This document shows, piece after piece, positions 1 to 48,466 of a stretch of 48,466 nt of DNA (the stretch's first letter is position 1; the number at the start of each line of letters is the position of its first letter). The stretch spans positions 328 to 48,793 of the forward strand of contig JAAEZN010000016.1 of NCBI GenBank assembly GCA_018222835.1. Reading direction: 5' to 3'. This DNA comes from Algicola sp. (GTDB lineage: Bacteria; Bacteroidota; Bacteroidia; Flavobacteriales; Flavobacteriaceae). The notes below the pieces were generated by a model, which made no database searches, was not told the origin of the DNA, and saw only the letters and a program-made list of their open reading frames with translations. The translations under genes and the position numbers were made by a program.

Positions 1-684
1 AGATAAAATATCCAAAATACCATCAATTTCCAATTGTAACGAACTATTGATCAACTTCTGTTCTGGGCTGCCAAACTCATCGGAACGCATTACGTCATGC
101 AGGTTTAGACCTCCATCCCCAATCATCAATGGTTCATCCATTGAAAGGGGCCAGGAAGAGTGCTTTAAGCATATTTGAATCTCCGATAGTGAAAAATCGA
201 TCAGTTCAGCTATTTCATCTGCTGTTGGTGGTCTTTGGTGAACTTGTTCAAAATGGGAAGAAACATTTTTTATCTTATTGATCACGTTGATTTTGTTCAA
301 GGGCAATCTGACCATCCTTGATTTTTCCGTAAGCGCCTGTATTATTCCCTGGCGTATCCACCACACTGCATAGGAAATGAACTTGAAACCACGTGTCTCA
401 TCAAATTTGGATGCTGCTCTGACTAACCCAACATTCCCTTCATTAATGAGATCATGCAAATTGAGCCCCCTTGATTGGTACTGTTTCGCTACGGACACAA
501 CAAATCGTAAATTGGCGGACACCAACTTTTCTAGAGCTTCGTTATCTCCTTGCCTTATGCGAACTGCCAAATCAACCTCTTCCTCTTCGGTTACCATTGG
601 AATTCGACTTATATCACTAAGATACTTGTTCAGGGAAAGGGTATCCCTTGTTGTTATTTGCTTTGATATGGTAAGAGATCTCAT
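1..684 (-). CDS. RpoD-family sigma-70 factor (partial, C-terminus outside window)
   Basis: The gene starts at 684 (ATG) and runs leftward off the window after 228 codons, so the end of region 3 and region 4 are missing. The translation shows sigma-70 regions 1.2 to 3: an N-terminal segment SLNKYLSDISRIPMVTEEEE, then region 2 with NLRFVVSVAKQYQ, DLINEGNVGL and the highly conserved FDETRGFKFISYAVWWIRQ core-binding and promoter-melting stretch. It would direct RNA polymerase to promoters. It is the short Bacteroidota RpoD type without a large region 1.1. Several positions differ from what I know of the housekeeping flavobacterial RpoD (for example NVGLVRAASKF where NLGLIKAAQRF is usual), so I infer a second, paralogous sigma factor. 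It lies downstream of the bS21 paralogue and the NYN gene on the same strand, only 15 bp after the latter. Confidence 0.9.
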   Translation of the reverse strand, partial: MRSLTISKQITTRDTLSLNKYLSDISRIPMVTEEEEVDLAVRIRQGDNEALEKLVSANLRFVVSVAKQYQSRGLNLHDLINEGNVGLVRAASKFDETRGFKFISYAVWWIRQGIIQALTEKSRMVRLPLNKINVINKIKNVSSHFEQVHQRPPTADEIAELIDFSLSEIQICLKHSSWPLSMDEPLMIGDGGLNLHDVMRSDEFGSPEQKLINSSLQLEIDGILDILS

Positions 685-699
685 AGGTTTTGTTTTTCA

Positions 700-1434
700 T
701 TAGGCCATCGTCCTTACATAAATCAAGTTTCCATTGCCCTTTGGATTTTTTCTAGACCCTATTTCGATTTGACCGATGGATTTGACCAAAGGTGTAAGTT
801 TTCGGAACCCATAGTTTCTTGCATCAAAATTGGGTTGTTTCTTTTGCAACAACGTCCCTACCTCACCCAAGAAGGCCCAACCTTCCTCATCCTCCACATC
901 GGCAATGGTGGAAAGTATAAGATCAATAACCTTTGGGGTGATTTTATCAATCTTGTTTTTATCACTTTTCTCAGGAGTATTGGACTCTCCCACATGGGTC
1001 TTATGAAGTATCTCAAGGTATATGAACTTGTCGCATGAAACGATAAAGGGGTCTGGGGTCTTTCGTTCCCCAATGCCAAAAACTGTCATTCCCGCCTCTC
1101 TTAGCCGTATGGCCAGCCGCGTAAAATCACTGTCACTGGAAACTAGGGAAAAACCATTCACCTTACCGGAATACAGTATATCCATTGCATCAATGATCAT
1201 GGCACTGTCCGTTGAATTCTTACCGGTGGTATACCCATATTGTTGCACAGGGGTAATGGCATTTTTTAAAAGGACATCTTTCCATTTTGTCAAACTTGGC
1301 TTTGTCCAATCACCATAGATTCTTTTGATACTTGGATTCCCATATTTGGCAATCTCTTCCAACATTTCCTTCACATATTTGGAAGGGATATTGTCACCGT
1401 CTATTAAGACGGCTAGGTTTAAATCTTTGTCCAT
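700..1434 (-). CDS. NYN-domain protein with C-terminal OST-HTH/LOTUS domain (LabA/DUF88-like)
   Basis: 244 aa from the ATG at 1434. An ATG five codons upstream (1449) is in frame, but the downstream ATG has a GAGGAG Shine-Dalgarno 7 nt ahead, so I prefer it. Residues 1-140 form a NYN (PIN-like) nuclease-fold domain: LAVLIDGDNIP near the N-terminus, NSTDSAMIIDAMD in the middle and FSLVSSDSDFTRLA, which together supply the acidic cluster of the family. The C-terminal 75 residues (AFLGEVGTLLQKKQPNFDAR, then FRKLTPLVKS) match the winged-helix OST-HTH/LOTUS pattern. Such proteins are thought to bind or cut RNA in the cytoplasm; the substrate here is unknown. It follows the bS21 paralogue by 4 bp and precedes the sigma-factor gene, suggesting one operon with an expression or RNA role. 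Confidence 0.85.
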   Translation of the reverse strand: MDKDLNLAVLIDGDNIPSKYVKEMLEEIAKYGNPSIKRIYGDWTKPSLTKWKDVLLKNAITPVQQYGYTTGKNSTDSAMIIDAMDILYSGKVNGFSLVSSDSDFTRLAIRLREAGMTVFGIGERKTPDPFIVSCDKFIYLEILHKTHVGESNTPEKSDKNKIDKITPKVIDLILSTIADVEDEEGWAFLGEVGTLLQKKQPNFDARNYGFRKLTPLVKSIGQIEIGSRKNPKGNGNLIYVRTMA

Positions 1435-1438
1435 AAAA

Positions 1439-1633
1439 TCACTCCTCATTCTTTTTTAAATATTCCTTTCTATGGATTGCCTTTTTCAGGCCCTCCCTTC
1501 TCTCCTCGGATTTTTTAGTAAACTCCTGATTGTCCCTGATACGTTTCAATTGTTGGGTGTTCCTCACCTTGTTCCTATACCTTTTTAAGGCTCTTTCTAT
1601 GTTCTCGCCTGGAACTATCTTAATTATCAGCAT
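1439..1633 (-). CDS. rpsU: Small ribosomal subunit protein bS21, divergent paralogue
   Basis: 64 aa, the normal length for flavobacterial bS21. The N-terminus MLIIKIVPGENIERALKRY is nearly canonical (usual form MLIIPVKEGENIDRALKRY). The C-terminal half is very basic but diverges from the usual RAxIQKAAYIQ-type sequence: the position equivalent to the conserved Tyr54 of the flavobacterial protein is His54 here (LKKAIHRKEY). In Bacteroidota ribosomes bS21 helps to hold the anti-SD tail of 16S rRNA. This copy has no obvious SD of its own. It leads the small minus-strand operon with the NYN protein and a sigma factor. I infer a second copy, because the housekeeping gene is usually closer to the consensus. 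Confidence 0.85.
   Translation of the reverse strand: MLIIKIVPGENIERALKRYRNKVRNTQQLKRIRDNQEFTKKSEERREGLKKAIHRKEYLKKNEE
1442..1447 (-). promoter_or_regulatory. Strong Shine-Dalgarno of the NYN gene
   Basis: GAGGAG on the minus strand lies 7 nt before the ATG at 1434 and overlaps the last codons of the bS21 paralogue. Strong SD sites are rare in Bacteroidota because the anti-SD tail of 16S rRNA is sequestered on the 30S subunit. This one decides the start choice for the NYN gene and may also be functionally meaningful next to a bS21 gene. Confidence 0.6.
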
Positions 1634-2326
1634 ATTTTCTTGTCATTACTTATTATTTAAATCCTGCCATTAAGGGCCAATATTTACACATTGGACTCTT
1701 TTTCAGGGATATGGCGGATTCCCTGGCATATACAAAATTTTGGACTTTGACCTGTTTGGTCTGGTCTTAAAAATGTGAATATTGGTTCAAGCAAAAAATA
1801 ACTAAGAAGTGGCCCTTTGTGAATTGTAAATGGGAAAGGGGAGGGCTATCTTTTTATTTAAGGATTGGAGCAATCATCGTCCATAACCCGTGATGCGCTG
1901 TAAAGGAAAGGATTTAAATTGGAATTGAACCCGTTTGTTCCGTTTATTTTATGATAAGGAATCATCCGATTTTTAATGTGGAAAATCATTTTTTTGATTC
2001 CAATGGCAATTCAATCTGTAAAACAATTCGCGCCTCAAAATACTTATTTTCAACAATTAACACAGTATTGGGGAATGCTGACCAAATAAATGGTAAGTTT
2101 GTGAGGTTAAAATTCAGAAAGCCCAAGTCAATTTAGTCTTCGCAGATCCTCGATTCATTTTCAGCTCTCTTCTTTTTAATTTATAACGTAGTCAAATATT
2201 TTAAGCCAAACGTTAAGGATGGTGACGCCTTTATGGATTCGGACGATTATGTAATGGTCCCCATATTTGGATAATTCTTCAACATGCCCATGCCAATTGC
2301 GCTTATCAATTATCCCTTTATATCAC
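1634..2326. other. Intergenic, AT-rich, no convincing gene
   Basis: This gap separates the divergent bS21 operon and the desaturase gene, so it should hold both promoters. A 61-codon open frame at 1951-2136 (plus) has no recognisable motif. I did not find a clear -7 TAnnTTTG box at a persuasive position, nor a terminator. Confidence 0.4.
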
Positions 2327-3454
2327 ATGCGTGAGCAATACCAAACCGCAATTAATGGCATTAACAAGCCAAGATTTTCAAAAAATTCAAATTCTGATTT
2401 TTCAAAAACCCTAAGAAACCGGGTCAGCACCTATTTTAAAACAAACAATATCAGTAGACATGCCAACAAAAGTATGGTTTTGAAGACCATGGTCATGCTC
2501 ACTGTTTATTTTGTCCCCTTGATTTTCATAAACATAGGGATGGTTTCCGCTCCCTTGTTACTTTTTGGTATTTATATAATAAGTGGAATAGGAATGGCCG
2601 GAATAGGAATGGGCATTATGCACGATGCCATCCATGGATCTTACTCCAAAAACCAAAAAGTGAACACATATCTTGGGTACACCATGAACCTCATAGGAGG
2701 TAACGCCGCTGTTTGGAAAATCCAACACAATGTACTCCATCATACCTATACCAATATAGAGGGGGCCGACGATGACATCAACGCTCCTTTTTTCCTTCGG
2801 TTTTCCCCACATGCCAAAAAAAATGGCCTCCATAGATTCCAATATTTGTATGTATGGTTCTTTTATGGCCTATCCACGGTCTCTTGGATAACCACCAAAG
2901 ACTTCATAAGATTTGATCGGTATCGGAAAATGGGATTCTTCAACAGAAAGAATGGTTATAGAAATGCACTCATGAAGATTGTTGGATGGAAGTTGATCTA
3001 CTTTTCGTATGCCTTGATTATACCCTTGTTGGTCGTGCCTCTGGCCCCATGGATCATCGTTCTGGCTTTTCTCAGCATGCATTTTGTTACAGGTCTACTG
3101 ATAAGCATCGTATTTCAAGTGGCGCACATCATGCCAAATACGGAATTTCCGTTGCCTAATGAAGATGGGGTAATTTCAAGTGACTGGGCAGACCACCAAC
3201 TGGCCACAACAACTAATTTTTCTCCCAAAAGCAGGATATTTTCATGGCTGATTGGTGGGTTGAACTATCAGGTGGAGCATCATCTATTGCCCAATGTCTG
3301 TCATATCCATTACAGAAAAATATCTAGTATCGTAGCAGATACTGCCAAGGAATTTGGGATTCCTTATAATACAAAAAGAACATTTATCGCCGCCATTATC
3401 GACCATATTGGAGTTTTACGAAAGTTAGGAAAGGTACAACCTGTTCATACCTGA
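2327..3454 (+). CDS. Membrane fatty acid desaturase (COG3239-type, acyl-CoA/acyl-lipid)
   Basis: 375 aa from the ATG at 2327; a TTG 20 codons upstream is possible but its extra residues look non-coding. The three histidine boxes of di-iron membrane desaturases are present: HDAIH early, HNVLHH about 35 residues later and QVEHH near the C-terminus. Hydrophobic spans precede the first box (MLTVYFVPLIFINI, then a Gly-rich span) and lie between boxes two and three. The enzyme would insert a double bond into membrane acyl chains using O2 and an electron carrier. The variant QxxHH box is also found in front-end desaturases, but position specificity cannot be read from sequence. A cold-shock gene follows 70 bp downstream, so the pair may respond together to low temperature; this is inference. 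Confidence 0.9.
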   Translation: MREQYQTAINGINKPRFSKNSNSDFSKTLRNRVSTYFKTNNISRHANKSMVLKTMVMLTVYFVPLIFINIGMVSAPLLLFGIYIISGIGMAGIGMGIMHDAIHGSYSKNQKVNTYLGYTMNLIGGNAAVWKIQHNVLHHTYTNIEGADDDINAPFFLRFSPHAKKNGLHRFQYLYVWFFYGLSTVSWITTKDFIRFDRYRKMGFFNRKNGYRNALMKIVGWKLIYFSYALIIPLLVVPLAPWIIVLAFLSMHFVTGLLISIVFQVAHIMPNTEFPLPNEDGVISSDWADHQLATTTNFSPKSRIFSWLIGGLNYQVEHHLLPNVCHIHYRKISSIVADTAKEFGIPYNTKRTFIAAIIDHIGVLRKLGKVQPVHT

Positions 3455-3524
3455 TAGAGGGGTCATAATAAAACAACAAATAAAAACAAACATTGAATAG
3501 AATATTAATTTTAAACATAAAGTA

Positions 3525-3722
3525 ATGCAAGAAGGAACAGTAAAATTTTTTAACGAAGCAAAGGGTTTTGGCTTTATTCAGCCCAATGATTCCAATGATG
3601 ATGTATTTGTGCACCAAACTGGTCTCATAGATAAAATCCGTGAAAACGATAAGGTGAAATATACAATGGAAAGAGGCCAGAAGGGCATGAACGCCGTAAA
3701 TGTCGAATTATTGATCAGTTAG
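3525..3722 (+). CDS. Cold-shock domain protein (CspA family)
   Basis: 65 aa, the standard single-domain length. It contains the nucleic-acid binding motifs RNP1 (KGFGFI) and RNP2 (VFVH) on the five-stranded OB fold beginning GTVKFFNEAKGFGFI. It binds single-stranded RNA or DNA and is likely an RNA chaperone in the cytoplasm. The gene stands 70 bp after the desaturase and is closed by an obvious hairpin terminator, so it can be a monocistron or the end of a two-gene unit. Nothing is missing or unusual. Confidence 0.95.
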   Translation: MQEGTVKFFNEAKGFGFIQPNDSNDDVFVHQTGLIDKIRENDKVKYTMERGQKGMNAVNVELLIS

Positions 3723-3743
3723 ATTCTATAATCCAAGAACAAT

Positions 3744-3773
3744 AAAAACCATCTTTAAAAGATGGTTTTTTTT
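3744..3773 (+). terminator. Rho-independent terminator after the csp gene
   Basis: Stem CCATCT/AGATGG with a 5-nt loop, flanked by A-run and followed by eight T residues, starting 22 bp after the cold-shock stop codon. Confidence 0.85.
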
Positions 3774-4097
3774 ATGGGAACTTTTTCCAATTCATCGTAA
3801 ACCCTTTACCAAAAAAGAATAGGCCTCAGTAACCTTGGAATTCTGATTTGTCGTATACTGATCAAGCTAAAAAAATAAAAATGCCAGAACAGTTACGCAA
3901 ACAGAAATGAAAAGAGTAGTTGAATTGAAAGTGCTGTATAACCAATTGTGAGCCAACCTCCCCCCCCAGTTTCATAGAATGGTCATAGTAATTGTATTGG
4001 TGCTTTTCAATCATAAAATACCTATAAAAACCTCTTAAACAGCTTATTATGAAATGAATCAGAATGAACTTGGCAATTATTGACTCCATAACAAAAT
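3774..4097. other. Intergenic, no gene recognised
   Basis: AT-rich non-coding stretch between convergent units. It includes a run of eight C at about 3960-3967. A 79-codon minus-strand frame at 3862-4101 has no protein-like composition and was not accepted. Confidence 0.4.
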
Positions 4098-4313
4098 TCA
4101 ATTATGTTGCTTTTTTATTATCGATATGCCACTTATATAGGGGCGAAGCTCACTATCAAAATAAAGCAACTCATTAGCCGTTGAATCATTTTGAATGGCG
4201 CAGTGGTAGATTTTACGTATGTACAATCGTACTACAAGAAGGACACTGGGCCGTACCTTTGCGTAAACAAGATCTCCTTTTTTATATCTTTTTGTCATGT
4301 TATTCTTTTTCAT
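4098..4313 (-). CDS. Small conserved Bacteroidota protein of unknown function
   Basis: About 71 aa from the ATG at 4313; an ATG at 4298 is equally possible. The sequence YKKGDLVYAKVRPSVLLVVR, then IYHCAIQND and ELLYFDSELRPY, matches a short flavobacterial family I recognise by pattern (GDxVYAKxxPxxxLVVRR...YYC...EL.xFExEL), which has an SH3-like barrel look and no assigned role. No signal peptide or membrane segment is visible. It lies 32 bp downstream of the cupin gene on the same strand, probably cotranscribed. Confidence 0.65.
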   Translation of the reverse strand: MKKNNMTKRYKKGDLVYAKVRPSVLLVVRLYIRKIYHCAIQNDSTANELLYFDSELRPYISGISIIKKQHN

Positions 4314-4345
4314 TGGCAATGTTTTATGTAGATGAAATCGATACG

Positions 4346-4678
4346 TCATTCATTTTTTATAGTGGTACATAACATCTTAAATTTATGATTTGCTTCAAAG
4401 GAGCAGAGTGTAAATGCAGGTATAATTATGGAATCCCCACTCCGCATAAAAGTAGAATTGCCGTTTATGACGACCTCGGCCTTTCCTTCAATGATATGGA
4501 TGAATCGAATAAAAGGTGATTCATTATGAGACAACACCTTACCAAAATCAAATGCGAAAGCCTGTATGATACAGTTGTTCTGGACACTTATGTTTTTTAC
4601 CACGATGGCATTGGAATTGAACTCCAGTATATCCGCTAAGTTAAATGTCTTGGATTCCTCAAACTCACCCTTTTCCAT
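4346..4678 (-). CDS. Small cupin-domain protein
   Basis: 110 aa with one cupin barrel. The second half, HIIEGKAEVVING followed by MRSGDSIIIPAFTLCSFEA, is the familiar cupin pattern (EGxxxxxxxG...xxGDxxxIP). The usual HxH metal ligands of cupin motif 1 are not evident; only HNESPF precedes the EG turn. It may therefore be a ligand-binding rather than an enzymatic cupin. It resembles the N-terminal sensor half of AraC regulators, but no HTH is attached. It precedes the small gene at 4098-4313 on the same strand. Confidence 0.75.
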   Translation of the reverse strand: MEKGEFEESKTFNLADILEFNSNAIVVKNISVQNNCIIQAFAFDFGKVLSHNESPFIRFIHIIEGKAEVVINGNSTFMRSGDSIIIPAFTLCSFEANHKFKMLCTTIKNE

Positions 4679-4709
4679 ATTTAAAATAATATAAGATTAG
4701 TATCTCCCC

Positions 4710-4826
4710 TTATTCCGATCTATTTTTGGCATTTCGCTTGGCCTTTTTGGCTGCCTTTTTTTCTTTAGGGGTCTTTGAAGGTGGTGTTTTTCCTGACTTT
4801 TTCTTTCCTTCTCTTTCTTTTGACAT
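4710..4826 (-). CDS. Tiny lysine-rich conserved protein
   Basis: 38 aa, below common gene-calling limits. It reads MSKEREGKKKSGKTPPSKT, then PKEKKAAKKAKRNAKNRSE and TAA. The composition is extremely basic and probably disordered, with the KTPPxKTxKEKKAAKKAK pattern that I recognise from many flavobacterial genomes as a conserved small protein of unknown function. It ends 32 bp before the cupin start on the same strand. An ATG and a purine-rich leader are present. A nucleic-acid or ribosome association is only a guess. Confidence 0.6.
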   Translation of the reverse strand: MSKEREGKKKSGKTPPSKTPKEKKAAKKAKRNAKNRSE

Positions 4827-5015
4827 AGTGTATTTATTTAAGTTATCATTACTTTATAGCAATGTGCTTGCCAGTACGAGCATTGTTATGAACAGAATAA
4901 AATAGATGACACATTTTCTCACAACTCAATGTTTATTGTTGGCTTAGGATAATTGGACTGGCTGGAACAATGATTGCAAAATGTTCTTTTGGGCTGGAGG
5001 AAAGTAACACCAAGA

Positions 5016-5050
5016 AAAAAGAGCAGTGTTTTTTAGTTCCTGCTCTTTTT
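5016..5050 (-). terminator. Rho-independent terminator for minus-strand transcripts
   Basis: Perfect 11-bp inverted repeat AAAAAGAGCAG / CTGCTCTTTTT with a 13-nt loop. On the minus strand it ends in a T6 run, so it likely ends transcripts coming from the AraC gene (5399-5959) and any small gene at 5135-5341. The plus-strand tail (T5) would also work. Confidence 0.75.
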
Positions 5051-5134
5051 AGGGCTTCTAAAAATTTAAAAGCACGTATCAACAAATTAAATTGCTTCAA
5101 AGCATATGAGTCAACATTGCATTAAAGATTACTT

Positions 5135-5341
5135 TCAATTATTTTTAATTCGAATCAACCCAGGCACTAAACTTTTGTGCAATTCACTTTCTTCTTCATT
5201 TTTTAATCTTAGGCCTTCAATGATCGGATTGGAAAGACTGAGAAGTTTTCCTAGAATCCCTTTAACCGATATATTCTTTTTAAATATGTCCATAGCATGG
5301 TTTGTTATCAAGCTGATTATATAATTATCAGCAATAAACAA
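5135..5341 (-). CDS. Possible small protein, unrecognised
   Basis: Up to 68 codons from a TTG, or 52 from an internal ATG (MDIFKKNISVKG). The frame is charged at the C-terminus and has a hydrophobic patch at the N-terminus, but I recognise no family. It lies between the AraC gene and a terminator on the same strand, which is the only support. An overlapping plus-strand frame at 5106-5324 competes and looks worse. Confidence 0.25.
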   Translation of the reverse strand: MFIADNYIISLITNHAMDIFKKNISVKGILGKLLSLSNPIIEGLRLKNEEESELHKSLVPGLIRIKNN

Positions 5342-5398
5342 AGGTGCGATAGAATTAGGTGGGGTTTGCTACATAAATAATATTAAACTTTACATATA

Positions 5399-5959
5399 TC
5401 ACAGGTTTTCCAAGTTTTGCGTCCTTTTTTCCTTTAACTTTTTATAATAGGAGGGTGTGAGACCGGTGACTTTTTTGAATTGATTGGAGAGATGTGCGGA
5501 GCTACTATAATGAAGTTTATATGCTATTTCGGTAAGATTGAGTTCGTCATATAAAAGCAACTCTTTTACTCTTTCGATTTTGTGTTTAATGATATAATGC
5601 TGCAAAGTGATTCCCTTCACTTCAGAAAACGTGTTGGACAAATACGTGTAGTCATACCCTAATTTTTCACTTAAATACCCGGAGTAATTGGTTTTTGGGA
5701 TCTCATCGGTATGATGGATCATTTCGATTATTGCATTCTTGATTTTTTCAATCAATATGCTCTTTTTGTCATCCAATAATTCCAGTCCAGACTTCAGCAG
5801 ATTATTTTTGAGTTGGATTCTCTTTTCATGGGTAATCTCCTCCTTAGTTTCCACCATGCCCAGATTCAATGTAACATAATCAAGTCCCAACTTTGTCAAT
5901 TCTTCCTTTACCAACATTTTGCAGCGAAGACTGACCATGTATTTTATATATAGTTTCAT
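5399..5959 (-). CDS. AraC-family transcriptional regulator
   Basis: 186 aa. The C-terminal ~100 residues carry the two HTH units of AraC proteins: YLSEKLGYDYTYLSNTFSEV with LQHYIIKHKIERVKELL, then LTEIAYKLHYSSSAHLSNQF followed by KKVTGLTPSYYK, the classical family signature. The N-terminal ~85 residues (MKLYIKYMVSLRCKMLVKEE, then LGLDYVTLNLG) are those of a compact flavobacterial subgroup often found near stress or metal genes. The Cys at residue 13 (RCKM) recurs in that subgroup as I remember it. It has no cupin sensor, so the ligand is unknown. No adjacent target operon is obvious. Confidence 0.9.
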   Translation of the reverse strand: MKLYIKYMVSLRCKMLVKEELTKLGLDYVTLNLGMVETKEEITHEKRIQLKNNLLKSGLELLDDKKSILIEKIKNAIIEMIHHTDEIPKTNYSGYLSEKLGYDYTYLSNTFSEVKGITLQHYIIKHKIERVKELLLYDELNLTEIAYKLHYSSSAHLSNQFKKVTGLTPSYYKKLKEKRTQNLENL

Positions 5960-6639
5960 TCATACATTCATTTTGAATGTTCTTTCTCAATTCCAAGGAT
6001 TTGGTCAATAAACTTTTGACTGTCTAAACTTTCTCAAACACCAACCGATAATGATCAATTATTTTCTTTTCAAAGCATTATGTTCTCTAATCATGACATA
6101 GATGTCACTTCTATGTAAAACATCAAAGCTTATATAGGAAACACGACTTTTTTTTGATTCCTGTATTCTGAAGTATTTGTAAATAGATGTGCACCCCCTT
6201 TTCTCTACGGGCAATAGGATATTAGTGATACTTTAGAAAAGGGGGTTAACAATACATATGTATAAAGATAGGTATTAAACTCTTCTCCCTAACCACGTAT
6301 CTTGGGAATACTCAAATATCAGTTATCAATTGATAAAATACGACAGCTACAGTTTACGCCTCTAATGCAGAGATTTCAATTACGCTTTACTGCTGATAAT
6401 TAAATTGTTATAGGGTTAGGGCCTTTAGAGAATCTGTGACTAAATTTATCATAAGACTGGACAGGTCCCGAAGTTTTAGAGTGGTAATTTTATCGTTTTT
6501 AATCTTAATAACCATCACTTTTACGTCAATTCTGAAAAGATATAAACCTTATAATGAATTGATCTTCATGGTTTTAAAGAACTTTGAAAAGGAACAACTA
6601 AACCACATAGTTCAAAAGAGAACATAGGTGCTGTTGATA
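5960..6639. other. Non-coding accessory stretch with an inverted repeat
   Basis: No convincing gene. The 63-codon frame at 6436-6627 has one hydrophobic run but no family. The stretch holds a perfect 12-bp inverted repeat (6193-6204 and 6235-6246) and leads into decayed coding sequence. Confidence 0.4.
6193..6246. repeat. 12-bp perfect inverted repeat
   Basis: ACCCCCTTTTCT (6193-6204) and AGAAAAGGGGGT (6235-6246), separated by 30 nt. No T-run follows in either direction, so it is not a standard terminator. Confidence 0.7.
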
Positions 6640-6796
6640 TAAAATTGACTAAAATGGATTTGGCAGAACTGCAACAGGCCTTAATGAAGATAGACATTGT
6701 GGGAGATAGTTATCCAGCCAATTTGCAAAGCAGGGTGGGTTAATAGGGTGAACGGTTCTCATGGATATTGGAAAGTAACATACTAACACATTCCAA

Positions 6797-7150
6797 TTGG
6801 TCCAATGTTTCCTTTATCTTTTGGACGAACAATTACCGCTTCAACGGACCCATTATTTGGAACGGAGGCCTTCGTATTATGGGGAAAGTCTGAAGGTGCA
6901 TGTCAATTATTTGAACAGAGTGCTAAAGCGTCACTTGGGTAGGACAACGGCCCAAATTATCTCTGATAATGTTTTTAAGGAAGCGAAGTGATTGCTGCGG
7001 GAAACCACCTAGAGTATCACCGAGATTGCTTTCGCCCTTGGTTTTTCAGAGCCTAACCATTTCAGTCATTTTTTTAAAAAAAGGAAGGTCGATCACCAGT
7101 TCAATTTCGTGGGGAATGATGATTTAAAACGGCACTTTTACTATGAGTAA
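6797..7150 (+). pseudogene. Decayed AraC-family regulator (C-terminal HTH part)
   Basis: The frame from 6797 encodes recognisable AraC sequence: YLLDEQLPLQRTHYL, ESLKVHVNYLNRVLKRHLGR, TTAQIISDNVFKEAK, then stops at 6989-6991 (TGA) and 7010-7012 (TAG), and continues SITEIAFALGFSEPNHFSHF and FKKRKVD to TAA at 7148. These pieces align in order with the usual flavobacterial AraC pattern (VHVNxLNRxLK..GxTTxxII...AxxLL...SxxEIAFxLGFxExxHFxxFFKK). An upstream in-frame TAA at 6776 and a frame change mean the N-terminal sensor part is also damaged. The motif after GxTP is lost. It is clearly non-functional. Confidence 0.85.
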
Positions 7151-7333
7151 CTAAATTCCCTAATGAAGGTGGATTTCTAAAAATTATATTACTTTTACAT
7201 AGTAAAACACCCATAAGTTTTGCCTCTGAACGTGCTGTTTTATAGACAGTTTAGAGTTCGGTTAATCAGTATTAGAAAACAGTATAAAGTATTGACTGCA
7301 AGGTAGTTGAAAATGCTACTTTCTTCCAGTCAT

Positions 7334-7375
7334 CCCGACACCTTGAACCCTCTGTATTTACAGGGGGTTTTCGTT
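7334..7375 (+). terminator. Orphan terminator-like hairpin
   Basis: AACCCTCTGTA, loop TTT, then TACAGGGGGTTTTCG: a stem with one G-T wobble and a short T-run. No intact gene precedes it on the plus strand; it may be the leftover terminator of the lost gene or marks an old integration junction. Confidence 0.5.
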
Positions 7376-7704
7376 TTCTTACCCTCCCATTTTTGAAATA
7401 TAAATGCAACAAGTATTCCGATTATCACCAGTTTTTACCGAAAATATAGACATTCATTGAGAAAGTATTGAGATTTCAAACCACTCATGATAACTGCCGA
7501 AATCATAGTTCTTGCTAGGAATAGGACATCCAAGGAAAAGGATATGGCCTTTGCTTCTTAAAACTATGGGTGTAAAGGCTCCCAATATACCGACCAACAA
7601 AGTACAGATGGCGGCCAGATCATAAAAATCCTTGGAAAGGGCATCAGTAAGACCAGAGGTACAGGTGAGCACATGGGGCTACTGAAATCCAAGAAGTAGG
7701 TTGC

Positions 7705-7764
7705 GCCCTATCGGTTTTTCGCTTCACGCTAATCTAACGGGACACTACAACAACCCGATAGGGC
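7705..7764. repeat. 10-bp inverted repeat
   Basis: GCCCTATCGG (7705-7714) and CCGATAGGGC (7755-7764), 40 nt apart, perfect. It is GC-rich against an AT-rich background. It might be a remnant of a mobile-element end or a structured RNA; no transposase is near. Confidence 0.6.
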
Positions 7765-7888
7765 CCATGCCCAAAAGTTAGGGAAAAAAATTTGGCCGCT
7801 TTTTTAAAACAGGGTCTCGGCTATGATTTCTTTGCGGAATTCAGCTGCAATGAATTATAGCTATTGTTGTACGTTCGTTATTTTCATT

Positions 7889-8551
7889 TTACAGATTTCC
7901 ATATACCACAATATAATCTGCATATTGTAATTTATCTTCTAGCCATTCAATAAGTTCATTTTTGAATTTTGTAACTTTTAATTCTTCAATTTTCGCTTGT
8001 CTGATTTTGTTGATTATTATTCTACAAGTTTTATTATCGAACCAATTAGTTCCACAAATGTCAAAATGCTCTTCTATATTTGTGTTCCATGGATTTTCCA
8101 AGGGAAAGACTGACCTAAATTCATTTATTACATAGTCAAAGTCGGCGGAAGGAATGAATGCGTCATTTCGCTTTTTTGTTTTGTAGTTTTCTCCGTTCCT
8201 GTTTTCAGGCCATAAAATAAATCCGATTTCATTTCTTGGTGTTGGATTTTCTCTAGTTGTGATAATTACTTGTTTAGAATTGATTTTCTCAATGGCCTTT
8301 GTCTTGTCATATTTACAGAAATTATAACTCTCTCTTGCGGTTTCAAAATCACATTCCGCTAAAACACTAATCTCTTTTATATTGGTGTTATGAAATTCTC
8401 GTTCGCTATCTTCAATATTACCATTATTATCTTTTAAAAGTTTTGCGGCTATGTCCAATGGGATTGCAATTTTATTTCGAAGTATTTTTATTTTTTCAAT
8501 GTCCATTTGGTTCGGTAATACATTGTTGTAGCCAGTTATTTTTATCTCCAA
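7889..8551 (-). CDS. Hypothetical protein with UBA/EF-Ts-N-like segment (cassette gene)
   Basis: 220 aa from a TTG at 8551 that overlaps the previous gene's stop by 10 nt; an ATG at 8506 is the alternative. Residues about 15-75 (IEKIKILRNKIAIPLDIAAK, then LLKDNNGNIEDSEREF, then ECDFETARESYNFCKYD) resemble a pair of UBA/TS-N three-helix units, as in the N-terminus of elongation factor Ts. The rest is unrecognised, with a Trp-rich middle and the end YADYIVVYGNL. It has no signal peptide or membrane span. The coding sequence is visibly more AT-rich than the genes around it, and the two-gene block looks horizontally acquired. Confidence 0.65.
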   Translation of the reverse strand: MEIKITGYNNVLPNQMDIEKIKILRNKIAIPLDIAAKLLKDNNGNIEDSEREFHNTNIKEISVLAECDFETARESYNFCKYDKTKAIEKINSKQVIITTRENPTPRNEIGFILWPENRNGENYKTKKRNDAFIPSADFDYVINEFRSVFPLENPWNTNIEEHFDICGTNWFDNKTCRIIINKIRQAKIEELKVTKFKNELIEWLEDKLQYADYIVVYGNL

Positions 8552-8874
8552 GTAAATGATTCAAATTCAATATTATTATCTTTCATAAATTTACCAAACT
8601 TTGAGTAAGCATCATTTTGATTAAAATGATTTTTGATCTCTCTTAGAAAATCTATTTTTTCATTGATATCAATATTAAAAAGCTTCGCTATTTTTTTTGC
8701 TTCGCCAAACTTAATAGTGTAGTAATACTCATAATCCGAATCTCCCATTAATTTGCTTACTGTTTTTCCAATATCATATCCGTCGAAAATCAAGTCGTTC
8801 TTTTCGTTAAAATATACTTTCATCGAAATTTTAATATTAGGACTTTCGAATTCGTAAAGAGTAATTTTATCCAT
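8542..8874 (-). CDS. Hypothetical small acidic protein (cassette gene)
   Basis: 110 aa starting MDKITLYEFESPNIKISMKV, then YFNEKNDLIFDGYDIGK. The mix of two beta-rich N-terminal strands and charged helices is reminiscent of small immunity or orphan cassette proteins in Flavobacteriia, but I cannot place it in a family. It overlaps the start of the 220-aa gene by 10 nt, so the two are probably translationally coupled and work together. AT-rich codon use matches its partner and differs from the neighbouring core genes. Confidence 0.65.
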   Translation of the reverse strand: MDKITLYEFESPNIKISMKVYFNEKNDLIFDGYDIGKTVSKLMGDSDYEYYYTIKFGEAKKIAKLFNIDINEKIDFLREIKNHFNQNDAYSKFGKFMKDNNIEFESFTWR

Positions 8875-9083
8875 TTGGGTTTTAATTGGCTACAACTCCC
8901 TGCTAAACGCAGAAATGTTCTGGCTTTTAGATTATGTGAATTTATTTACAAATAATTTGAAAGACAATAAGAACGTTTCCAAATTGCTTTTAGGAGTTGT
9001 TGGTACGGGTTTTTTGGTGTTCTCAATGTAATAACGGCCCAACAGAGTTTAGAGATAAAGGGTCTGTTTGGCTTAACAAAAAA

Positions 9084-9110
9084 GCTTGAGAATCAAATTG
9101 GTTCTCAAGC
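9084..9110 (-). terminator. Terminator of the phosphatase gene
   Basis: Perfect 9-bp stem GCTTGAGAA / TTCTCAAGC with a 9-nt loop. The T6 run follows on the minus strand, about 50 bp after the phosphatase stop codon, so it ends that transcript. Confidence 0.85.
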
Positions 9111-9158
9111 CTCAAAACAATTAGCGGTAAAACTAACTAGACGTCTTAAAATATTTTA

Positions 9159-10976
9159 CTAAGGGGATTCTATTTCAAGAATATTCAGGATTTTTCTAAA
9201 GACCTCACTGTTTTCGTATGTTCCTTGGAATTCGTTGGAATAAGGACCATAAGCAAATATAGGTACCATCGCCGCTGTATGATCGTAAGTGGTAAAATCA
9301 CCCTCGATTTGTTTTTTCTTAAGGTTTCCCTGTGGGATGCTGACTCCTCCTGTTTCATGATCCGCAGTAATAATCACAAGGGTATTCCCCGATTTATCGG
9401 CAAATTTTATGGCCTCGGTAATCGCCCTGTCAAAATCAATACCCTCACTGACCAGACCGGACATATTATTTTGATGGGCATATTTATCAATTTTGGCTCC
9501 CTCCACAATTAAGAAAAATGGCTTTTTTTTGGAGTCTAGAAAACGAATACTGTTTTTGGTGGCTGTGGCCAAGATGTTTCCTCTACCTTCCAATACACCT
9601 TTTACATCGCCATCGGCTAAAAAATGACCTATTTTATCATCCTTGGATATGCCTATGCTTTCTAATTGGTCCAGAAGCTTATATTCATTTAAGATTTGCT
9701 TGTGCTTAAAATCTCTCTCTCCGCCACCAACGAACAGTGATAATTTGCTGTTTTTTAGGTCGGCGGCAATTGCATTCGTCATGGATCTGTCTCCTTGGTG
9801 TGCGTAGAAGGATGCCGGAGTGGCGCCCGTTAGCCTGTCTGTTGTAATACAGCCACTTAAGAAGCCATGGTTGGCAAGAACTTCGGGGATATTTTTTATA
9901 GGCCTTTTCAAAGTGTCCAGACCAATGGCTCTATTATATGTTTTTGTTCCGGTGGCAAGAGCGGTTCCGGCCGCCGCCGAATCCGTTGTGAAATCATCGG
10001 TCGAAGATGTTTTCAGAAAGCCTATGCTTTTCAATTGGGTCAATGTTAATTCGCCCCCATTGGCTAGAGTGGCTGCGGAAATTTGACTCAATCCATTGCC
10101 GTCACCGATCAGTAGGATAACATTTTTTACTTTTTTCTTTTTCTGATCGGTATCATAGGAGGGTCGATATACCTCGGAATAAATCGAATTTTGAAATGTT
10201 CTATTGGTTAGGGAGTTCACAAATTCAGCACAGGAAGCAGGTTTATCCGTGTTGATATAGTTTACGCCTAACTCTGCCAGTGCTCTCCAGGCTGTTTTGG
10301 TATCGGGAGTTGCCCAAAACCTAAAAGGTTTTCCATAGCTGTGGGCCTTGTCAATAATTGCTTTGACTTTTGCAAGGTCTTCTGCGGTCAATCTTCCCAG
10401 ACCGTTCCATTGGGAAGTTTTCCTAAAGTTTAGGCTGATCAAAGCTACTTTCTCCCAAGAGGACGTATTTCTGATGTCTTCCAAATCCTGGTAGTCGAAC
10501 ATTATGTACGAGGGATATTTCGAGTAGGTGCTGACCGGAGGCCGATTTCCCGAAATAGTCAGTGTGATGTTCTGGTTTTTACGAATGTCCGGATACTTTT
10601 CCAATAAAGTTATCAAGGCATTTAGGGTAGAAACCGCTTCGGATTTAATATCTATCAATAACTGGAAGGGTTGATGGACCCCTATATTTAGGTTGATGGC
10701 ATTTTGAAGCGGTTGAAAATATAGACTCTCAATGGTCCTTCCCTCTTTTATCTCAACTTCTTCGTGGGTAGCATACAATATGCCATTTCTTAAGTAAATA
10801 TCTACCTCAATAGATTGGGCTCCACCGGCGAACGCATTCCAAAAGGGAACATTCTGTTCGTAATCATTGTGCGAATGTATGTTTTGGGCCGAAACATGTC
10901 CGAATACCATTAACCCCGCACAAAAGACTATCAATGGTAATTTGACAGTTTTGAAAATGTTGACTAGATGATCCAT
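9159..10976 (-). CDS. Secreted GDPD/PI-PLC-like domain fused to alkaline phosphatase
   Basis: 605 aa with a signal peptide (hydrophobic LPLIVFCAGLMVFG, cleavage after VSA at about residue 30). Residues 33-250 form a GDPD/PLC-superfamily domain: HSHNDYEQN at 34-42, SIEVDI with Glu57 and Asp59, and His71 in THEE, the expected catalytic and metal residues. Residues 285-600 form an alkaline phosphatase: GDG at 291-293, nucleophile Ser333 in TDSAAAGTA, TGATPASFYAH, EGAKIDKYAH (Glu492, Asp497, His501), ADHETGG (539-545) and His566. It would hydrolyse inositol phosphodiesters (cyclic or glyceryl) and then the monoester, freeing phosphate and inositol in the periplasm. It is transcribed divergently from susC behind a LacI-type operator. 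Substrate is inferred from context. Confidence 0.9.
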   Translation of the reverse strand: MDHLVNIFKTVKLPLIVFCAGLMVFGHVSAQNIHSHNDYEQNVPFWNAFAGGAQSIEVDIYLRNGILYATHEEVEIKEGRTIESLYFQPLQNAINLNIGVHQPFQLLIDIKSEAVSTLNALITLLEKYPDIRKNQNITLTISGNRPPVSTYSKYPSYIMFDYQDLEDIRNTSSWEKVALISLNFRKTSQWNGLGRLTAEDLAKVKAIIDKAHSYGKPFRFWATPDTKTAWRALAELGVNYINTDKPASCAEFVNSLTNRTFQNSIYSEVYRPSYDTDQKKKKVKNVILLIGDGNGLSQISAATLANGGELTLTQLKSIGFLKTSSTDDFTTDSAAAGTALATGTKTYNRAIGLDTLKRPIKNIPEVLANHGFLSGCITTDRLTGATPASFYAHQGDRSMTNAIAADLKNSKLSLFVGGGERDFKHKQILNEYKLLDQLESIGISKDDKIGHFLADGDVKGVLEGRGNILATATKNSIRFLDSKKKPFFLIVEGAKIDKYAHQNNMSGLVSEGIDFDRAITEAIKFADKSGNTLVIITADHETGGVSIPQGNLKKKQIEGDFTTYDHTAAMVPIFAYGPYSNEFQGTYENSEVFRKILNILEIESP

Positions 10977-11070
10977 GCTAGATTGATAATTTAAGAAGGT
11001 GTTTCCAAAATTTAGAGGAAATTACCTTTTCAAAACAACAACAAATTTTCAGTACGGTAAAAAAAAAATG

Positions 11071-11084
11071 TGCAAACCTTTGCA
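11071..11084. promoter_or_regulatory. LacI-type operator, phosphatase side
   Basis: TGCAAACCTTTGCA: two 6-bp arms TGCAAA/TTTGCA around CC, the shape of LacI/GalR-family operators. It ends 94 bp before the phosphatase ATG (10976). The same 14 bp recur at 11232 and 21610. Confidence 0.8.
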
Positions 11085-11231
11085 TCAAATTATACTCTTA
11101 TCGTTTTAATTATCATTGGTTTGGAAAAGAATCCGTGGTGTTGGAGCAACGAAGGTAAATAGGTCGTTTTACCAGCTCTCAAATTCAATATAAACTTGAA
11201 GTTAAATACTTGCAAATTAAAGGTTAACCAA

Positions 11232-11245
11232 TGCAAACCTTTGCA
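11232..11245. promoter_or_regulatory. LacI-type operator, susC side
   Basis: Second identical TGCAAACCTTTGCA, extended to a 16-bp symmetry (ATGC...GCAT). It ends 83 bp before the susC ATG at 11329. Confidence 0.85.
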
Positions 11246-11328
11246 TAAAGTTTCGGACTCACCCTGTTACCAAAACGGTTTTTTTATTGTTATTTGGTTG
11301 CCGAATTAACAAATATAATCAGCCAAAC

Positions 11329-14300
11329 ATGAAGAAACTTAAATTTTTAGTTTTCATTTTTCTTATTGGTCTTCCAGCACTTTCATGGGCACAACAAACC
11401 ATAAATGGTACTGTTGTAGATAGTGAAGGAGTTCCTTTGCCAGGAGCCAATGTGTTAGAAAAAGGAACCACTAATGGAACCGTAACAGATTTTGATGGAA
11501 AGTATTCAATTTCAATCTCATCCAGTGCCGCTACTTTAGTGGCTTCTTATATTGGATTTGCAACGGTGGAGAAAAAAATTGGACCCTCTACGCAAACGAT
11601 TGATTTCTCATTGGTTGAGGCCAGTAACGTTCTTGATGACGTTGTCGTTATTGGATATGGAACCAGTTCCAAGGAAAAAATTACCGGTGCCGTAGCCAGT
11701 GTAAATGCAGAGGAGATATTACAATACTCCAATGCTAATGTAGATCAAGCTATTGTAGGGAAATTACCGGGTGTGGATATCCTGACAAATGCAAGAAACC
11801 CGGGAGATGGCAATACCATTACCATTAGGGGAGCCGGTTCCATTACAAGGGGAGCCAACCCACTTGTGGTGGTCGATGGGTTTCCTTTGGCAGAAGGGAG
11901 CTCTTTAAATGTATTGAACCCAAACGACATTGAAAGTATCGATGTAATTAAGGATGCCGCTTCCTCGGCAATCTATGGGTCCAGGGCGGCCAATGGACTT
12001 ATTATGGTCACTACAAAAAAAGGGAAAAGTAAAAAGCCAACAATACAAGTTCGTTCAGTTTTGGGAATACAGGAGCGCACTGGTACTTATGATCTTTTAA
12101 ATGCATATGATGCCGCTGTCTTTTTTAGGGATGGTCGCAACAATGCCTATTTAAAAAATCATCCTAACGTAAGTATTGACGATACTGAGGAAGAGCGTAT
12201 AGCAAACGGAGCAAACGTAAGGGAACTACTTTTTGATTATACACTGCCTTATTTGAACAATGAGCAGGGTCTTACCGATTTTGATTGGGAGGATGCTGTG
12301 TACAGGGCCGGATTGGTACAAAATTACCATGTAAGTGTTTCCGGGGCCAAAGATGAAACAGATTATTCAGTGTCATTGGGCTACACCGACGAGGAAGGTA
12401 TTGTAATTACTGCCGATCAAAAACGCTATACAGCTAATATAAAGGTAAACACAAGATTGGGCGAACATTTTAAGTATGGAGTTAACGTAAATGGGTACTA
12501 TGCCGAGAGAGGCATTACCAATGGAAGTAACAATTATCGTTTCCCCATCGACCCTGCCGGTAGGGCCATGGTATATATGTTTCCTTTCTTTTCGGCCTAT
12601 GACGATTCGCATCCTACAGGATACAATATAGAAGCGCAGATTCTTGCCAATAGGCCTTACAATGGAAATATGCAGGAAAATCCAGTTGCGATGGCCGAAT
12701 TGTCTAAATATCAACGAAGAGAATTTAGGACTTTTGGTAATACTTACCTATCCTATGAGCCTATAGATAATTTAGAGATCAAAACATCTTTGGGCTACCT
12801 TTTTGGTACAAGGTTCACAGATCAGTATGCACCTATGTTAACAGGAGCTTATAGGGAATTGATTAGTGAAAGAAATTCTCAACAAGGTTCTGAAGGTAGG
12901 GGCGACCAAGGTGACATTCTTATAGAAAACACGGTTAATTATACCTTTGATATAGGCAAACACTCTTTCAATACGTTATTAGGGCAGAGTTTTCAGAAAA
13001 GTTCAGCGACTAGTTTATCGGTCAATGGATACGATTTTCCTAACGATATTATTCAAAATATAGATGGTTCCACAGTTCAGACCGCGGGAGCTTCAAGAAG
13101 TAGGTGGACACAACTGTCCTACTTTAGCCGTCTTATGTATAATTATGATGGAACTTATTTCCTATCGGGATCCATACGTTCTGATGGTTCTTCGAGGTTT
13201 GGTAAGGACAACAGGTATGGTACCTTCGGCTCATTTTCAGCAGGATGGGTTTTGAGCAACGAATCCTTCTTTCCAAAAAATGATATTGTAACCTATGCCA
13301 AATTGCGCTACAGTTGGGGACAGACAGGAAACAACCAGATAGGGAACTATGCCCAATATGCATCCATTAGTACTGGAAGGGATTACCCTTATGATGGAAC
13401 CCTCCATCCCGGTGCGGCGCCTTCCAGCGCTCCATCCTATAAACTTTCATGGGAAACCAATACCTCGAACAACTTTGGTGCGGATTTCAGCTTTTTCAAT
13501 AAAGTACGATTTGGGGTGGATTACTACGTGGCAAACATTACCGACCTTCTTTTGGATAGGCCGGTTCCCAAGCACACCGGTTTCAATAATTCATTACAGA
13601 ATATAGGTGAAATGCAAAATAAGGGATGGGAGTTCAGTCTTAATGCCTCGGATTTTAATATAGGAGGAGTAATGTTGGGTCTCAATGCAAATTTGGCAAC
13701 CAATAACAATGAGATTATATCCCTTGGAGGTGCAGATGAATTATATGAAGGAGGAAGCCAAAGGTTTATTACCCGAGTAGGGGAGTCATTGGCAAATTTA
13801 TATGGCTATAAAATTGTTGGTATCCTTAAGTCTGAGGAAGAAGTACAAGAATATCTTAGTAGAAAAAGCACTACTCTTTCTGCAGAAGTAGGAGATTATA
13901 TATTTCAAGATACAGACGGCAATGATGTTATAGATGCCGATGATAGAGTGCTTTTGGGAGATTACAATGCAGAAGTAACATATGGATTCGGTATCAATCT
14001 GGCCTATAAAGGTTTTGATTTCAATATGAACTTCAATGGAACAATGGGTAGGGTCGCATACGATGATATGACATCTAACTATTTAGAGTATGGTGAAGCC
14101 TTTACCAATACCAATTATCATTATTTCAACAATTATTGGGATCCGATCAGTAATCCAGAAGGCTATTTTGCGCCACCAGATGCATATGGAAATACCGCCA
14201 CTAGGGCTGCAAGTAGGAGGCCTACCAATTACAATGTATTGGATGCGGACTATCTAAGATTACGTAGTGTTCAGTTAGGGTATAACTTTTCTCCCTCTGT

Positions 14301-14490
14301 GTTAAAGCACCTGCATCTTAAGAGCCTAAGGGTTTATGTGTCGGCCAACAATTTGCACACATGGACCAATTATAGAGGTATGAATCCAGATGGAGGCGAT
14401 ACCGGAAATCCACTGGATAGGGGATATGTCAAAGGAACCACTTCTGTTCCTAGACTTATTTCTACAGGTATTAATCTATCATTTCAATAA
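11329..14490 (+). CDS. SusC/RagA-family TonB-dependent outer-membrane transporter
   Basis: 1053 aa from the ATG at 11329, which starts a clear signal peptide (MKKLKFLVFIFLIGLPALS, cleavage near WAQQ). After it come a CarboxypepD_reg-like beta domain (INGTVVDSEGVPLPGANV), a TonB-dependent plug (EKITGAVASV, GKLPGVDIL, then VVVDGFPL, IESIDVIKDAASSAIYGSRA and ANGLIMVTTKKG) and a long beta-barrel ending in the aromatic residue FQ. It imports a bulky ligand across the outer membrane with a SusD lid. It opens the plus-strand unit of the inositol-lipid island, 10 bp before susD. The operator upstream implies substrate induction. I infer the cargo to be an inositol phosphate or phospholipid head group; the family alone does not say this. 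Confidence 0.95.
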   Translation: MKKLKFLVFIFLIGLPALSWAQQTINGTVVDSEGVPLPGANVLEKGTTNGTVTDFDGKYSISISSSAATLVASYIGFATVEKKIGPSTQTIDFSLVEASNVLDDVVVIGYGTSSKEKITGAVASVNAEEILQYSNANVDQAIVGKLPGVDILTNARNPGDGNTITIRGAGSITRGANPLVVVDGFPLAEGSSLNVLNPNDIESIDVIKDAASSAIYGSRAANGLIMVTTKKGKSKKPTIQVRSVLGIQERTGTYDLLNAYDAAVFFRDGRNNAYLKNHPNVSIDDTEEERIANGANVRELLFDYTLPYLNNEQGLTDFDWEDAVYRAGLVQNYHVSVSGAKDETDYSVSLGYTDEEGIVITADQKRYTANIKVNTRLGEHFKYGVNVNGYYAERGITNGSNNYRFPIDPAGRAMVYMFPFFSAYDDSHPTGYNIEAQILANRPYNGNMQENPVAMAELSKYQRREFRTFGNTYLSYEPIDNLEIKTSLGYLFGTRFTDQYAPMLTGAYRELISERNSQQGSEGRGDQGDILIENTVNYTFDIGKHSFNTLLGQSFQKSSATSLSVNGYDFPNDIIQNIDGSTVQTAGASRSRWTQLSYFSRLMYNYDGTYFLSGSIRSDGSSRFGKDNRYGTFGSFSAGWVLSNESFFPKNDIVTYAKLRYSWGQTGNNQIGNYAQYASISTGRDYPYDGTLHPGAAPSSAPSYKLSWETNTSNNFGADFSFFNKVRFGVDYYVANITDLLLDRPVPKHTGFNNSLQNIGEMQNKGWEFSLNASDFNIGGVMLGLNANLATNNNEIISLGGADELYEGGSQRFITRVGESLANLYGYKIVGILKSEEEVQEYLSRKSTTLSAEVGDYIFQDTDGNDVIDADDRVLLGDYNAEVTYGFGINLAYKGFDFNMNFNGTMGRVAYDDMTSNYLEYGEAFTNTNYHYFNNYWDPISNPEGYFAPPDAYGNTATRAASRRPTNYNVLDADYLRLRSVQLGYNFSPSVLKHLHLKSLRVYVSANNLHTWTNYRGMNPDGGDTGNPLDRGYVKGTTSVPRLISTGINLSFQ

Positions 14491-14500
14491 AAACAGAACA

Positions 14501-15877
14501 ATGGTTATAAAACGAACATTATTTGTCATAGCAGCAATGTTTTTATGCATTGCTTGTGAGCAAGAACTTGACCAGTTTCCGGAAACAGGGATCTTGGCGA
14601 ACAATTACTATACTAACCAAGAAAATGTGGAGTCAACCGTAACGGCTACTTATAATGAGTTACAGGCTCTTTACGACTATTACATGATTCTTTGGGGAGA
14701 AATACCAACGGACAATGCATATATTCAGGCTCCAAACTCCAATGGAGGTGCCAGGGCGCTTGAGGACTTTTCATGGGCCAGTACCGAAGGGTTTGTTGGA
14801 AGCATCTGGGAAAATTCCTATGAAGGCATCTTTTATGCGAACACTGTTTTGGATATCATTGATGAGGTGTTGTATGATAGTGAGTCATTGAAGAATGTGA
14901 GAATTGGGGAAATGAAGTTCATTAGAGGCTTTTTGTACCATAACCTTACCACCATATATGGTGAGGTTCCTTTGGTGCTCGACATTGATGACCCTACAAA
15001 TGCTTTTGATGATACTCGGACTCCCTTAGCGGAAATCAATGCCCAAATAGAGCTTGATTTATTGGACGCCATCTCGTTATTGCCAAAAAACAACAGTGCA
15101 GGAAGAGCAAATGAATATGCAGCCAGAGCAATACTGGCCAAGCATTACATGAAGCAGCAGCAGTTCGATAAGGCAGCCGCTCAATTAGAGACCATTGTAA
15201 CTTCTCAAAAGTATGCTCTTGCTCCAATTGATGCGCTTTTCGGTGTTGACAATGAGGGCAACGATGAGGATGTCTTCAGTATCCAATATGCATCCAACCT
15301 AGACGGGATGAGTGAAGGAAGTAGGTTTTACTATCTTTTTACCCAACCCGATGACCAAGGCGGTCAAGGAGCCATGGCCATGGAAAGTTCCTTATATGCA
15401 CTTTATGGAGCAAATGACCTTCGCAGGAACCTGATCAACGAATCCAGCAATGTTTACTATATAAACAAATGGACACCATCCCCCAATAGTAATAGAGGTG
15501 ACGGAGGTGATAACCACTACGTGGTCAGGTATGCAGATGTATTGTTGCTATATGCCGAATGTTTAAATGAAAATAATAATACAGCATTGGCAGGAACGTA
15601 TCTTGATCTTGTTAGGGAACGGGCAAACATAGGAGCCAATACGGCAACAGATCAAGCCAGTATGCGCGAGGCCATTGCTCTTGAAAGAAGGTTGGAGCTT
15701 GCAGGTGAAGGTCATCGATGGTTCGATCTTCTGAGAACAGGAACAGCGGTCCAAACAATGAATTCATTTTTTCAACAAGAGGGTAAAAGCATAACAGTAG
15801 AGCCATATCGTCTCCTAGCTCCACTTCCACAATCGGAAGTTGATATAACCGATATGGAGCAGAACCCTGGATATTAA
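14501..15877 (+). CDS. SusD/RagB-family surface lipoprotein
   Basis: 458 aa from the ATG at 14501, 10 bp after susC. The signal peptide ends in a lipobox (FLCIAC, lipid-bearing Cys near residue 19). The body has the SusD pattern: ETGILANNYYTNQENVESTV near the N-terminus, the helical TPR-like core (MKFIRGFLYHNLTTIYGEVP) and the C-terminal block YVVRYADVLLLYAECLNE, then RRLELAGEGHRWFDLLRTG, which is diagnostic. It caps the SusC barrel and binds the incoming ligand at the cell surface. At 458 aa it is slightly shorter than most SusD proteins, fitting a small ligand. Confidence 0.95.
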   Translation: MVIKRTLFVIAAMFLCIACEQELDQFPETGILANNYYTNQENVESTVTATYNELQALYDYYMILWGEIPTDNAYIQAPNSNGGARALEDFSWASTEGFVGSIWENSYEGIFYANTVLDIIDEVLYDSESLKNVRIGEMKFIRGFLYHNLTTIYGEVPLVLDIDDPTNAFDDTRTPLAEINAQIELDLLDAISLLPKNNSAGRANEYAARAILAKHYMKQQQFDKAAAQLETIVTSQKYALAPIDALFGVDNEGNDEDVFSIQYASNLDGMSEGSRFYYLFTQPDDQGGQGAMAMESSLYALYGANDLRRNLINESSNVYYINKWTPSPNSNRGDGGDNHYVVRYADVLLLYAECLNENNNTALAGTYLDLVRERANIGANTATDQASMREAIALERRLELAGEGHRWFDLLRTGTAVQTMNSFFQQEGKSITVEPYRLLAPLPQSEVDITDMEQNPGY

Positions 15878-15893
15878 TAAAAAAGCAAACTAC

Positions 15894-17417
15894 ATGAAAC
15901 GTATATATAAATTATTTATGGTTGCTGCCTGTATTGTGGCGACAATGTATTCTTGTGATGTGGACAGCACCGATTATGCATTGGACACAAGAGATGTTTA
16001 CATCGAGTCCATAGTGATTGAAGCAAGCAAGAACAGTTGTATAGAAGAAGACATACAGGTTTCTGTAAGCAATCCTACCAGAAGTATAACGGCTTCGCTA
16101 CCCAGCGAATGTGATGCCAGTGAAATTGTATTGACCATTAATGTTAACGATGGAATCACTACATCGCCCGGGTCCGGCTCAAGTTTTAGTACAGGAGCCT
16201 CTTCTTTATTGGTGTCCGGATTTGATCTCGAAGAAGAATATACAATAAACCTTAAAGTATTACAGCCATTCGAGTCGGATGTAGAATTTGTATCGGTATG
16301 GCGAGTAAATGCAAACGAGAGCATAACACTTCCTCTGGTAGATAACGGTAATTATAACTTTAAGGTGTTTTGGGGAGATGGACAGGAAAGTATTGTCGCA
16401 ACTTACGACCTAGAGTCCGCAACCCATACCTACACACAAGCAGGCGATTATACGGTTACTGTATGGGGTGTGATCGAAGGGTTCAATTTTTACAAAACAG
16501 ATCAAAGTGCCGGCAACATTCTGGATATAACCAATTGGGGGCAGGTCAAGTTAGGCAACGATGAGGCTTATTTTAGGAATTGTTCCAACTTGCAGATTTC
16601 TGCAGCCGATAGTCCGGACCTTACAGGTACCACCACTTTAAAAGCTATGTTTCGAGGAGCAACATCATTCAATAGTGATATAAACCATTGGGATGTGAGC
16701 GGAGTTGAGAATATGCAAGACCTATTTTTCCAAGCTACCAATTATAACCAGCCTTTGGATCAATGGAATGTTGGTAATGTCACAACTTTTGAAACCATGT
16801 TCAGGCAATCAGCTTTTGATCAAGATATTTCAGGTTGGGATGTAAGCAAGGCAAGTACATTGAAAAATATGTTCAGGGATAGCCCATTCGATAAACCTAT
16901 AGGTAATTGGGATATCTCTAATGTAACAAGTCTGCAATCCACTTTTAGGGGAAACAATGCCTTTAGTCAAGATCTTTCCGGTTGGGGCGATAAACTGGGT
17001 AGTGTTGTTACCATGAGAGAGTTGTTCAGGGACTCGGATTATAATGGGGATTTGAGTGCTTGGGACGTGAGCAAGGTCGTCAGTATGTGGGACATGTTCA
17101 AGGACAGTGGATTTAACAATCCCTCAATTACTGGATGGAATGTTAGCGGTCTGGATAATATGGAGACTATGTTCGGAGGGGCGGGTTGTGCCTTTAACCA
17201 GGATATTTCAGGTTGGAACGTAAGCAATGTTGTTAATATGCAGAATTTGTTCAAAGAGAATCAAGTGTTCAATCAAGATCTGTCTGGATGGGATGTTGGC
17301 AATGTAATGTGCAATTTGGATTTTGATACCGATGCCCCTCAATGGGAGGCCGTTCACAAACCAAACTTTGTTGCCGATAAAACGGACAACAATGAATATT
17401 GTAGTAGAGAATATTAA
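15894..17417 (+). CDS. Surface lipoprotein with PKD-like domain and DUF285 repeats (putative ligand-binding protein)
   Basis: 507 aa. Lipoprotein signal (VATMYSC, Cys near residue 21). Residues about 30-135 form beta-rich domains. Residues 140-200 look PKD-like (VFWGDGQES and THTYTQAGDYTVTVWG). From about residue 258 to 471 there are nine repeats of about 24-27 residues of the DUF285/BspA-like surface repeat (FDQDISGWDVSKASTLKNMF is typical). Such repeats occur on cell-surface proteins. Its position straight after susD, 16 bp away, is where surface ligand-binding proteins (SusE/F or SGBP) are encoded in polysaccharide loci, so I infer it binds the lipid or membrane substrate. No enzymatic motif is seen. 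Confidence 0.85.
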   Translation: MKRIYKLFMVAACIVATMYSCDVDSTDYALDTRDVYIESIVIEASKNSCIEEDIQVSVSNPTRSITASLPSECDASEIVLTINVNDGITTSPGSGSSFSTGASSLLVSGFDLEEEYTINLKVLQPFESDVEFVSVWRVNANESITLPLVDNGNYNFKVFWGDGQESIVATYDLESATHTYTQAGDYTVTVWGVIEGFNFYKTDQSAGNILDITNWGQVKLGNDEAYFRNCSNLQISAADSPDLTGTTTLKAMFRGATSFNSDINHWDVSGVENMQDLFFQATNYNQPLDQWNVGNVTTFETMFRQSAFDQDISGWDVSKASTLKNMFRDSPFDKPIGNWDISNVTSLQSTFRGNNAFSQDLSGWGDKLGSVVTMRELFRDSDYNGDLSAWDVSKVVSMWDMFKDSGFNNPSITGWNVSGLDNMETMFGGAGCAFNQDISGWNVSNVVNMQNLFKENQVFNQDLSGWDVGNVMCNLDFDTDAPQWEAVHKPNFVADKTDNNEYCSREY

Positions 17418-17442
17418 TTATGTTTTTTCTCATTTCATTAAA

Positions 17443-17472
17443 GAGAGGAGCTTCTGTTCAGGAGCTCCTTTC
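17443..17472 (+). other. Hairpin between the surface protein and PLC genes
   Basis: GAGAGGAGC and GCTCCTTTC form a 9-bp stem with one wobble and a 12-nt loop. No T-run follows, so it is more likely an mRNA-stabilising or processing element inside the operon than a terminator. Confidence 0.5.
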
Positions 17473-17491
17473 AATGCTATAACTCAATAAT

Positions 17492-19402
17492 ATGATTAAG
17501 ATATTGTTTTTGAATATTTGGATTTTTGGCCTGTTTTTACTTGTCGGTTGTTCATCGGATAGTGATGGCCAATCAATTACCAAGGATCCTATAACCAATG
17601 GCGATGATGGTTCCGGACCACATACCGGAGTCCAAGATTCCACAACAGCAATTTATAGGCAATTCTTTTTTAAGGGAACACATAATTCATATTCAGGCAA
17701 TTTGGGAGGCATGAAACGTGAGGGGATTGCCACTCAACTGGAACGTGGCCTCAAATTTTTTGAATTTGACCTGTTCACTTTTTATACAGAGATCTTACTG
17801 GACACCAACTGGCAAGAAGATGCGGACTATTTTTCCGCATTTACTTATATGGATGCCCCCCATCTGCTTACCTATGCAAAAACTGGAGGAGATTTAAAAA
17901 TTTACAAATTAAAGGATGATGCACAGGAACTGATATATCAGAACAATGGAAACCCTTGGACCGAAGAGGATAGGCAATTGAACATATTGAATCATTTATC
18001 CGGACAATATCTTTTGGATTACGTGCAAAGCAATGGAATATTGAGAGCATACAAGTTCAATGGAACAGAGTTGATGGATATGGGAATGGAAAACACGGGA
18101 ATTGTTGATGCCAAGTCCTACACCTTTGTTTTTGATCAGAGGCTCTTCATTGCATTTCATTCAGTGGATAAGGGAACCTATGAAATTAAAGAGGTCACCA
18201 TAGATGGTGGAGATATAACATTGGGAGCAAGTCTTTTTGAGTTGGAATCTGTTACAGCGAACGAATCCATATACCCCTTCGAACAAGAGGATAGACTCTA
18301 TATATTTCGTCATAACATGAACACGGTAACCAATTATAAGGTAGAGACCATTGATTCTGATGGAACATCTTGGTCAACTAGTGATTCAAGTTTGGAATCT
18401 TCCAATTTACTTTTAGGTTCTATAAAAGCGGTTCAATCAAATGGAAAGTTTTATATCAATTCCTATACGGCGAACGGTAATGTAATCGGTTCACAGTTGG
18501 TAATGGACAGCGGTACACCGATTTTGGTATATGAGTATAACAATGAAGTAGATTTTTTAACGGGCGCAGAAGCTATGCTCTACCCATCGGAAAAAGGATA
18601 TGGAATGTTTTTAAGGAAAGGGAGCGACCTTCAATTATCTTCCATAAATATTGGAAGCCTGGTTTTGGGGCACGATGCACCTGGAGACGAAGTGGATCTT
18701 TCCGTTGATAATCCTACTTCCATTTTACTGGAAGATTGGATCGATTACATGGCCCAATGGAGTGCCAATAATCCGAACCATGAACCATTATTCATTATGA
18801 CGGAACTAAAGGAGTACGAGCAGTGGCTTGCAGATGCCAAATGGCAGAACATTATACGGATAATGCAAGATAAGTTTGGTGGAAAGCTAAGGTTTCATAG
18901 CTCCAATGGTTTCCATAACGAACCCCTTGTGGATCAAAACCTGATAGTAGATGGAAAAACCTTATATTATATGGATAAAAGCGGTTCAAAGGAAGGAGGG
19001 CTGCTCGGTAAGGTTGTTCTTTATATCCAGCCCAATAATAATATCACCAAAAGCGAGCATACAAATGATTTTTTACCATTTGGCCCAGCCAGTGTTCAGC
19101 TTCACGAGAATTTCCTGCAGCTTAAAAGGTTTAGGGAGAATAATAAACTAGTGTCACCGGACTGGAGGTACCCCAACAGATATGGAAATAATATAGGAGC
19201 ATATATAGATGCCAGGGACGATAGCTATATAAGTCGGATCTTTCATATGCAAAGCTCACAAGGTGATGGACAGTATGACAATATTCGGTGTACGGATGTT
19301 ATGTTCGCAGTCTCCGACAGACCATATGAAGGGCCATATCTAGACTATGTGGAACAACAGGAAGTAAAGAACGAATTGGACAAGGTCGTCGGTTGTGATT
19401 GA
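17492..19402 (+). CDS. PI-PLC-like lipoprotein with a propeller-like insert
   Basis: 636 aa. Lipobox LLVGC (Cys20) followed by SSDSDGQ, so it is anchored in a membrane, likely on the surface. Residues 58-95 match the PI-PLC X domain: FFKGTHNSYSGN with catalytic-type His64, then GLKFFEFDLF with Glu91 and Asp93. The domain resumes at LVLGHDAPGDEVDLS (His394), PLFIMTELKE (Glu438) and KVVLYIQPN. Between them lies an insert of about 290 residues with six evenly spaced (about 50-residue) repeats of the form HLLTYAKTGGDLKIYKL, suggesting a beta-propeller. The enzyme would cleave phosphatidylinositol or a related phosphodiester to diacylglycerol and inositol phosphate. Downstream genes for inositol use support this; exact substrate is inferred. 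Confidence 0.85.
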   Translation: MIKILFLNIWIFGLFLLVGCSSDSDGQSITKDPITNGDDGSGPHTGVQDSTTAIYRQFFFKGTHNSYSGNLGGMKREGIATQLERGLKFFEFDLFTFYTEILLDTNWQEDADYFSAFTYMDAPHLLTYAKTGGDLKIYKLKDDAQELIYQNNGNPWTEEDRQLNILNHLSGQYLLDYVQSNGILRAYKFNGTELMDMGMENTGIVDAKSYTFVFDQRLFIAFHSVDKGTYEIKEVTIDGGDITLGASLFELESVTANESIYPFEQEDRLYIFRHNMNTVTNYKVETIDSDGTSWSTSDSSLESSNLLLGSIKAVQSNGKFYINSYTANGNVIGSQLVMDSGTPILVYEYNNEVDFLTGAEAMLYPSEKGYGMFLRKGSDLQLSSINIGSLVLGHDAPGDEVDLSVDNPTSILLEDWIDYMAQWSANNPNHEPLFIMTELKEYEQWLADAKWQNIIRIMQDKFGGKLRFHSSNGFHNEPLVDQNLIVDGKTLYYMDKSGSKEGGLLGKVVLYIQPNNNITKSEHTNDFLPFGPASVQLHENFLQLKRFRENNKLVSPDWRYPNRYGNNIGAYIDARDDSYISRIFHMQSSQGDGQYDNIRCTDVMFAVSDRPYEGPYLDYVEQQEVKNELDKVVGCD

Positions 19403-19450
19403 TGATCGGCCTAATTGTTTACGGAACAGTCAATTTAAAAGAACATAAAC

Positions 19451-20323
19451 ATGAAATATTTTTTATCTATAATCTTTTTGTTTTGCGCATGTGTGGCACA
19501 AGCCCAGAACCATATACTTCCACTGTGGGAAGGAAAAGTGCCCAACTCTAAGGAATCCACACTTGAGGAGCAATTAAAAAACCCTTCTGCCCGGGTAATT
19601 TCCAAGGTTATCGAACCTACCCTTGAGGTGTACTTACCATCCTCTGTTATTAATACCGGTACTATGGTCATGATATGTCCTGGAGGGGGATATGGAGCAT
19701 TGGCCTACGATAAAGAAGGAACCGATATAGCCAAACTACTTAACGGTCAAGGAATTGCCGCTGCAGTTTTAAAGTATCGTTTGCCAGAGGATGAATCCAA
19801 CGAAATACCGCATTTAACACCATTGATGGATGCTAAAAAAGGAATTGAAATATTGCGCTCCAATGCCGGGGATTGGGGAATTGCCCCAAATAAAATTGGA
19901 GTAATGGGCTTTTCGGCCGGAGGACATTTGGCCTCTACTCTGGGTACTCATTTTGAAATAGGCAATCGTCCTGACTTTATGGTACTCATATACCCGGTCG
20001 TGACAATGAAGTTGGATTACACGCACAATGGGTCAAGAAATAATCTATTGGGCAAGAACCCTTCAGAGGAATTGGTGCAACAATATTCTAATGAGCTTCA
20101 GGTAAAACCAGATACCCCTCCCACATTTATATTGCATAGCCAAGACGATGTATCGGTCCCAGTTGAAAATAGCCTTCAGCTATACAGATCGCTCAAAAAA
20201 AACAATGTTAAAACGGAAATGCATCTCTACCCACATGGAGGCCATGGGTATGCCATGGGAATCCAGCATGGAAGGTTGTCAACATGGCGACAACTGCTAT
20301 TCGAATGGCTCCAAGCACTTTAG
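19451..20323 (+). CDS. Secreted alpha/beta hydrolase (esterase/lipase-like)
   Basis: 290 aa with signal peptide (MKYFLSIIFLFCACVAQA, cleavage before QNH). Oxyanion-hole motif PGGGYGALAYD, nucleophile elbow GFSAGGH, acidic residue in SQDDVSVPVEN and catalytic His in PHGGHGYAMG: all in the order of the BD-FAE/acetyl-esterase group of alpha/beta hydrolases. It should cut a carboxylic ester outside the cytoplasm. In this operon, 48 bp after the phospholipase gene, it may deacylate the lipid, remove acyl groups from inositol lipids or act on acetylated side products. The family itself is more often linked with xylan acetyl esters, so the substrate remains open. Confidence 0.85.
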   Translation: MKYFLSIIFLFCACVAQAQNHILPLWEGKVPNSKESTLEEQLKNPSARVISKVIEPTLEVYLPSSVINTGTMVMICPGGGYGALAYDKEGTDIAKLLNGQGIAAAVLKYRLPEDESNEIPHLTPLMDAKKGIEILRSNAGDWGIAPNKIGVMGFSAGGHLASTLGTHFEIGNRPDFMVLIYPVVTMKLDYTHNGSRNNLLGKNPSEELVQQYSNELQVKPDTPPTFILHSQDDVSVPVENSLQLYRSLKKNNVKTEMHLYPHGGHGYAMGIQHGRLSTWRQLLFEWLQAL

Positions 20324-20545
20324 CGACCCGTATTTTGAATGGACAATAACCGTTTTTGATCAATTAAATCAGAAACAAGATTTAAGGGTAGAAGAACAAC
20401 TCTTTTTTTAGGAAAAGTAGAATTTCAATCTTAGAATTTTATTGTATTTTACATTCCGATTTGCTGCTATGATAGTGGACTGAAACAATATTCTTATTTC
20501 AGGAAAAATAGGGTGCTAATTGATGAATGGATTTACGATTGAATT
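20324..20545. promoter_or_regulatory. Gap before the LacI-family gene, probable own promoter
   Basis: 222 bp without a gene between the hydrolase and the regulator. I see no copy of the TGCAAACCTTTGCA operator here, so autoregulation through that site is not indicated. No clear terminator for the susC operon was found. Confidence 0.4.
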
Positions 20546-21592
20546 ATGAAGAAAGGGCGTGTAACCTTAAAGGATATTGCAGTTAAACTGAATTTGTCGC
20601 CCTCCACGGTTTCTAGGGCACTTAATGGTCATCATGCCATAGGGGATGAAACAAAAAGAGCAGTCAAAAAATTGGCGGCAGAGTTGGATTATCAACCTAA
20701 CCCGATGGCATTGGGGCTTCTTCAAAAAAAGTCGAATACGATAGGGGTTATTGTCCCTGAAATCACAAGTCATTTTTTTTCAGCCATTATTACAGGAATA
20801 CAGGATGTTGTGGGCCCTACAGCATACAATATCATGATCTGTATTTCCAATGAATCTTTCGAAGAGGAAGTAACTTTGGTAAAAAAACTGTCCCGAATGC
20901 GGGTCGATGGTATTTTGGTGTCCCCCTCATCCGAAACCAAGACCTTTGAACATTTGGAGAATCTTCAGAAGAACGAAATCCCTGTTGTGGTGTTTGATAG
21001 GGACTGTCCTGGTTTGGAAACGGACAAGGTTTTGGTAGATGATTATTCGGGAGCATTTCAGGCTGTGGAATATTTAATACAATCCGGATGCAAGAAAATC
21101 GCCCATTTGGGAGGCCCTTTGAACCTTAGTACCACCAAACACAGAATGCAAGGGTATTTGGATGCTTTGCAGAAGAACAACGTTCCCATTAAAAAAGAAT
21201 ACTTGTACCACGTTAAGGGATTCTCCCATAAGGACGGATTAAAGCCGGCCAAAAAATTATTGGCACTGCAAGATCCACCAGATGCCATATTTGCCATCAA
21301 CGACAATATTGCCACATCCGCAATGCATGTAGCCAAGAAAATGGGTATGAGGATACCTGAGGATGTTTCCATTGTTGGTTTTGATGACAATCCCCATTCC
21401 TTATACTTTTCCCCTGCTTTATCAACAGTATGGCAACCCGTGTACAGTTTAGGAATGCTATCGGCAAGAATACTTCTGCAACGACTTAAAGAAGATAAAA
21501 AAACCGAAGAAAGTTTTAGGATGGAGGTCTTCAAACCTGAACTGGTCGTTAGGGCTTCCTCAAAGAAAAATTTGAACGGTATTTCTGGTTAA
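20546..21592 (+). CDS. LacI/GalR-family transcriptional regulator
   Basis: 348 aa. The N-terminal HTH VTLKDIAVKLNLSPSTVSRA, followed by the hinge helix region YQPNPMALGLLQKK, is the standard LacI DNA-binding unit. The remainder is a periplasmic-binding-protein-like sensor (TIGVIVPEITSHFFSAIITG, VDGILVSPS, FDRDCPG, PDAIFAINDNIA, VSIVGFDDNPHSLYFSPALS). It represses or activates from palindromic operators. It sits between the uptake/phospholipase operon and the iol operon, and three identical LacI-type palindromes stand before the three transcription units, so I infer it controls all of them in response to an inositol-pathway metabolite. The ligand cannot be told from sequence. Confidence 0.95.
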   Translation: MKKGRVTLKDIAVKLNLSPSTVSRALNGHHAIGDETKRAVKKLAAELDYQPNPMALGLLQKKSNTIGVIVPEITSHFFSAIITGIQDVVGPTAYNIMICISNESFEEEVTLVKKLSRMRVDGILVSPSSETKTFEHLENLQKNEIPVVVFDRDCPGLETDKVLVDDYSGAFQAVEYLIQSGCKKIAHLGGPLNLSTTKHRMQGYLDALQKNNVPIKKEYLYHVKGFSHKDGLKPAKKLLALQDPPDAIFAINDNIATSAMHVAKKMGMRIPEDVSIVGFDDNPHSLYFSPALSTVWQPVYSLGMLSARILLQRLKEDKKTEESFRMEVFKPELVVRASSKKNLNGISG

Positions 21593-21609
21593 AATTTTTT
21601 GCTCTTTCA

Positions 21610-21623
21610 TGCAAACCTTTGCA
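21610..21623. promoter_or_regulatory. LacI-type operator before the iol operon
   Basis: Third identical TGCAAACCTTTGCA (16-bp symmetry with flanking A and T), 92 bp before the aldolase ATG and 17 bp after the regulator's stop codon. Position relative to the start codon matches the other two sites. Confidence 0.85.
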
Positions 21624-21715
21624 TGGAGTTTTCGTTGAATTGCTTTCGGACACACGCTTTTTTTTGTTCTTTTACCCTCGGTTTTAGGCCATTGCCTGAA
21701 CATTAATATTAGAAC

Positions 21716-22687
21716 ATGATTGTTTCGCCAAAGGTGTTTTTTGATGATTGTTATGGTAGCTATGGAATAGCTGCGGTAAATGTTTTTACGATGGAGCAGG
21801 TGCATGGATTGTTCCGTGCAGGTCAAAAGGCCAATGCTCCCTTTATAGTGCAGCTCACACCTGTGGCCAGGGATTACGCCCGACCACAGATGCTATCGGC
21901 AATGATTGCAGCAGCTGCCAAGATCTATCCCGAAACGGTATATTCGATCCATTTGGATCATGGGAATGAGGCGCATGCCTTTGATGCCATAAAATCCGGT
22001 GATTACCAGTCTGTTATGATCGATGCCTCCCATGATGATTTTGAGAAGAACATTTCCCGTACCAAAGCAGTGGTCGATAAAGCCCATCAACATAAAATTA
22101 TGGTAGAAGCAGAATTGGGAGTTTTGGCAGGTGTAGAGGACGATATTTCCATAGATGAAGAGCATTCCTGCTATACCAAACCATCGGAAGTTGCGGAGTT
22201 TGTAAAGGCTACATCTTGCGATAGCCTTGCAGTTGCAGTTGGTACAAGCCATGGAGCCTATAAATTTTCAGGCGGACAGGGCATACAGTTCCATATTTTG
22301 AAAGAGATCCAGGAAAAGCTCAACGGATTTCCTATTGTATTGCATGGAGGATCTGCAGTCAACACCAAAGAAGTAGAAAGAATTAATTTGGTAGGTGGCA
22401 AACTTATCGAAGGTGCAGCAGGTGTGCCTCCAGAAGAAATCGTAAAGTCCATAAATTATGGGGTTTGTAAAATAAACATTGCCACCGATGCGCGATTACT
22501 ATGGACACGTGTCCATCGCGAATTTTTTAATGATTCCCCTGAATTATTTGACCCGATCATTCCCGGAAAGGAATACATAAATGAGTATGAAAGTTTTATG
22601 CTGGAGAAATTCGATCTTTTTGGCGCTACTGGAAAGGCAGAGGGGATAAAAAAGAAAATGAATAACACAATATTACTGAACACATGA
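21716..22687 (+). CDS. iolJ: Class II aldolase, IolJ type (5-dehydro-2-deoxyphosphogluconate aldolase)
   Basis: 323 aa of the zinc-dependent class II fructose-bisphosphate aldolase family. Metal-binding SIHLDHGNE, the loop VMIDASHDDFEKN, Glu in MVEAELGVLAGVED, GTSHGAYKF and the phosphate-binding LHGGSAVN and INIATDAR are all present. In the myo-inositol pathway IolJ splits 5-dehydro-2-deoxy-gluconate 6-phosphate into dihydroxyacetone phosphate and malonate semialdehyde. The assignment to IolJ instead of a glycolytic or tagatose aldolase comes from its position as first gene of the iol operon and its 4-nt overlap with iolB. It is somewhat longer than the Bacillus protein (about 290 aa as I recall). 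Confidence 0.8.
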   Translation: MIVSPKVFFDDCYGSYGIAAVNVFTMEQVHGLFRAGQKANAPFIVQLTPVARDYARPQMLSAMIAAAAKIYPETVYSIHLDHGNEAHAFDAIKSGDYQSVMIDASHDDFEKNISRTKAVVDKAHQHKIMVEAELGVLAGVEDDISIDEEHSCYTKPSEVAEFVKATSCDSLAVAVGTSHGAYKFSGGQGIQFHILKEIQEKLNGFPIVLHGGSAVNTKEVERINLVGGKLIEGAAGVPPEEIVKSINYGVCKINIATDARLLWTRVHREFFNDSPELFDPIIPGKEYINEYESFMLEKFDLFGATGKAEGIKKKMNNTILLNT

Positions 22688-23556
22688 GAAAAATATCCCA
22701 TTTGCTGGTCAAGCCAGAAAAAATAGATAGTGAATATCATAAAGTTACTCCCGAGACAGCCAATTGGAGTTATCTCAGTTTTGGCGCCAGGGAAATGGAA
22801 AAAGGAGAGCGTTGGAGCCATAAAACAAATGACAACGAAATCGTGATAGTCCTGTTGGGTGGGAACTTTAAAGTGGAGAGCAATAGAGGATCATGGGAAA
22901 CCATGAATGGAAGAAAGGATGTTTTTAGCGGAGTGGCACACACTTTATACCTTCCAAAAGGAAGCGATTTTACCCTTACGGCTACCAGTGATATTCTAGA
23001 GATAGCTTATGGATGGTGCATTGCATCAGAAGAGTATCCTGCTAAATTTGTGACCCCAGAAGAGACCCCTACGGTTATTTTTGGAGGTGATAATGCTACA
23101 CGCCAGTTCAATGATTTGGTTCCTCCGGGGTTTGGTTGCAGCAAAATTGTAGTTAGGGAAGTATATACGCCATCGGGTAATTGGAGCTCTTTTCCGGCAC
23201 ATAAACATGACGAAAGAATATTGGATGAAAAAGGAAATGTTCTAGAGCCCGTTCAAGAAGAAACGTATTTCTATAAATTTCAAAAACCTGAGGCCTATGC
23301 TATCCAGCAAGTCTATACTGCCGATCGTAGTTTGGATGAGATAGTAAGGCCGCGCCATAATGATGTGGTTTTAATTCCAAAGGGCTTTCACCCAGTTGTT
23401 GCAGAGCATGGTTTCCACTGTTATTACTTGAATTTTCTTGCAGGAACCGATCAGTGTTTGGCCAATACCACGGATCCTGATCACGAGTGGATATACAATT
23501 CTTGGAAAACAGTGGACCCAAGACTTCCTTTGGTCACCTCACAAATGAATCAATAA
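22684..23556 (+). CDS. iolB: 5-deoxy-glucuronate isomerase
   Basis: 290 aa, KduI/IolB bicupin family. The N-terminal cupin includes NWSYLSFGAREMEKGERWSH and VAHTLYLPKGSDFTLTA. The C-terminal cupin carries metal ligands in SSFPAHKHDE, QEETYFYKF and HPVVAEHGFHCYYLNFLAG. It converts 5-deoxy-D-glucuronate to 5-dehydro-2-deoxy-D-gluconate in the cytoplasm. Its ATG overlaps the aldolase stop codon (ATGA), so the two are translationally coupled; iolC follows after 6 bp. Length and motif order match the family with no defects. Confidence 0.95.
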   Translation: MRKISHLLVKPEKIDSEYHKVTPETANWSYLSFGAREMEKGERWSHKTNDNEIVIVLLGGNFKVESNRGSWETMNGRKDVFSGVAHTLYLPKGSDFTLTATSDILEIAYGWCIASEEYPAKFVTPEETPTVIFGGDNATRQFNDLVPPGFGCSKIVVREVYTPSGNWSSFPAHKHDERILDEKGNVLEPVQEETYFYKFQKPEAYAIQQVYTADRSLDEIVRPRHNDVVLIPKGFHPVVAEHGFHCYYLNFLAGTDQCLANTTDPDHEWIYNSWKTVDPRLPLVTSQMNQ

Positions 23557-23562
23557 AAAGAA

Positions 23563-24576
23563 ATGAGCAATAAAAAATTTGATATTATAACATTTGGTAG
23601 ATCTTCCATAGATCTATATTCACAGGACATTGGCTCCCCTTTTAACTATATTAAAGGTTTTGATGCCTTTGTTGGGGGATCTCCATTGAATATCGCCGTG
23701 GCCTGTGCCCGGCTTGGGCTTAAACCTAGTCTGCTTACTGCGGTGGGTAATGATAAAGTGGGAGAGTTCATCATCAACTTTTTAGAAGAAGAAAAAGTAA
23801 ATACAGACTTTATTCCGGTTAAAAATAAAGCAAGAAGTAGTGCAGTCGTTCTTGGAATAGAACCACCCGATAAGTTTCCCTTGGTATATTATCGGGACAA
23901 CGCAGCGGATAGTCAAATAGATATTGACGATGTGTTGGCCGCTAACATCCAAGACCATAAAATACTATTGATAAACGGTACCGCAATGAATATTGAACCC
24001 AGTAGGAGTTCTACATTCTTCGCAGCGGAAATTGCCGAAAAAAATGATGTTGATATTGTATTAGATCTGGATTTTAGAGCAGATCAATGGCACGACTATC
24101 GAGCCTTTGGTATTACGGTAAGGGCAATACTGCCCAAAGTCAAGATAGCGATAGGTACCGAAGAGGAGATTTTGGCAGCTACCCTTAGCGAAGCTTCTCA
24201 AGTAGTCATCAAGGATCAACAGATTTCCGCACCCGAGATTAAGGGAGATATTGATGAATCGATAAAATGGTTGCTTTCTTCGGGAGTAGAGATTTTGTTG
24301 GTAAAAAGGGGGGCAGACGGTGTCAGTATTTATTCCAAGGATGGTTCCAGGCAAGATGTGCCAGGGTTCAAAGTATCTGTTTTGAATGTTTTGGGAGCAG
24401 GAGATGCTTTTGCGGGTGGATTTCTTTATGGTCTTTTACAGGGGTGGGACTTATATAAATCCTGTCGAATGGGCAATGCCAGTGGTGCACAGGTTGTGAC
24501 CAAGAAAGGTTGCGCAAACTTTATGCCCACATTGGAAGAATCATTGAAGTTTATTGAGGACGCAGGAGGATTTTAG
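23563..24576 (+). CDS. iolC: 5-dehydro-2-deoxygluconokinase
   Basis: 337 aa PfkB/ribokinase-family kinase. Motif 1 GGSPLNIAVACARLG with GNDKVGEFI lies near the N-terminus, and motif 2 NVLGAGDAFAGGFLYG holds the catalytic Asp at about residue 280. The start SNKKFDIITFGRSSIDLY is typical of IolC. It phosphorylates 5-dehydro-2-deoxy-D-gluconate with ATP, providing the substrate of the aldolase. The gene sits between iolB (6 bp) and iolD (100 bp). Some IolC proteins are fused to an aldolase-like DUF2090 domain; this one is not, agreeing with the separate aldolase gene. Confidence 0.95.
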   Translation: MSNKKFDIITFGRSSIDLYSQDIGSPFNYIKGFDAFVGGSPLNIAVACARLGLKPSLLTAVGNDKVGEFIINFLEEEKVNTDFIPVKNKARSSAVVLGIEPPDKFPLVYYRDNAADSQIDIDDVLAANIQDHKILLINGTAMNIEPSRSSTFFAAEIAEKNDVDIVLDLDFRADQWHDYRAFGITVRAILPKVKIAIGTEEEILAATLSEASQVVIKDQQISAPEIKGDIDESIKWLLSSGVEILLVKRGADGVSIYSKDGSRQDVPGFKVSVLNVLGAGDAFAGGFLYGLLQGWDLYKSCRMGNASGAQVVTKKGCANFMPTLEESLKFIEDAGGF

Positions 24577-24676
24577 TAAAAAAGTAATACAAAATTGAAG
24601 TTGGAAGGGGATTGTCAACGATTGGGTGACAGGAAAAGCTGTCCAGGAAATCCAATTTTAACCTAAGAATAGAATT

Positions 24677-26536
24677 ATGAAGACAATACGATTGACGGTA
24701 GCCCAGGCAACCATCACATATTTGAAAAACCAATTTGTTGAACGTGATGGTATAGAGCACAAATTTTTTGCCGGTTGTTTTGGGATTTTTGGCCATGGAA
24801 ATGTGGCTGGTTTAGGGCAAGCCCTACATCAAGATCCGGATTTTCCTTTTTATGTGGCAAGAAATGAGCAAGCTATGGTACATGCCGCGGTTGCATATGC
24901 CAAAGTAAAAAATAGACTGGAGTCTTTTGTTTGTACTACATCGATTGGTCCAGGAGCAACAAACATGGTTACAGGAGCTGCTTTGGCTACCATTAACCGC
25001 ATACCTGTTTTGTTGATTCCTGGAGATATTTTCGCCACTAGACAGGTTGCCCCAGTTTTACAGCAACTGGAATCAAGCAGCACACAAGATGTTTCGGTCA
25101 ATGATTGCTTTAAGCCGGTATCTAAATATTGGGATAGAATCAATAGACCGGAGCAATTGATTACGGCATTGCCAGAAGTCATGAGAGTGTTGACCTCACC
25201 AGCGGATACAGGAGCAGTCACGCTTAGTATTCCTCAAGATGTGCAGGCCGAAGCCTTTGACTTTCCTGCAGAAATGTTCCTCAAAAAAGTTTGGACCATT
25301 GGTAGAACATTTCCCGATCGTTTACTTATGGAAAGAGCTGTTTCTTTGATCAAGAGCGGTAAAAAGCCATTTATTGTTGCAGGTGGAGGTGCTATCTATA
25401 GCGGTGCTACGGAAATTTTACAAAAATTTACAGAACGTACCGGGATTCCTGTTGCAGAAACCTATGCCGGAAAAGGTTCATTGCCCTATGATGCTCCCCA
25501 GAATTTGGGAGCCATAGGTGTTACGGGAACCCCGGGGGCGATTGAAGTAGCCAAGGAGGCAGATGTCGTCATTGGGATAGGTACAAGGTACAGTGACTTC
25601 ACTACGATTTCAAAGTCTGGGTTTCAAAACCCCAATGTACGTTTCATCAATATTAATGTGACCGAGTTTGATTGCTTTAAACACGGTGCATTGCCCTTGG
25701 TCGGGGATGCCAGGTTAATTCTGGAAGAATTGGACAAAGAATTGTCAAAGTTTAAAGTTGAAAGCTCTTATGGAGACCGAATCAAAAACCTGAATCAAAG
25801 TTGGGATGCATTTGTAGAGGAAGTTTATACCGAAAAAAATGAGGTTCCTGCGTTTCAAGGTGAGGTAATAGGCGCTGTAAATAAATTTTCGGATGCCAAA
25901 GACATTGTTCTTTGTGCTGCGGGAAGCTTGCCGGGGGACCTTCATAAATTGTGGAGAACAAGACACCCAAAGGGGTTTCATTTGGAATATGGATATTCCT
26001 GCATGGGATATGAAATTGCAGGAGGACTTGGAGCTAAGATGGCCAGTCCCGATAGCGAAGTCTATGTGATGGTAGGGGACGGTAGTTACCTGATGATGTC
26101 CCAAGAGATTGTCACCTCCATTCAAGAAAAACAGAAACTCACCATAATCCTATTGAACAACGATGGATATTCGAGCATTGGCTCTTTGTCCGACTCCCTG
26201 GGCAGTGAAGGCTTTGGTACTTTTTATCGGTACCGTAATGAAGAGACCCAACAGTTGGATGGAGGACTTTTACCGGTAGATTATGCAGCCAATGCTGCAA
26301 GTATGGGGGCGCATGTTATAAAAGCAACCAATGTTCAAGAATTAAAACAAGCCTTAACCGATGCCAAGTCCATAGATCGTACAACTTTGATCTATATAGA
26401 AGTTGATAGAAAGAAAGGGGTTCCTGGATTTGCATGGTGGGATGTGGCAGTAGCCGAAACCTCAGAACAGGAAAAAGTGAAATCATCCTATGAAACATAT
26501 TTAAAAAATAAAAAAACACAGAGATACTACCTATAA
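24677..26536 (+). CDS. iolD: 3D-(3,5/4)-trihydroxycyclohexane-1,2-dione hydrolase
   Basis: 619 aa thiamine-diphosphate enzyme. N-terminal pyrimidine-binding domain with the catalytic Glu in RNEQAMVHAAVAYA, a central domain (IVAGGGAIYSGATEIL and GIGTRYSDF) and a C-terminal PP-binding domain with MVGDGSYLMMSQEIVTS and LLNNDGYSSIGSL. It opens the inositol-derived ring to give 5-deoxy-glucuronate. The opening TIRLTVAQATITYLKNQFVE is characteristic of IolD. It follows iolC after 100 bp in which I see no terminator, and precedes the symporter by 24 bp. Confidence 0.95.
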   Translation: MKTIRLTVAQATITYLKNQFVERDGIEHKFFAGCFGIFGHGNVAGLGQALHQDPDFPFYVARNEQAMVHAAVAYAKVKNRLESFVCTTSIGPGATNMVTGAALATINRIPVLLIPGDIFATRQVAPVLQQLESSSTQDVSVNDCFKPVSKYWDRINRPEQLITALPEVMRVLTSPADTGAVTLSIPQDVQAEAFDFPAEMFLKKVWTIGRTFPDRLLMERAVSLIKSGKKPFIVAGGGAIYSGATEILQKFTERTGIPVAETYAGKGSLPYDAPQNLGAIGVTGTPGAIEVAKEADVVIGIGTRYSDFTTISKSGFQNPNVRFININVTEFDCFKHGALPLVGDARLILEELDKELSKFKVESSYGDRIKNLNQSWDAFVEEVYTEKNEVPAFQGEVIGAVNKFSDAKDIVLCAAGSLPGDLHKLWRTRHPKGFHLEYGYSCMGYEIAGGLGAKMASPDSEVYVMVGDGSYLMMSQEIVTSIQEKQKLTIILLNNDGYSSIGSLSDSLGSEGFGTFYRYRNEETQQLDGGLLPVDYAANAASMGAHVIKATNVQELKQALTDAKSIDRTTLIYIEVDRKKGVPGFAWWDVAVAETSEQEKVKSSYETYLKNKKTQRYYL

Positions 26537-26560
26537 AACTGACCTAACCAATTAAACTTA

Positions 26561-28159
26561 ATGGATTCTGATTTACTTATTATACTGGTATCGTTTGTCC
26601 TTTTCACGGGAGGCGTTGCCCTTTTTACCTGGTACAGCCTAAGGAAGACTAACCTTAAATCATCTGACGGCTATTTTTTGGGGGGTAGGAGCTTAACAGG
26701 TACCGTCATAGCGGGATCAATGCTTTTGACCAATATTTCGTCCGAGCATTTGATAGGAATGAACGGAAATTCTTATGTGAACGGCTTTATTGTTATTGCA
26801 TGGGAGGTCACCTCTTCAATAGCCTTGGTTGTGGCAGCAGTTTTCTTTGTGCCCAAGTACCTTAAAATGGGGCTTACCACCATTCCCCAATTTTTGGAAA
26901 ACCGATTCGATAGTTTCACCCGATCATTGGTAGCGGTAATCCTGATCTTTTCATTTGTTGTAACATTATTGCCAATTGTTCTGTATGCAGGAGCTATTGG
27001 GATAGAAAGTCTTTTTGGCGTTTCAGAAATATTGGGGGTCGATAAAACACAAGGATTATGGTTCACTGTTGTGATCATTGGCATTATAGGGTCTATCTAT
27101 GCCATATTTGGAGGGTTAAAAGCTGTTGCCTTTTCCGATACCATAAATGGTTTTGGACTTTTGATAGGGGGACTACTGATACCCATATTGGCGTTGATGG
27201 CCATTGGAGAGGGTAATGTTGCCGATGGCCTTTACAAGGTATATGAGTTTGCACCTGAAAAATTCAACGTAATTGGTGCCTCCGATTCCGTTTTACCTTT
27301 TGAGGTGCTGTTTACGGGGTTGATCATAAACCAACTTTACTTCTGGGGGATGAACCAAGCCATTATCCAAAGAGCCTTGGGTGCTAAAAACTTAAAGGAA
27401 GCACAAAAAGGATTATTGCTGACCGGGCTCTTTAAGATATTGATTCCATTGATAATCGTGTTGCCCGGTGTAATCTGTTTCTATTATTTCCAAGATACGT
27501 ATTATGGACAACAAGACAGTGTTTACCCACAATTGGTCAAAAAAGTATTGCCTGTTTGGTTAATAGGATTCTTTGCAGCAGTGATTATGGGGGCTGTTCT
27601 GAGCACCTTTAATTCCGTGTTGAATTCTGTTGCAACGCTTTTTAGTATCGATATTGTCAAGAAGCATATCAAAAAGGATATAAGTGATCGTAAACTTGTT
27701 TTAGTGGGCAAAACAACATCGGCAGTTTTGGCTTTGGCCGCCATTTTTGCCGCACCTATGATGGCCAATGCTCCGGACGGTCTTTATCAATTATTGCAGG
27801 AATTGAACGGTATTTATTTTATTCCGATCGCATCCATATTATTGGCCGGGTTCTTTATAAAACGCATTTCGGCAGAAGGGGCAAAAGCAGCCTTGATCTT
27901 TGGTCTCTTGTTCTACATTTTTATGTCTTGGATATACACGGGGCATGGGATTCACTTTGTGCACCTGTGGGGAATTGAATTTGTTTTGAACGTGATCCTA
28001 ATGTTCGTGGTTTCCCATTTTTATCCGAGAAAAAATGTGTTTGAAGTGGCCGATGTTGGGGCAGTGAGCCTTGTCTCATGGAAATATACCAAGGTGGTAT
28101 CGATTGGGCTGTGCTTGGTTACAGTGCTGATTTATATCCTGTTGGGAAGTAACTCTTAA
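26561..28159 (+). CDS. Sodium:solute symporter (SSS family), probable inositol transporter
   Basis: 532 aa, about 13-14 membrane spans. It has SSS-family signatures: SDGYFLGGRSLTG, GSMLLTNISSEHLIGMNG, YAIFGGLKAVAFSDTINGF and the NQAIIQRALGAKNLKEAQKG region, plus AAVIMGAVLSTFNSVLNSVA, which contributes to the sodium site. Members include the eukaryotic SMIT inositol and SGLT sugar carriers. Placement between iolD and iolA argues that it carries inositol over the inner membrane using the sodium gradient, which suits a marine host. Sugar specificity cannot be proved from sequence. Confidence 0.9.
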   Translation: MDSDLLIILVSFVLFTGGVALFTWYSLRKTNLKSSDGYFLGGRSLTGTVIAGSMLLTNISSEHLIGMNGNSYVNGFIVIAWEVTSSIALVVAAVFFVPKYLKMGLTTIPQFLENRFDSFTRSLVAVILIFSFVVTLLPIVLYAGAIGIESLFGVSEILGVDKTQGLWFTVVIIGIIGSIYAIFGGLKAVAFSDTINGFGLLIGGLLIPILALMAIGEGNVADGLYKVYEFAPEKFNVIGASDSVLPFEVLFTGLIINQLYFWGMNQAIIQRALGAKNLKEAQKGLLLTGLFKILIPLIIVLPGVICFYYFQDTYYGQQDSVYPQLVKKVLPVWLIGFFAAVIMGAVLSTFNSVLNSVATLFSIDIVKKHIKKDISDRKLVLVGKTTSAVLALAAIFAAPMMANAPDGLYQLLQELNGIYFIPIASILLAGFFIKRISAEGAKAALIFGLLFYIFMSWIYTGHGIHFVHLWGIEFVLNVILMFVVSHFYPRKNVFEVADVGAVSLVSWKYTKVVSIGLCLVTVLIYILLGSNS

Positions 28160-28187
28160 TTTAATACTAAGATTAATAGCAATTCAA

Positions 28188-29660
28188 ATGAACATTTTAA
28201 AAAATTACATTGATGGGCAATGGTCCATAAGTGAATCAAAGGAGAGCATACCCGTATATAATCCAGCCAATCAAGAAGTATTGGCCCATGTTCCATCGGG
28301 AAACGATACGGCAAAGGATGTTGCCAAAGCTGTGGAAGTCGCCCAAAAGGCTTATAACGAGTGGAGTAAAGTCCCGGTGATGAAAAGGGTTCAGGTGCTT
28401 TATCATTTAAAGTCCCTCTTGGAAGACAACAGGGAAGAGTTGGCGGAAATCATAACCAACGAATGTGGTAAAACAAGGGCAGAATCCTTGGGAGAGATTC
28501 AAAGAGCAATAGAAAATGTAGAAGTAGCATGTGGTACCCCAATGCTTATGGCTGGCGACATTATTGAAGATATTGCAACGGGTATTGACGAGATGATGAT
28601 CAGACAACCTCTTGGCGTATCGGCATGTATTACCCCTTTCAATTTTCCGGGCATGATCGTTTTTTGGTTTTTACCATATGCCATTGCCACAGGTAATGCT
28701 TTTATTGTAAAGCCATCGGAAAAAGTTCCCATGACGATGATGAAGATTTTTGAGTTGATGGATGCCCTGGACATGCCCAAGGGATTGATCAATATGGTGC
28801 ACGGAGGTAAAGAATCAGTAGATGCCTTGTTGGAACACCCTTTGGTAAAAGGAATCAGTTTTGTGGGCAGTACACCAGTTGCACGATATATCTACTCAAA
28901 AGGAACGGCGAACGGAAAACGTGTTCAGGCACAAGGTGGTGCCAAGAACCCAGTTGTAATATTACCAGATGCCGACATAGAAATGTCTTCAAAGATCATA
29001 GCAGATTCGGTCTATGGCTGTGCAGGTCAAAGATGTCTTGCGGCATCCACCATTATAACTGTTGGGGATGATAAAGGAGATATTAAGGAATCCATTTATG
29101 AAACTGTAAAAAAGCGTACTACGGGATATGGTCTTCAGGATGTGGATATGGGACCGGTCATTACACCGGAGAGTAAGGTTAGAATTGAGGGACTTATCCA
29201 AAAAGGTCTCGATGAGGGAGCCAAATTATTATTGGACGGAAGGAATGCAAAGGTTTCGGGTTATGAAAAAGGAAACTTTTTGACTCCTACGATATTGGAA
29301 GATGTTGCCTTGGACAAGGAATTGATCAAAACAGAGATTTTTGGTCCTGTGATGAGCCTTATCTCTTTAAAAAACATAGAAGAAGCATTGCAGTTTGTAA
29401 ACAATGGGGCCTATGGAAATATGGCTTGCCTGTTCACAACTAATGGAGCAAGCGCCAGAAAGTTCAGAAATGAAGCGGATGCCGGTAATATTGGGATAAA
29501 TATTGGTGTTGCGGCTCCGATGGCACAATTCCCGTTCAGCGGCTGGAAAGATAGTTTCTTTGGAGATCTTCATGGTCAAGGAAAGCATGCCATAGAGTTT
29601 TTTACGCAGACAAAAGTGGTTATTGAACGTTGGCCCAATATCTGGTCACGCAAATTTTAA
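28188..29660 (+). CDS. iolA: Methylmalonate/malonate-semialdehyde dehydrogenase (CoA-acylating)
   Basis: 490 aa aldehyde dehydrogenase of the MmsA/IolA group. NAD-binding region with ITPFNFPGMIVFWFLPYAIA, VKPSEKVPMTMM and SFVGSTPVARYIYSKG, then catalytic Cys283 in GCAGQRCLA and the terminal block FPFSGWKDSFFGDLHGQGK. It oxidises malonate semialdehyde from the aldolase step to acetyl-CoA and CO2. The gene lies 28 bp after the symporter and ends 11 bp before iolE. The same enzyme family also serves valine breakdown (mmsA), but the operon points to inositol. Confidence 0.95.
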   Translation: MNILKNYIDGQWSISESKESIPVYNPANQEVLAHVPSGNDTAKDVAKAVEVAQKAYNEWSKVPVMKRVQVLYHLKSLLEDNREELAEIITNECGKTRAESLGEIQRAIENVEVACGTPMLMAGDIIEDIATGIDEMMIRQPLGVSACITPFNFPGMIVFWFLPYAIATGNAFIVKPSEKVPMTMMKIFELMDALDMPKGLINMVHGGKESVDALLEHPLVKGISFVGSTPVARYIYSKGTANGKRVQAQGGAKNPVVILPDADIEMSSKIIADSVYGCAGQRCLAASTIITVGDDKGDIKESIYETVKKRTTGYGLQDVDMGPVITPESKVRIEGLIQKGLDEGAKLLLDGRNAKVSGYEKGNFLTPTILEDVALDKELIKTEIFGPVMSLISLKNIEEALQFVNNGAYGNMACLFTTNGASARKFRNEADAGNIGINIGVAAPMAQFPFSGWKDSFFGDLHGQGKHAIEFFTQTKVVIERWPNIWSRKF

Positions 29661-29671
29661 TGGGGAAGCGA

Positions 29672-30577
29672 ATGATTAAAATAGCAAATGCCCCATGCTC
29701 ATGGGGCGCCTTGGAATTTGATCTTGAAGACAAATCCGAAGAAATCGGTTTCGAGCAGGTATTGAATGAAATAAAGGAGACCGGATATTTGGGAACGGAA
29801 TTGGGAGATTGGGGTTTTATGCCCACAGATCCAGCAGCATTGAGGGAAGAAGTATCCAAACGGGGCCTGGAACTGTTAGGGGCTTTTGTTCCGGTTCCCC
29901 TTGCAAATCAAAAGGAACATTCCAACGGATTGGAATCGGCGATGAGAGTTGCTAAATTGATTTCCGATGCAGGATATAACGATGCATTTATAGTATTGGC
30001 CGATGACAATGCTTCGGTACCGGAAAGAACTCAAAATGCGGGAAGGATCACAGCACAAATGGCATTGAGCCAAGAGCAATGGAAAATCTTTGCCAGAGGC
30101 GCAGAGGAAATAGCTCGGAAAGTTAAGGAAACCTATGGGATACGAACAGTTTTCCATCATCATTGTGCTGGTTATGTGGAAACGCCCAAAGAAATTGATA
30201 CCTTAATGGAATTGACGGACCCAAATGTTCTTGGGCTTTGCCTTGACATGGGACATTATGCCTTTGGTGGAGGAAATCCGGTCGAAGCTTTGGAAAAATA
30301 TAAGGAAAGAATATGGCACGTCCATTTTAAGGATTATGATCCAGTGGCGGCACAAACGTCCGAAAAGGAAGGCGGTGATTACTTTAATGCTTTGAAGAGA
30401 GGGGTCTTTTGTGAACTTGGAAAGGGAGTGGTTGATTTTAAATCAATAGTTGAAATCCTGGAACAAACCGGATATAAAGATTGGATAGTAGTGGAACAAG
30501 ATATTTTGCCGGGTATGGGATCTCCCAAAATCTGTGCAGAAGCTAATCGTCAATATATAAAAACATTAGGATTATAG
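29672..30577 (+). CDS. iolE: myo-inosose-2 dehydratase
   Basis: 301 aa from the ATG at 29672; an ATG at 29660 overlapping the iolA stop is in frame, but the family starts MIKIANAPCSWGALEF, so I take the later one. TIM-barrel (xylose-isomerase-like) fold with TVFHHHCAGYVETP, CLDMGHYAFGG and IWHVHFKDYDP giving the metal-binding residues, and WIVVEQDILPGMGSP near the end. It removes water from scyllo-inosose (2-keto-myo-inositol) to form 3D-(3,5/4)-trihydroxycyclohexane-1,2-dione, the IolD substrate. iolG follows after 4 bp. Confidence 0.95.
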   Translation: MIKIANAPCSWGALEFDLEDKSEEIGFEQVLNEIKETGYLGTELGDWGFMPTDPAALREEVSKRGLELLGAFVPVPLANQKEHSNGLESAMRVAKLISDAGYNDAFIVLADDNASVPERTQNAGRITAQMALSQEQWKIFARGAEEIARKVKETYGIRTVFHHHCAGYVETPKEIDTLMELTDPNVLGLCLDMGHYAFGGGNPVEALEKYKERIWHVHFKDYDPVAAQTSEKEGGDYFNALKRGVFCELGKGVVDFKSIVEILEQTGYKDWIVVEQDILPGMGSPKICAEANRQYIKTLGL

Positions 30578-30581
30578 TAGG

Positions 30582-31604
30582 ATGTCAAATACTAAAGATT
30601 TTAAAATAGCCATAGCAGGCTTGGGCAGAATAGGTAAAATACATTTGGGGAACCTCTGCCAAATGAAAGGTGTACAAGTAGTGGCAGCCATGGACCCTCT
30701 TGAGGAAGGTAGGCAGTATGCCAAGGAGAAAATGGTTCCGAACATAGTCTCTTCTTATTCAGAAATGCTGGAAATTGGAGAAATAGATGCTGTAATTATC
30801 TGTTCGCCCACAAATACCCACGCCGATTATGTAGAAATGGCCGCTAAAGCCGGTATCCATTCATTTTGCGAAAAACCTTTAGACTTGTCATTAGAGCGTG
30901 TGGTTGAGGTCCTTGAGGTTGTTAAGAAGTCTGGAACTAAACTAATGTTGGGCTTTAACCGAAGGTTCGACAAGGAATTTAGAAAAGTAAAGGAGCTGGT
31001 CAAAAATGGCGCCGTAGGTGAACCTCATTTGGTTAAAGTTACCAGTAGAGATCCAGGGGCCCCACCAATAAGCTACATTGAAAAATCGGGGGGACTGTTC
31101 TTGGACATGACCATCCATGATTTTGATGTGGCCCGATTTATTGTGGACAAGGAAGTAGTGGAAGTGTTTGCCAAAGGAGCCGTTTTAATTGACCAAGCCA
31201 TTGGTGAAGTAGGGGATATAGATACAGCGATAGTAACTCTTGGATATTCTGATGGAACTATGGCTGTTATTGATAATAGCAGGCAGGCCTCCTACGGATA
31301 CGACCAGAGGGTTGAGGTTTTTGGATCCCAGGGAATGGTACAATCAAACAACAATTTTATGGATTCCCATAAATTGTACAATGATAAAGGAATACATGCA
31401 GCTTTACCGTTGCATTTCTTTTTGGAAAGGTATCAAGAGGCATATAGGATTGAAATCATGGACTTTATAAAAAGCCTTGAAAATGGAAATGAAATGCCAG
31501 TTGATGGAAATGATGGGCTACAATCCTTGAAGATTGGTCTTGCTGCCATAAAATCACTTAAGGAAAACCGACCTGTGAAGATTTCCGAAATTTTTTGTGA
31601 GTAA
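30582..31604 (+). CDS. iolG: Inositol 2-dehydrogenase (Gfo/Idh/MocA family)
   Basis: 340 aa. N-terminal Rossmann fold GLGRIGKIHLGNL, cofactor-side motif CSPTNTHADYVEMAAKAG, catalytic Lys in FCEKPLDLS, and DMTIHDFDVARFIV with the catalytic Asp/His pair. It oxidises myo-inositol to scyllo-inosose with NAD+, the first step of the pathway. It is the last gene of the operon and is followed by a terminator. The family has many substrates; operon context and the close fit to IolG spacing support the call. Only one dehydrogenase is encoded here, so scyllo-inositol use is not indicated. Confidence 0.92.
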   Translation: MSNTKDFKIAIAGLGRIGKIHLGNLCQMKGVQVVAAMDPLEEGRQYAKEKMVPNIVSSYSEMLEIGEIDAVIICSPTNTHADYVEMAAKAGIHSFCEKPLDLSLERVVEVLEVVKKSGTKLMLGFNRRFDKEFRKVKELVKNGAVGEPHLVKVTSRDPGAPPISYIEKSGGLFLDMTIHDFDVARFIVDKEVVEVFAKGAVLIDQAIGEVGDIDTAIVTLGYSDGTMAVIDNSRQASYGYDQRVEVFGSQGMVQSNNNFMDSHKLYNDKGIHAALPLHFFLERYQEAYRIEIMDFIKSLENGNEMPVDGNDGLQSLKIGLAAIKSLKENRPVKISEIFCE

Positions 31605-31662
31605 AAGTAGTTTGACCGGGGGATGATTTGAATTCTCTACACTAACTTAATCAATTAAACAG

Positions 31663-31704
31663 AAAGCACTGTTAATCTCGCGGTTTTCAGTGCTTTGTGT
31701 TTTA
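31663..31704 (+). terminator. Terminator of the iol operon
   Basis: Perfect 9-bp stem AAAGCACTG (31663-31671) and CAGTGCTTT (31688-31696) with a 16-nt loop, followed by GTGTTTTA, 59 bp after the iolG stop codon. Confidence 0.75.
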
Positions 31705-32115
31705 TATGTCTTACAAGTGCTTTTAAACTTTAATCATCAACAGTACAAAGGTCCAAACAATTAAATTAGGGATAAGTAGTTCTGTAATTGGGCTTCTGGA
31801 AAAGATGAGCGCCTGTACGTTTTGATATCATCTTCTGGAAAATCACGGGATATTTCTTCAATTATCTGTTGAAATTGTTCCAAGGCCTCCATGCTACTGG
31901 GTGATAAGGAATGGTTTAAAATCGAATAAGGGTTATGCCTCTGCAAATATTTATTCAAGCGCTACGAATAAACATTTTTAAAGATCATAAATTAAGAAAA
32001 GTACTTTTTAATCATGCCAAGGATTAATAAAACCCGTATTTTGTATCGGACAATGCCTTTCATTTAAATAAATAAAGAATGTTTAACCCCTATAAAGCAT
32101 TGTATTGTTCTACAT
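31705..32115. other. Intergenic, possible small minus-strand remnant
   Basis: About 410 bp separating the iol operon and the histidine-kinase gene. A minus-strand frame at 31761-31958 (65 codons, TTG start, with SMEALEQFQQIIEEISRDF) has protein-like composition but no family, and may be a gene fragment. The promoter of the kinase gene should lie near 32050-32110. Confidence 0.35.
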
Positions 32116-34365
32116 ATGTATTTCTTATCCTCAACCGACAACAATAAAATTAGTAGGAATACATCATCTTTTCGGAATTACATTTTTTGCCTTAAACTTA
32201 CTGTTCTTGGCCTTTTACTGACCATGAACACTCTTGAGGCACAGAACAGTAAGATAGATAGCCTTAAAAATGAATTGGCACTTCATACAGAAAAAGACAC
32301 TACAAGGGTCAATCTTTTAAATGCACTGGCTTTTTCTCACTTTGTAAAGGACATTCCAAAAACCCTTGAATATTTAGAAGAAGCAAATACGTTGGCCGAA
32401 GCTATCCATTTTAAAAAAGGAAAGGCCAGAAGTATCTATATTAAAGGTATTACCGAAGCTATACAATCGGATTTTGACCAAGCAATTGATTATTATAACG
32501 ATGCTTTGAAGTTATATGAAACCATTGGCTTTGACAAAGGAATCGCAAATTGTTACAATGCCATAGGCATAACCTATAAAAACAAAGGGGAGCCCCAAAA
32601 ATCCATATCTTATTTTAAAGAAGCAATTAAAATAGAGGAGGAGATAGGTAGTGATAACTTATCTGCCAGTCTATTGAATTTGGGATCAACCTATCAGAAT
32701 GTAGGAGAGTTTGATGAAGCTCTTCTATTTCTTAAAAAGGCACATTCCATCGCCAAACTTGATAAAAACGACCAAAGAGTCGCCTATAGCCTAAATAATA
32801 TTGGAATTATATATGTGGACCAGGGCAATTATCCTTTAGCTCTTGAACACTTTAATAAGTCGTTATATGCAAATGAAAAGCTGGGAGACAGTATAGGTGT
32901 TGCCAATAACCTCTTAAATATGGGGCAAGTTTACCAAACCCAAAAAAAAAATGATAAGGCCATGGCGTGCTTTCAAAGGTCCTTAAATATCAATAAACAG
33001 ATCAATAGAAAGGAAGGAATTTCTTATTTGTTGAACGATATAGGTAAAATACATGCGGAAAATGGGGATTACAAAACCGCTTTGGATAATTTTAATGAAG
33101 CATTGTTTATAAGTAGGCAAATTGGAGCAATAAGCGATGTTCCCTTTGCTCTGAACAATATTGGAGGGGTTTACTTGATCACAAAGGATTATTCCGCAGC
33201 AAGAAAGTATTTTACAGAGGCAAAGAAAGTTGGTGAGGAAGTTGAAAGCAAGGAGGCGTTGTGCGGGGCATATATTGGACTTTCAAGAACCTATATAAAC
33301 CAAGGAAACTATACTACTGCTTTGGGCAATGTGCTTAGGGCCAAAGAAATTTCCGAATCATCTGGTTTTTTGGACTATCAAAAAGAAGCTTCGGAAATTC
33401 TCTCCGTAATTTATAAGGCTACGGGCAATTACAAGGCTGCGCTTGAAAGCTATGAGCAGTTCAAAATTTTTAACGATAGCCTATTTAATAAAGAGAGTAT
33501 AGAAAGAATAGCTCAGTTGGAGTATGAATATAAGTATAAACAAGAACTGGACTCTGCTAGTATCCGTGAATTGAACCTCACTAAGACCGTACTGACCACA
33601 TCACAGGATTTGGCCAGATCAAAGCAAAATCATTTATGGGCCGTTATCGGAATTTTGATCATATCCATAGTCTTGGGCTCAATGATATTTTATCAAAAAT
33701 TCAATACGATCAAGGCCAAGAACCAGAACATTATTACCGAACAAAAACTATTGCGTTCACAAATGACCCCTCACTTTATCTTTAACTCCTTGTCCGTTTT
33801 ACAAGGGATGATATTAAATAAAGAAGAGAAAAAATCGATTACATATCTATCAAAGTTTTCGAAACTGCTTCGGATTGTTCTTGAGAATTCGAGAGATAAA
33901 GTTGTTCCTCTTATCCACGAATTGAATGCGATCGATAATTATATGATATTACAGAACTTGGATGCCACTCCGCCCTATAATTATAGTTTGATGGTAGATG
34001 AAAATATAGATATTGATCTTTTTATGATTCCTCCCATGCTTATTCAGCCCTTTATTGAAAATGCCATTGAACATGCTTTTACTGGTAATGAGGAGACTAG
34101 GGAGATAGAGGTTCACCTTGGTTTGGAAGGCAAAGAATTACGTTGCACCATTGCCGACAACGGTATTGGTATTAATGCGCGAAAAGAGAGCAAACGAAAT
34201 GGTAAAAAATCCTTGGCAACGACGATAACGTCGGAACGATTAAAAATAATATCAAAAGATTTTAAAATGAACGGTTCCGTCACCATTGAAGATAGGGCAC
34301 ATTACAACCAACAGGGAACAATCGTAACTTTAACAATACCCCATAAAATACTATTGGAAGCATGA
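32116..34365 (+). CDS. TPR-containing sensor histidine kinase (LytS/YpdA-type)
   Basis: 749 aa. A hydrophobic N-terminal segment (CLKLTVLGLLLTMNTLEAQ) acts as signal peptide. Residues about 60-480 are tandem TPR repeats (for example IGITYKNKGEPQKSISYFKE and ALNNIGGVYLITKDYSAARK), a periplasmic sensor. One membrane span lies near 508-530 (HLWAVIGILIISIVLGSMIF). The His_kinase domain follows, with phospho-accepting His near 552 in MTPHFIFNSL, and a HATPase with IQPFIENAIEHAF and IADNGIGI. It overlaps the response-regulator gene by 4 nt. The signal is unknown. The terminator at 31663 separates it from the iol operon, so a link to inositol is not supported. Confidence 0.92.
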   Translation: MYFLSSTDNNKISRNTSSFRNYIFCLKLTVLGLLLTMNTLEAQNSKIDSLKNELALHTEKDTTRVNLLNALAFSHFVKDIPKTLEYLEEANTLAEAIHFKKGKARSIYIKGITEAIQSDFDQAIDYYNDALKLYETIGFDKGIANCYNAIGITYKNKGEPQKSISYFKEAIKIEEEIGSDNLSASLLNLGSTYQNVGEFDEALLFLKKAHSIAKLDKNDQRVAYSLNNIGIIYVDQGNYPLALEHFNKSLYANEKLGDSIGVANNLLNMGQVYQTQKKNDKAMACFQRSLNINKQINRKEGISYLLNDIGKIHAENGDYKTALDNFNEALFISRQIGAISDVPFALNNIGGVYLITKDYSAARKYFTEAKKVGEEVESKEALCGAYIGLSRTYINQGNYTTALGNVLRAKEISESSGFLDYQKEASEILSVIYKATGNYKAALESYEQFKIFNDSLFNKESIERIAQLEYEYKYKQELDSASIRELNLTKTVLTTSQDLARSKQNHLWAVIGILIISIVLGSMIFYQKFNTIKAKNQNIITEQKLLRSQMTPHFIFNSLSVLQGMILNKEEKKSITYLSKFSKLLRIVLENSRDKVVPLIHELNAIDNYMILQNLDATPPYNYSLMVDENIDIDLFMIPPMLIQPFIENAIEHAFTGNEETREIEVHLGLEGKELRCTIADNGIGINARKESKRNGKKSLATTITSERLKIISKDFKMNGSVTIEDRAHYNQQGTIVTLTIPHKILLEA

Positions 34366-34994
34366 AGGCATTGCTGATAGAGGATAAAATTTATATAAGA
34401 AAAGGCTTAATAAACCTTTTGGAGGCCATGGACACCCCTGTGGAAGTGATCGGAGACTGTGGTAGTGTTAAAGAAGCAGTAGTGATAGCCAATGCCTGTA
34501 GGCCGGAACTTGTTTTTTTGGATATCAACCTTCCCGATGGTACCGGATTTGATTTTTTGGACCAGACAGAGAACCTTGAATTTAAGGTTATTTTTATTAC
34601 GGCTTATGAGGAGTACGCCTTAAAAGCATTAAAAACAGGTGCAATAGATTATCTTTTAAAACCGGTAGATGTTGAGGAACTGCAATCGGCATTGGAGAAG
34701 GTTAGTTTATTGGCCATTTCGGAGCAAAAAGAGCAGTTAAAAACCGTAAAAAAAGTTTGGTACCAAGACGAGGCAACAATGGTGTTGTCGCTTAGTGATA
34801 GCTTTCAGGTATTAAACTTAAAAGAGCTTTTGTTTTGTGAGTCGGATAAAGGCTATACTACTTTTTACCTTGAGAACGGTAAAAAATTTGTAACCTCCAA
34901 ACCTATTAAAGAATACGAGGAAAAGCTTCAAAAAATGAATTTCACTAGACCGCATCAGTCATTTATGGTGAACCTGAAATTCATCGATATATGA
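34362..34994 (+). pseudogene. LytTR-family response regulator, truncated by a frameshift
   Basis: 210 codons as it stands. Receiver domain: acidic IEDK, phospho-acceptor Asp in LVFLDINLPDGTG, Thr/Ala and Lys in FITAYEE and YLLKPVD. The LytTR DNA-binding domain starts at about residue 130 and breaks off after HQSFMVNLKFIDI at TGA 34992-34994. The missing C-terminus is present in another frame: DKSGIIYLKNGQKIPVSSRK, then KEAFINTFLAYNNH to a stop at 35095-35097. Adding back one TA in the TATAT tract at about 34988-34992 gives a perfect 246-aa LytTR protein. So the gene is recently broken, phase-variable or carries a sequencing error. It is coupled to the kinase by a 4-nt overlap (ATGA). Confidence 0.88.
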
Positions 34995-35097
34995 TAAATC
35001 AGGAATAATTTATTTAAAGAACGGTCAAAAAATCCCTGTTTCTTCCCGAAAAAAGGAAGCATTTATAAATACATTTCTCGCCTACAACAATCATTGA
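34993..35097 (+). pseudogene. Detached C-terminal end of the LytTR domain
   Basis: 34 sense codons out of frame with the upstream part, reading DKSGIIYLKNGQKIPVSSRK and KEAFINTFL. This is the conserved end of LytTR domains (xxxGxIxLxNGxxIPVSRRxKxxF) and has no start codon of its own. Confidence 0.85.
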
Positions 35098-35309
35098 GCA
35101 TTTATTTGAGCAAATCCCCTCAACGATTTTTTCCTAATCTCCAGCAAATATATATCCGAGATCAACGAATATAAATTCGCTATTTCGGGTACAGTTTCAC
35201 TATTGCATCTTTACGCTCAGAAAACCATTTCTTACTTAGAGGTACCTACAGAAAATAGCTTCTTTCCTCGGGCTGTCCTAAAGCTGGAAATGGCATAAAC
35301 CAAATCATT
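35098..35309. other. Intergenic, nothing recognised
   Basis: About 210 bp between the broken regulator and the small membrane protein; likely contains the promoter of the next genes. No repeat or hairpin seen. Confidence 0.4.
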
Positions 35310-35522
35310 ATGGAAAATATCAAAGCGAAATTAGGCCAAGGAGGGCTTTTGCTTGCCGCAATGGGCATTATATCCATTGTACTGTCAATTTTCAACTACA
35401 ATATTAGGCTTTTGGCTTGGATAGATGTCTGGGGCGGTACTGTGGGATGGATCATTAGGGTTCTCCTAATACTTGGGGGAGGCGCTTTGTTCTTCCTTTT
35501 TGGAAGAGATAACGAGGATTGA
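35310..35522 (+). CDS. Small two-span membrane protein
   Basis: 70 aa. Two hydrophobic helices: GGLLLAAMGIISIVLSIFN and, after a short loop with RLLAWIDVWG, GWIIRVLLILGGGALFFLFG, ending with charged RDNED. I recognise it as a short inner-membrane protein type widespread in bacteria without a known task. It precedes the lipoprotein gene by 18 bp and is probably cotranscribed with it. Confidence 0.75.
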   Translation: MENIKAKLGQGGLLLAAMGIISIVLSIFNYNIRLLAWIDVWGGTVGWIIRVLLILGGGALFFLFGRDNED

Positions 35523-35540
35523 TAAATCAAATATAAAAAA

Positions 35541-36107
35541 ATGAGAAAACTGAAGGCTAGTATTGTAAGTTTTGCTGTGGTCCTATTGATCTCCTGTGGG
35601 GGTGGGGTCAGCAAGCAAGAAGCCAATTCCGAAGGATTTGAGGCTATTGAAGATGTTCTAAAAAGCAAATTCGGGGATGAGGCCCATTACACGGATTTAA
35701 CGATCACCTACAATGAAACTATAGGGAACATTGTGGGGATTACGGTTACCGAAGCTCCAGAATCCTTAAAAATGGGGGAATGGACCCTTTCGCAGGACAA
35801 TTGGACACAAACCTCGGAAATAGCGCTGGAAATACCGCAGGGAACAAAGGCAGCTGATTTTATGTTCCAATTGGGCAGTAAGATCAATCTGGGTCAGCTG
35901 GGAAGATTTGTTGAAAAATCCAAGGAACAGCTATCAACAGAAAAAGAGATTGAAAACCCTTCGTTGCACATGGCTTTTATAAAAATGCCAAAAAATGGCA
36001 ACAGGGCCAAAATAGAATATGTGGTGATGCTCAAACCCGAAAAAGGGGGAACCACTTTCACATTTAGCTATGATTTAAATGGAGCACTTCTCAATGTAGA
36101 TTACTAA
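35541..36107 (+). CDS. Lipoprotein of unknown function
   Basis: 188 aa with a lipobox (VVLLISCGGG, Cys near residue 19). The mature protein is a small mixed alpha/beta domain: FEAIEDVLKSKFGDEAHYTD near the start, two repeated strands, then a helix LGRFVEKSKEQLSTEKEIEN and a beta sheet near the end. No enzymatic motif and no known family are evident to me. It stands 18 bp after the small membrane protein and 34 bp before the cadherin-repeat lipoprotein. Confidence 0.75.
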   Translation: MRKLKASIVSFAVVLLISCGGGVSKQEANSEGFEAIEDVLKSKFGDEAHYTDLTITYNETIGNIVGITVTEAPESLKMGEWTLSQDNWTQTSEIALEIPQGTKAADFMFQLGSKINLGQLGRFVEKSKEQLSTEKEIENPSLHMAFIKMPKNGNRAKIEYVVMLKPEKGGTTFTFSYDLNGALLNVDY

Positions 36108-36141
36108 AGAAATAAATATAATAAACATCAAACCCAAAATC

Positions 36142-37572
36142 ATGATTAAAAAAATTAAAACGATTAATGTACTGGTATTGGCAATATTGCTGACAACCTT
36201 TAGCTGTAGTAAAGATGATGATCAGCCAGCTAATGCTGTCTTGGAGGGCCTTGTAGTGTCCATAGATGAAAACCCTACAAACGGTCAGGTTATAGGTACG
36301 GTGCAAACTAATGAGGGAGCTGCAACAAATTTCAGCATAAGCTCGCAAACACCTTCTGGTGCTCTGAGTATCAATAGTTCTTCAGGTGAAGTTACTGTTG
36401 CGGATGCATCACTGTTCGATTTTGAAAGCAATTCAACTATAACGGCAACTATTACCGCTGAAAATGCTGAAGATTCGGTAACAGTTACGGTAAACCTTGA
36501 TAATGTCTTTGAGATAACGATTCAGGATTTTACTGAAACAATTGATGAAAATCCGACCGATGGTCAGGTTATAGGCGCCCTACAGACCTCTGGGGGTACT
36601 GCGGCCAATTTTAGCATAACATCACAAACACCTGTAGGCGCAATGAATATTGATGCCAATACTGGAGAACTCACTGTAGTTGATCCCAATTTGTTCGATT
36701 TTGAAACCAACCCCATCATTACGGCGACGGTTACAGTGGATGATGCCGAAAATCCTGCGACGGTGACCGTAAATCTCAATGATGTGGATGAAATTACGGT
36801 TCAAGAAGCCAACTTTACCTTGGATGAAAACCCAGCTAATGGAGATGTAATTGGAACCCTACAGGCGTCTGCCGGTTCAGCTCTAACCTATACGATCACG
36901 TTTCAAAATCCTGCCGGGGCTTTTAACATAGACCAAAATACAGGAGAGCTATCGGTTGCAGACGAAACCTTGTTCGATTATGAAACCAATTCCAATATGT
37001 TGGCAACCATTTCGGTGGACAATGGCACATATTCGGTATCTGCGAACGCGTTTGTTGCCCTTAACGATTTAAATGAAGTTGGAGAGTTCAAGTATGGTGG
37101 TGTAATCTTTTGGGTAGATCCTGCGGACAACGGATACGGTTTGGTTTCTGCTATTACGGATCAAAGTACGGGTGCAACTTGGGGTTGTCAAGGAACATTG
37201 ATTTCCGGAACTTCAACTAGTTTTGCCAGTGGAGAAACAAATACCGCTGCTATAATTGCCGGTTGTGCAACTCCTGGGATAGCTGCTGATATTGCTGTCA
37301 ATACAACTACTGAAGGTTATTCCGATTGGTTTTTGCCTAGTTGGAACCAATTGAATGCAATGTATGCCAATAAGGCTATCATAGATGCTACGGCTACTGC
37401 CAATGGTGGTACGGCCTTCCCTGCATCTATGTTTTACTGGAGTTCTTCCGAGTCCAATAGTGATACGGCATGGGCTGTATATTTTGACACTGGATCTGGT
37501 GGAGGATATAACAAAGGAGCTTCCGCAAACTTTAGGGTAAGAGTGGTCAGGGAATTTGACGTCGCAAACTAA
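36142..37572 (+). CDS. Surface lipoprotein with three cadherin-like repeats and a DUF1566-type C-terminal domain
   Basis: 476 aa. Lipobox TTFSCSKDDD (Cys near residue 22). Three repeats of about 95 residues follow, each starting with a SIDENPTNGQVIGTVQT-like strand and ending FDFESNSTITATITAE: cadherin-like Ig folds that should bind calcium through Asp/Glu residues. Residues about 315-476 match the DUF1566/Lcl C-terminal type: GGVIFWVDPADNGYGLVSA, then WFLPSWNQLNAMY, YWSSSES and FRVRVVREF. It is likely a cell-surface adhesin or binding protein. The DNA repeats are close to each other, so repeat number could vary between strains. A strong terminator follows. Confidence 0.85.
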   Translation: MIKKIKTINVLVLAILLTTFSCSKDDDQPANAVLEGLVVSIDENPTNGQVIGTVQTNEGAATNFSISSQTPSGALSINSSSGEVTVADASLFDFESNSTITATITAENAEDSVTVTVNLDNVFEITIQDFTETIDENPTDGQVIGALQTSGGTAANFSITSQTPVGAMNIDANTGELTVVDPNLFDFETNPIITATVTVDDAENPATVTVNLNDVDEITVQEANFTLDENPANGDVIGTLQASAGSALTYTITFQNPAGAFNIDQNTGELSVADETLFDYETNSNMLATISVDNGTYSVSANAFVALNDLNEVGEFKYGGVIFWVDPADNGYGLVSAITDQSTGATWGCQGTLISGTSTSFASGETNTAAIIAGCATPGIAADIAVNTTTEGYSDWFLPSWNQLNAMYANKAIIDATATANGGTAFPASMFYWSSSESNSDTAWAVYFDTGSGGGYNKGASANFRVRVVREFDVAN

Positions 37573-37583
37573 TACTGTATTTC

Positions 37584-37620
37584 AAACACCTCCAACATAC
37601 TTTGTTGGAGGTGTTTTTTT
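37584..37620 (+). terminator. Strong rho-independent terminator
   Basis: Perfect 12-bp stem ACACCTCCAACA / TGTTGGAGGTGT, 5-nt loop and T7 run, starting 12 bp after the cadherin-repeat gene. It isolates the next operon. Confidence 0.92.
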
Positions 37621-37663
37621 AAGAATAGGTCCAGTGATGTAGAACCAATATTCCAATACTATC

Positions 37664-38870
37664 ATGAGCAAAAATTATATCTATTATCCACCCATAAATG
37701 CCAAAAAATCATCCACAAGACAAGATGAAAAATGGGATGAAGCGGTGGCTTTTTTCAATAGCAAACAATACGATAAGGTGATACCTACCTTGTTGGAATA
37801 TGTTGGCAACCATTTTGAGAGCAAAAAAATGGGCGATACCTATGAGATACCACATGGTTCAGTAGTCATTTCCATTACACAAACAGCGGATGAGCTGTTG
37901 GTGAAATGTCCTTTCTTACATATAGAGAACGCCAAAAAAGTACCATTGATGCGTCGTTTGGCCGAACTGCGCATGTATCCGCTCAATTTGGCCAATGTGG
38001 TTTTGGAGGACAATTTGGTCTATTTTACATTCGCATGCCCGATCAGCTTATGCGAACCGTATAAAATCTATGGGGTCTTTCGGGAAATTTGTTATCATGC
38101 CGATAGCTTTGATGATGAGTTTATAGAAAAATTTGGTGCGGCCCATCTCCAAGAGCCAAAGACGATACCTTTCTCGGAAAATGTAAAACAGGAAGCTTAT
38201 GCCAATTGCCAGAAAATTTTGGAAGAAGGCATACAGCGTTTGGATCATTACATGGAAAAGCGCCATGGAAACAATGCTTGGTACACCCTGAATACCACTC
38301 TTAAAAAAATAGAGTTCCATACCGAGCCCCAAGGGTATTTGCGCACGGTTTTGGAAAAGGCAATAGATGGTCTATACGATAGAAAGGTTCCCTTTCAGAA
38401 CCGATTGCTCAATGGCAAGTCGAGTCTTGAAAAACTAAAAAACTATCCAAAGGATAAATTTCTGGACGACCTATATCAGATAGAGACCTTTATCCCCTAC
38501 AAGTACAGTGCTAAAAAGGAGAATATCAGGGAAAACTGGGAGGATAGTTATGCAGAGGCACAAGAGATGATGGGCAATGCCCAATTTGAAGATGCCTGCA
38601 ATTTGTTGCAATCTTGTTTTTATGGGCTTGTTCTATTACAATTTAGTGAATACGGATATCAGTAAACCCCTAACCGACGCCTTGAGCCATGCCAGTGGGT
38701 TGGATTGGAGCCAAGCAGCACCCATTTTATTGAAAGGAATGGAATCCATTATGGAAGACTCCTTTATGGGCAATGAATTTGGCATGGACCTATCAAAAAT
38801 AATGGGGGAACAAATGCAACAATCCATGGCGGCAATACAGCAAATGATGGCCAACCTAAATACCAAATAA
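37664..38870 (+). pseudogene. YbjN-like-domain protein, frameshifted near 38630
   Basis: The first frame gives 333 aa and stops at 38665 after CFYGLVLLQFSEYGYQ. A +1 shift at about 38630 (one extra G in GGGCTTG) continues FYYNLVNTDISKPLTDALSH and runs to 38870, ending IQQMMANLNTK just 3 bp before the next gene. A single protein of about 402 aa is therefore likely the original. N-terminal part: DEKWDEAVAFFNSKQYDKVI (TPR-like helix pair). Middle: a YbjN/CesT-like fold with VPLMRRLAELRMYPLNLANV and FREICYHADSFDDEFIEKFG. The second TPR-like segment spans the shift. No signal peptide. The closing FREIC..ADSFDDEFIEKFGA block resembles one in the next protein. Function unknown. Confidence 0.7.
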
Positions 38871-38873
38871 GGA

Positions 38874-39947
38874 ATGAACGCAATTCAGAACATAGAAAAT
38901 TCAGTATATAGAATCAACACTGCCAATGGTTCCGGTACAGGCTTTTACAGTTTACAGGACGATATGATCGTCACCAATTTTCACGTAGTGTCGGGCAGTT
39001 TGTCTGTAAGTATAGAGGGAGTGGACAAGAATAGATATTTGGCAAAGGTGGTATATGTTAACCCCGGTAAGGACATTGCCTTTTTAAAGGCGGAAAAACT
39101 TCCAAAACCTTCCCGGTCTGTACTCACAAAGCATCAAACCGAAGCTGCTTCAAGGGATAAGGTACTCGTTTTGGGGTATCCTTTTGGAATGCCATTTACG
39201 GTAACCGAAGGTATAGTATCCAATCCAAGGCAAATTATAGGAGGCAATAATTTTATACAAACGGATGCAGCCATCAATCCAGGAAATAGTGGTGGTCCTG
39301 TGGTCAACGAAAAAGGGGAACTTATAGGTATCGTAACCTCCAAATTTTCCGATGCGGACAATATGGGCTTTGCCATTCCTATGGAAACACTCCGTGAAGA
39401 GCTTGAAATTGTTGATGAACTATCCGATGGACTCACTATCGGTTGCCCCAGTTGTAATGGACTCATTGTTGAAAAAACGGGGTATTGCCCCAATTGTGGG
39501 AATGATATTGACGAAGCGCTGTTTGAAGAAAGTCCATTGTCAGATTTTAGCATAAAGGTGGAAGAGGCCATTCATAGCTTGCAGTTGGACCCGGTTTTGG
39601 CACGGTCAGGTAGGGAGCGATGGTTTTTTCATCAAGGAAGTGCAGAAATACGTATGTTCGTCTATGACAATAATTACCTGTTTGCCACCTCTCCTTTAAA
39701 TGATCTTCCCCGTACAAATCTGGGCGGGTTGTACGAGTATATCTTGACTGCGGACACAGGCGAGCACCGACTTTCTATTTCGGACAATCAGATTTTCCTG
39801 TCCTATCGCGTACACATAAGCGATTTGTATTCAGAAAGCAAAGAAGAGGTCTTAAAGGGTATTGCACAACTTGCCACAAAAGCAGATGATCTAGATAATA
39901 TGTTCGTGAACGATTTTGGTGCTAAAATGACAAGGTATAGTAAATAG
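38874..39947 (+). CDS. Cytoplasmic trypsin-like (HtrA-type) protease with zinc ribbon and YbjN-like domain
   Basis: 357 aa. Residues 1-180 form a chymotrypsin-fold S1C protease: His37 in IVTNFHVV, Asp67 in GKDIAFLK and Ser139 in GNSGGPVV, with TEGIVSNPRQ and FIQTDAAINPG typical of DegP/HtrA. There is no signal peptide and no PDZ domain. Residues 191-208 give a zinc ribbon (CPSC and CPNC). The last ~135 residues look YbjN-like and end KADDLDNMFVNDFGAKM, close to the block in the preceding protein. It should cleave or sense misfolded proteins in the cytoplasm, with the C-terminal part as substrate or partner domain. It starts 3 bp after the preceding frame. Confidence 0.88.
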   Translation: MNAIQNIENSVYRINTANGSGTGFYSLQDDMIVTNFHVVSGSLSVSIEGVDKNRYLAKVVYVNPGKDIAFLKAEKLPKPSRSVLTKHQTEAASRDKVLVLGYPFGMPFTVTEGIVSNPRQIIGGNNFIQTDAAINPGNSGGPVVNEKGELIGIVTSKFSDADNMGFAIPMETLREELEIVDELSDGLTIGCPSCNGLIVEKTGYCPNCGNDIDEALFEESPLSDFSIKVEEAIHSLQLDPVLARSGRERWFFHQGSAEIRMFVYDNNYLFATSPLNDLPRTNLGGLYEYILTADTGEHRLSISDNQIFLSYRVHISDLYSESKEEVLKGIAQLATKADDLDNMFVNDFGAKMTRYSK

Positions 39948-39998
39948 TAAAGTATATACTGATTACAATGATTCAGGATAAATAAAAACAATAAGGAA

Positions 39999-40958
39999 AT
40001 GACGCTTGCCTTAAAAATAGTAATAGCATCGGCAATTTTCTGTGTTTTGGCATTGGTGTTTGTAGCCATGTTAAAAAAGAAGATAGTTACCATAACATTG
40101 TTTGTCCTGACCGGATTTTTCTTGTTGGCAGCAACATTTTACGCCTATATTGAGTATTCAGCCTATCAAAAAAGGGTGGAAAGGTATGCCAATAGAGGAA
40201 GCGATATGGTGGTTGAACTTGATGAAAAACCTCAATCCGAACTGGAATTAAGTACCTTAAAGTACTTTCAAGAATATCGAAATTCCCTGAACGGTTATGA
40301 AGTCTTCCTATTGGAGATAGGGATGAACCATATGGACCAGGATTCGTATCAAAATACAATACGGGATCAAATAATGGCCAATTTGGAAAATGAGGAGTAT
40401 GGTGAAACCTACTGGAATACGGTTTTTAATATCGCATTTGAATACGATGGGAACATCAAGAAATACCATAGGCCCAATTATAATGCATTGTATGTTATAC
40501 CTGCTGATTATGAATATAGTAATCTGGAGGGAGACTATGGAGATTTGAATGTGCCAGAGAACTATGCTTATTTTGAGCGTATGTGCCAGTTGTTGTATAT
40601 GTCCCAAAAAGCAAAGTTGTTTGATCGTTCGGCAGAAAACATTACCAATCTCTGGAAACAGAACAAGTCCTATATCTATACTTTTTTCTCCAAAAGCAAA
40701 TACGACGAACTGTGCAAGCAAGTTGTGGACGATTTGATAGAAATACACGATACCATAATTGCAACACCGAACTACGATAAGTTTTATAAGATGTACGACG
40801 TATCGGACGATGCCTTTCTAGAATTCCCCTCATTGGAATATACCAGTTCTTTCGAATATTCTTGGCCCTTTAGCTTTTGGGACCGTCGTTTTACGGAAAA
40901 CAATGCATCCGAGGTGTATGCTATTTTAAATGAAATCCAAAATCATTATAAAGATTGA
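39999..40958 (+). CDS. Membrane-anchored protein of unknown function, copy 1
   Basis: 319 aa. Two membrane spans at the N-terminus (IVIASAIFCVLALVFVAML and ITLFVLTGFFLLAATFYAY) followed by a soluble, acidic, tyrosine-rich helical domain of about 260 residues. The C-terminal 30 residues (SFWDRRFTENNASEVYAILN then EIQNHYKD) resemble the end of the next protein, so the two are tandem relatives. No catalytic motif and no family recognised. It follows the protease gene by 51 bp and abuts the next gene with 1 bp between stop and start. Confidence 0.7.
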   Translation: MTLALKIVIASAIFCVLALVFVAMLKKKIVTITLFVLTGFFLLAATFYAYIEYSAYQKRVERYANRGSDMVVELDEKPQSELELSTLKYFQEYRNSLNGYEVFLLEIGMNHMDQDSYQNTIRDQIMANLENEEYGETYWNTVFNIAFEYDGNIKKYHRPNYNALYVIPADYEYSNLEGDYGDLNVPENYAYFERMCQLLYMSQKAKLFDRSAENITNLWKQNKSYIYTFFSKSKYDELCKQVVDDLIEIHDTIIATPNYDKFYKMYDVSDDAFLEFPSLEYTSSFEYSWPFSFWDRRFTENNASEVYAILNEIQNHYKD

Positions 40959-40959
40959 A

Positions 40960-41736
40960 ATGAAAAAAGCCGTTGCCATCTTTGCTTTAGTGGGTCTTGG
41001 CCTTGTGGGACTGGCCTATTATTTTTCGTTGGAATCACATAAGTTGATTGAACAGAAAGAAGAAGCGGATCATCTAAACCAGATTGTTCTCGAGAACAAG
41101 ATGACAGCAGATGAGGCTGCCAGAGAAGAACTGCTTTACGGCAACACGGTCATCTATCAATCCATTGACTTTAGCAAACCCGATTACTCTGTAGTAAGCC
41201 CTTGTATGCAACGTTTTCAGGCCACTGGTGAGCTTGACGCACTGTGCTTAAATAAGATTTTGGATGTTGTGGTGGATGATTTTGGGGAACAAGGATTTAT
41301 AAATGCGATAATCGGTTCTAGTATCGACTACGATAACCTTTCTTTAGACCATACTTTTTTGGACAATTTGTTCAAAGAGCAAACCTCTTTGCCCAATAAG
41401 CTTGTTCTTGGTTTTTTGAATAAGTATCGAAACCCCAGTCGTTTACAAGAGGCGTTTGATGCCCATAAGCAAGACCTTTTTAATAATGTTCCCAAAAACC
41501 TGTATCAAAAGTTCTTTGAGGAGCAAATCACGGAATGTCTGTCCGCTTACGAAGAAATTGCAGGCCAGAACAATAAAGAGGCCTTTTTTGAAGATATATA
41601 CTTTAAGGCAGACACCCAAAACTTACATGACCAATACTGGAAATACACTTTTTGGAAAAGAAGGGCCATTGAAAAAAACGATGAGGTGCTGTACACCATA
41701 TTGAGTGAAATTAAAGCGTATTACAATGATCAATAA
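40960..41736 (+). CDS. Membrane-anchored protein of unknown function, copy 2
   Basis: 258 aa from the ATG at 40960 (a longer frame would overlap the previous gene). One N-terminal hydrophobic segment (KKAVAIFALVGLGLVGLAYY) may be an anchor or signal. The rest is charged and helical. The end TFWKRRAIEKNDEVLYTILS, then EIKAYYND parallels the end of the upstream protein, with the FW.RR..E and Y.IL.EI..YY positions shared. No known domain recognised. Tight spacing indicates coexpression and perhaps a heteromeric complex. Confidence 0.7.
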   Translation: MKKAVAIFALVGLGLVGLAYYFSLESHKLIEQKEEADHLNQIVLENKMTADEAAREELLYGNTVIYQSIDFSKPDYSVVSPCMQRFQATGELDALCLNKILDVVVDDFGEQGFINAIIGSSIDYDNLSLDHTFLDNLFKEQTSLPNKLVLGFLNKYRNPSRLQEAFDAHKQDLFNNVPKNLYQKFFEEQITECLSAYEEIAGQNNKEAFFEDIYFKADTQNLHDQYWKYTFWKRRAIEKNDEVLYTILSEIKAYYNDQ

Positions 41737-41772
41737 TGTATATGCCTGCATAGTGCGACCAAGAGCTTTTAC

Positions 41773-42396
41773 ATGGGAATAGTCATTATCATCTTCCTCG
41801 TTCTCTTACTGGCTGCACTGGTTTTTCTTGCTTATAAGTTGCTCCGATATGTGCTCAAAAGTAAAAAACGGACCGTTGTGGCCCTTGTGTTATGTGGTGT
41901 AGTGGTCTTGATTGTAGGCATCAATACTGTTTTCTTCAAAAAAATGCAGTTCATACAATCCAAAGTGTATCCAGACCTATACTTGGTTAAAAATCCCGTT
42001 AAAGACAAAAAAGATTTGCGCATCGCCATTAAGGAATTTGTGATTCAGCAAACCAAAGTAAACTTTGAAAACCATGAAGAATCCATAAAGGCCCAGGCGG
42101 TATCAAACTATTCATTACGGTTTTACGAATACAACAAAAGTTGGGGCATCAATCTATTTGCAGATGCAGGAACGGCCTATTTTATTGAAAACGAGGAAGA
42201 CCCCAGTGGTTTTGTCGTTGAAGAATTGTCCATGTATGTAGCATATCGGTTGGCCCAATTCCAAATGAATCTTTGTGAAAATGATTCAAGCTTTTATTGT
42301 GGCGAACTAAGGTATTTTGACAAAGGTGAGATTTCAAAAACAGAGGTTCTGACGGATATAGCTCCAATCCTTTCTAATATTCCCGCAAAAAAATGA
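41773..42396 (+). CDS. Membrane protein of unknown function
   Basis: 207 aa with two N-terminal membrane spans (GIVIIIFLVLLLAALVFLAY and VVALVLCGVVVLIVGINTVF) and a C-terminal soluble domain of about 140 residues (IKEFVIQQTKVNFENHEESI and VEELSMYVAYRLAQFQ). No family is recognised. Its stop overlaps the next gene's ATG by 4 nt. The two-span-plus-domain layout repeats that of the 319-aa protein earlier in the operon, although I see no clear sequence similarity. Confidence 0.65.
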   Translation: MGIVIIIFLVLLLAALVFLAYKLLRYVLKSKKRTVVALVLCGVVVLIVGINTVFFKKMQFIQSKVYPDLYLVKNPVKDKKDLRIAIKEFVIQQTKVNFENHEESIKAQAVSNYSLRFYEYNKSWGINLFADAGTAYFIENEEDPSGFVVEELSMYVAYRLAQFQMNLCENDSSFYCGELRYFDKGEISKTEVLTDIAPILSNIPAKK

Positions 42397-42761
42397 ACAA
42401 GGAAAAAATCATATCGCGGCAAAAGAAGGGAAGCATAGTTTTGGAATATGCCTTATGGGTTATTGCCGCTCTGTTTTTTGGTATTGGCTATATGTACTTT
42501 ATTCTAGGCTCAATACCGGAATCGACCAATGCTTGGAACTTTTTTCTCGGTCAAATTTACCTCTTCGCGCTCATTCGTATAGGACTATTGATCGGGGGGA
42601 TTGTGGCCTTGTTATTTATACTTTTTGATGTGCTTTATCTAAAAAGAAAGCTAATAGCGACCAAGAATTCATTTTTGATTCGAGTCATTTCAATGCTTTT
42701 GATAACGGGCATCGTAGGTGTGATCCATTACATTCTCGAAAAATATTTAGATGTTATATAA
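42393..42761 (+). CDS. Small integral membrane protein
   Basis: 122 aa with three predicted membrane helices: SIVLEYALWVIAALFFGIGY then YMYFIL, a central IGLLIGGIVALLFILFDVLY, and a last one ISMLLITGIVGVIHYILEKY. Overlaps the preceding gene (ATGA) and is 2 bp before the lipoprotein gene, so it is clearly part of the operon. No family recognised. Confidence 0.65.
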   Translation: MNKEKIISRQKKGSIVLEYALWVIAALFFGIGYMYFILGSIPESTNAWNFFLGQIYLFALIRIGLLIGGIVALLFILFDVLYLKRKLIATKNSFLIRVISMLLITGIVGVIHYILEKYLDVI

Positions 42762-42763
42762 CT

Positions 42764-44083
42764 ATGAACTATACACAGATTTTAATACTCATATGCTTAA
42801 CAGCCGTTTTTAGCTCCTGCAATCAGAAAAAAAAGCAAGAGGTCACCAAGGAGGTAGCACAAGACACTGTTGATCAAATAGTGGAAGAGATGGAGGAGGT
42901 GCCAAATAAAACTACCAACTTTAGTGATGTGATGGACGGGATTAAAGAGAGACCATTGCCGGTACTGGACGATACGAATTTTGACAGTTTTATTGAGGAA
43001 GGCGACTTGAATGAGATCGATTCTGGAACTTTTAAAATAGAAACCATATACCCGGATTTCTATAGTGAAGGTTCAAAATACCGGCCCATGGCCTCTTATA
43101 AGCTGGCTTTGTCCCAAAACTTTTATACTGTGGTGGTGACCTTTAGAAAAGGTGATCATGAAATGGAGTCCACATTGATCAATTATGACCTAAATGGAAA
43201 TGTTATTGATTACCAACTTGTTGCCTATGATGAAATTGCGGAGGGCATGTCTCGTACAGAATCCCGTATAAGCGAGAACAAAATTATGGTAAATCATATT
43301 TTTTGGACGGAAAAGAAGGAGATTGAACAAAAGGAATACCGAATCCATGAAGATGGAAAAATAAAAAAAATAGATACCAAGGTACTAAGTAACACCCTTA
43401 CGGATTATACATTGATTTTATCCGTTTTGGAAGAGCTTCAACTAAACTTGTTGTCCGTTAAAACTGACTTGATCGTTTCCAAGGCCATGCCTCAATACCC
43501 AGATGAGTTCATTGTGGTGATTCCAGAGATCGTGGACGAGGGAGAGCAATATTTCGAACTTAACAGCCATATCGTAATTGCCAATGACAAAACGGGAGGA
43601 ATATCGCACAGATTCTTTGAAAGTGTAGCTGACAACCAATGGGTCTCCGATGCCATCGGACTCCGAGAAATAAAAATTGATACGGCTGCGTATTTCATAT
43701 CTGAAGACACAAGAGCTTTTGGGATACGTGTTTACCGCTACGGAATGTCCCATGCAAATCCTTATGAAAATGAAACAATATCCTTATTCGTAAAATCGGG
43801 CGATACCCTTAAAAAAGTCCTGGATAAGTATGGAGTGATGGATTATGGAGGTGAATGGGACACCGACTGCGATGGTGAATTTCTTCGCACCGAAAAAATA
43901 CTCATTCTATCTGATCAAAAGACCAATGGGTACTTTGATATTGCGGTAAAGGGGAAAATGACCAAAACCAAAAATACGACCAATGAGAATGGAGACTGTG
44001 ATGCCGAGGAAATTACGACCGATCAAACTTCATTATTAAAATTCAATGGGCAGGAGTACAAAGATGAGACCAGGGAACAATAG
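42764..44083 (+). CDS. Lipoprotein of unknown function
   Basis: 439 aa. The signal ends in a lipobox (LTAVFSSCNQKKK, Cys near residue 19). After an acidic linker (VDQIVEEMEEVPNKT) comes a large beta-rich domain with alternating polar strands (KYRPMASYKLALSQNFYTVV and TLINYDLNGNVIDYQLV), resembling the general fold seen in periplasmic WD-like proteins, but I recognise no family. The pattern DWDTDC...GDCDAEE suggests a disulphide or a metal-binding loop near the end. It is the only exported non-membrane component of the operon. Confidence 0.65.
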   Translation: MNYTQILILICLTAVFSSCNQKKKQEVTKEVAQDTVDQIVEEMEEVPNKTTNFSDVMDGIKERPLPVLDDTNFDSFIEEGDLNEIDSGTFKIETIYPDFYSEGSKYRPMASYKLALSQNFYTVVVTFRKGDHEMESTLINYDLNGNVIDYQLVAYDEIAEGMSRTESRISENKIMVNHIFWTEKKEIEQKEYRIHEDGKIKKIDTKVLSNTLTDYTLILSVLEELQLNLLSVKTDLIVSKAMPQYPDEFIVVIPEIVDEGEQYFELNSHIVIANDKTGGISHRFFESVADNQWVSDAIGLREIKIDTAAYFISEDTRAFGIRVYRYGMSHANPYENETISLFVKSGDTLKKVLDKYGVMDYGGEWDTDCDGEFLRTEKILILSDQKTNGYFDIAVKGKMTKTKNTTNENGDCDAEEITTDQTSLLKFNGQEYKDETREQ

Positions 44084-44140
44084 AAAACAGCATTGAGTAT
44101 AGTATTACTTTATTCAAAAAACAGATAAACCTTTTTTAGT

Positions 44141-44701
44141 ATGGAAATCATAAGTATCATTTCAGTTTTGGCGCTTATTGGTATTGTAGGCATTGTGGTC
44201 AACAACCGAATAATCGCTAAAAAAAATCAAGTGGCCCAAGCCTACGGGAGCATAGAGATCTACCTTAAAAAGCGGTTCGATTTAATTCCGAATCTTATTG
44301 CAATGCTCAACAAGTATCTGGCGCACGAAAAGGAGACCTTACTTAAAATTACCGAACTACGAAGTACTATTGAAAAAGCTTCCGAAGCCAACGAAAAAAT
44401 AAAGGCATCAAACGAGCTCACACACATTATGAGCGGATTGAACATTAATTTAGAAAACTATCCCGACCTAAAAGCAGATAAGCAATTTACGAGCATTGAA
44501 TATGAAATATCAGACATTGAAGATCAAATATCTGCAGCACGACGAGCATACAACGCAGCAGTAACTGGCTACAACAATACCATCCAAATGTTTCCGGCCA
44601 GCCTAATAGCTGGCTTACGAAAGGACACTGTGAATATTCTTTTGGAAATACCTAAAGCGGAACAAAAGGAAGTAAATATCAATCAATTATTAAATCCATA
44701 A
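44141..44701 (+). CDS. LemA-family protein
   Basis: 186 aa. One N-terminal membrane helix (IISIISVLALIGIVGIVVNN) followed by the LemA four-helix coiled domain: VAQAYGSIEIYLKKRFDLIP, NLIAMLNKYLAHEKETL, LENYPDLKADKQF, then ISAARRAYNAAVTGYNNTIQ and MFPASLIA, all matching the family closely. LemA proteins are membrane-anchored helical proteins of uncertain function, often encoded with DUF3137 or TPM-domain proteins. Here DUF1266 and DUF3137-like genes follow after 3 and 5 bp, in accordance with that pattern. Confidence 0.95.
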   Translation: MEIISIISVLALIGIVGIVVNNRIIAKKNQVAQAYGSIEIYLKKRFDLIPNLIAMLNKYLAHEKETLLKITELRSTIEKASEANEKIKASNELTHIMSGLNINLENYPDLKADKQFTSIEYEISDIEDQISAARRAYNAAVTGYNNTIQMFPASLIAGLRKDTVNILLEIPKAEQKEVNINQLLNP

Positions 44702-44704
44702 ACT

Positions 44705-45514
44705 ATGCAAATGTTTGACAACCTGCCGTGGTACGGCTACATAATACTGGTACTGGCCATTGTTTCATACGCCTATCGCTATTTCAAAATAGGGAAAAAG
44801 GAATATGATGCCCCAGATTTGTCCAAGGCCAAATTCAGAAAATCTTTAAATAGCAAGCTGGAAAAAGAACAATTATTTGCCTTGGCCTTTTATACGCCCA
44901 TTTCAGAATGGTGGAAAGCAGATTCCAATACATTGTCATTTCTAGATGCCAAGACGATACAACCCTATTTGGAAGGTTGGGGCATCGACACCCCTGATGG
45001 TTATTGGGAATTGACGGAGTATTTTATGAAGGATGGTCGTCGTTGGTATTTTGATTTCATCAACCATATGGTTCAAAACGTTCCAGAAGAGGAATGGGAT
45101 GGGCTAATGAGAAAAAAATTCGGTAATAATGAACGTGCAGACCGTTATTTTAGGTTGTTGCGTAACGGGGAAGTCTTGAATACCTTAAAGCAGAAAGGAA
45201 TCATGACGTTCGATTCTGAATTGGAACTCGGAGTTGCCGGTTATGATGCGGCGATTTTGGTAGGGCAGGCCAGAAAGGCATTTACGGGCAACCTGATTTC
45301 TGAGAAGGACGCTTGGAAGGTTATTAATTTTGCCAAAGAATTGGCACTGCACCATTTTTCATCCTGGGAAGATTTTGGAAAGAGCTTTGCACTTGGTTTT
45401 GCCCTGGATATGAAGGAGAGTTATAACGATTACAAAGAAGAGGTGTACCATATCTACCAACAAGTTATGGAAAGCCCCGATAGCCCTTGGAACACCATTG
45501 ACTGGCCACAATAA
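44705..45514 (+). CDS. DUF1266-like protein with N-terminal membrane segment
   Basis: 269 aa. An N-terminal hydrophobic helix (GYIILVLAIVSYAYRYF) anchors a soluble domain. The C-terminal half matches the DUF1266 pattern: GYDAAILVGQARKAFTGNLI, SEKDAWKVINFAKELAL, HHFSSWEDFGKSFALGF. The segment PYLEGWGIDTPDGYWEL in the middle is also typical. The family has no known function and occurs in polymorphic-toxin-immunity and stress contexts. Between LemA (3 bp) and the DUF3137 gene (5 bp). Confidence 0.8.
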   Translation: MQMFDNLPWYGYIILVLAIVSYAYRYFKIGKKEYDAPDLSKAKFRKSLNSKLEKEQLFALAFYTPISEWWKADSNTLSFLDAKTIQPYLEGWGIDTPDGYWELTEYFMKDGRRWYFDFINHMVQNVPEEEWDGLMRKKFGNNERADRYFRLLRNGEVLNTLKQKGIMTFDSELELGVAGYDAAILVGQARKAFTGNLISEKDAWKVINFAKELALHHFSSWEDFGKSFALGFALDMKESYNDYKEEVYHIYQQVMESPDSPWNTIDWPQ

Positions 45515-45519
45515 AAACG

Positions 45520-46572
45520 ATGCAGCACTCCGTACAAAAAGTATATACCGAAACCAGCAAGGCGCTCAACGATATTTGCAAAAGAAGAAAACGTACCCTT
45601 TTTTTTCAAAAGATTATGTGGGGTATAACCGGATTGTATCTTTTGTTGATGATATTGTTTATAGTGAGTAATTATGTTTCGATTTTGGAACTGCCCATTT
45701 TCAAATCAATTTTGCCGACCCAGAACAATCCATATGCCAATATGTATCCAATTGCAGGGCTATTGGTTCTGTTGTATATCACCACTTTTTTCTTTACCAG
45801 AGCTTTTCAAAAGTTTAAACTAAAGGAAATGGAAAGCATGGCCAAAATGGTAAAAATGTTGTTCCCACAGGTAGAATTTACACAAGGTGCAGCTGCCCCG
45901 ATAAAAGAGGTCGTCAACAGCAAATTCTTTTCTTGGGTCAAAAAGGACACTCCAGTATATAGTTATGGACAGATACGGGGAAGGCTAAGTAATTCAATCG
46001 TTAACATAGCGGATATTGGAATTGTGGAACACAATATTTCCAATAAAGTAACCGGAGGTTTAATGCACATTCCCATCCTGAACATGCTGGTGGTATTCTA
46101 TCAGTATATCTTTAAGAACATGGCTTCAAATACGATGGCGGATAATCAATATTTTACCTTTAGGGGAATGTTCTGTTGGTTGCAATTTAAAAAGAAACTG
46201 AACGGACATACTGTGGTTTTGCCCAATAACCCAACAACTAAATGGGATAGATTGGCCAGTCTTAACTTTAAGGAGGAACAAAGAATACATTTGGAAGATC
46301 CTAGATTTACCGACAATTTTAGGGTATATGGCACCGATCAAGTGGAGGCTCGTTATGTTCTATCTTCTTCGCTTATGGAAAGGATTGTTGCTTTAAAAGA
46401 AAAGTTTGACCGCCCTATATTTCTATCTTTTCAAAACAGACAAATGTATTTGGCGGTGTTGAACAAAAATGGTTTGTTTTCATTTCCATTAGGAAAGTTG
46501 GAAGGTATAAAGGTTATAGAGGAATTGGCCAATGATATTGATACTGCTTTAGGAATATCGAACGGACTGTAG
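45520..46572 (+). CDS. DUF3137-like membrane protein
   Basis: 350 aa. Two membrane spans near residues 30-50 (IMWGITGLYLLLMILFIVSN) and 75-95 (IAGLLVLLYITTFFFTRAF), then a long cytoplasmic domain with the DUF3137 marks: FFSWVKKDTPVYSYGQIRGR, FTFRGMFCWLQFKKKLNGHT, and FRVYGTDQVEARYVLSSSLM then ERIVAL, RPIFLSFQNRQMYLAV. The family often accompanies LemA. Last gene of the operon, with a shared bidirectional terminator 150 bp downstream. Confidence 0.82.
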   Translation: MQHSVQKVYTETSKALNDICKRRKRTLFFQKIMWGITGLYLLLMILFIVSNYVSILELPIFKSILPTQNNPYANMYPIAGLLVLLYITTFFFTRAFQKFKLKEMESMAKMVKMLFPQVEFTQGAAAPIKEVVNSKFFSWVKKDTPVYSYGQIRGRLSNSIVNIADIGIVEHNISNKVTGGLMHIPILNMLVVFYQYIFKNMASNTMADNQYFTFRGMFCWLQFKKKLNGHTVVLPNNPTTKWDRLASLNFKEEQRIHLEDPRFTDNFRVYGTDQVEARYVLSSSLMERIVALKEKFDRPIFLSFQNRQMYLAVLNKNGLFSFPLGKLEGIKVIEELANDIDTALGISNGL

Positions 46573-46724
46573 ATGTAAACCAGGAATACTCCCAAGGCAA
46601 AAACAATTGTTATGTACTGTTCTTTTTTGGTTTGATGAAGCTGTACGTTGAGAAACTCACTATTTTTTTACTTCTCGATCACTCTTGCACAATCTTTAGT
46701 GATCGATTAAATCGGTATAAAATA

Positions 46725-46752
46725 AAAATGCCCTATTTAAATAGGGCATTTT
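46725..46752. terminator. Bidirectional terminator (28-bp perfect palindrome)
   Basis: AAAATGCCCTATTT joined to its exact reverse complement AAATAGGGCATTTT. It lies between convergent units (the plus-strand LemA operon and the minus-strand PorP/SprF gene) and has A/T flanks on both sides. Confidence 0.9.
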
Positions 46753-46772
46753 ATATTCATACGAAGGTTTAT

Positions 46773-47666
46773 TTACATTTTCAACCGCATAAAAAGTTCA
46801 TGTGTGTTGTTATCCAGACCATCAATTGGACTTTGAATTGAGGTTTCGTAAGCATAACCCAAATTGAATCCATGGCTAATATTAAAGAGAAAAAGACCAC
46901 TAAAACTTTCATCATGTCTATAACTTGCTCCGAACTCAAACTTTTCTCCAAAGTCCAATATGCCCGTTAGTTCTACTGATAGAGGAGATGCATCTACGTA
47001 CCTTAACATTCCCATTGTTTTAAGGTCTAAGGTCTTTCCCAATAAAAAAGTGTATCCTCCGCTCAAATATGCATGCATCCGGTCAGCTCCTAGATATGCA
47101 TTGCCATCACGTTCTTGCAAACGATCTGGGGTCAATAATTTTGGAGCCGATAAGGAAGCGAAATATCTATCGTGCTTAAGGAATATTCCAGCACCAACAT
47201 TGGGCGTAAAACGACTATCATAATTAGTTAAAGCTCCATCTTGACCAACTCCATAAGTAACCAAACCTTCTGTATTGGCGTCGTAAGAATTGGCGCTACC
47301 CTTAATTCCGAAGTATAACGTATGGTCTTCGTCCAATAGAATATTGTATGATACATCGATAGCTAGCCATGTTTGTTGCTCAATAAAGGTTTTGTCGTTA
47401 AGAACGGAAACGCCAAGTCCAATATTTTTGCCTACGGGCATACCAAAAATAGCACTTTGACTTTCGGGTGCTCCTTCTATTCCTGCCCATTGACTGCGAA
47501 TCCCCAATGAGAATTCAGCAGCCTCGGAACTTCCGGCAAAGGCAGGGTTGTAGATATTCATATTATACCGATAAAAGGTATAGTTTGGATCTTGTTGAGC
47601 GCTTACCGATATTGCGGTAAGCCCCAAGAACAATATAAGAACTCGAATTTTATTTATAAGTTTCAT
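46773..47666 (-). CDS. PorP/SprF-family type IX secretion outer-membrane protein
   Basis: 297 aa with signal peptide (IRVLILFLGLTAISVSAQQD). It begins, after cleavage, DPNYTFYRYNMNIYNPAFAG, the hallmark of the family, and continues with alternating barrel strands (GIRSQWAGIEGAPESQSAIF, GLGVSVLNDKTF, YLSGGYTFLLGKTLDLKTMG) to an aromatic-poor end FMRLKM. These proteins sit in the outer membrane and are usually encoded next to, and needed for, large surface proteins exported by the type IX machinery. Here the partner is the repeat protein 33 bp upstream on the same strand. Confidence 0.95.
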   Translation of the reverse strand: MKLINKIRVLILFLGLTAISVSAQQDPNYTFYRYNMNIYNPAFAGSSEAAEFSLGIRSQWAGIEGAPESQSAIFGMPVGKNIGLGVSVLNDKTFIEQQTWLAIDVSYNILLDEDHTLYFGIKGSANSYDANTEGLVTYGVGQDGALTNYDSRFTPNVGAGIFLKHDRYFASLSAPKLLTPDRLQERDGNAYLGADRMHAYLSGGYTFLLGKTLDLKTMGMLRYVDASPLSVELTGILDFGEKFEFGASYRHDESFSGLFLFNISHGFNLGYAYETSIQSPIDGLDNNTHELFMRLKM

Positions 47667-47699
47667 CTGATTTGTATGGTGTTTTTTGTTTAGTTCGTA

Positions 47700-48466
47700 T
47701 TAATAGTTGATGAATATCCAACCTTGTAAAGGTGCACTTCCATCTCCAAGGTTAATGATGTACATATACGATCCCGCTGGTAGTTTCTCGTTTCTATTCT
47801 TGTAGAAGCCTTCCCAGTTATTTCGATAGGATTTAGTCCCGAATACTTCGTGTCCCCATCGGTTATACACTTTTACCACATTATTTGGATAATTGTCTAT
47901 TCCAGGAATGATCCAAGCGTCATTGTTGCCATCACCATTGGGGGTAAAGGCTTGTGCCGGAACCAATGTAGGCTCACTTTTTTGTGGAAATGCATCTTTA
48001 TCGTCCGCCACACCATCATTATCATCGTCATCATCCATGCTATCTGGAATACCATCACCATCTGTGTCTAATGGGGTGCTAGATGCATCTTTGGGGTCTG
48101 TGCCCTGCGATCCTTCAACCTCATCGGAATATCCATCGCCATCGTCGTCGGTATCCGTGTTATCTCCCGTTCCATCACCATCGGTATCTGTATCCTCTGA
48201 TGGGTCTAGTGGAAAATCGTCTTCTGAATCTGGGATGCCATCGTTATCGTCATCATTATCTGCATTATCTCCAAGGCCATCGTTATCTGTATCGGTATCT
48301 GCAACACCATCATTGTCATCGTCCGTATCTGCATTGTCTCCAATACCATCATTATCAAAATCAGAATCTTCATTTGGATCTAGTGGGAAATCGTCCTCCG
48401 AATCTGGGGTGCCGTCGTTATCGTCGTCGGTGTCCGCGTTATCGCCCGTTCCATCACCATCGGTAT
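47700..48466 (-). CDS. Large secreted repeat protein, 3' end only (TSP3 repeats plus gliding-type C-terminal domain)
   Basis: The frame is open from the right edge of the window, so only the last 255 codons are seen. Residues up to about 150 before the end are Asp-rich thrombospondin type 3 calcium repeats (DGDGTGDNADTDDDNDG and DSEDDFPLDPNEDSDFD). The end is the CHU_C/gliding-associated C-terminal domain of type B substrates of type IX secretion: AFTPNGDGNNDAWIIPGIDN, VVKVYNRWGHEVFGTKSYRN, then YMYIINLGDG. The protein is secreted and attached to the surface. Near-identical DNA repeats of about 200 bp (48391-48466 resemble 48195-48270) mean the gene can recombine or be collapsed in assembly. 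Confidence 0.92.
   Translation of the reverse strand, partial: TDGDGTGDNADTDDDNDGTPDSEDDFPLDPNEDSDFDNDGIGDNADTDDDNDGVADTDTDNDGLGDNADNDDDNDGIPDSEDDFPLDPSEDTDTDGDGTGDNTDTDDDGDGYSDEVEGSQGTDPKDASSTPLDTDGDGIPDSMDDDDDNDGVADDKDAFPQKSEPTLVPAQAFTPNGDGNNDAWIIPGIDNYPNNVVKVYNRWGHEVFGTKSYRNNWEGFYKNRNEKLPAGSYMYIINLGDGSAPLQGWIFINY

Follow-up and report, generated by a model that had tools for sequence, protein, structure and literature searches.

What substrate does a SusC/SusD pair serve when it lies among genes for inositol catabolism? Sus-type loci have so far been interpreted as serving glycans, peptides or phosphorus compounds. In a 48,466-nt stretch of a contig from a marine flavobacterium, Algicola sp. 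(Flavobacteriaceae), hereafter the window, such a pair shares a region with a phospholipase C (PLC)-like lipoprotein and a set of iol genes, and an earlier note proposed that the region is devoted to phosphatidylinositol-type lipids or inositol phosphates. We lean towards reading it as one inositol-responsive regulon under a LacI-type palindrome, serving inositol phospholipids. The link to inositol is strong; the substrate, which we infer, may be phosphatidylinositol, glycerophosphoinositol or a glycosylated inositol phosphate.

Gene content of the locus

Fifteen proteins are encoded within positions 9159..31604 (Table 1), and family models recover every gene that the earlier note had named: SusCD, DUF285, PLC-like, esterase, GDPD-phosphatase, symporter and iol, together with LacI. 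IolB, IolC, IolD, IolG and the MMSDH (IolA) each exceed their NCBIfam cut-offs. IolE falls below its curated cut-off, though it aligns across positions 2–288 of the 290-position TIGR04379 (its true start is probably inside the annotated ORF), and IolJ exceeds only a broad model, TIGR00167 (ketose-bisphosphate aldolase). The closest solved relative of the GDPD-PhoA fusion, which is probably periplasmic, is the alkaline phosphatase 2w5v (E 1.4e-70); those of the symporter are sodium/glucose cotransporters (2xq2, E 2.9e-63).

Table 1. Genes and operator copies of the locus, in window positions
Feature	Position	Strand	Remarks
GDPD_2 + PhoA alkaline phosphatase fusion (P0003)	9159..10976	-	signal peptide
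Operator 1	11070..11085		TGCAAACCTTTGCA at 11071; one end mismatch; 94 nt 5′ of GDPD-PhoA start
Operator 2	11231..11246		TGCAAACCTTTGCA at 11232; perfect palindrome; 83 nt 5′ of SusC ATG
SusC/RagA TonB-dependent transporter	11329..14490	+	TIGR04056 834 bits; likely start ATG 11329, judged from N-terminus
SusD lipoprotein	14501..15877	+	PF07980, PF14322; likely start ATG 14501, judged from N-terminus
DUF285/PARCEL-repeat lipoprotein (P0002)	15894..17417	+	PF03382 E 9.5e-64
PI-PLC-C1-like lipoprotein (P0001)	17492..19402	+	beta-propeller insert at ~residues 90–392 in presumed catalytic domain
Secreted BD-FAE/acetylesterase-like alpha/beta hydrolase (P0004)	19451..20323	+
LacI-family regulator, presumed operator reader	20546..21592	+	PF00356, PF13377
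Operator 3	21609..21624		TGCAAACCTTTGCA at 21610; perfect palindrome; 92 nt 5′ of iolJ
IolJ-like class II aldolase	21716..22687	+	PF01116; TIGR00167 above cut-off
IolB 5-deoxy-glucuronate isomerase	22684..23556	+	TIGR04378 299.6 bits vs cut-off 205
IolC 5-dehydro-2-deoxygluconokinase	23563..24576	+	TIGR04382 375.7 bits vs cut-off 300 (domain model)
IolD	24677..26536	+	TIGR04377 915 bits vs cut-off 715
Sodium:solute symporter (SSF)	26561..28159	+	PF00474
IolA/MmsA CoA-acylating semialdehyde dehydrogenase (MMSDH)	28188..29660	+	TIGR01722 543.9 bits vs cut-off 448.5
IolE inosose dehydratase	29630..30577	+	TIGR04379 209.3 bits vs cut-off 290
IolG inositol 2-dehydrogenase	30582..31604	+	TIGR04380 428.9 bits vs cut-off 355

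Relationship to known systems

The region shares with Sus-type polysaccharide utilisation loci a SusC/SusD pair, lipoproteins, secreted hydrolases and a dedicated regulator, and its SusC and SusD ORFs are adjacent, as a Sus-type (PUL-like) locus requires (TIGR04056, PF07980/PF14322). Polysaccharide loci usually have HTCS or sigma/anti-sigma control and glycan enzymes, whereas this locus combines LacI with a cytoplasmic cyclitol pathway, and a Pfam scan of the 15 proteins found no glycoside hydrolase family. Pfam likewise detected no STN domain in the window SusC; its relative in genome G583 does have one.

The nearest described systems are two from F. johnsoniae. According to the accessible text of that report, PUSI (SusCD with a PF16670 PI-PLC) and PUSII (SusCD with a PhoA carrying PF13653) are both induced by phosphate depletion (PMC8115612). 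The window locus, with SusCD and a phosphodiesterase/phosphomonoesterase, has the gene content that defines PUS phosphate-utilisation systems. It shares with PUSI the pairing of SusCD and a protein that resembles the Ca2+-dependent PI-PLC family (PF16670), and with PUSII the PhoA + PF13653 domain pair. However, it unites both enzyme types with iol behind a LacI-type palindrome, its PLC has a propeller insert, and the accessible text names no iol genes or LacI for PUSI or PUSII (PMC8115612).

Bacterial iol clusters contain the same IolG, E, D, B, C, J and A enzymes. The available part of a survey places such clusters in 3% of 2,227 Bacteroidetes species and 2% of 810 Flavobacteriaceae species, reports a BCDE gene order pattern for Flavobacteria, and describes no SusCD or phospholipase alongside (PMC9430895). 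A full-text literature search, in which subscription journals are thinly covered, found no paper on a SusCD-PLC-iol locus. The earlier note knew of no described locus of this kind; as far as that search reaches, this applies to the combination, but not to its parts, since SusCD with a PI-PLC and SusCD with PhoA are known from the accessible F. johnsoniae account (PMC8115612). The new elements here are the coupling to iol through a LacI-type switch, a PLC split by a propeller and, among members of the family, an exchange of modules.

A conserved operator links the units

Three copies of the palindrome TGCAAASSTTTGCA lie in the locus and one elsewhere in the 3.5-Mb genome (C130), within the 5′ portion of a different SusC ORF, where it may be a chance occurrence; a reversed control pattern gave 0 sites across the same genome. 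We counted 46 operator sites over 25 stretches with operator and iol (window included), against a mean of 0.04 sites (maximum 2) for 119 permuted half-site palindromes in the same stretches.

Spacing is conserved as well. The operator lies 84–97 nt before iolJ in 19 measured genomes of the 20 with operator and iol, and 91 nt before it, from coordinates, in the twentieth (G444). Nine genomes, spanning two SusC types that are ~30% identical, have it 80–85 nt before SusC. GDPD-PhoA was found in the fetched stretch of 11/20 operator + iol genomes. In nine of the 11 an exact operator precedes it at 72–145 nt, and G409 has a two-mismatch copy; G482 lay outside this measurement. A chance origin of the operator is ruled out by the genome counts, the permuted-palindrome controls and the conserved spacing.

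Enzymes and regulator thus appear, from sequence, to be co-regulated, and the earlier suggestion of one operator common to SusCD, PLC, GDPD-phosphatase and iol is borne out by its conserved position and sequence in relatives. The 11 stretches grouped as LacI-less held 0 operators, and the G575 stretch holds LacI and two operators; G747 carries iol and one operator, yet no LacI match within its 20-kb stretch. The palindrome itself can serve as a marker in searches for further modules.

A phospholipase C candidate split by a beta-propeller

P0001 resembles a Ca2+-dependent PI-PLC whose chain is interrupted by a beta-propeller insert. Its own match to PF16670 (16.5 bits) is under the Pfam gathering cut-off of 29.9, and PF16670 is precomputed on three of the 35 homologues listed. 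In the family alignment all 25 members match PF16670 at E <= 0.1 (best 8.5e-6), and the PLC profile matches that of PF16670 proteins at E 1.9e-9 over 103 columns, or 2.2e-15 with the propeller columns omitted.

Residues H64, N65, E91, D93, H394, E438 and K440 are invariant in 25/25 family members. Profile comparison (hhalign) pairs E91/D93 and E438/K440 with positions conserved in PF16670 proteins that lack the propeller; H394, unpaired there, was matched to the second histidine of that family by eye only. A joint MAFFT alignment of 46 PLC and PF16670 proteins keeps H64, N65 and K440 invariant and E438 nearly so, with E91, D93 and H394 absent from its conserved columns. Eukaryotic PLC has a catalytic histidine pair and metal-binding Asn/Glu/Asp/Glu, roles that these residues may fill.

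Two structure models of P0001 show a confident propeller and low-confidence catalytic parts, and that confidence stayed low even after 25 PF16670 proteins were added. The fold-search matches listed cover the propeller (sialidases, PfCyRPA, beta-propeller phytase and other beta folds) and include no PI-PLC, which does not argue against that fold; they indicate fold, not function. Searched against solved structures, the P0001 sequence and its profile gave no match. With a propeller set into the domain presumed to be catalytic, this PLC is a candidate for a new type of enzyme architecture.

Distribution in relatives

A search for the same gene set found it complete elsewhere: all 15 genes occur in order in G409, G437, G444 and G420. 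Contig L006 has all 13 genes that its stretch covers, and G401 has 13/15, the esterase (P0004) among the missing. Within the genus, the PLC gene accompanies iolD in six of eight PLC-positive genomes, against iolD in 5/63 PLC-negative ones (Fisher p = 7.9e-5, uncorrected for kinship). Eleven of 71 genus genomes have iolD above cut-off and nine of these carry the operator; G452 and G453 have iolD but no operator on contigs of 3.5 and 11.6 kb. The below-cut-off matches in the other 60 are presumably acetolactate synthase kin.

Beyond the genus, iolB is present in 21/397 genomes of the family sample (15 neighbourhoods read, five more on short stretches, the last being the window) and in 1/262 of the class sample, the window's own genome. 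Operator and iolB coincide in 11/20 family genomes (G747, G470, G830, G675, G482, G673, G826, G484, G668, G781, G575). The iolB stretches of G528, G745, G558, G727, G562, G736, G753, G760 and G544 have no operator, those of G562, G760 and G544 ending close to iol, which limits the search there. A PLC-profile search of class (395), family (397) and phylum (395) samples gave G583 as the sole convincing match besides the window; misses in these searches are soft because at most three candidates were scored in the genomes listed. Among the weak matches (G196, G068, G210), those of G196 and G068 are propeller-free PF16670 proteins (P0040, P0041).

Exchangeable modules in the iol-operator frame

Across the family, the iol-operator frame also carries a distant SusCD, or GDPD-phosphatase without SusCD. 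In G830 and G673 a GH92 gene (Pfam) lies between SusD and LacI; in G675 (Pfam) and G575 (assigned by 75% identity to the G675 protein) GH92 is divergent from LacI, beside the operator. The SusC of these GH92-type loci is only ~30% identical to that of the window. G398 has a PIG-L (GlcNAc-PI de-N-acetylase) family gene 80 nt behind the operator, and G482 a PF01663 phosphodiesterase 78 nt behind it.

We tentatively conjecture a Flavobacteriaceae-wide inositol regulon, with interchangeable outer-membrane modules behind the same operator in a fixed frame. The frame would comprise usually a LacI gene, the palindrome ~94 nt before iolJ, the iol enzymes and often a divergent GDPD-phosphatase. SusCD with propeller-PLC would serve inositol lipids; a second module would pair a distant SusCD with GH92 mannosidase, and a third, PIG-L/UnbV with another SusCD, would serve glycosylated inositol phosphates. 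If true, SusCD loci serving inositol-containing lipids and lipid glycans (PI, GPI, GIPC) would thereby be described as a class for the first time. With PLC, GH92 or PIG-L occupying the exchangeable middle, a comparison of relatives can address which substrate is used.

A proposed pathway and its alternatives

Genes, gene order and the operator with its spacing and conservation were computed directly; from these we infer that this LacI reads this operator, and likewise the inducer, localisation and reaction order. The LacI-family protein would bind the three copies of ATGCAAASSTTTGCAT and control three units: GDPD-PhoA, SusC-SusD-DUF285-PLC-esterase(-LacI) and iolJBCD-SSF-iolAEG. The PLC, a surface lipoprotein, would cleave the phosphodiester of phosphatidylinositol or a relative, SusCD would move the freed inositol phosphate or glycerophosphoinositol across the outer membrane, and the GDPD-phosphatase fusion in the periplasm would release phosphate together with inositol, which the sodium symporter and the Iol enzymes would then take via kinase and aldolase steps to acetyl-CoA. 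SusCD and a PLC tied to complete inositol catabolism suggest harvest of eukaryotic membrane headgroups by some marine Bacteroidota, which would supply carbon as well as phosphate, a rarely considered fate of algal lipids. Against this reading, the accessible part of one description records a Flagellimonas species as negative for inositol use, by phenotype only (PMC12472895).

SusCD pairs classically import glycans and usually transport ligands larger than inositol phosphate; the actual ligand here may accordingly be larger. Rather than plain phosphatidylinositol, the target could be glycosylated inositol phosphates, either the glycans of GPI anchors or the headgroups of algal or fungal glycosyl-inositol-phosphoryl ceramides; an oligosaccharide ligand would explain the need for SusCD. 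GH92, an alpha-mannosidase family, in the same frame of four genomes and the PIG-L and PF01663 genes behind the operator favour this; we nevertheless consider it unlikely, as the window locus encodes no Pfam glycoside hydrolase, GH92 and PIG-L are both broad families, and the SusC of GH92/PIG-L-type loci is distant from that of the window.

Three of the nine PLC-positive genomes in the sampled sets (G395, G404, G583) contain SusCD-DUF285-PLC without iolB, and with no operator within the stretches read, which speaks against the word "devoted". This independent occurrence, with the weak match of P0001 to known PI-PLC, would suit a SusCD-PLC-esterase block that is a mere neighbour of iol, acting on an unrelated phosphodiester or acylated polymer. 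That seems very improbable given the common operator at fixed spacing, a gene order conserved in six relatives and the conserved PI-PLC-type residues. The iolB-less loci, in one of which a GDPD_2 protein follows the PLC, and the phosphate-depletion response in the available PUSI/PUSII account (PMC8115612) could also point to phosphate scavenging, inositol being a by-product that the cell happens to use. This, too, is doubtful, slightly more so than a glycosylated target: the operator and its spacing link these units to iol, and the iolB-less loci lack it as far as read. An inositol-responsive regulon remains our preferred reading of the locus. In G395 and G583, sigma and FecR genes precede SusC, and G404 has ORFs there that match sigma/FecR by size alone.

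Gene content and relatives of the locus

The earlier note read region 9159–31604 of the window as a candidate island devoted to harvesting inositol phospholipids, with its genes joined by a shared operator. The genes and the shared operator are as described, as judged by family assignments and by the operator copies themselves. The iol assignments hold up: in a profile search of the proteins of the window (G000:C23:328-48793), which comes from a 3.52 Mb draft genome, IolB, IolC, IolD, IolG and an IolA-type dehydrogenase all scored above NCBIfam cut-offs, IolE scored below its cut-off (209.3 vs 290 bits), and IolJ was assigned to a broad aldolase family only. Residues 279–600 of the GDPD_2-PhoA fusion match a solved alkaline phosphatase. 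The N-termini of SusD, the DUF285 protein and the PI-PLC-C1-like lipoprotein (PLC) carry a lipoprotein-type cysteine followed by acidic residues, a signal for surface export. The fusion and the esterase have an ordinary signal peptide, as judged by eye.

Among 71 genomes of the genus, PLC is found in eight and iolD above cut-off in 11, with both together in six (Fisher p 7.9e-5, kinship ignored). The relatives G409, G437, G444 and G420 contain all 15 genes in identical order. A named contig (stretch L006, closely akin to L010) keeps this order over the 13 genes covered and ends inside IolA, and G401 has the same order minus the DUF285 and esterase genes.

The operator and LacI

The source genome has four copies of the palindrome TGCAAASSTTTGCA, three of them within the locus. 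Across the 20 genomes that have both operator and iol, we found 48 copies in 25 stretches. The operator lies 84–97 nt upstream of the iolJ start in all 19 genomes measured; in the remaining genome, G444, the stretch ends within iolJ, and coordinates place the operator 91 nt before the gene. Nine genomes also have an operator 80–85 nt upstream of the SusC start, five with the SusC type of the window (the window, G409, G437, G444, and G420) and four with a type ∼30% identical to it (G830, G673, G826, and G668). SusC and its operator are on separate stretches in G401, about 83 nt apart by coordinates, and the distance in G398 is 248 nt. LacI is present in 19 of the 20 genomes; it was not found in the G747 stretch.

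The sole further copy in the source genome (G000:C130:29493-29506; L027:4494) falls within the 5′ portion of a different SusC ORF, upstream of which is an ORF that resembles FecR by eye. This copy is possibly a second target or a chance match. Extra perfect operators also lie behind GDPD-PhoA in G409 (L059:4642) and in G401 (L069:2325). The latter is ahead of a sulfatase ORF (2420–4000; PF00884 + PF16347), with no ATG within 320 nt of that operator. Desulfation may be part of the regulon in some species.

A constant iol frame with a variable module

iolB is encoded by 21 of 397 family genomes, and we read the neighbourhoods of all 21 (15, five on short stretches, and the window). Eleven of the 20 besides the window have the operator with iol. 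Of these 11, G470, G830, G482, G673 and G781 have GDPD-PhoA in the stretch (57–62% identical), and G484 has a GDPD-only protein. A distant SusCD lies between operator and LacI in G830, G673, G826, G668 and G482, with a GH92 gene between SusD and LacI in the first two; in G675 and G575, GH92 genes adjoin the operator, divergent from LacI. G482 encodes a PF01663 phosphodiesterase 78 nt downstream of an operator. In this genome an operator copy is also ahead of 195- and 406-residue ORFs that precede SusC (L109:4315-9893); their size and place suggest sigma/FecR, and this locus possibly has both control types together.

Within the genus, the module beside the iol frame of G398 comprises a third SusCD and three UnbV/FG-GAP proteins; a PIG-L gene also lies there, 80 nt downstream of an operator. 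The FG-GAP/UnbV (ASPIC) proteins of G398 are large (L072:12477-19213, L078:227-3508), as are the UnbV-like proteins identified by BLAST (26–28% identical) that, with SusCD, adjoin iol in G528 (L112) and G736 (L121), both without the operator. For G449, G397 and G747 the stretches show no module beside iol, with two partial exceptions: G449 has a PIG-L relative that lacks an operator copy, and G397 has a SusC start of the sigma/FecR type. This survey indicates that the iol-operator frame is stable and that the adjoining module varies.

PLC cassettes in genomes without iolB

SusC-SusD-DUF285-PLC cassettes are also found in G395 and G404 of the same genus (60–80% identity to those of the window) and in G583 of the same family (51–72%). 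None of these three genomes encodes iolB, iolD above cut-off is absent from G395 and G404, and the stretches read contain no operator with up to two mismatches; the contigs of G395 and G404 stop shortly after PLC. In all three the SusC N-terminus is ∼100 residues longer; for G583 an STN domain was scored, and none is listed for G395. Sigma-70/ECF and FecR genes lie upstream of SusC in G395 and G583, and G404 has putative sigma/FecR ORFs there, judged by size and place. A tree built from 13 SusC sequences places the six LacI-type ones in a single supported group next to the other three, so a single regulator change suffices. G583 also encodes a GDPD_2 protein after PLC. Because the cassette occurs without iolB, and without the operator in the stretches read, it seems to pay even where inositol is not degraded, perhaps by yielding phosphate, glycerol or acyl chains.

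Function and substrate

These cassettes speak against the word ‘devoted’ in the earlier reading; its inositol part is strongly supported, and a lipid substrate is plausible. On the simplest reading, the locus would be an inositol-induced regulon, and the module of the window would split inositol phospholipids to yield inositol phosphate or similar fragments. A bolder option, raised by GH92 and PIG-L in the sister loci, is that inositol-phosphate glycolipids (GPI anchors, GIPC) are the common theme of the loci, which would explain the requirement for SusCD. However, Pfam identifies no glycoside hydrolase in the locus of the window, and plain inositol lipids or glycerophosphoinositol are therefore the better guess there.

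Parts of this proposed inositol-lipid system have precedents. As one study describes, two Flavobacterium johnsoniae phosphate-utilisation loci are induced under phosphate depletion, PUSI with SusCD and PF16670 and PUSII with SusCD and a PhoA carrying PF13653 (PMC8115612). A survey reports that 3% of Bacteroidetes species carry iol clusters (PMC9430895), and a further study annotates iol in Parapedobacter (PMC7500135). The papers listed by full-text searches of the available literature include no description of SusCD, PLC and iol combined.

Flanks of the locus

Features of the window at and around the locus
Feature	Position (nt)	Remark
NYN/OST-HTH protein	700–1449	flanking gene
Fatty acid desaturase	2267–3454	flanking gene
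GDPD_2 domain and PhoA alkaline phosphatase domain, fused	9159–10976	divergent from rest of locus
TPR histidine kinase and LytTR response regulator	32116–34994	immediately 3′ of iolG, same strand
PorP/SprF of type IX secretion	46773–47666	flanking gene

The best NCBIfam match of the TPR histidine kinase is FimS, below cut-off, and no operator copy was found at the kinase and regulator genes. G+C is 0.40–0.43 over the locus vs 0.34–0.40 in the left flank (1–10000), a contrast that may hint at acquisition.
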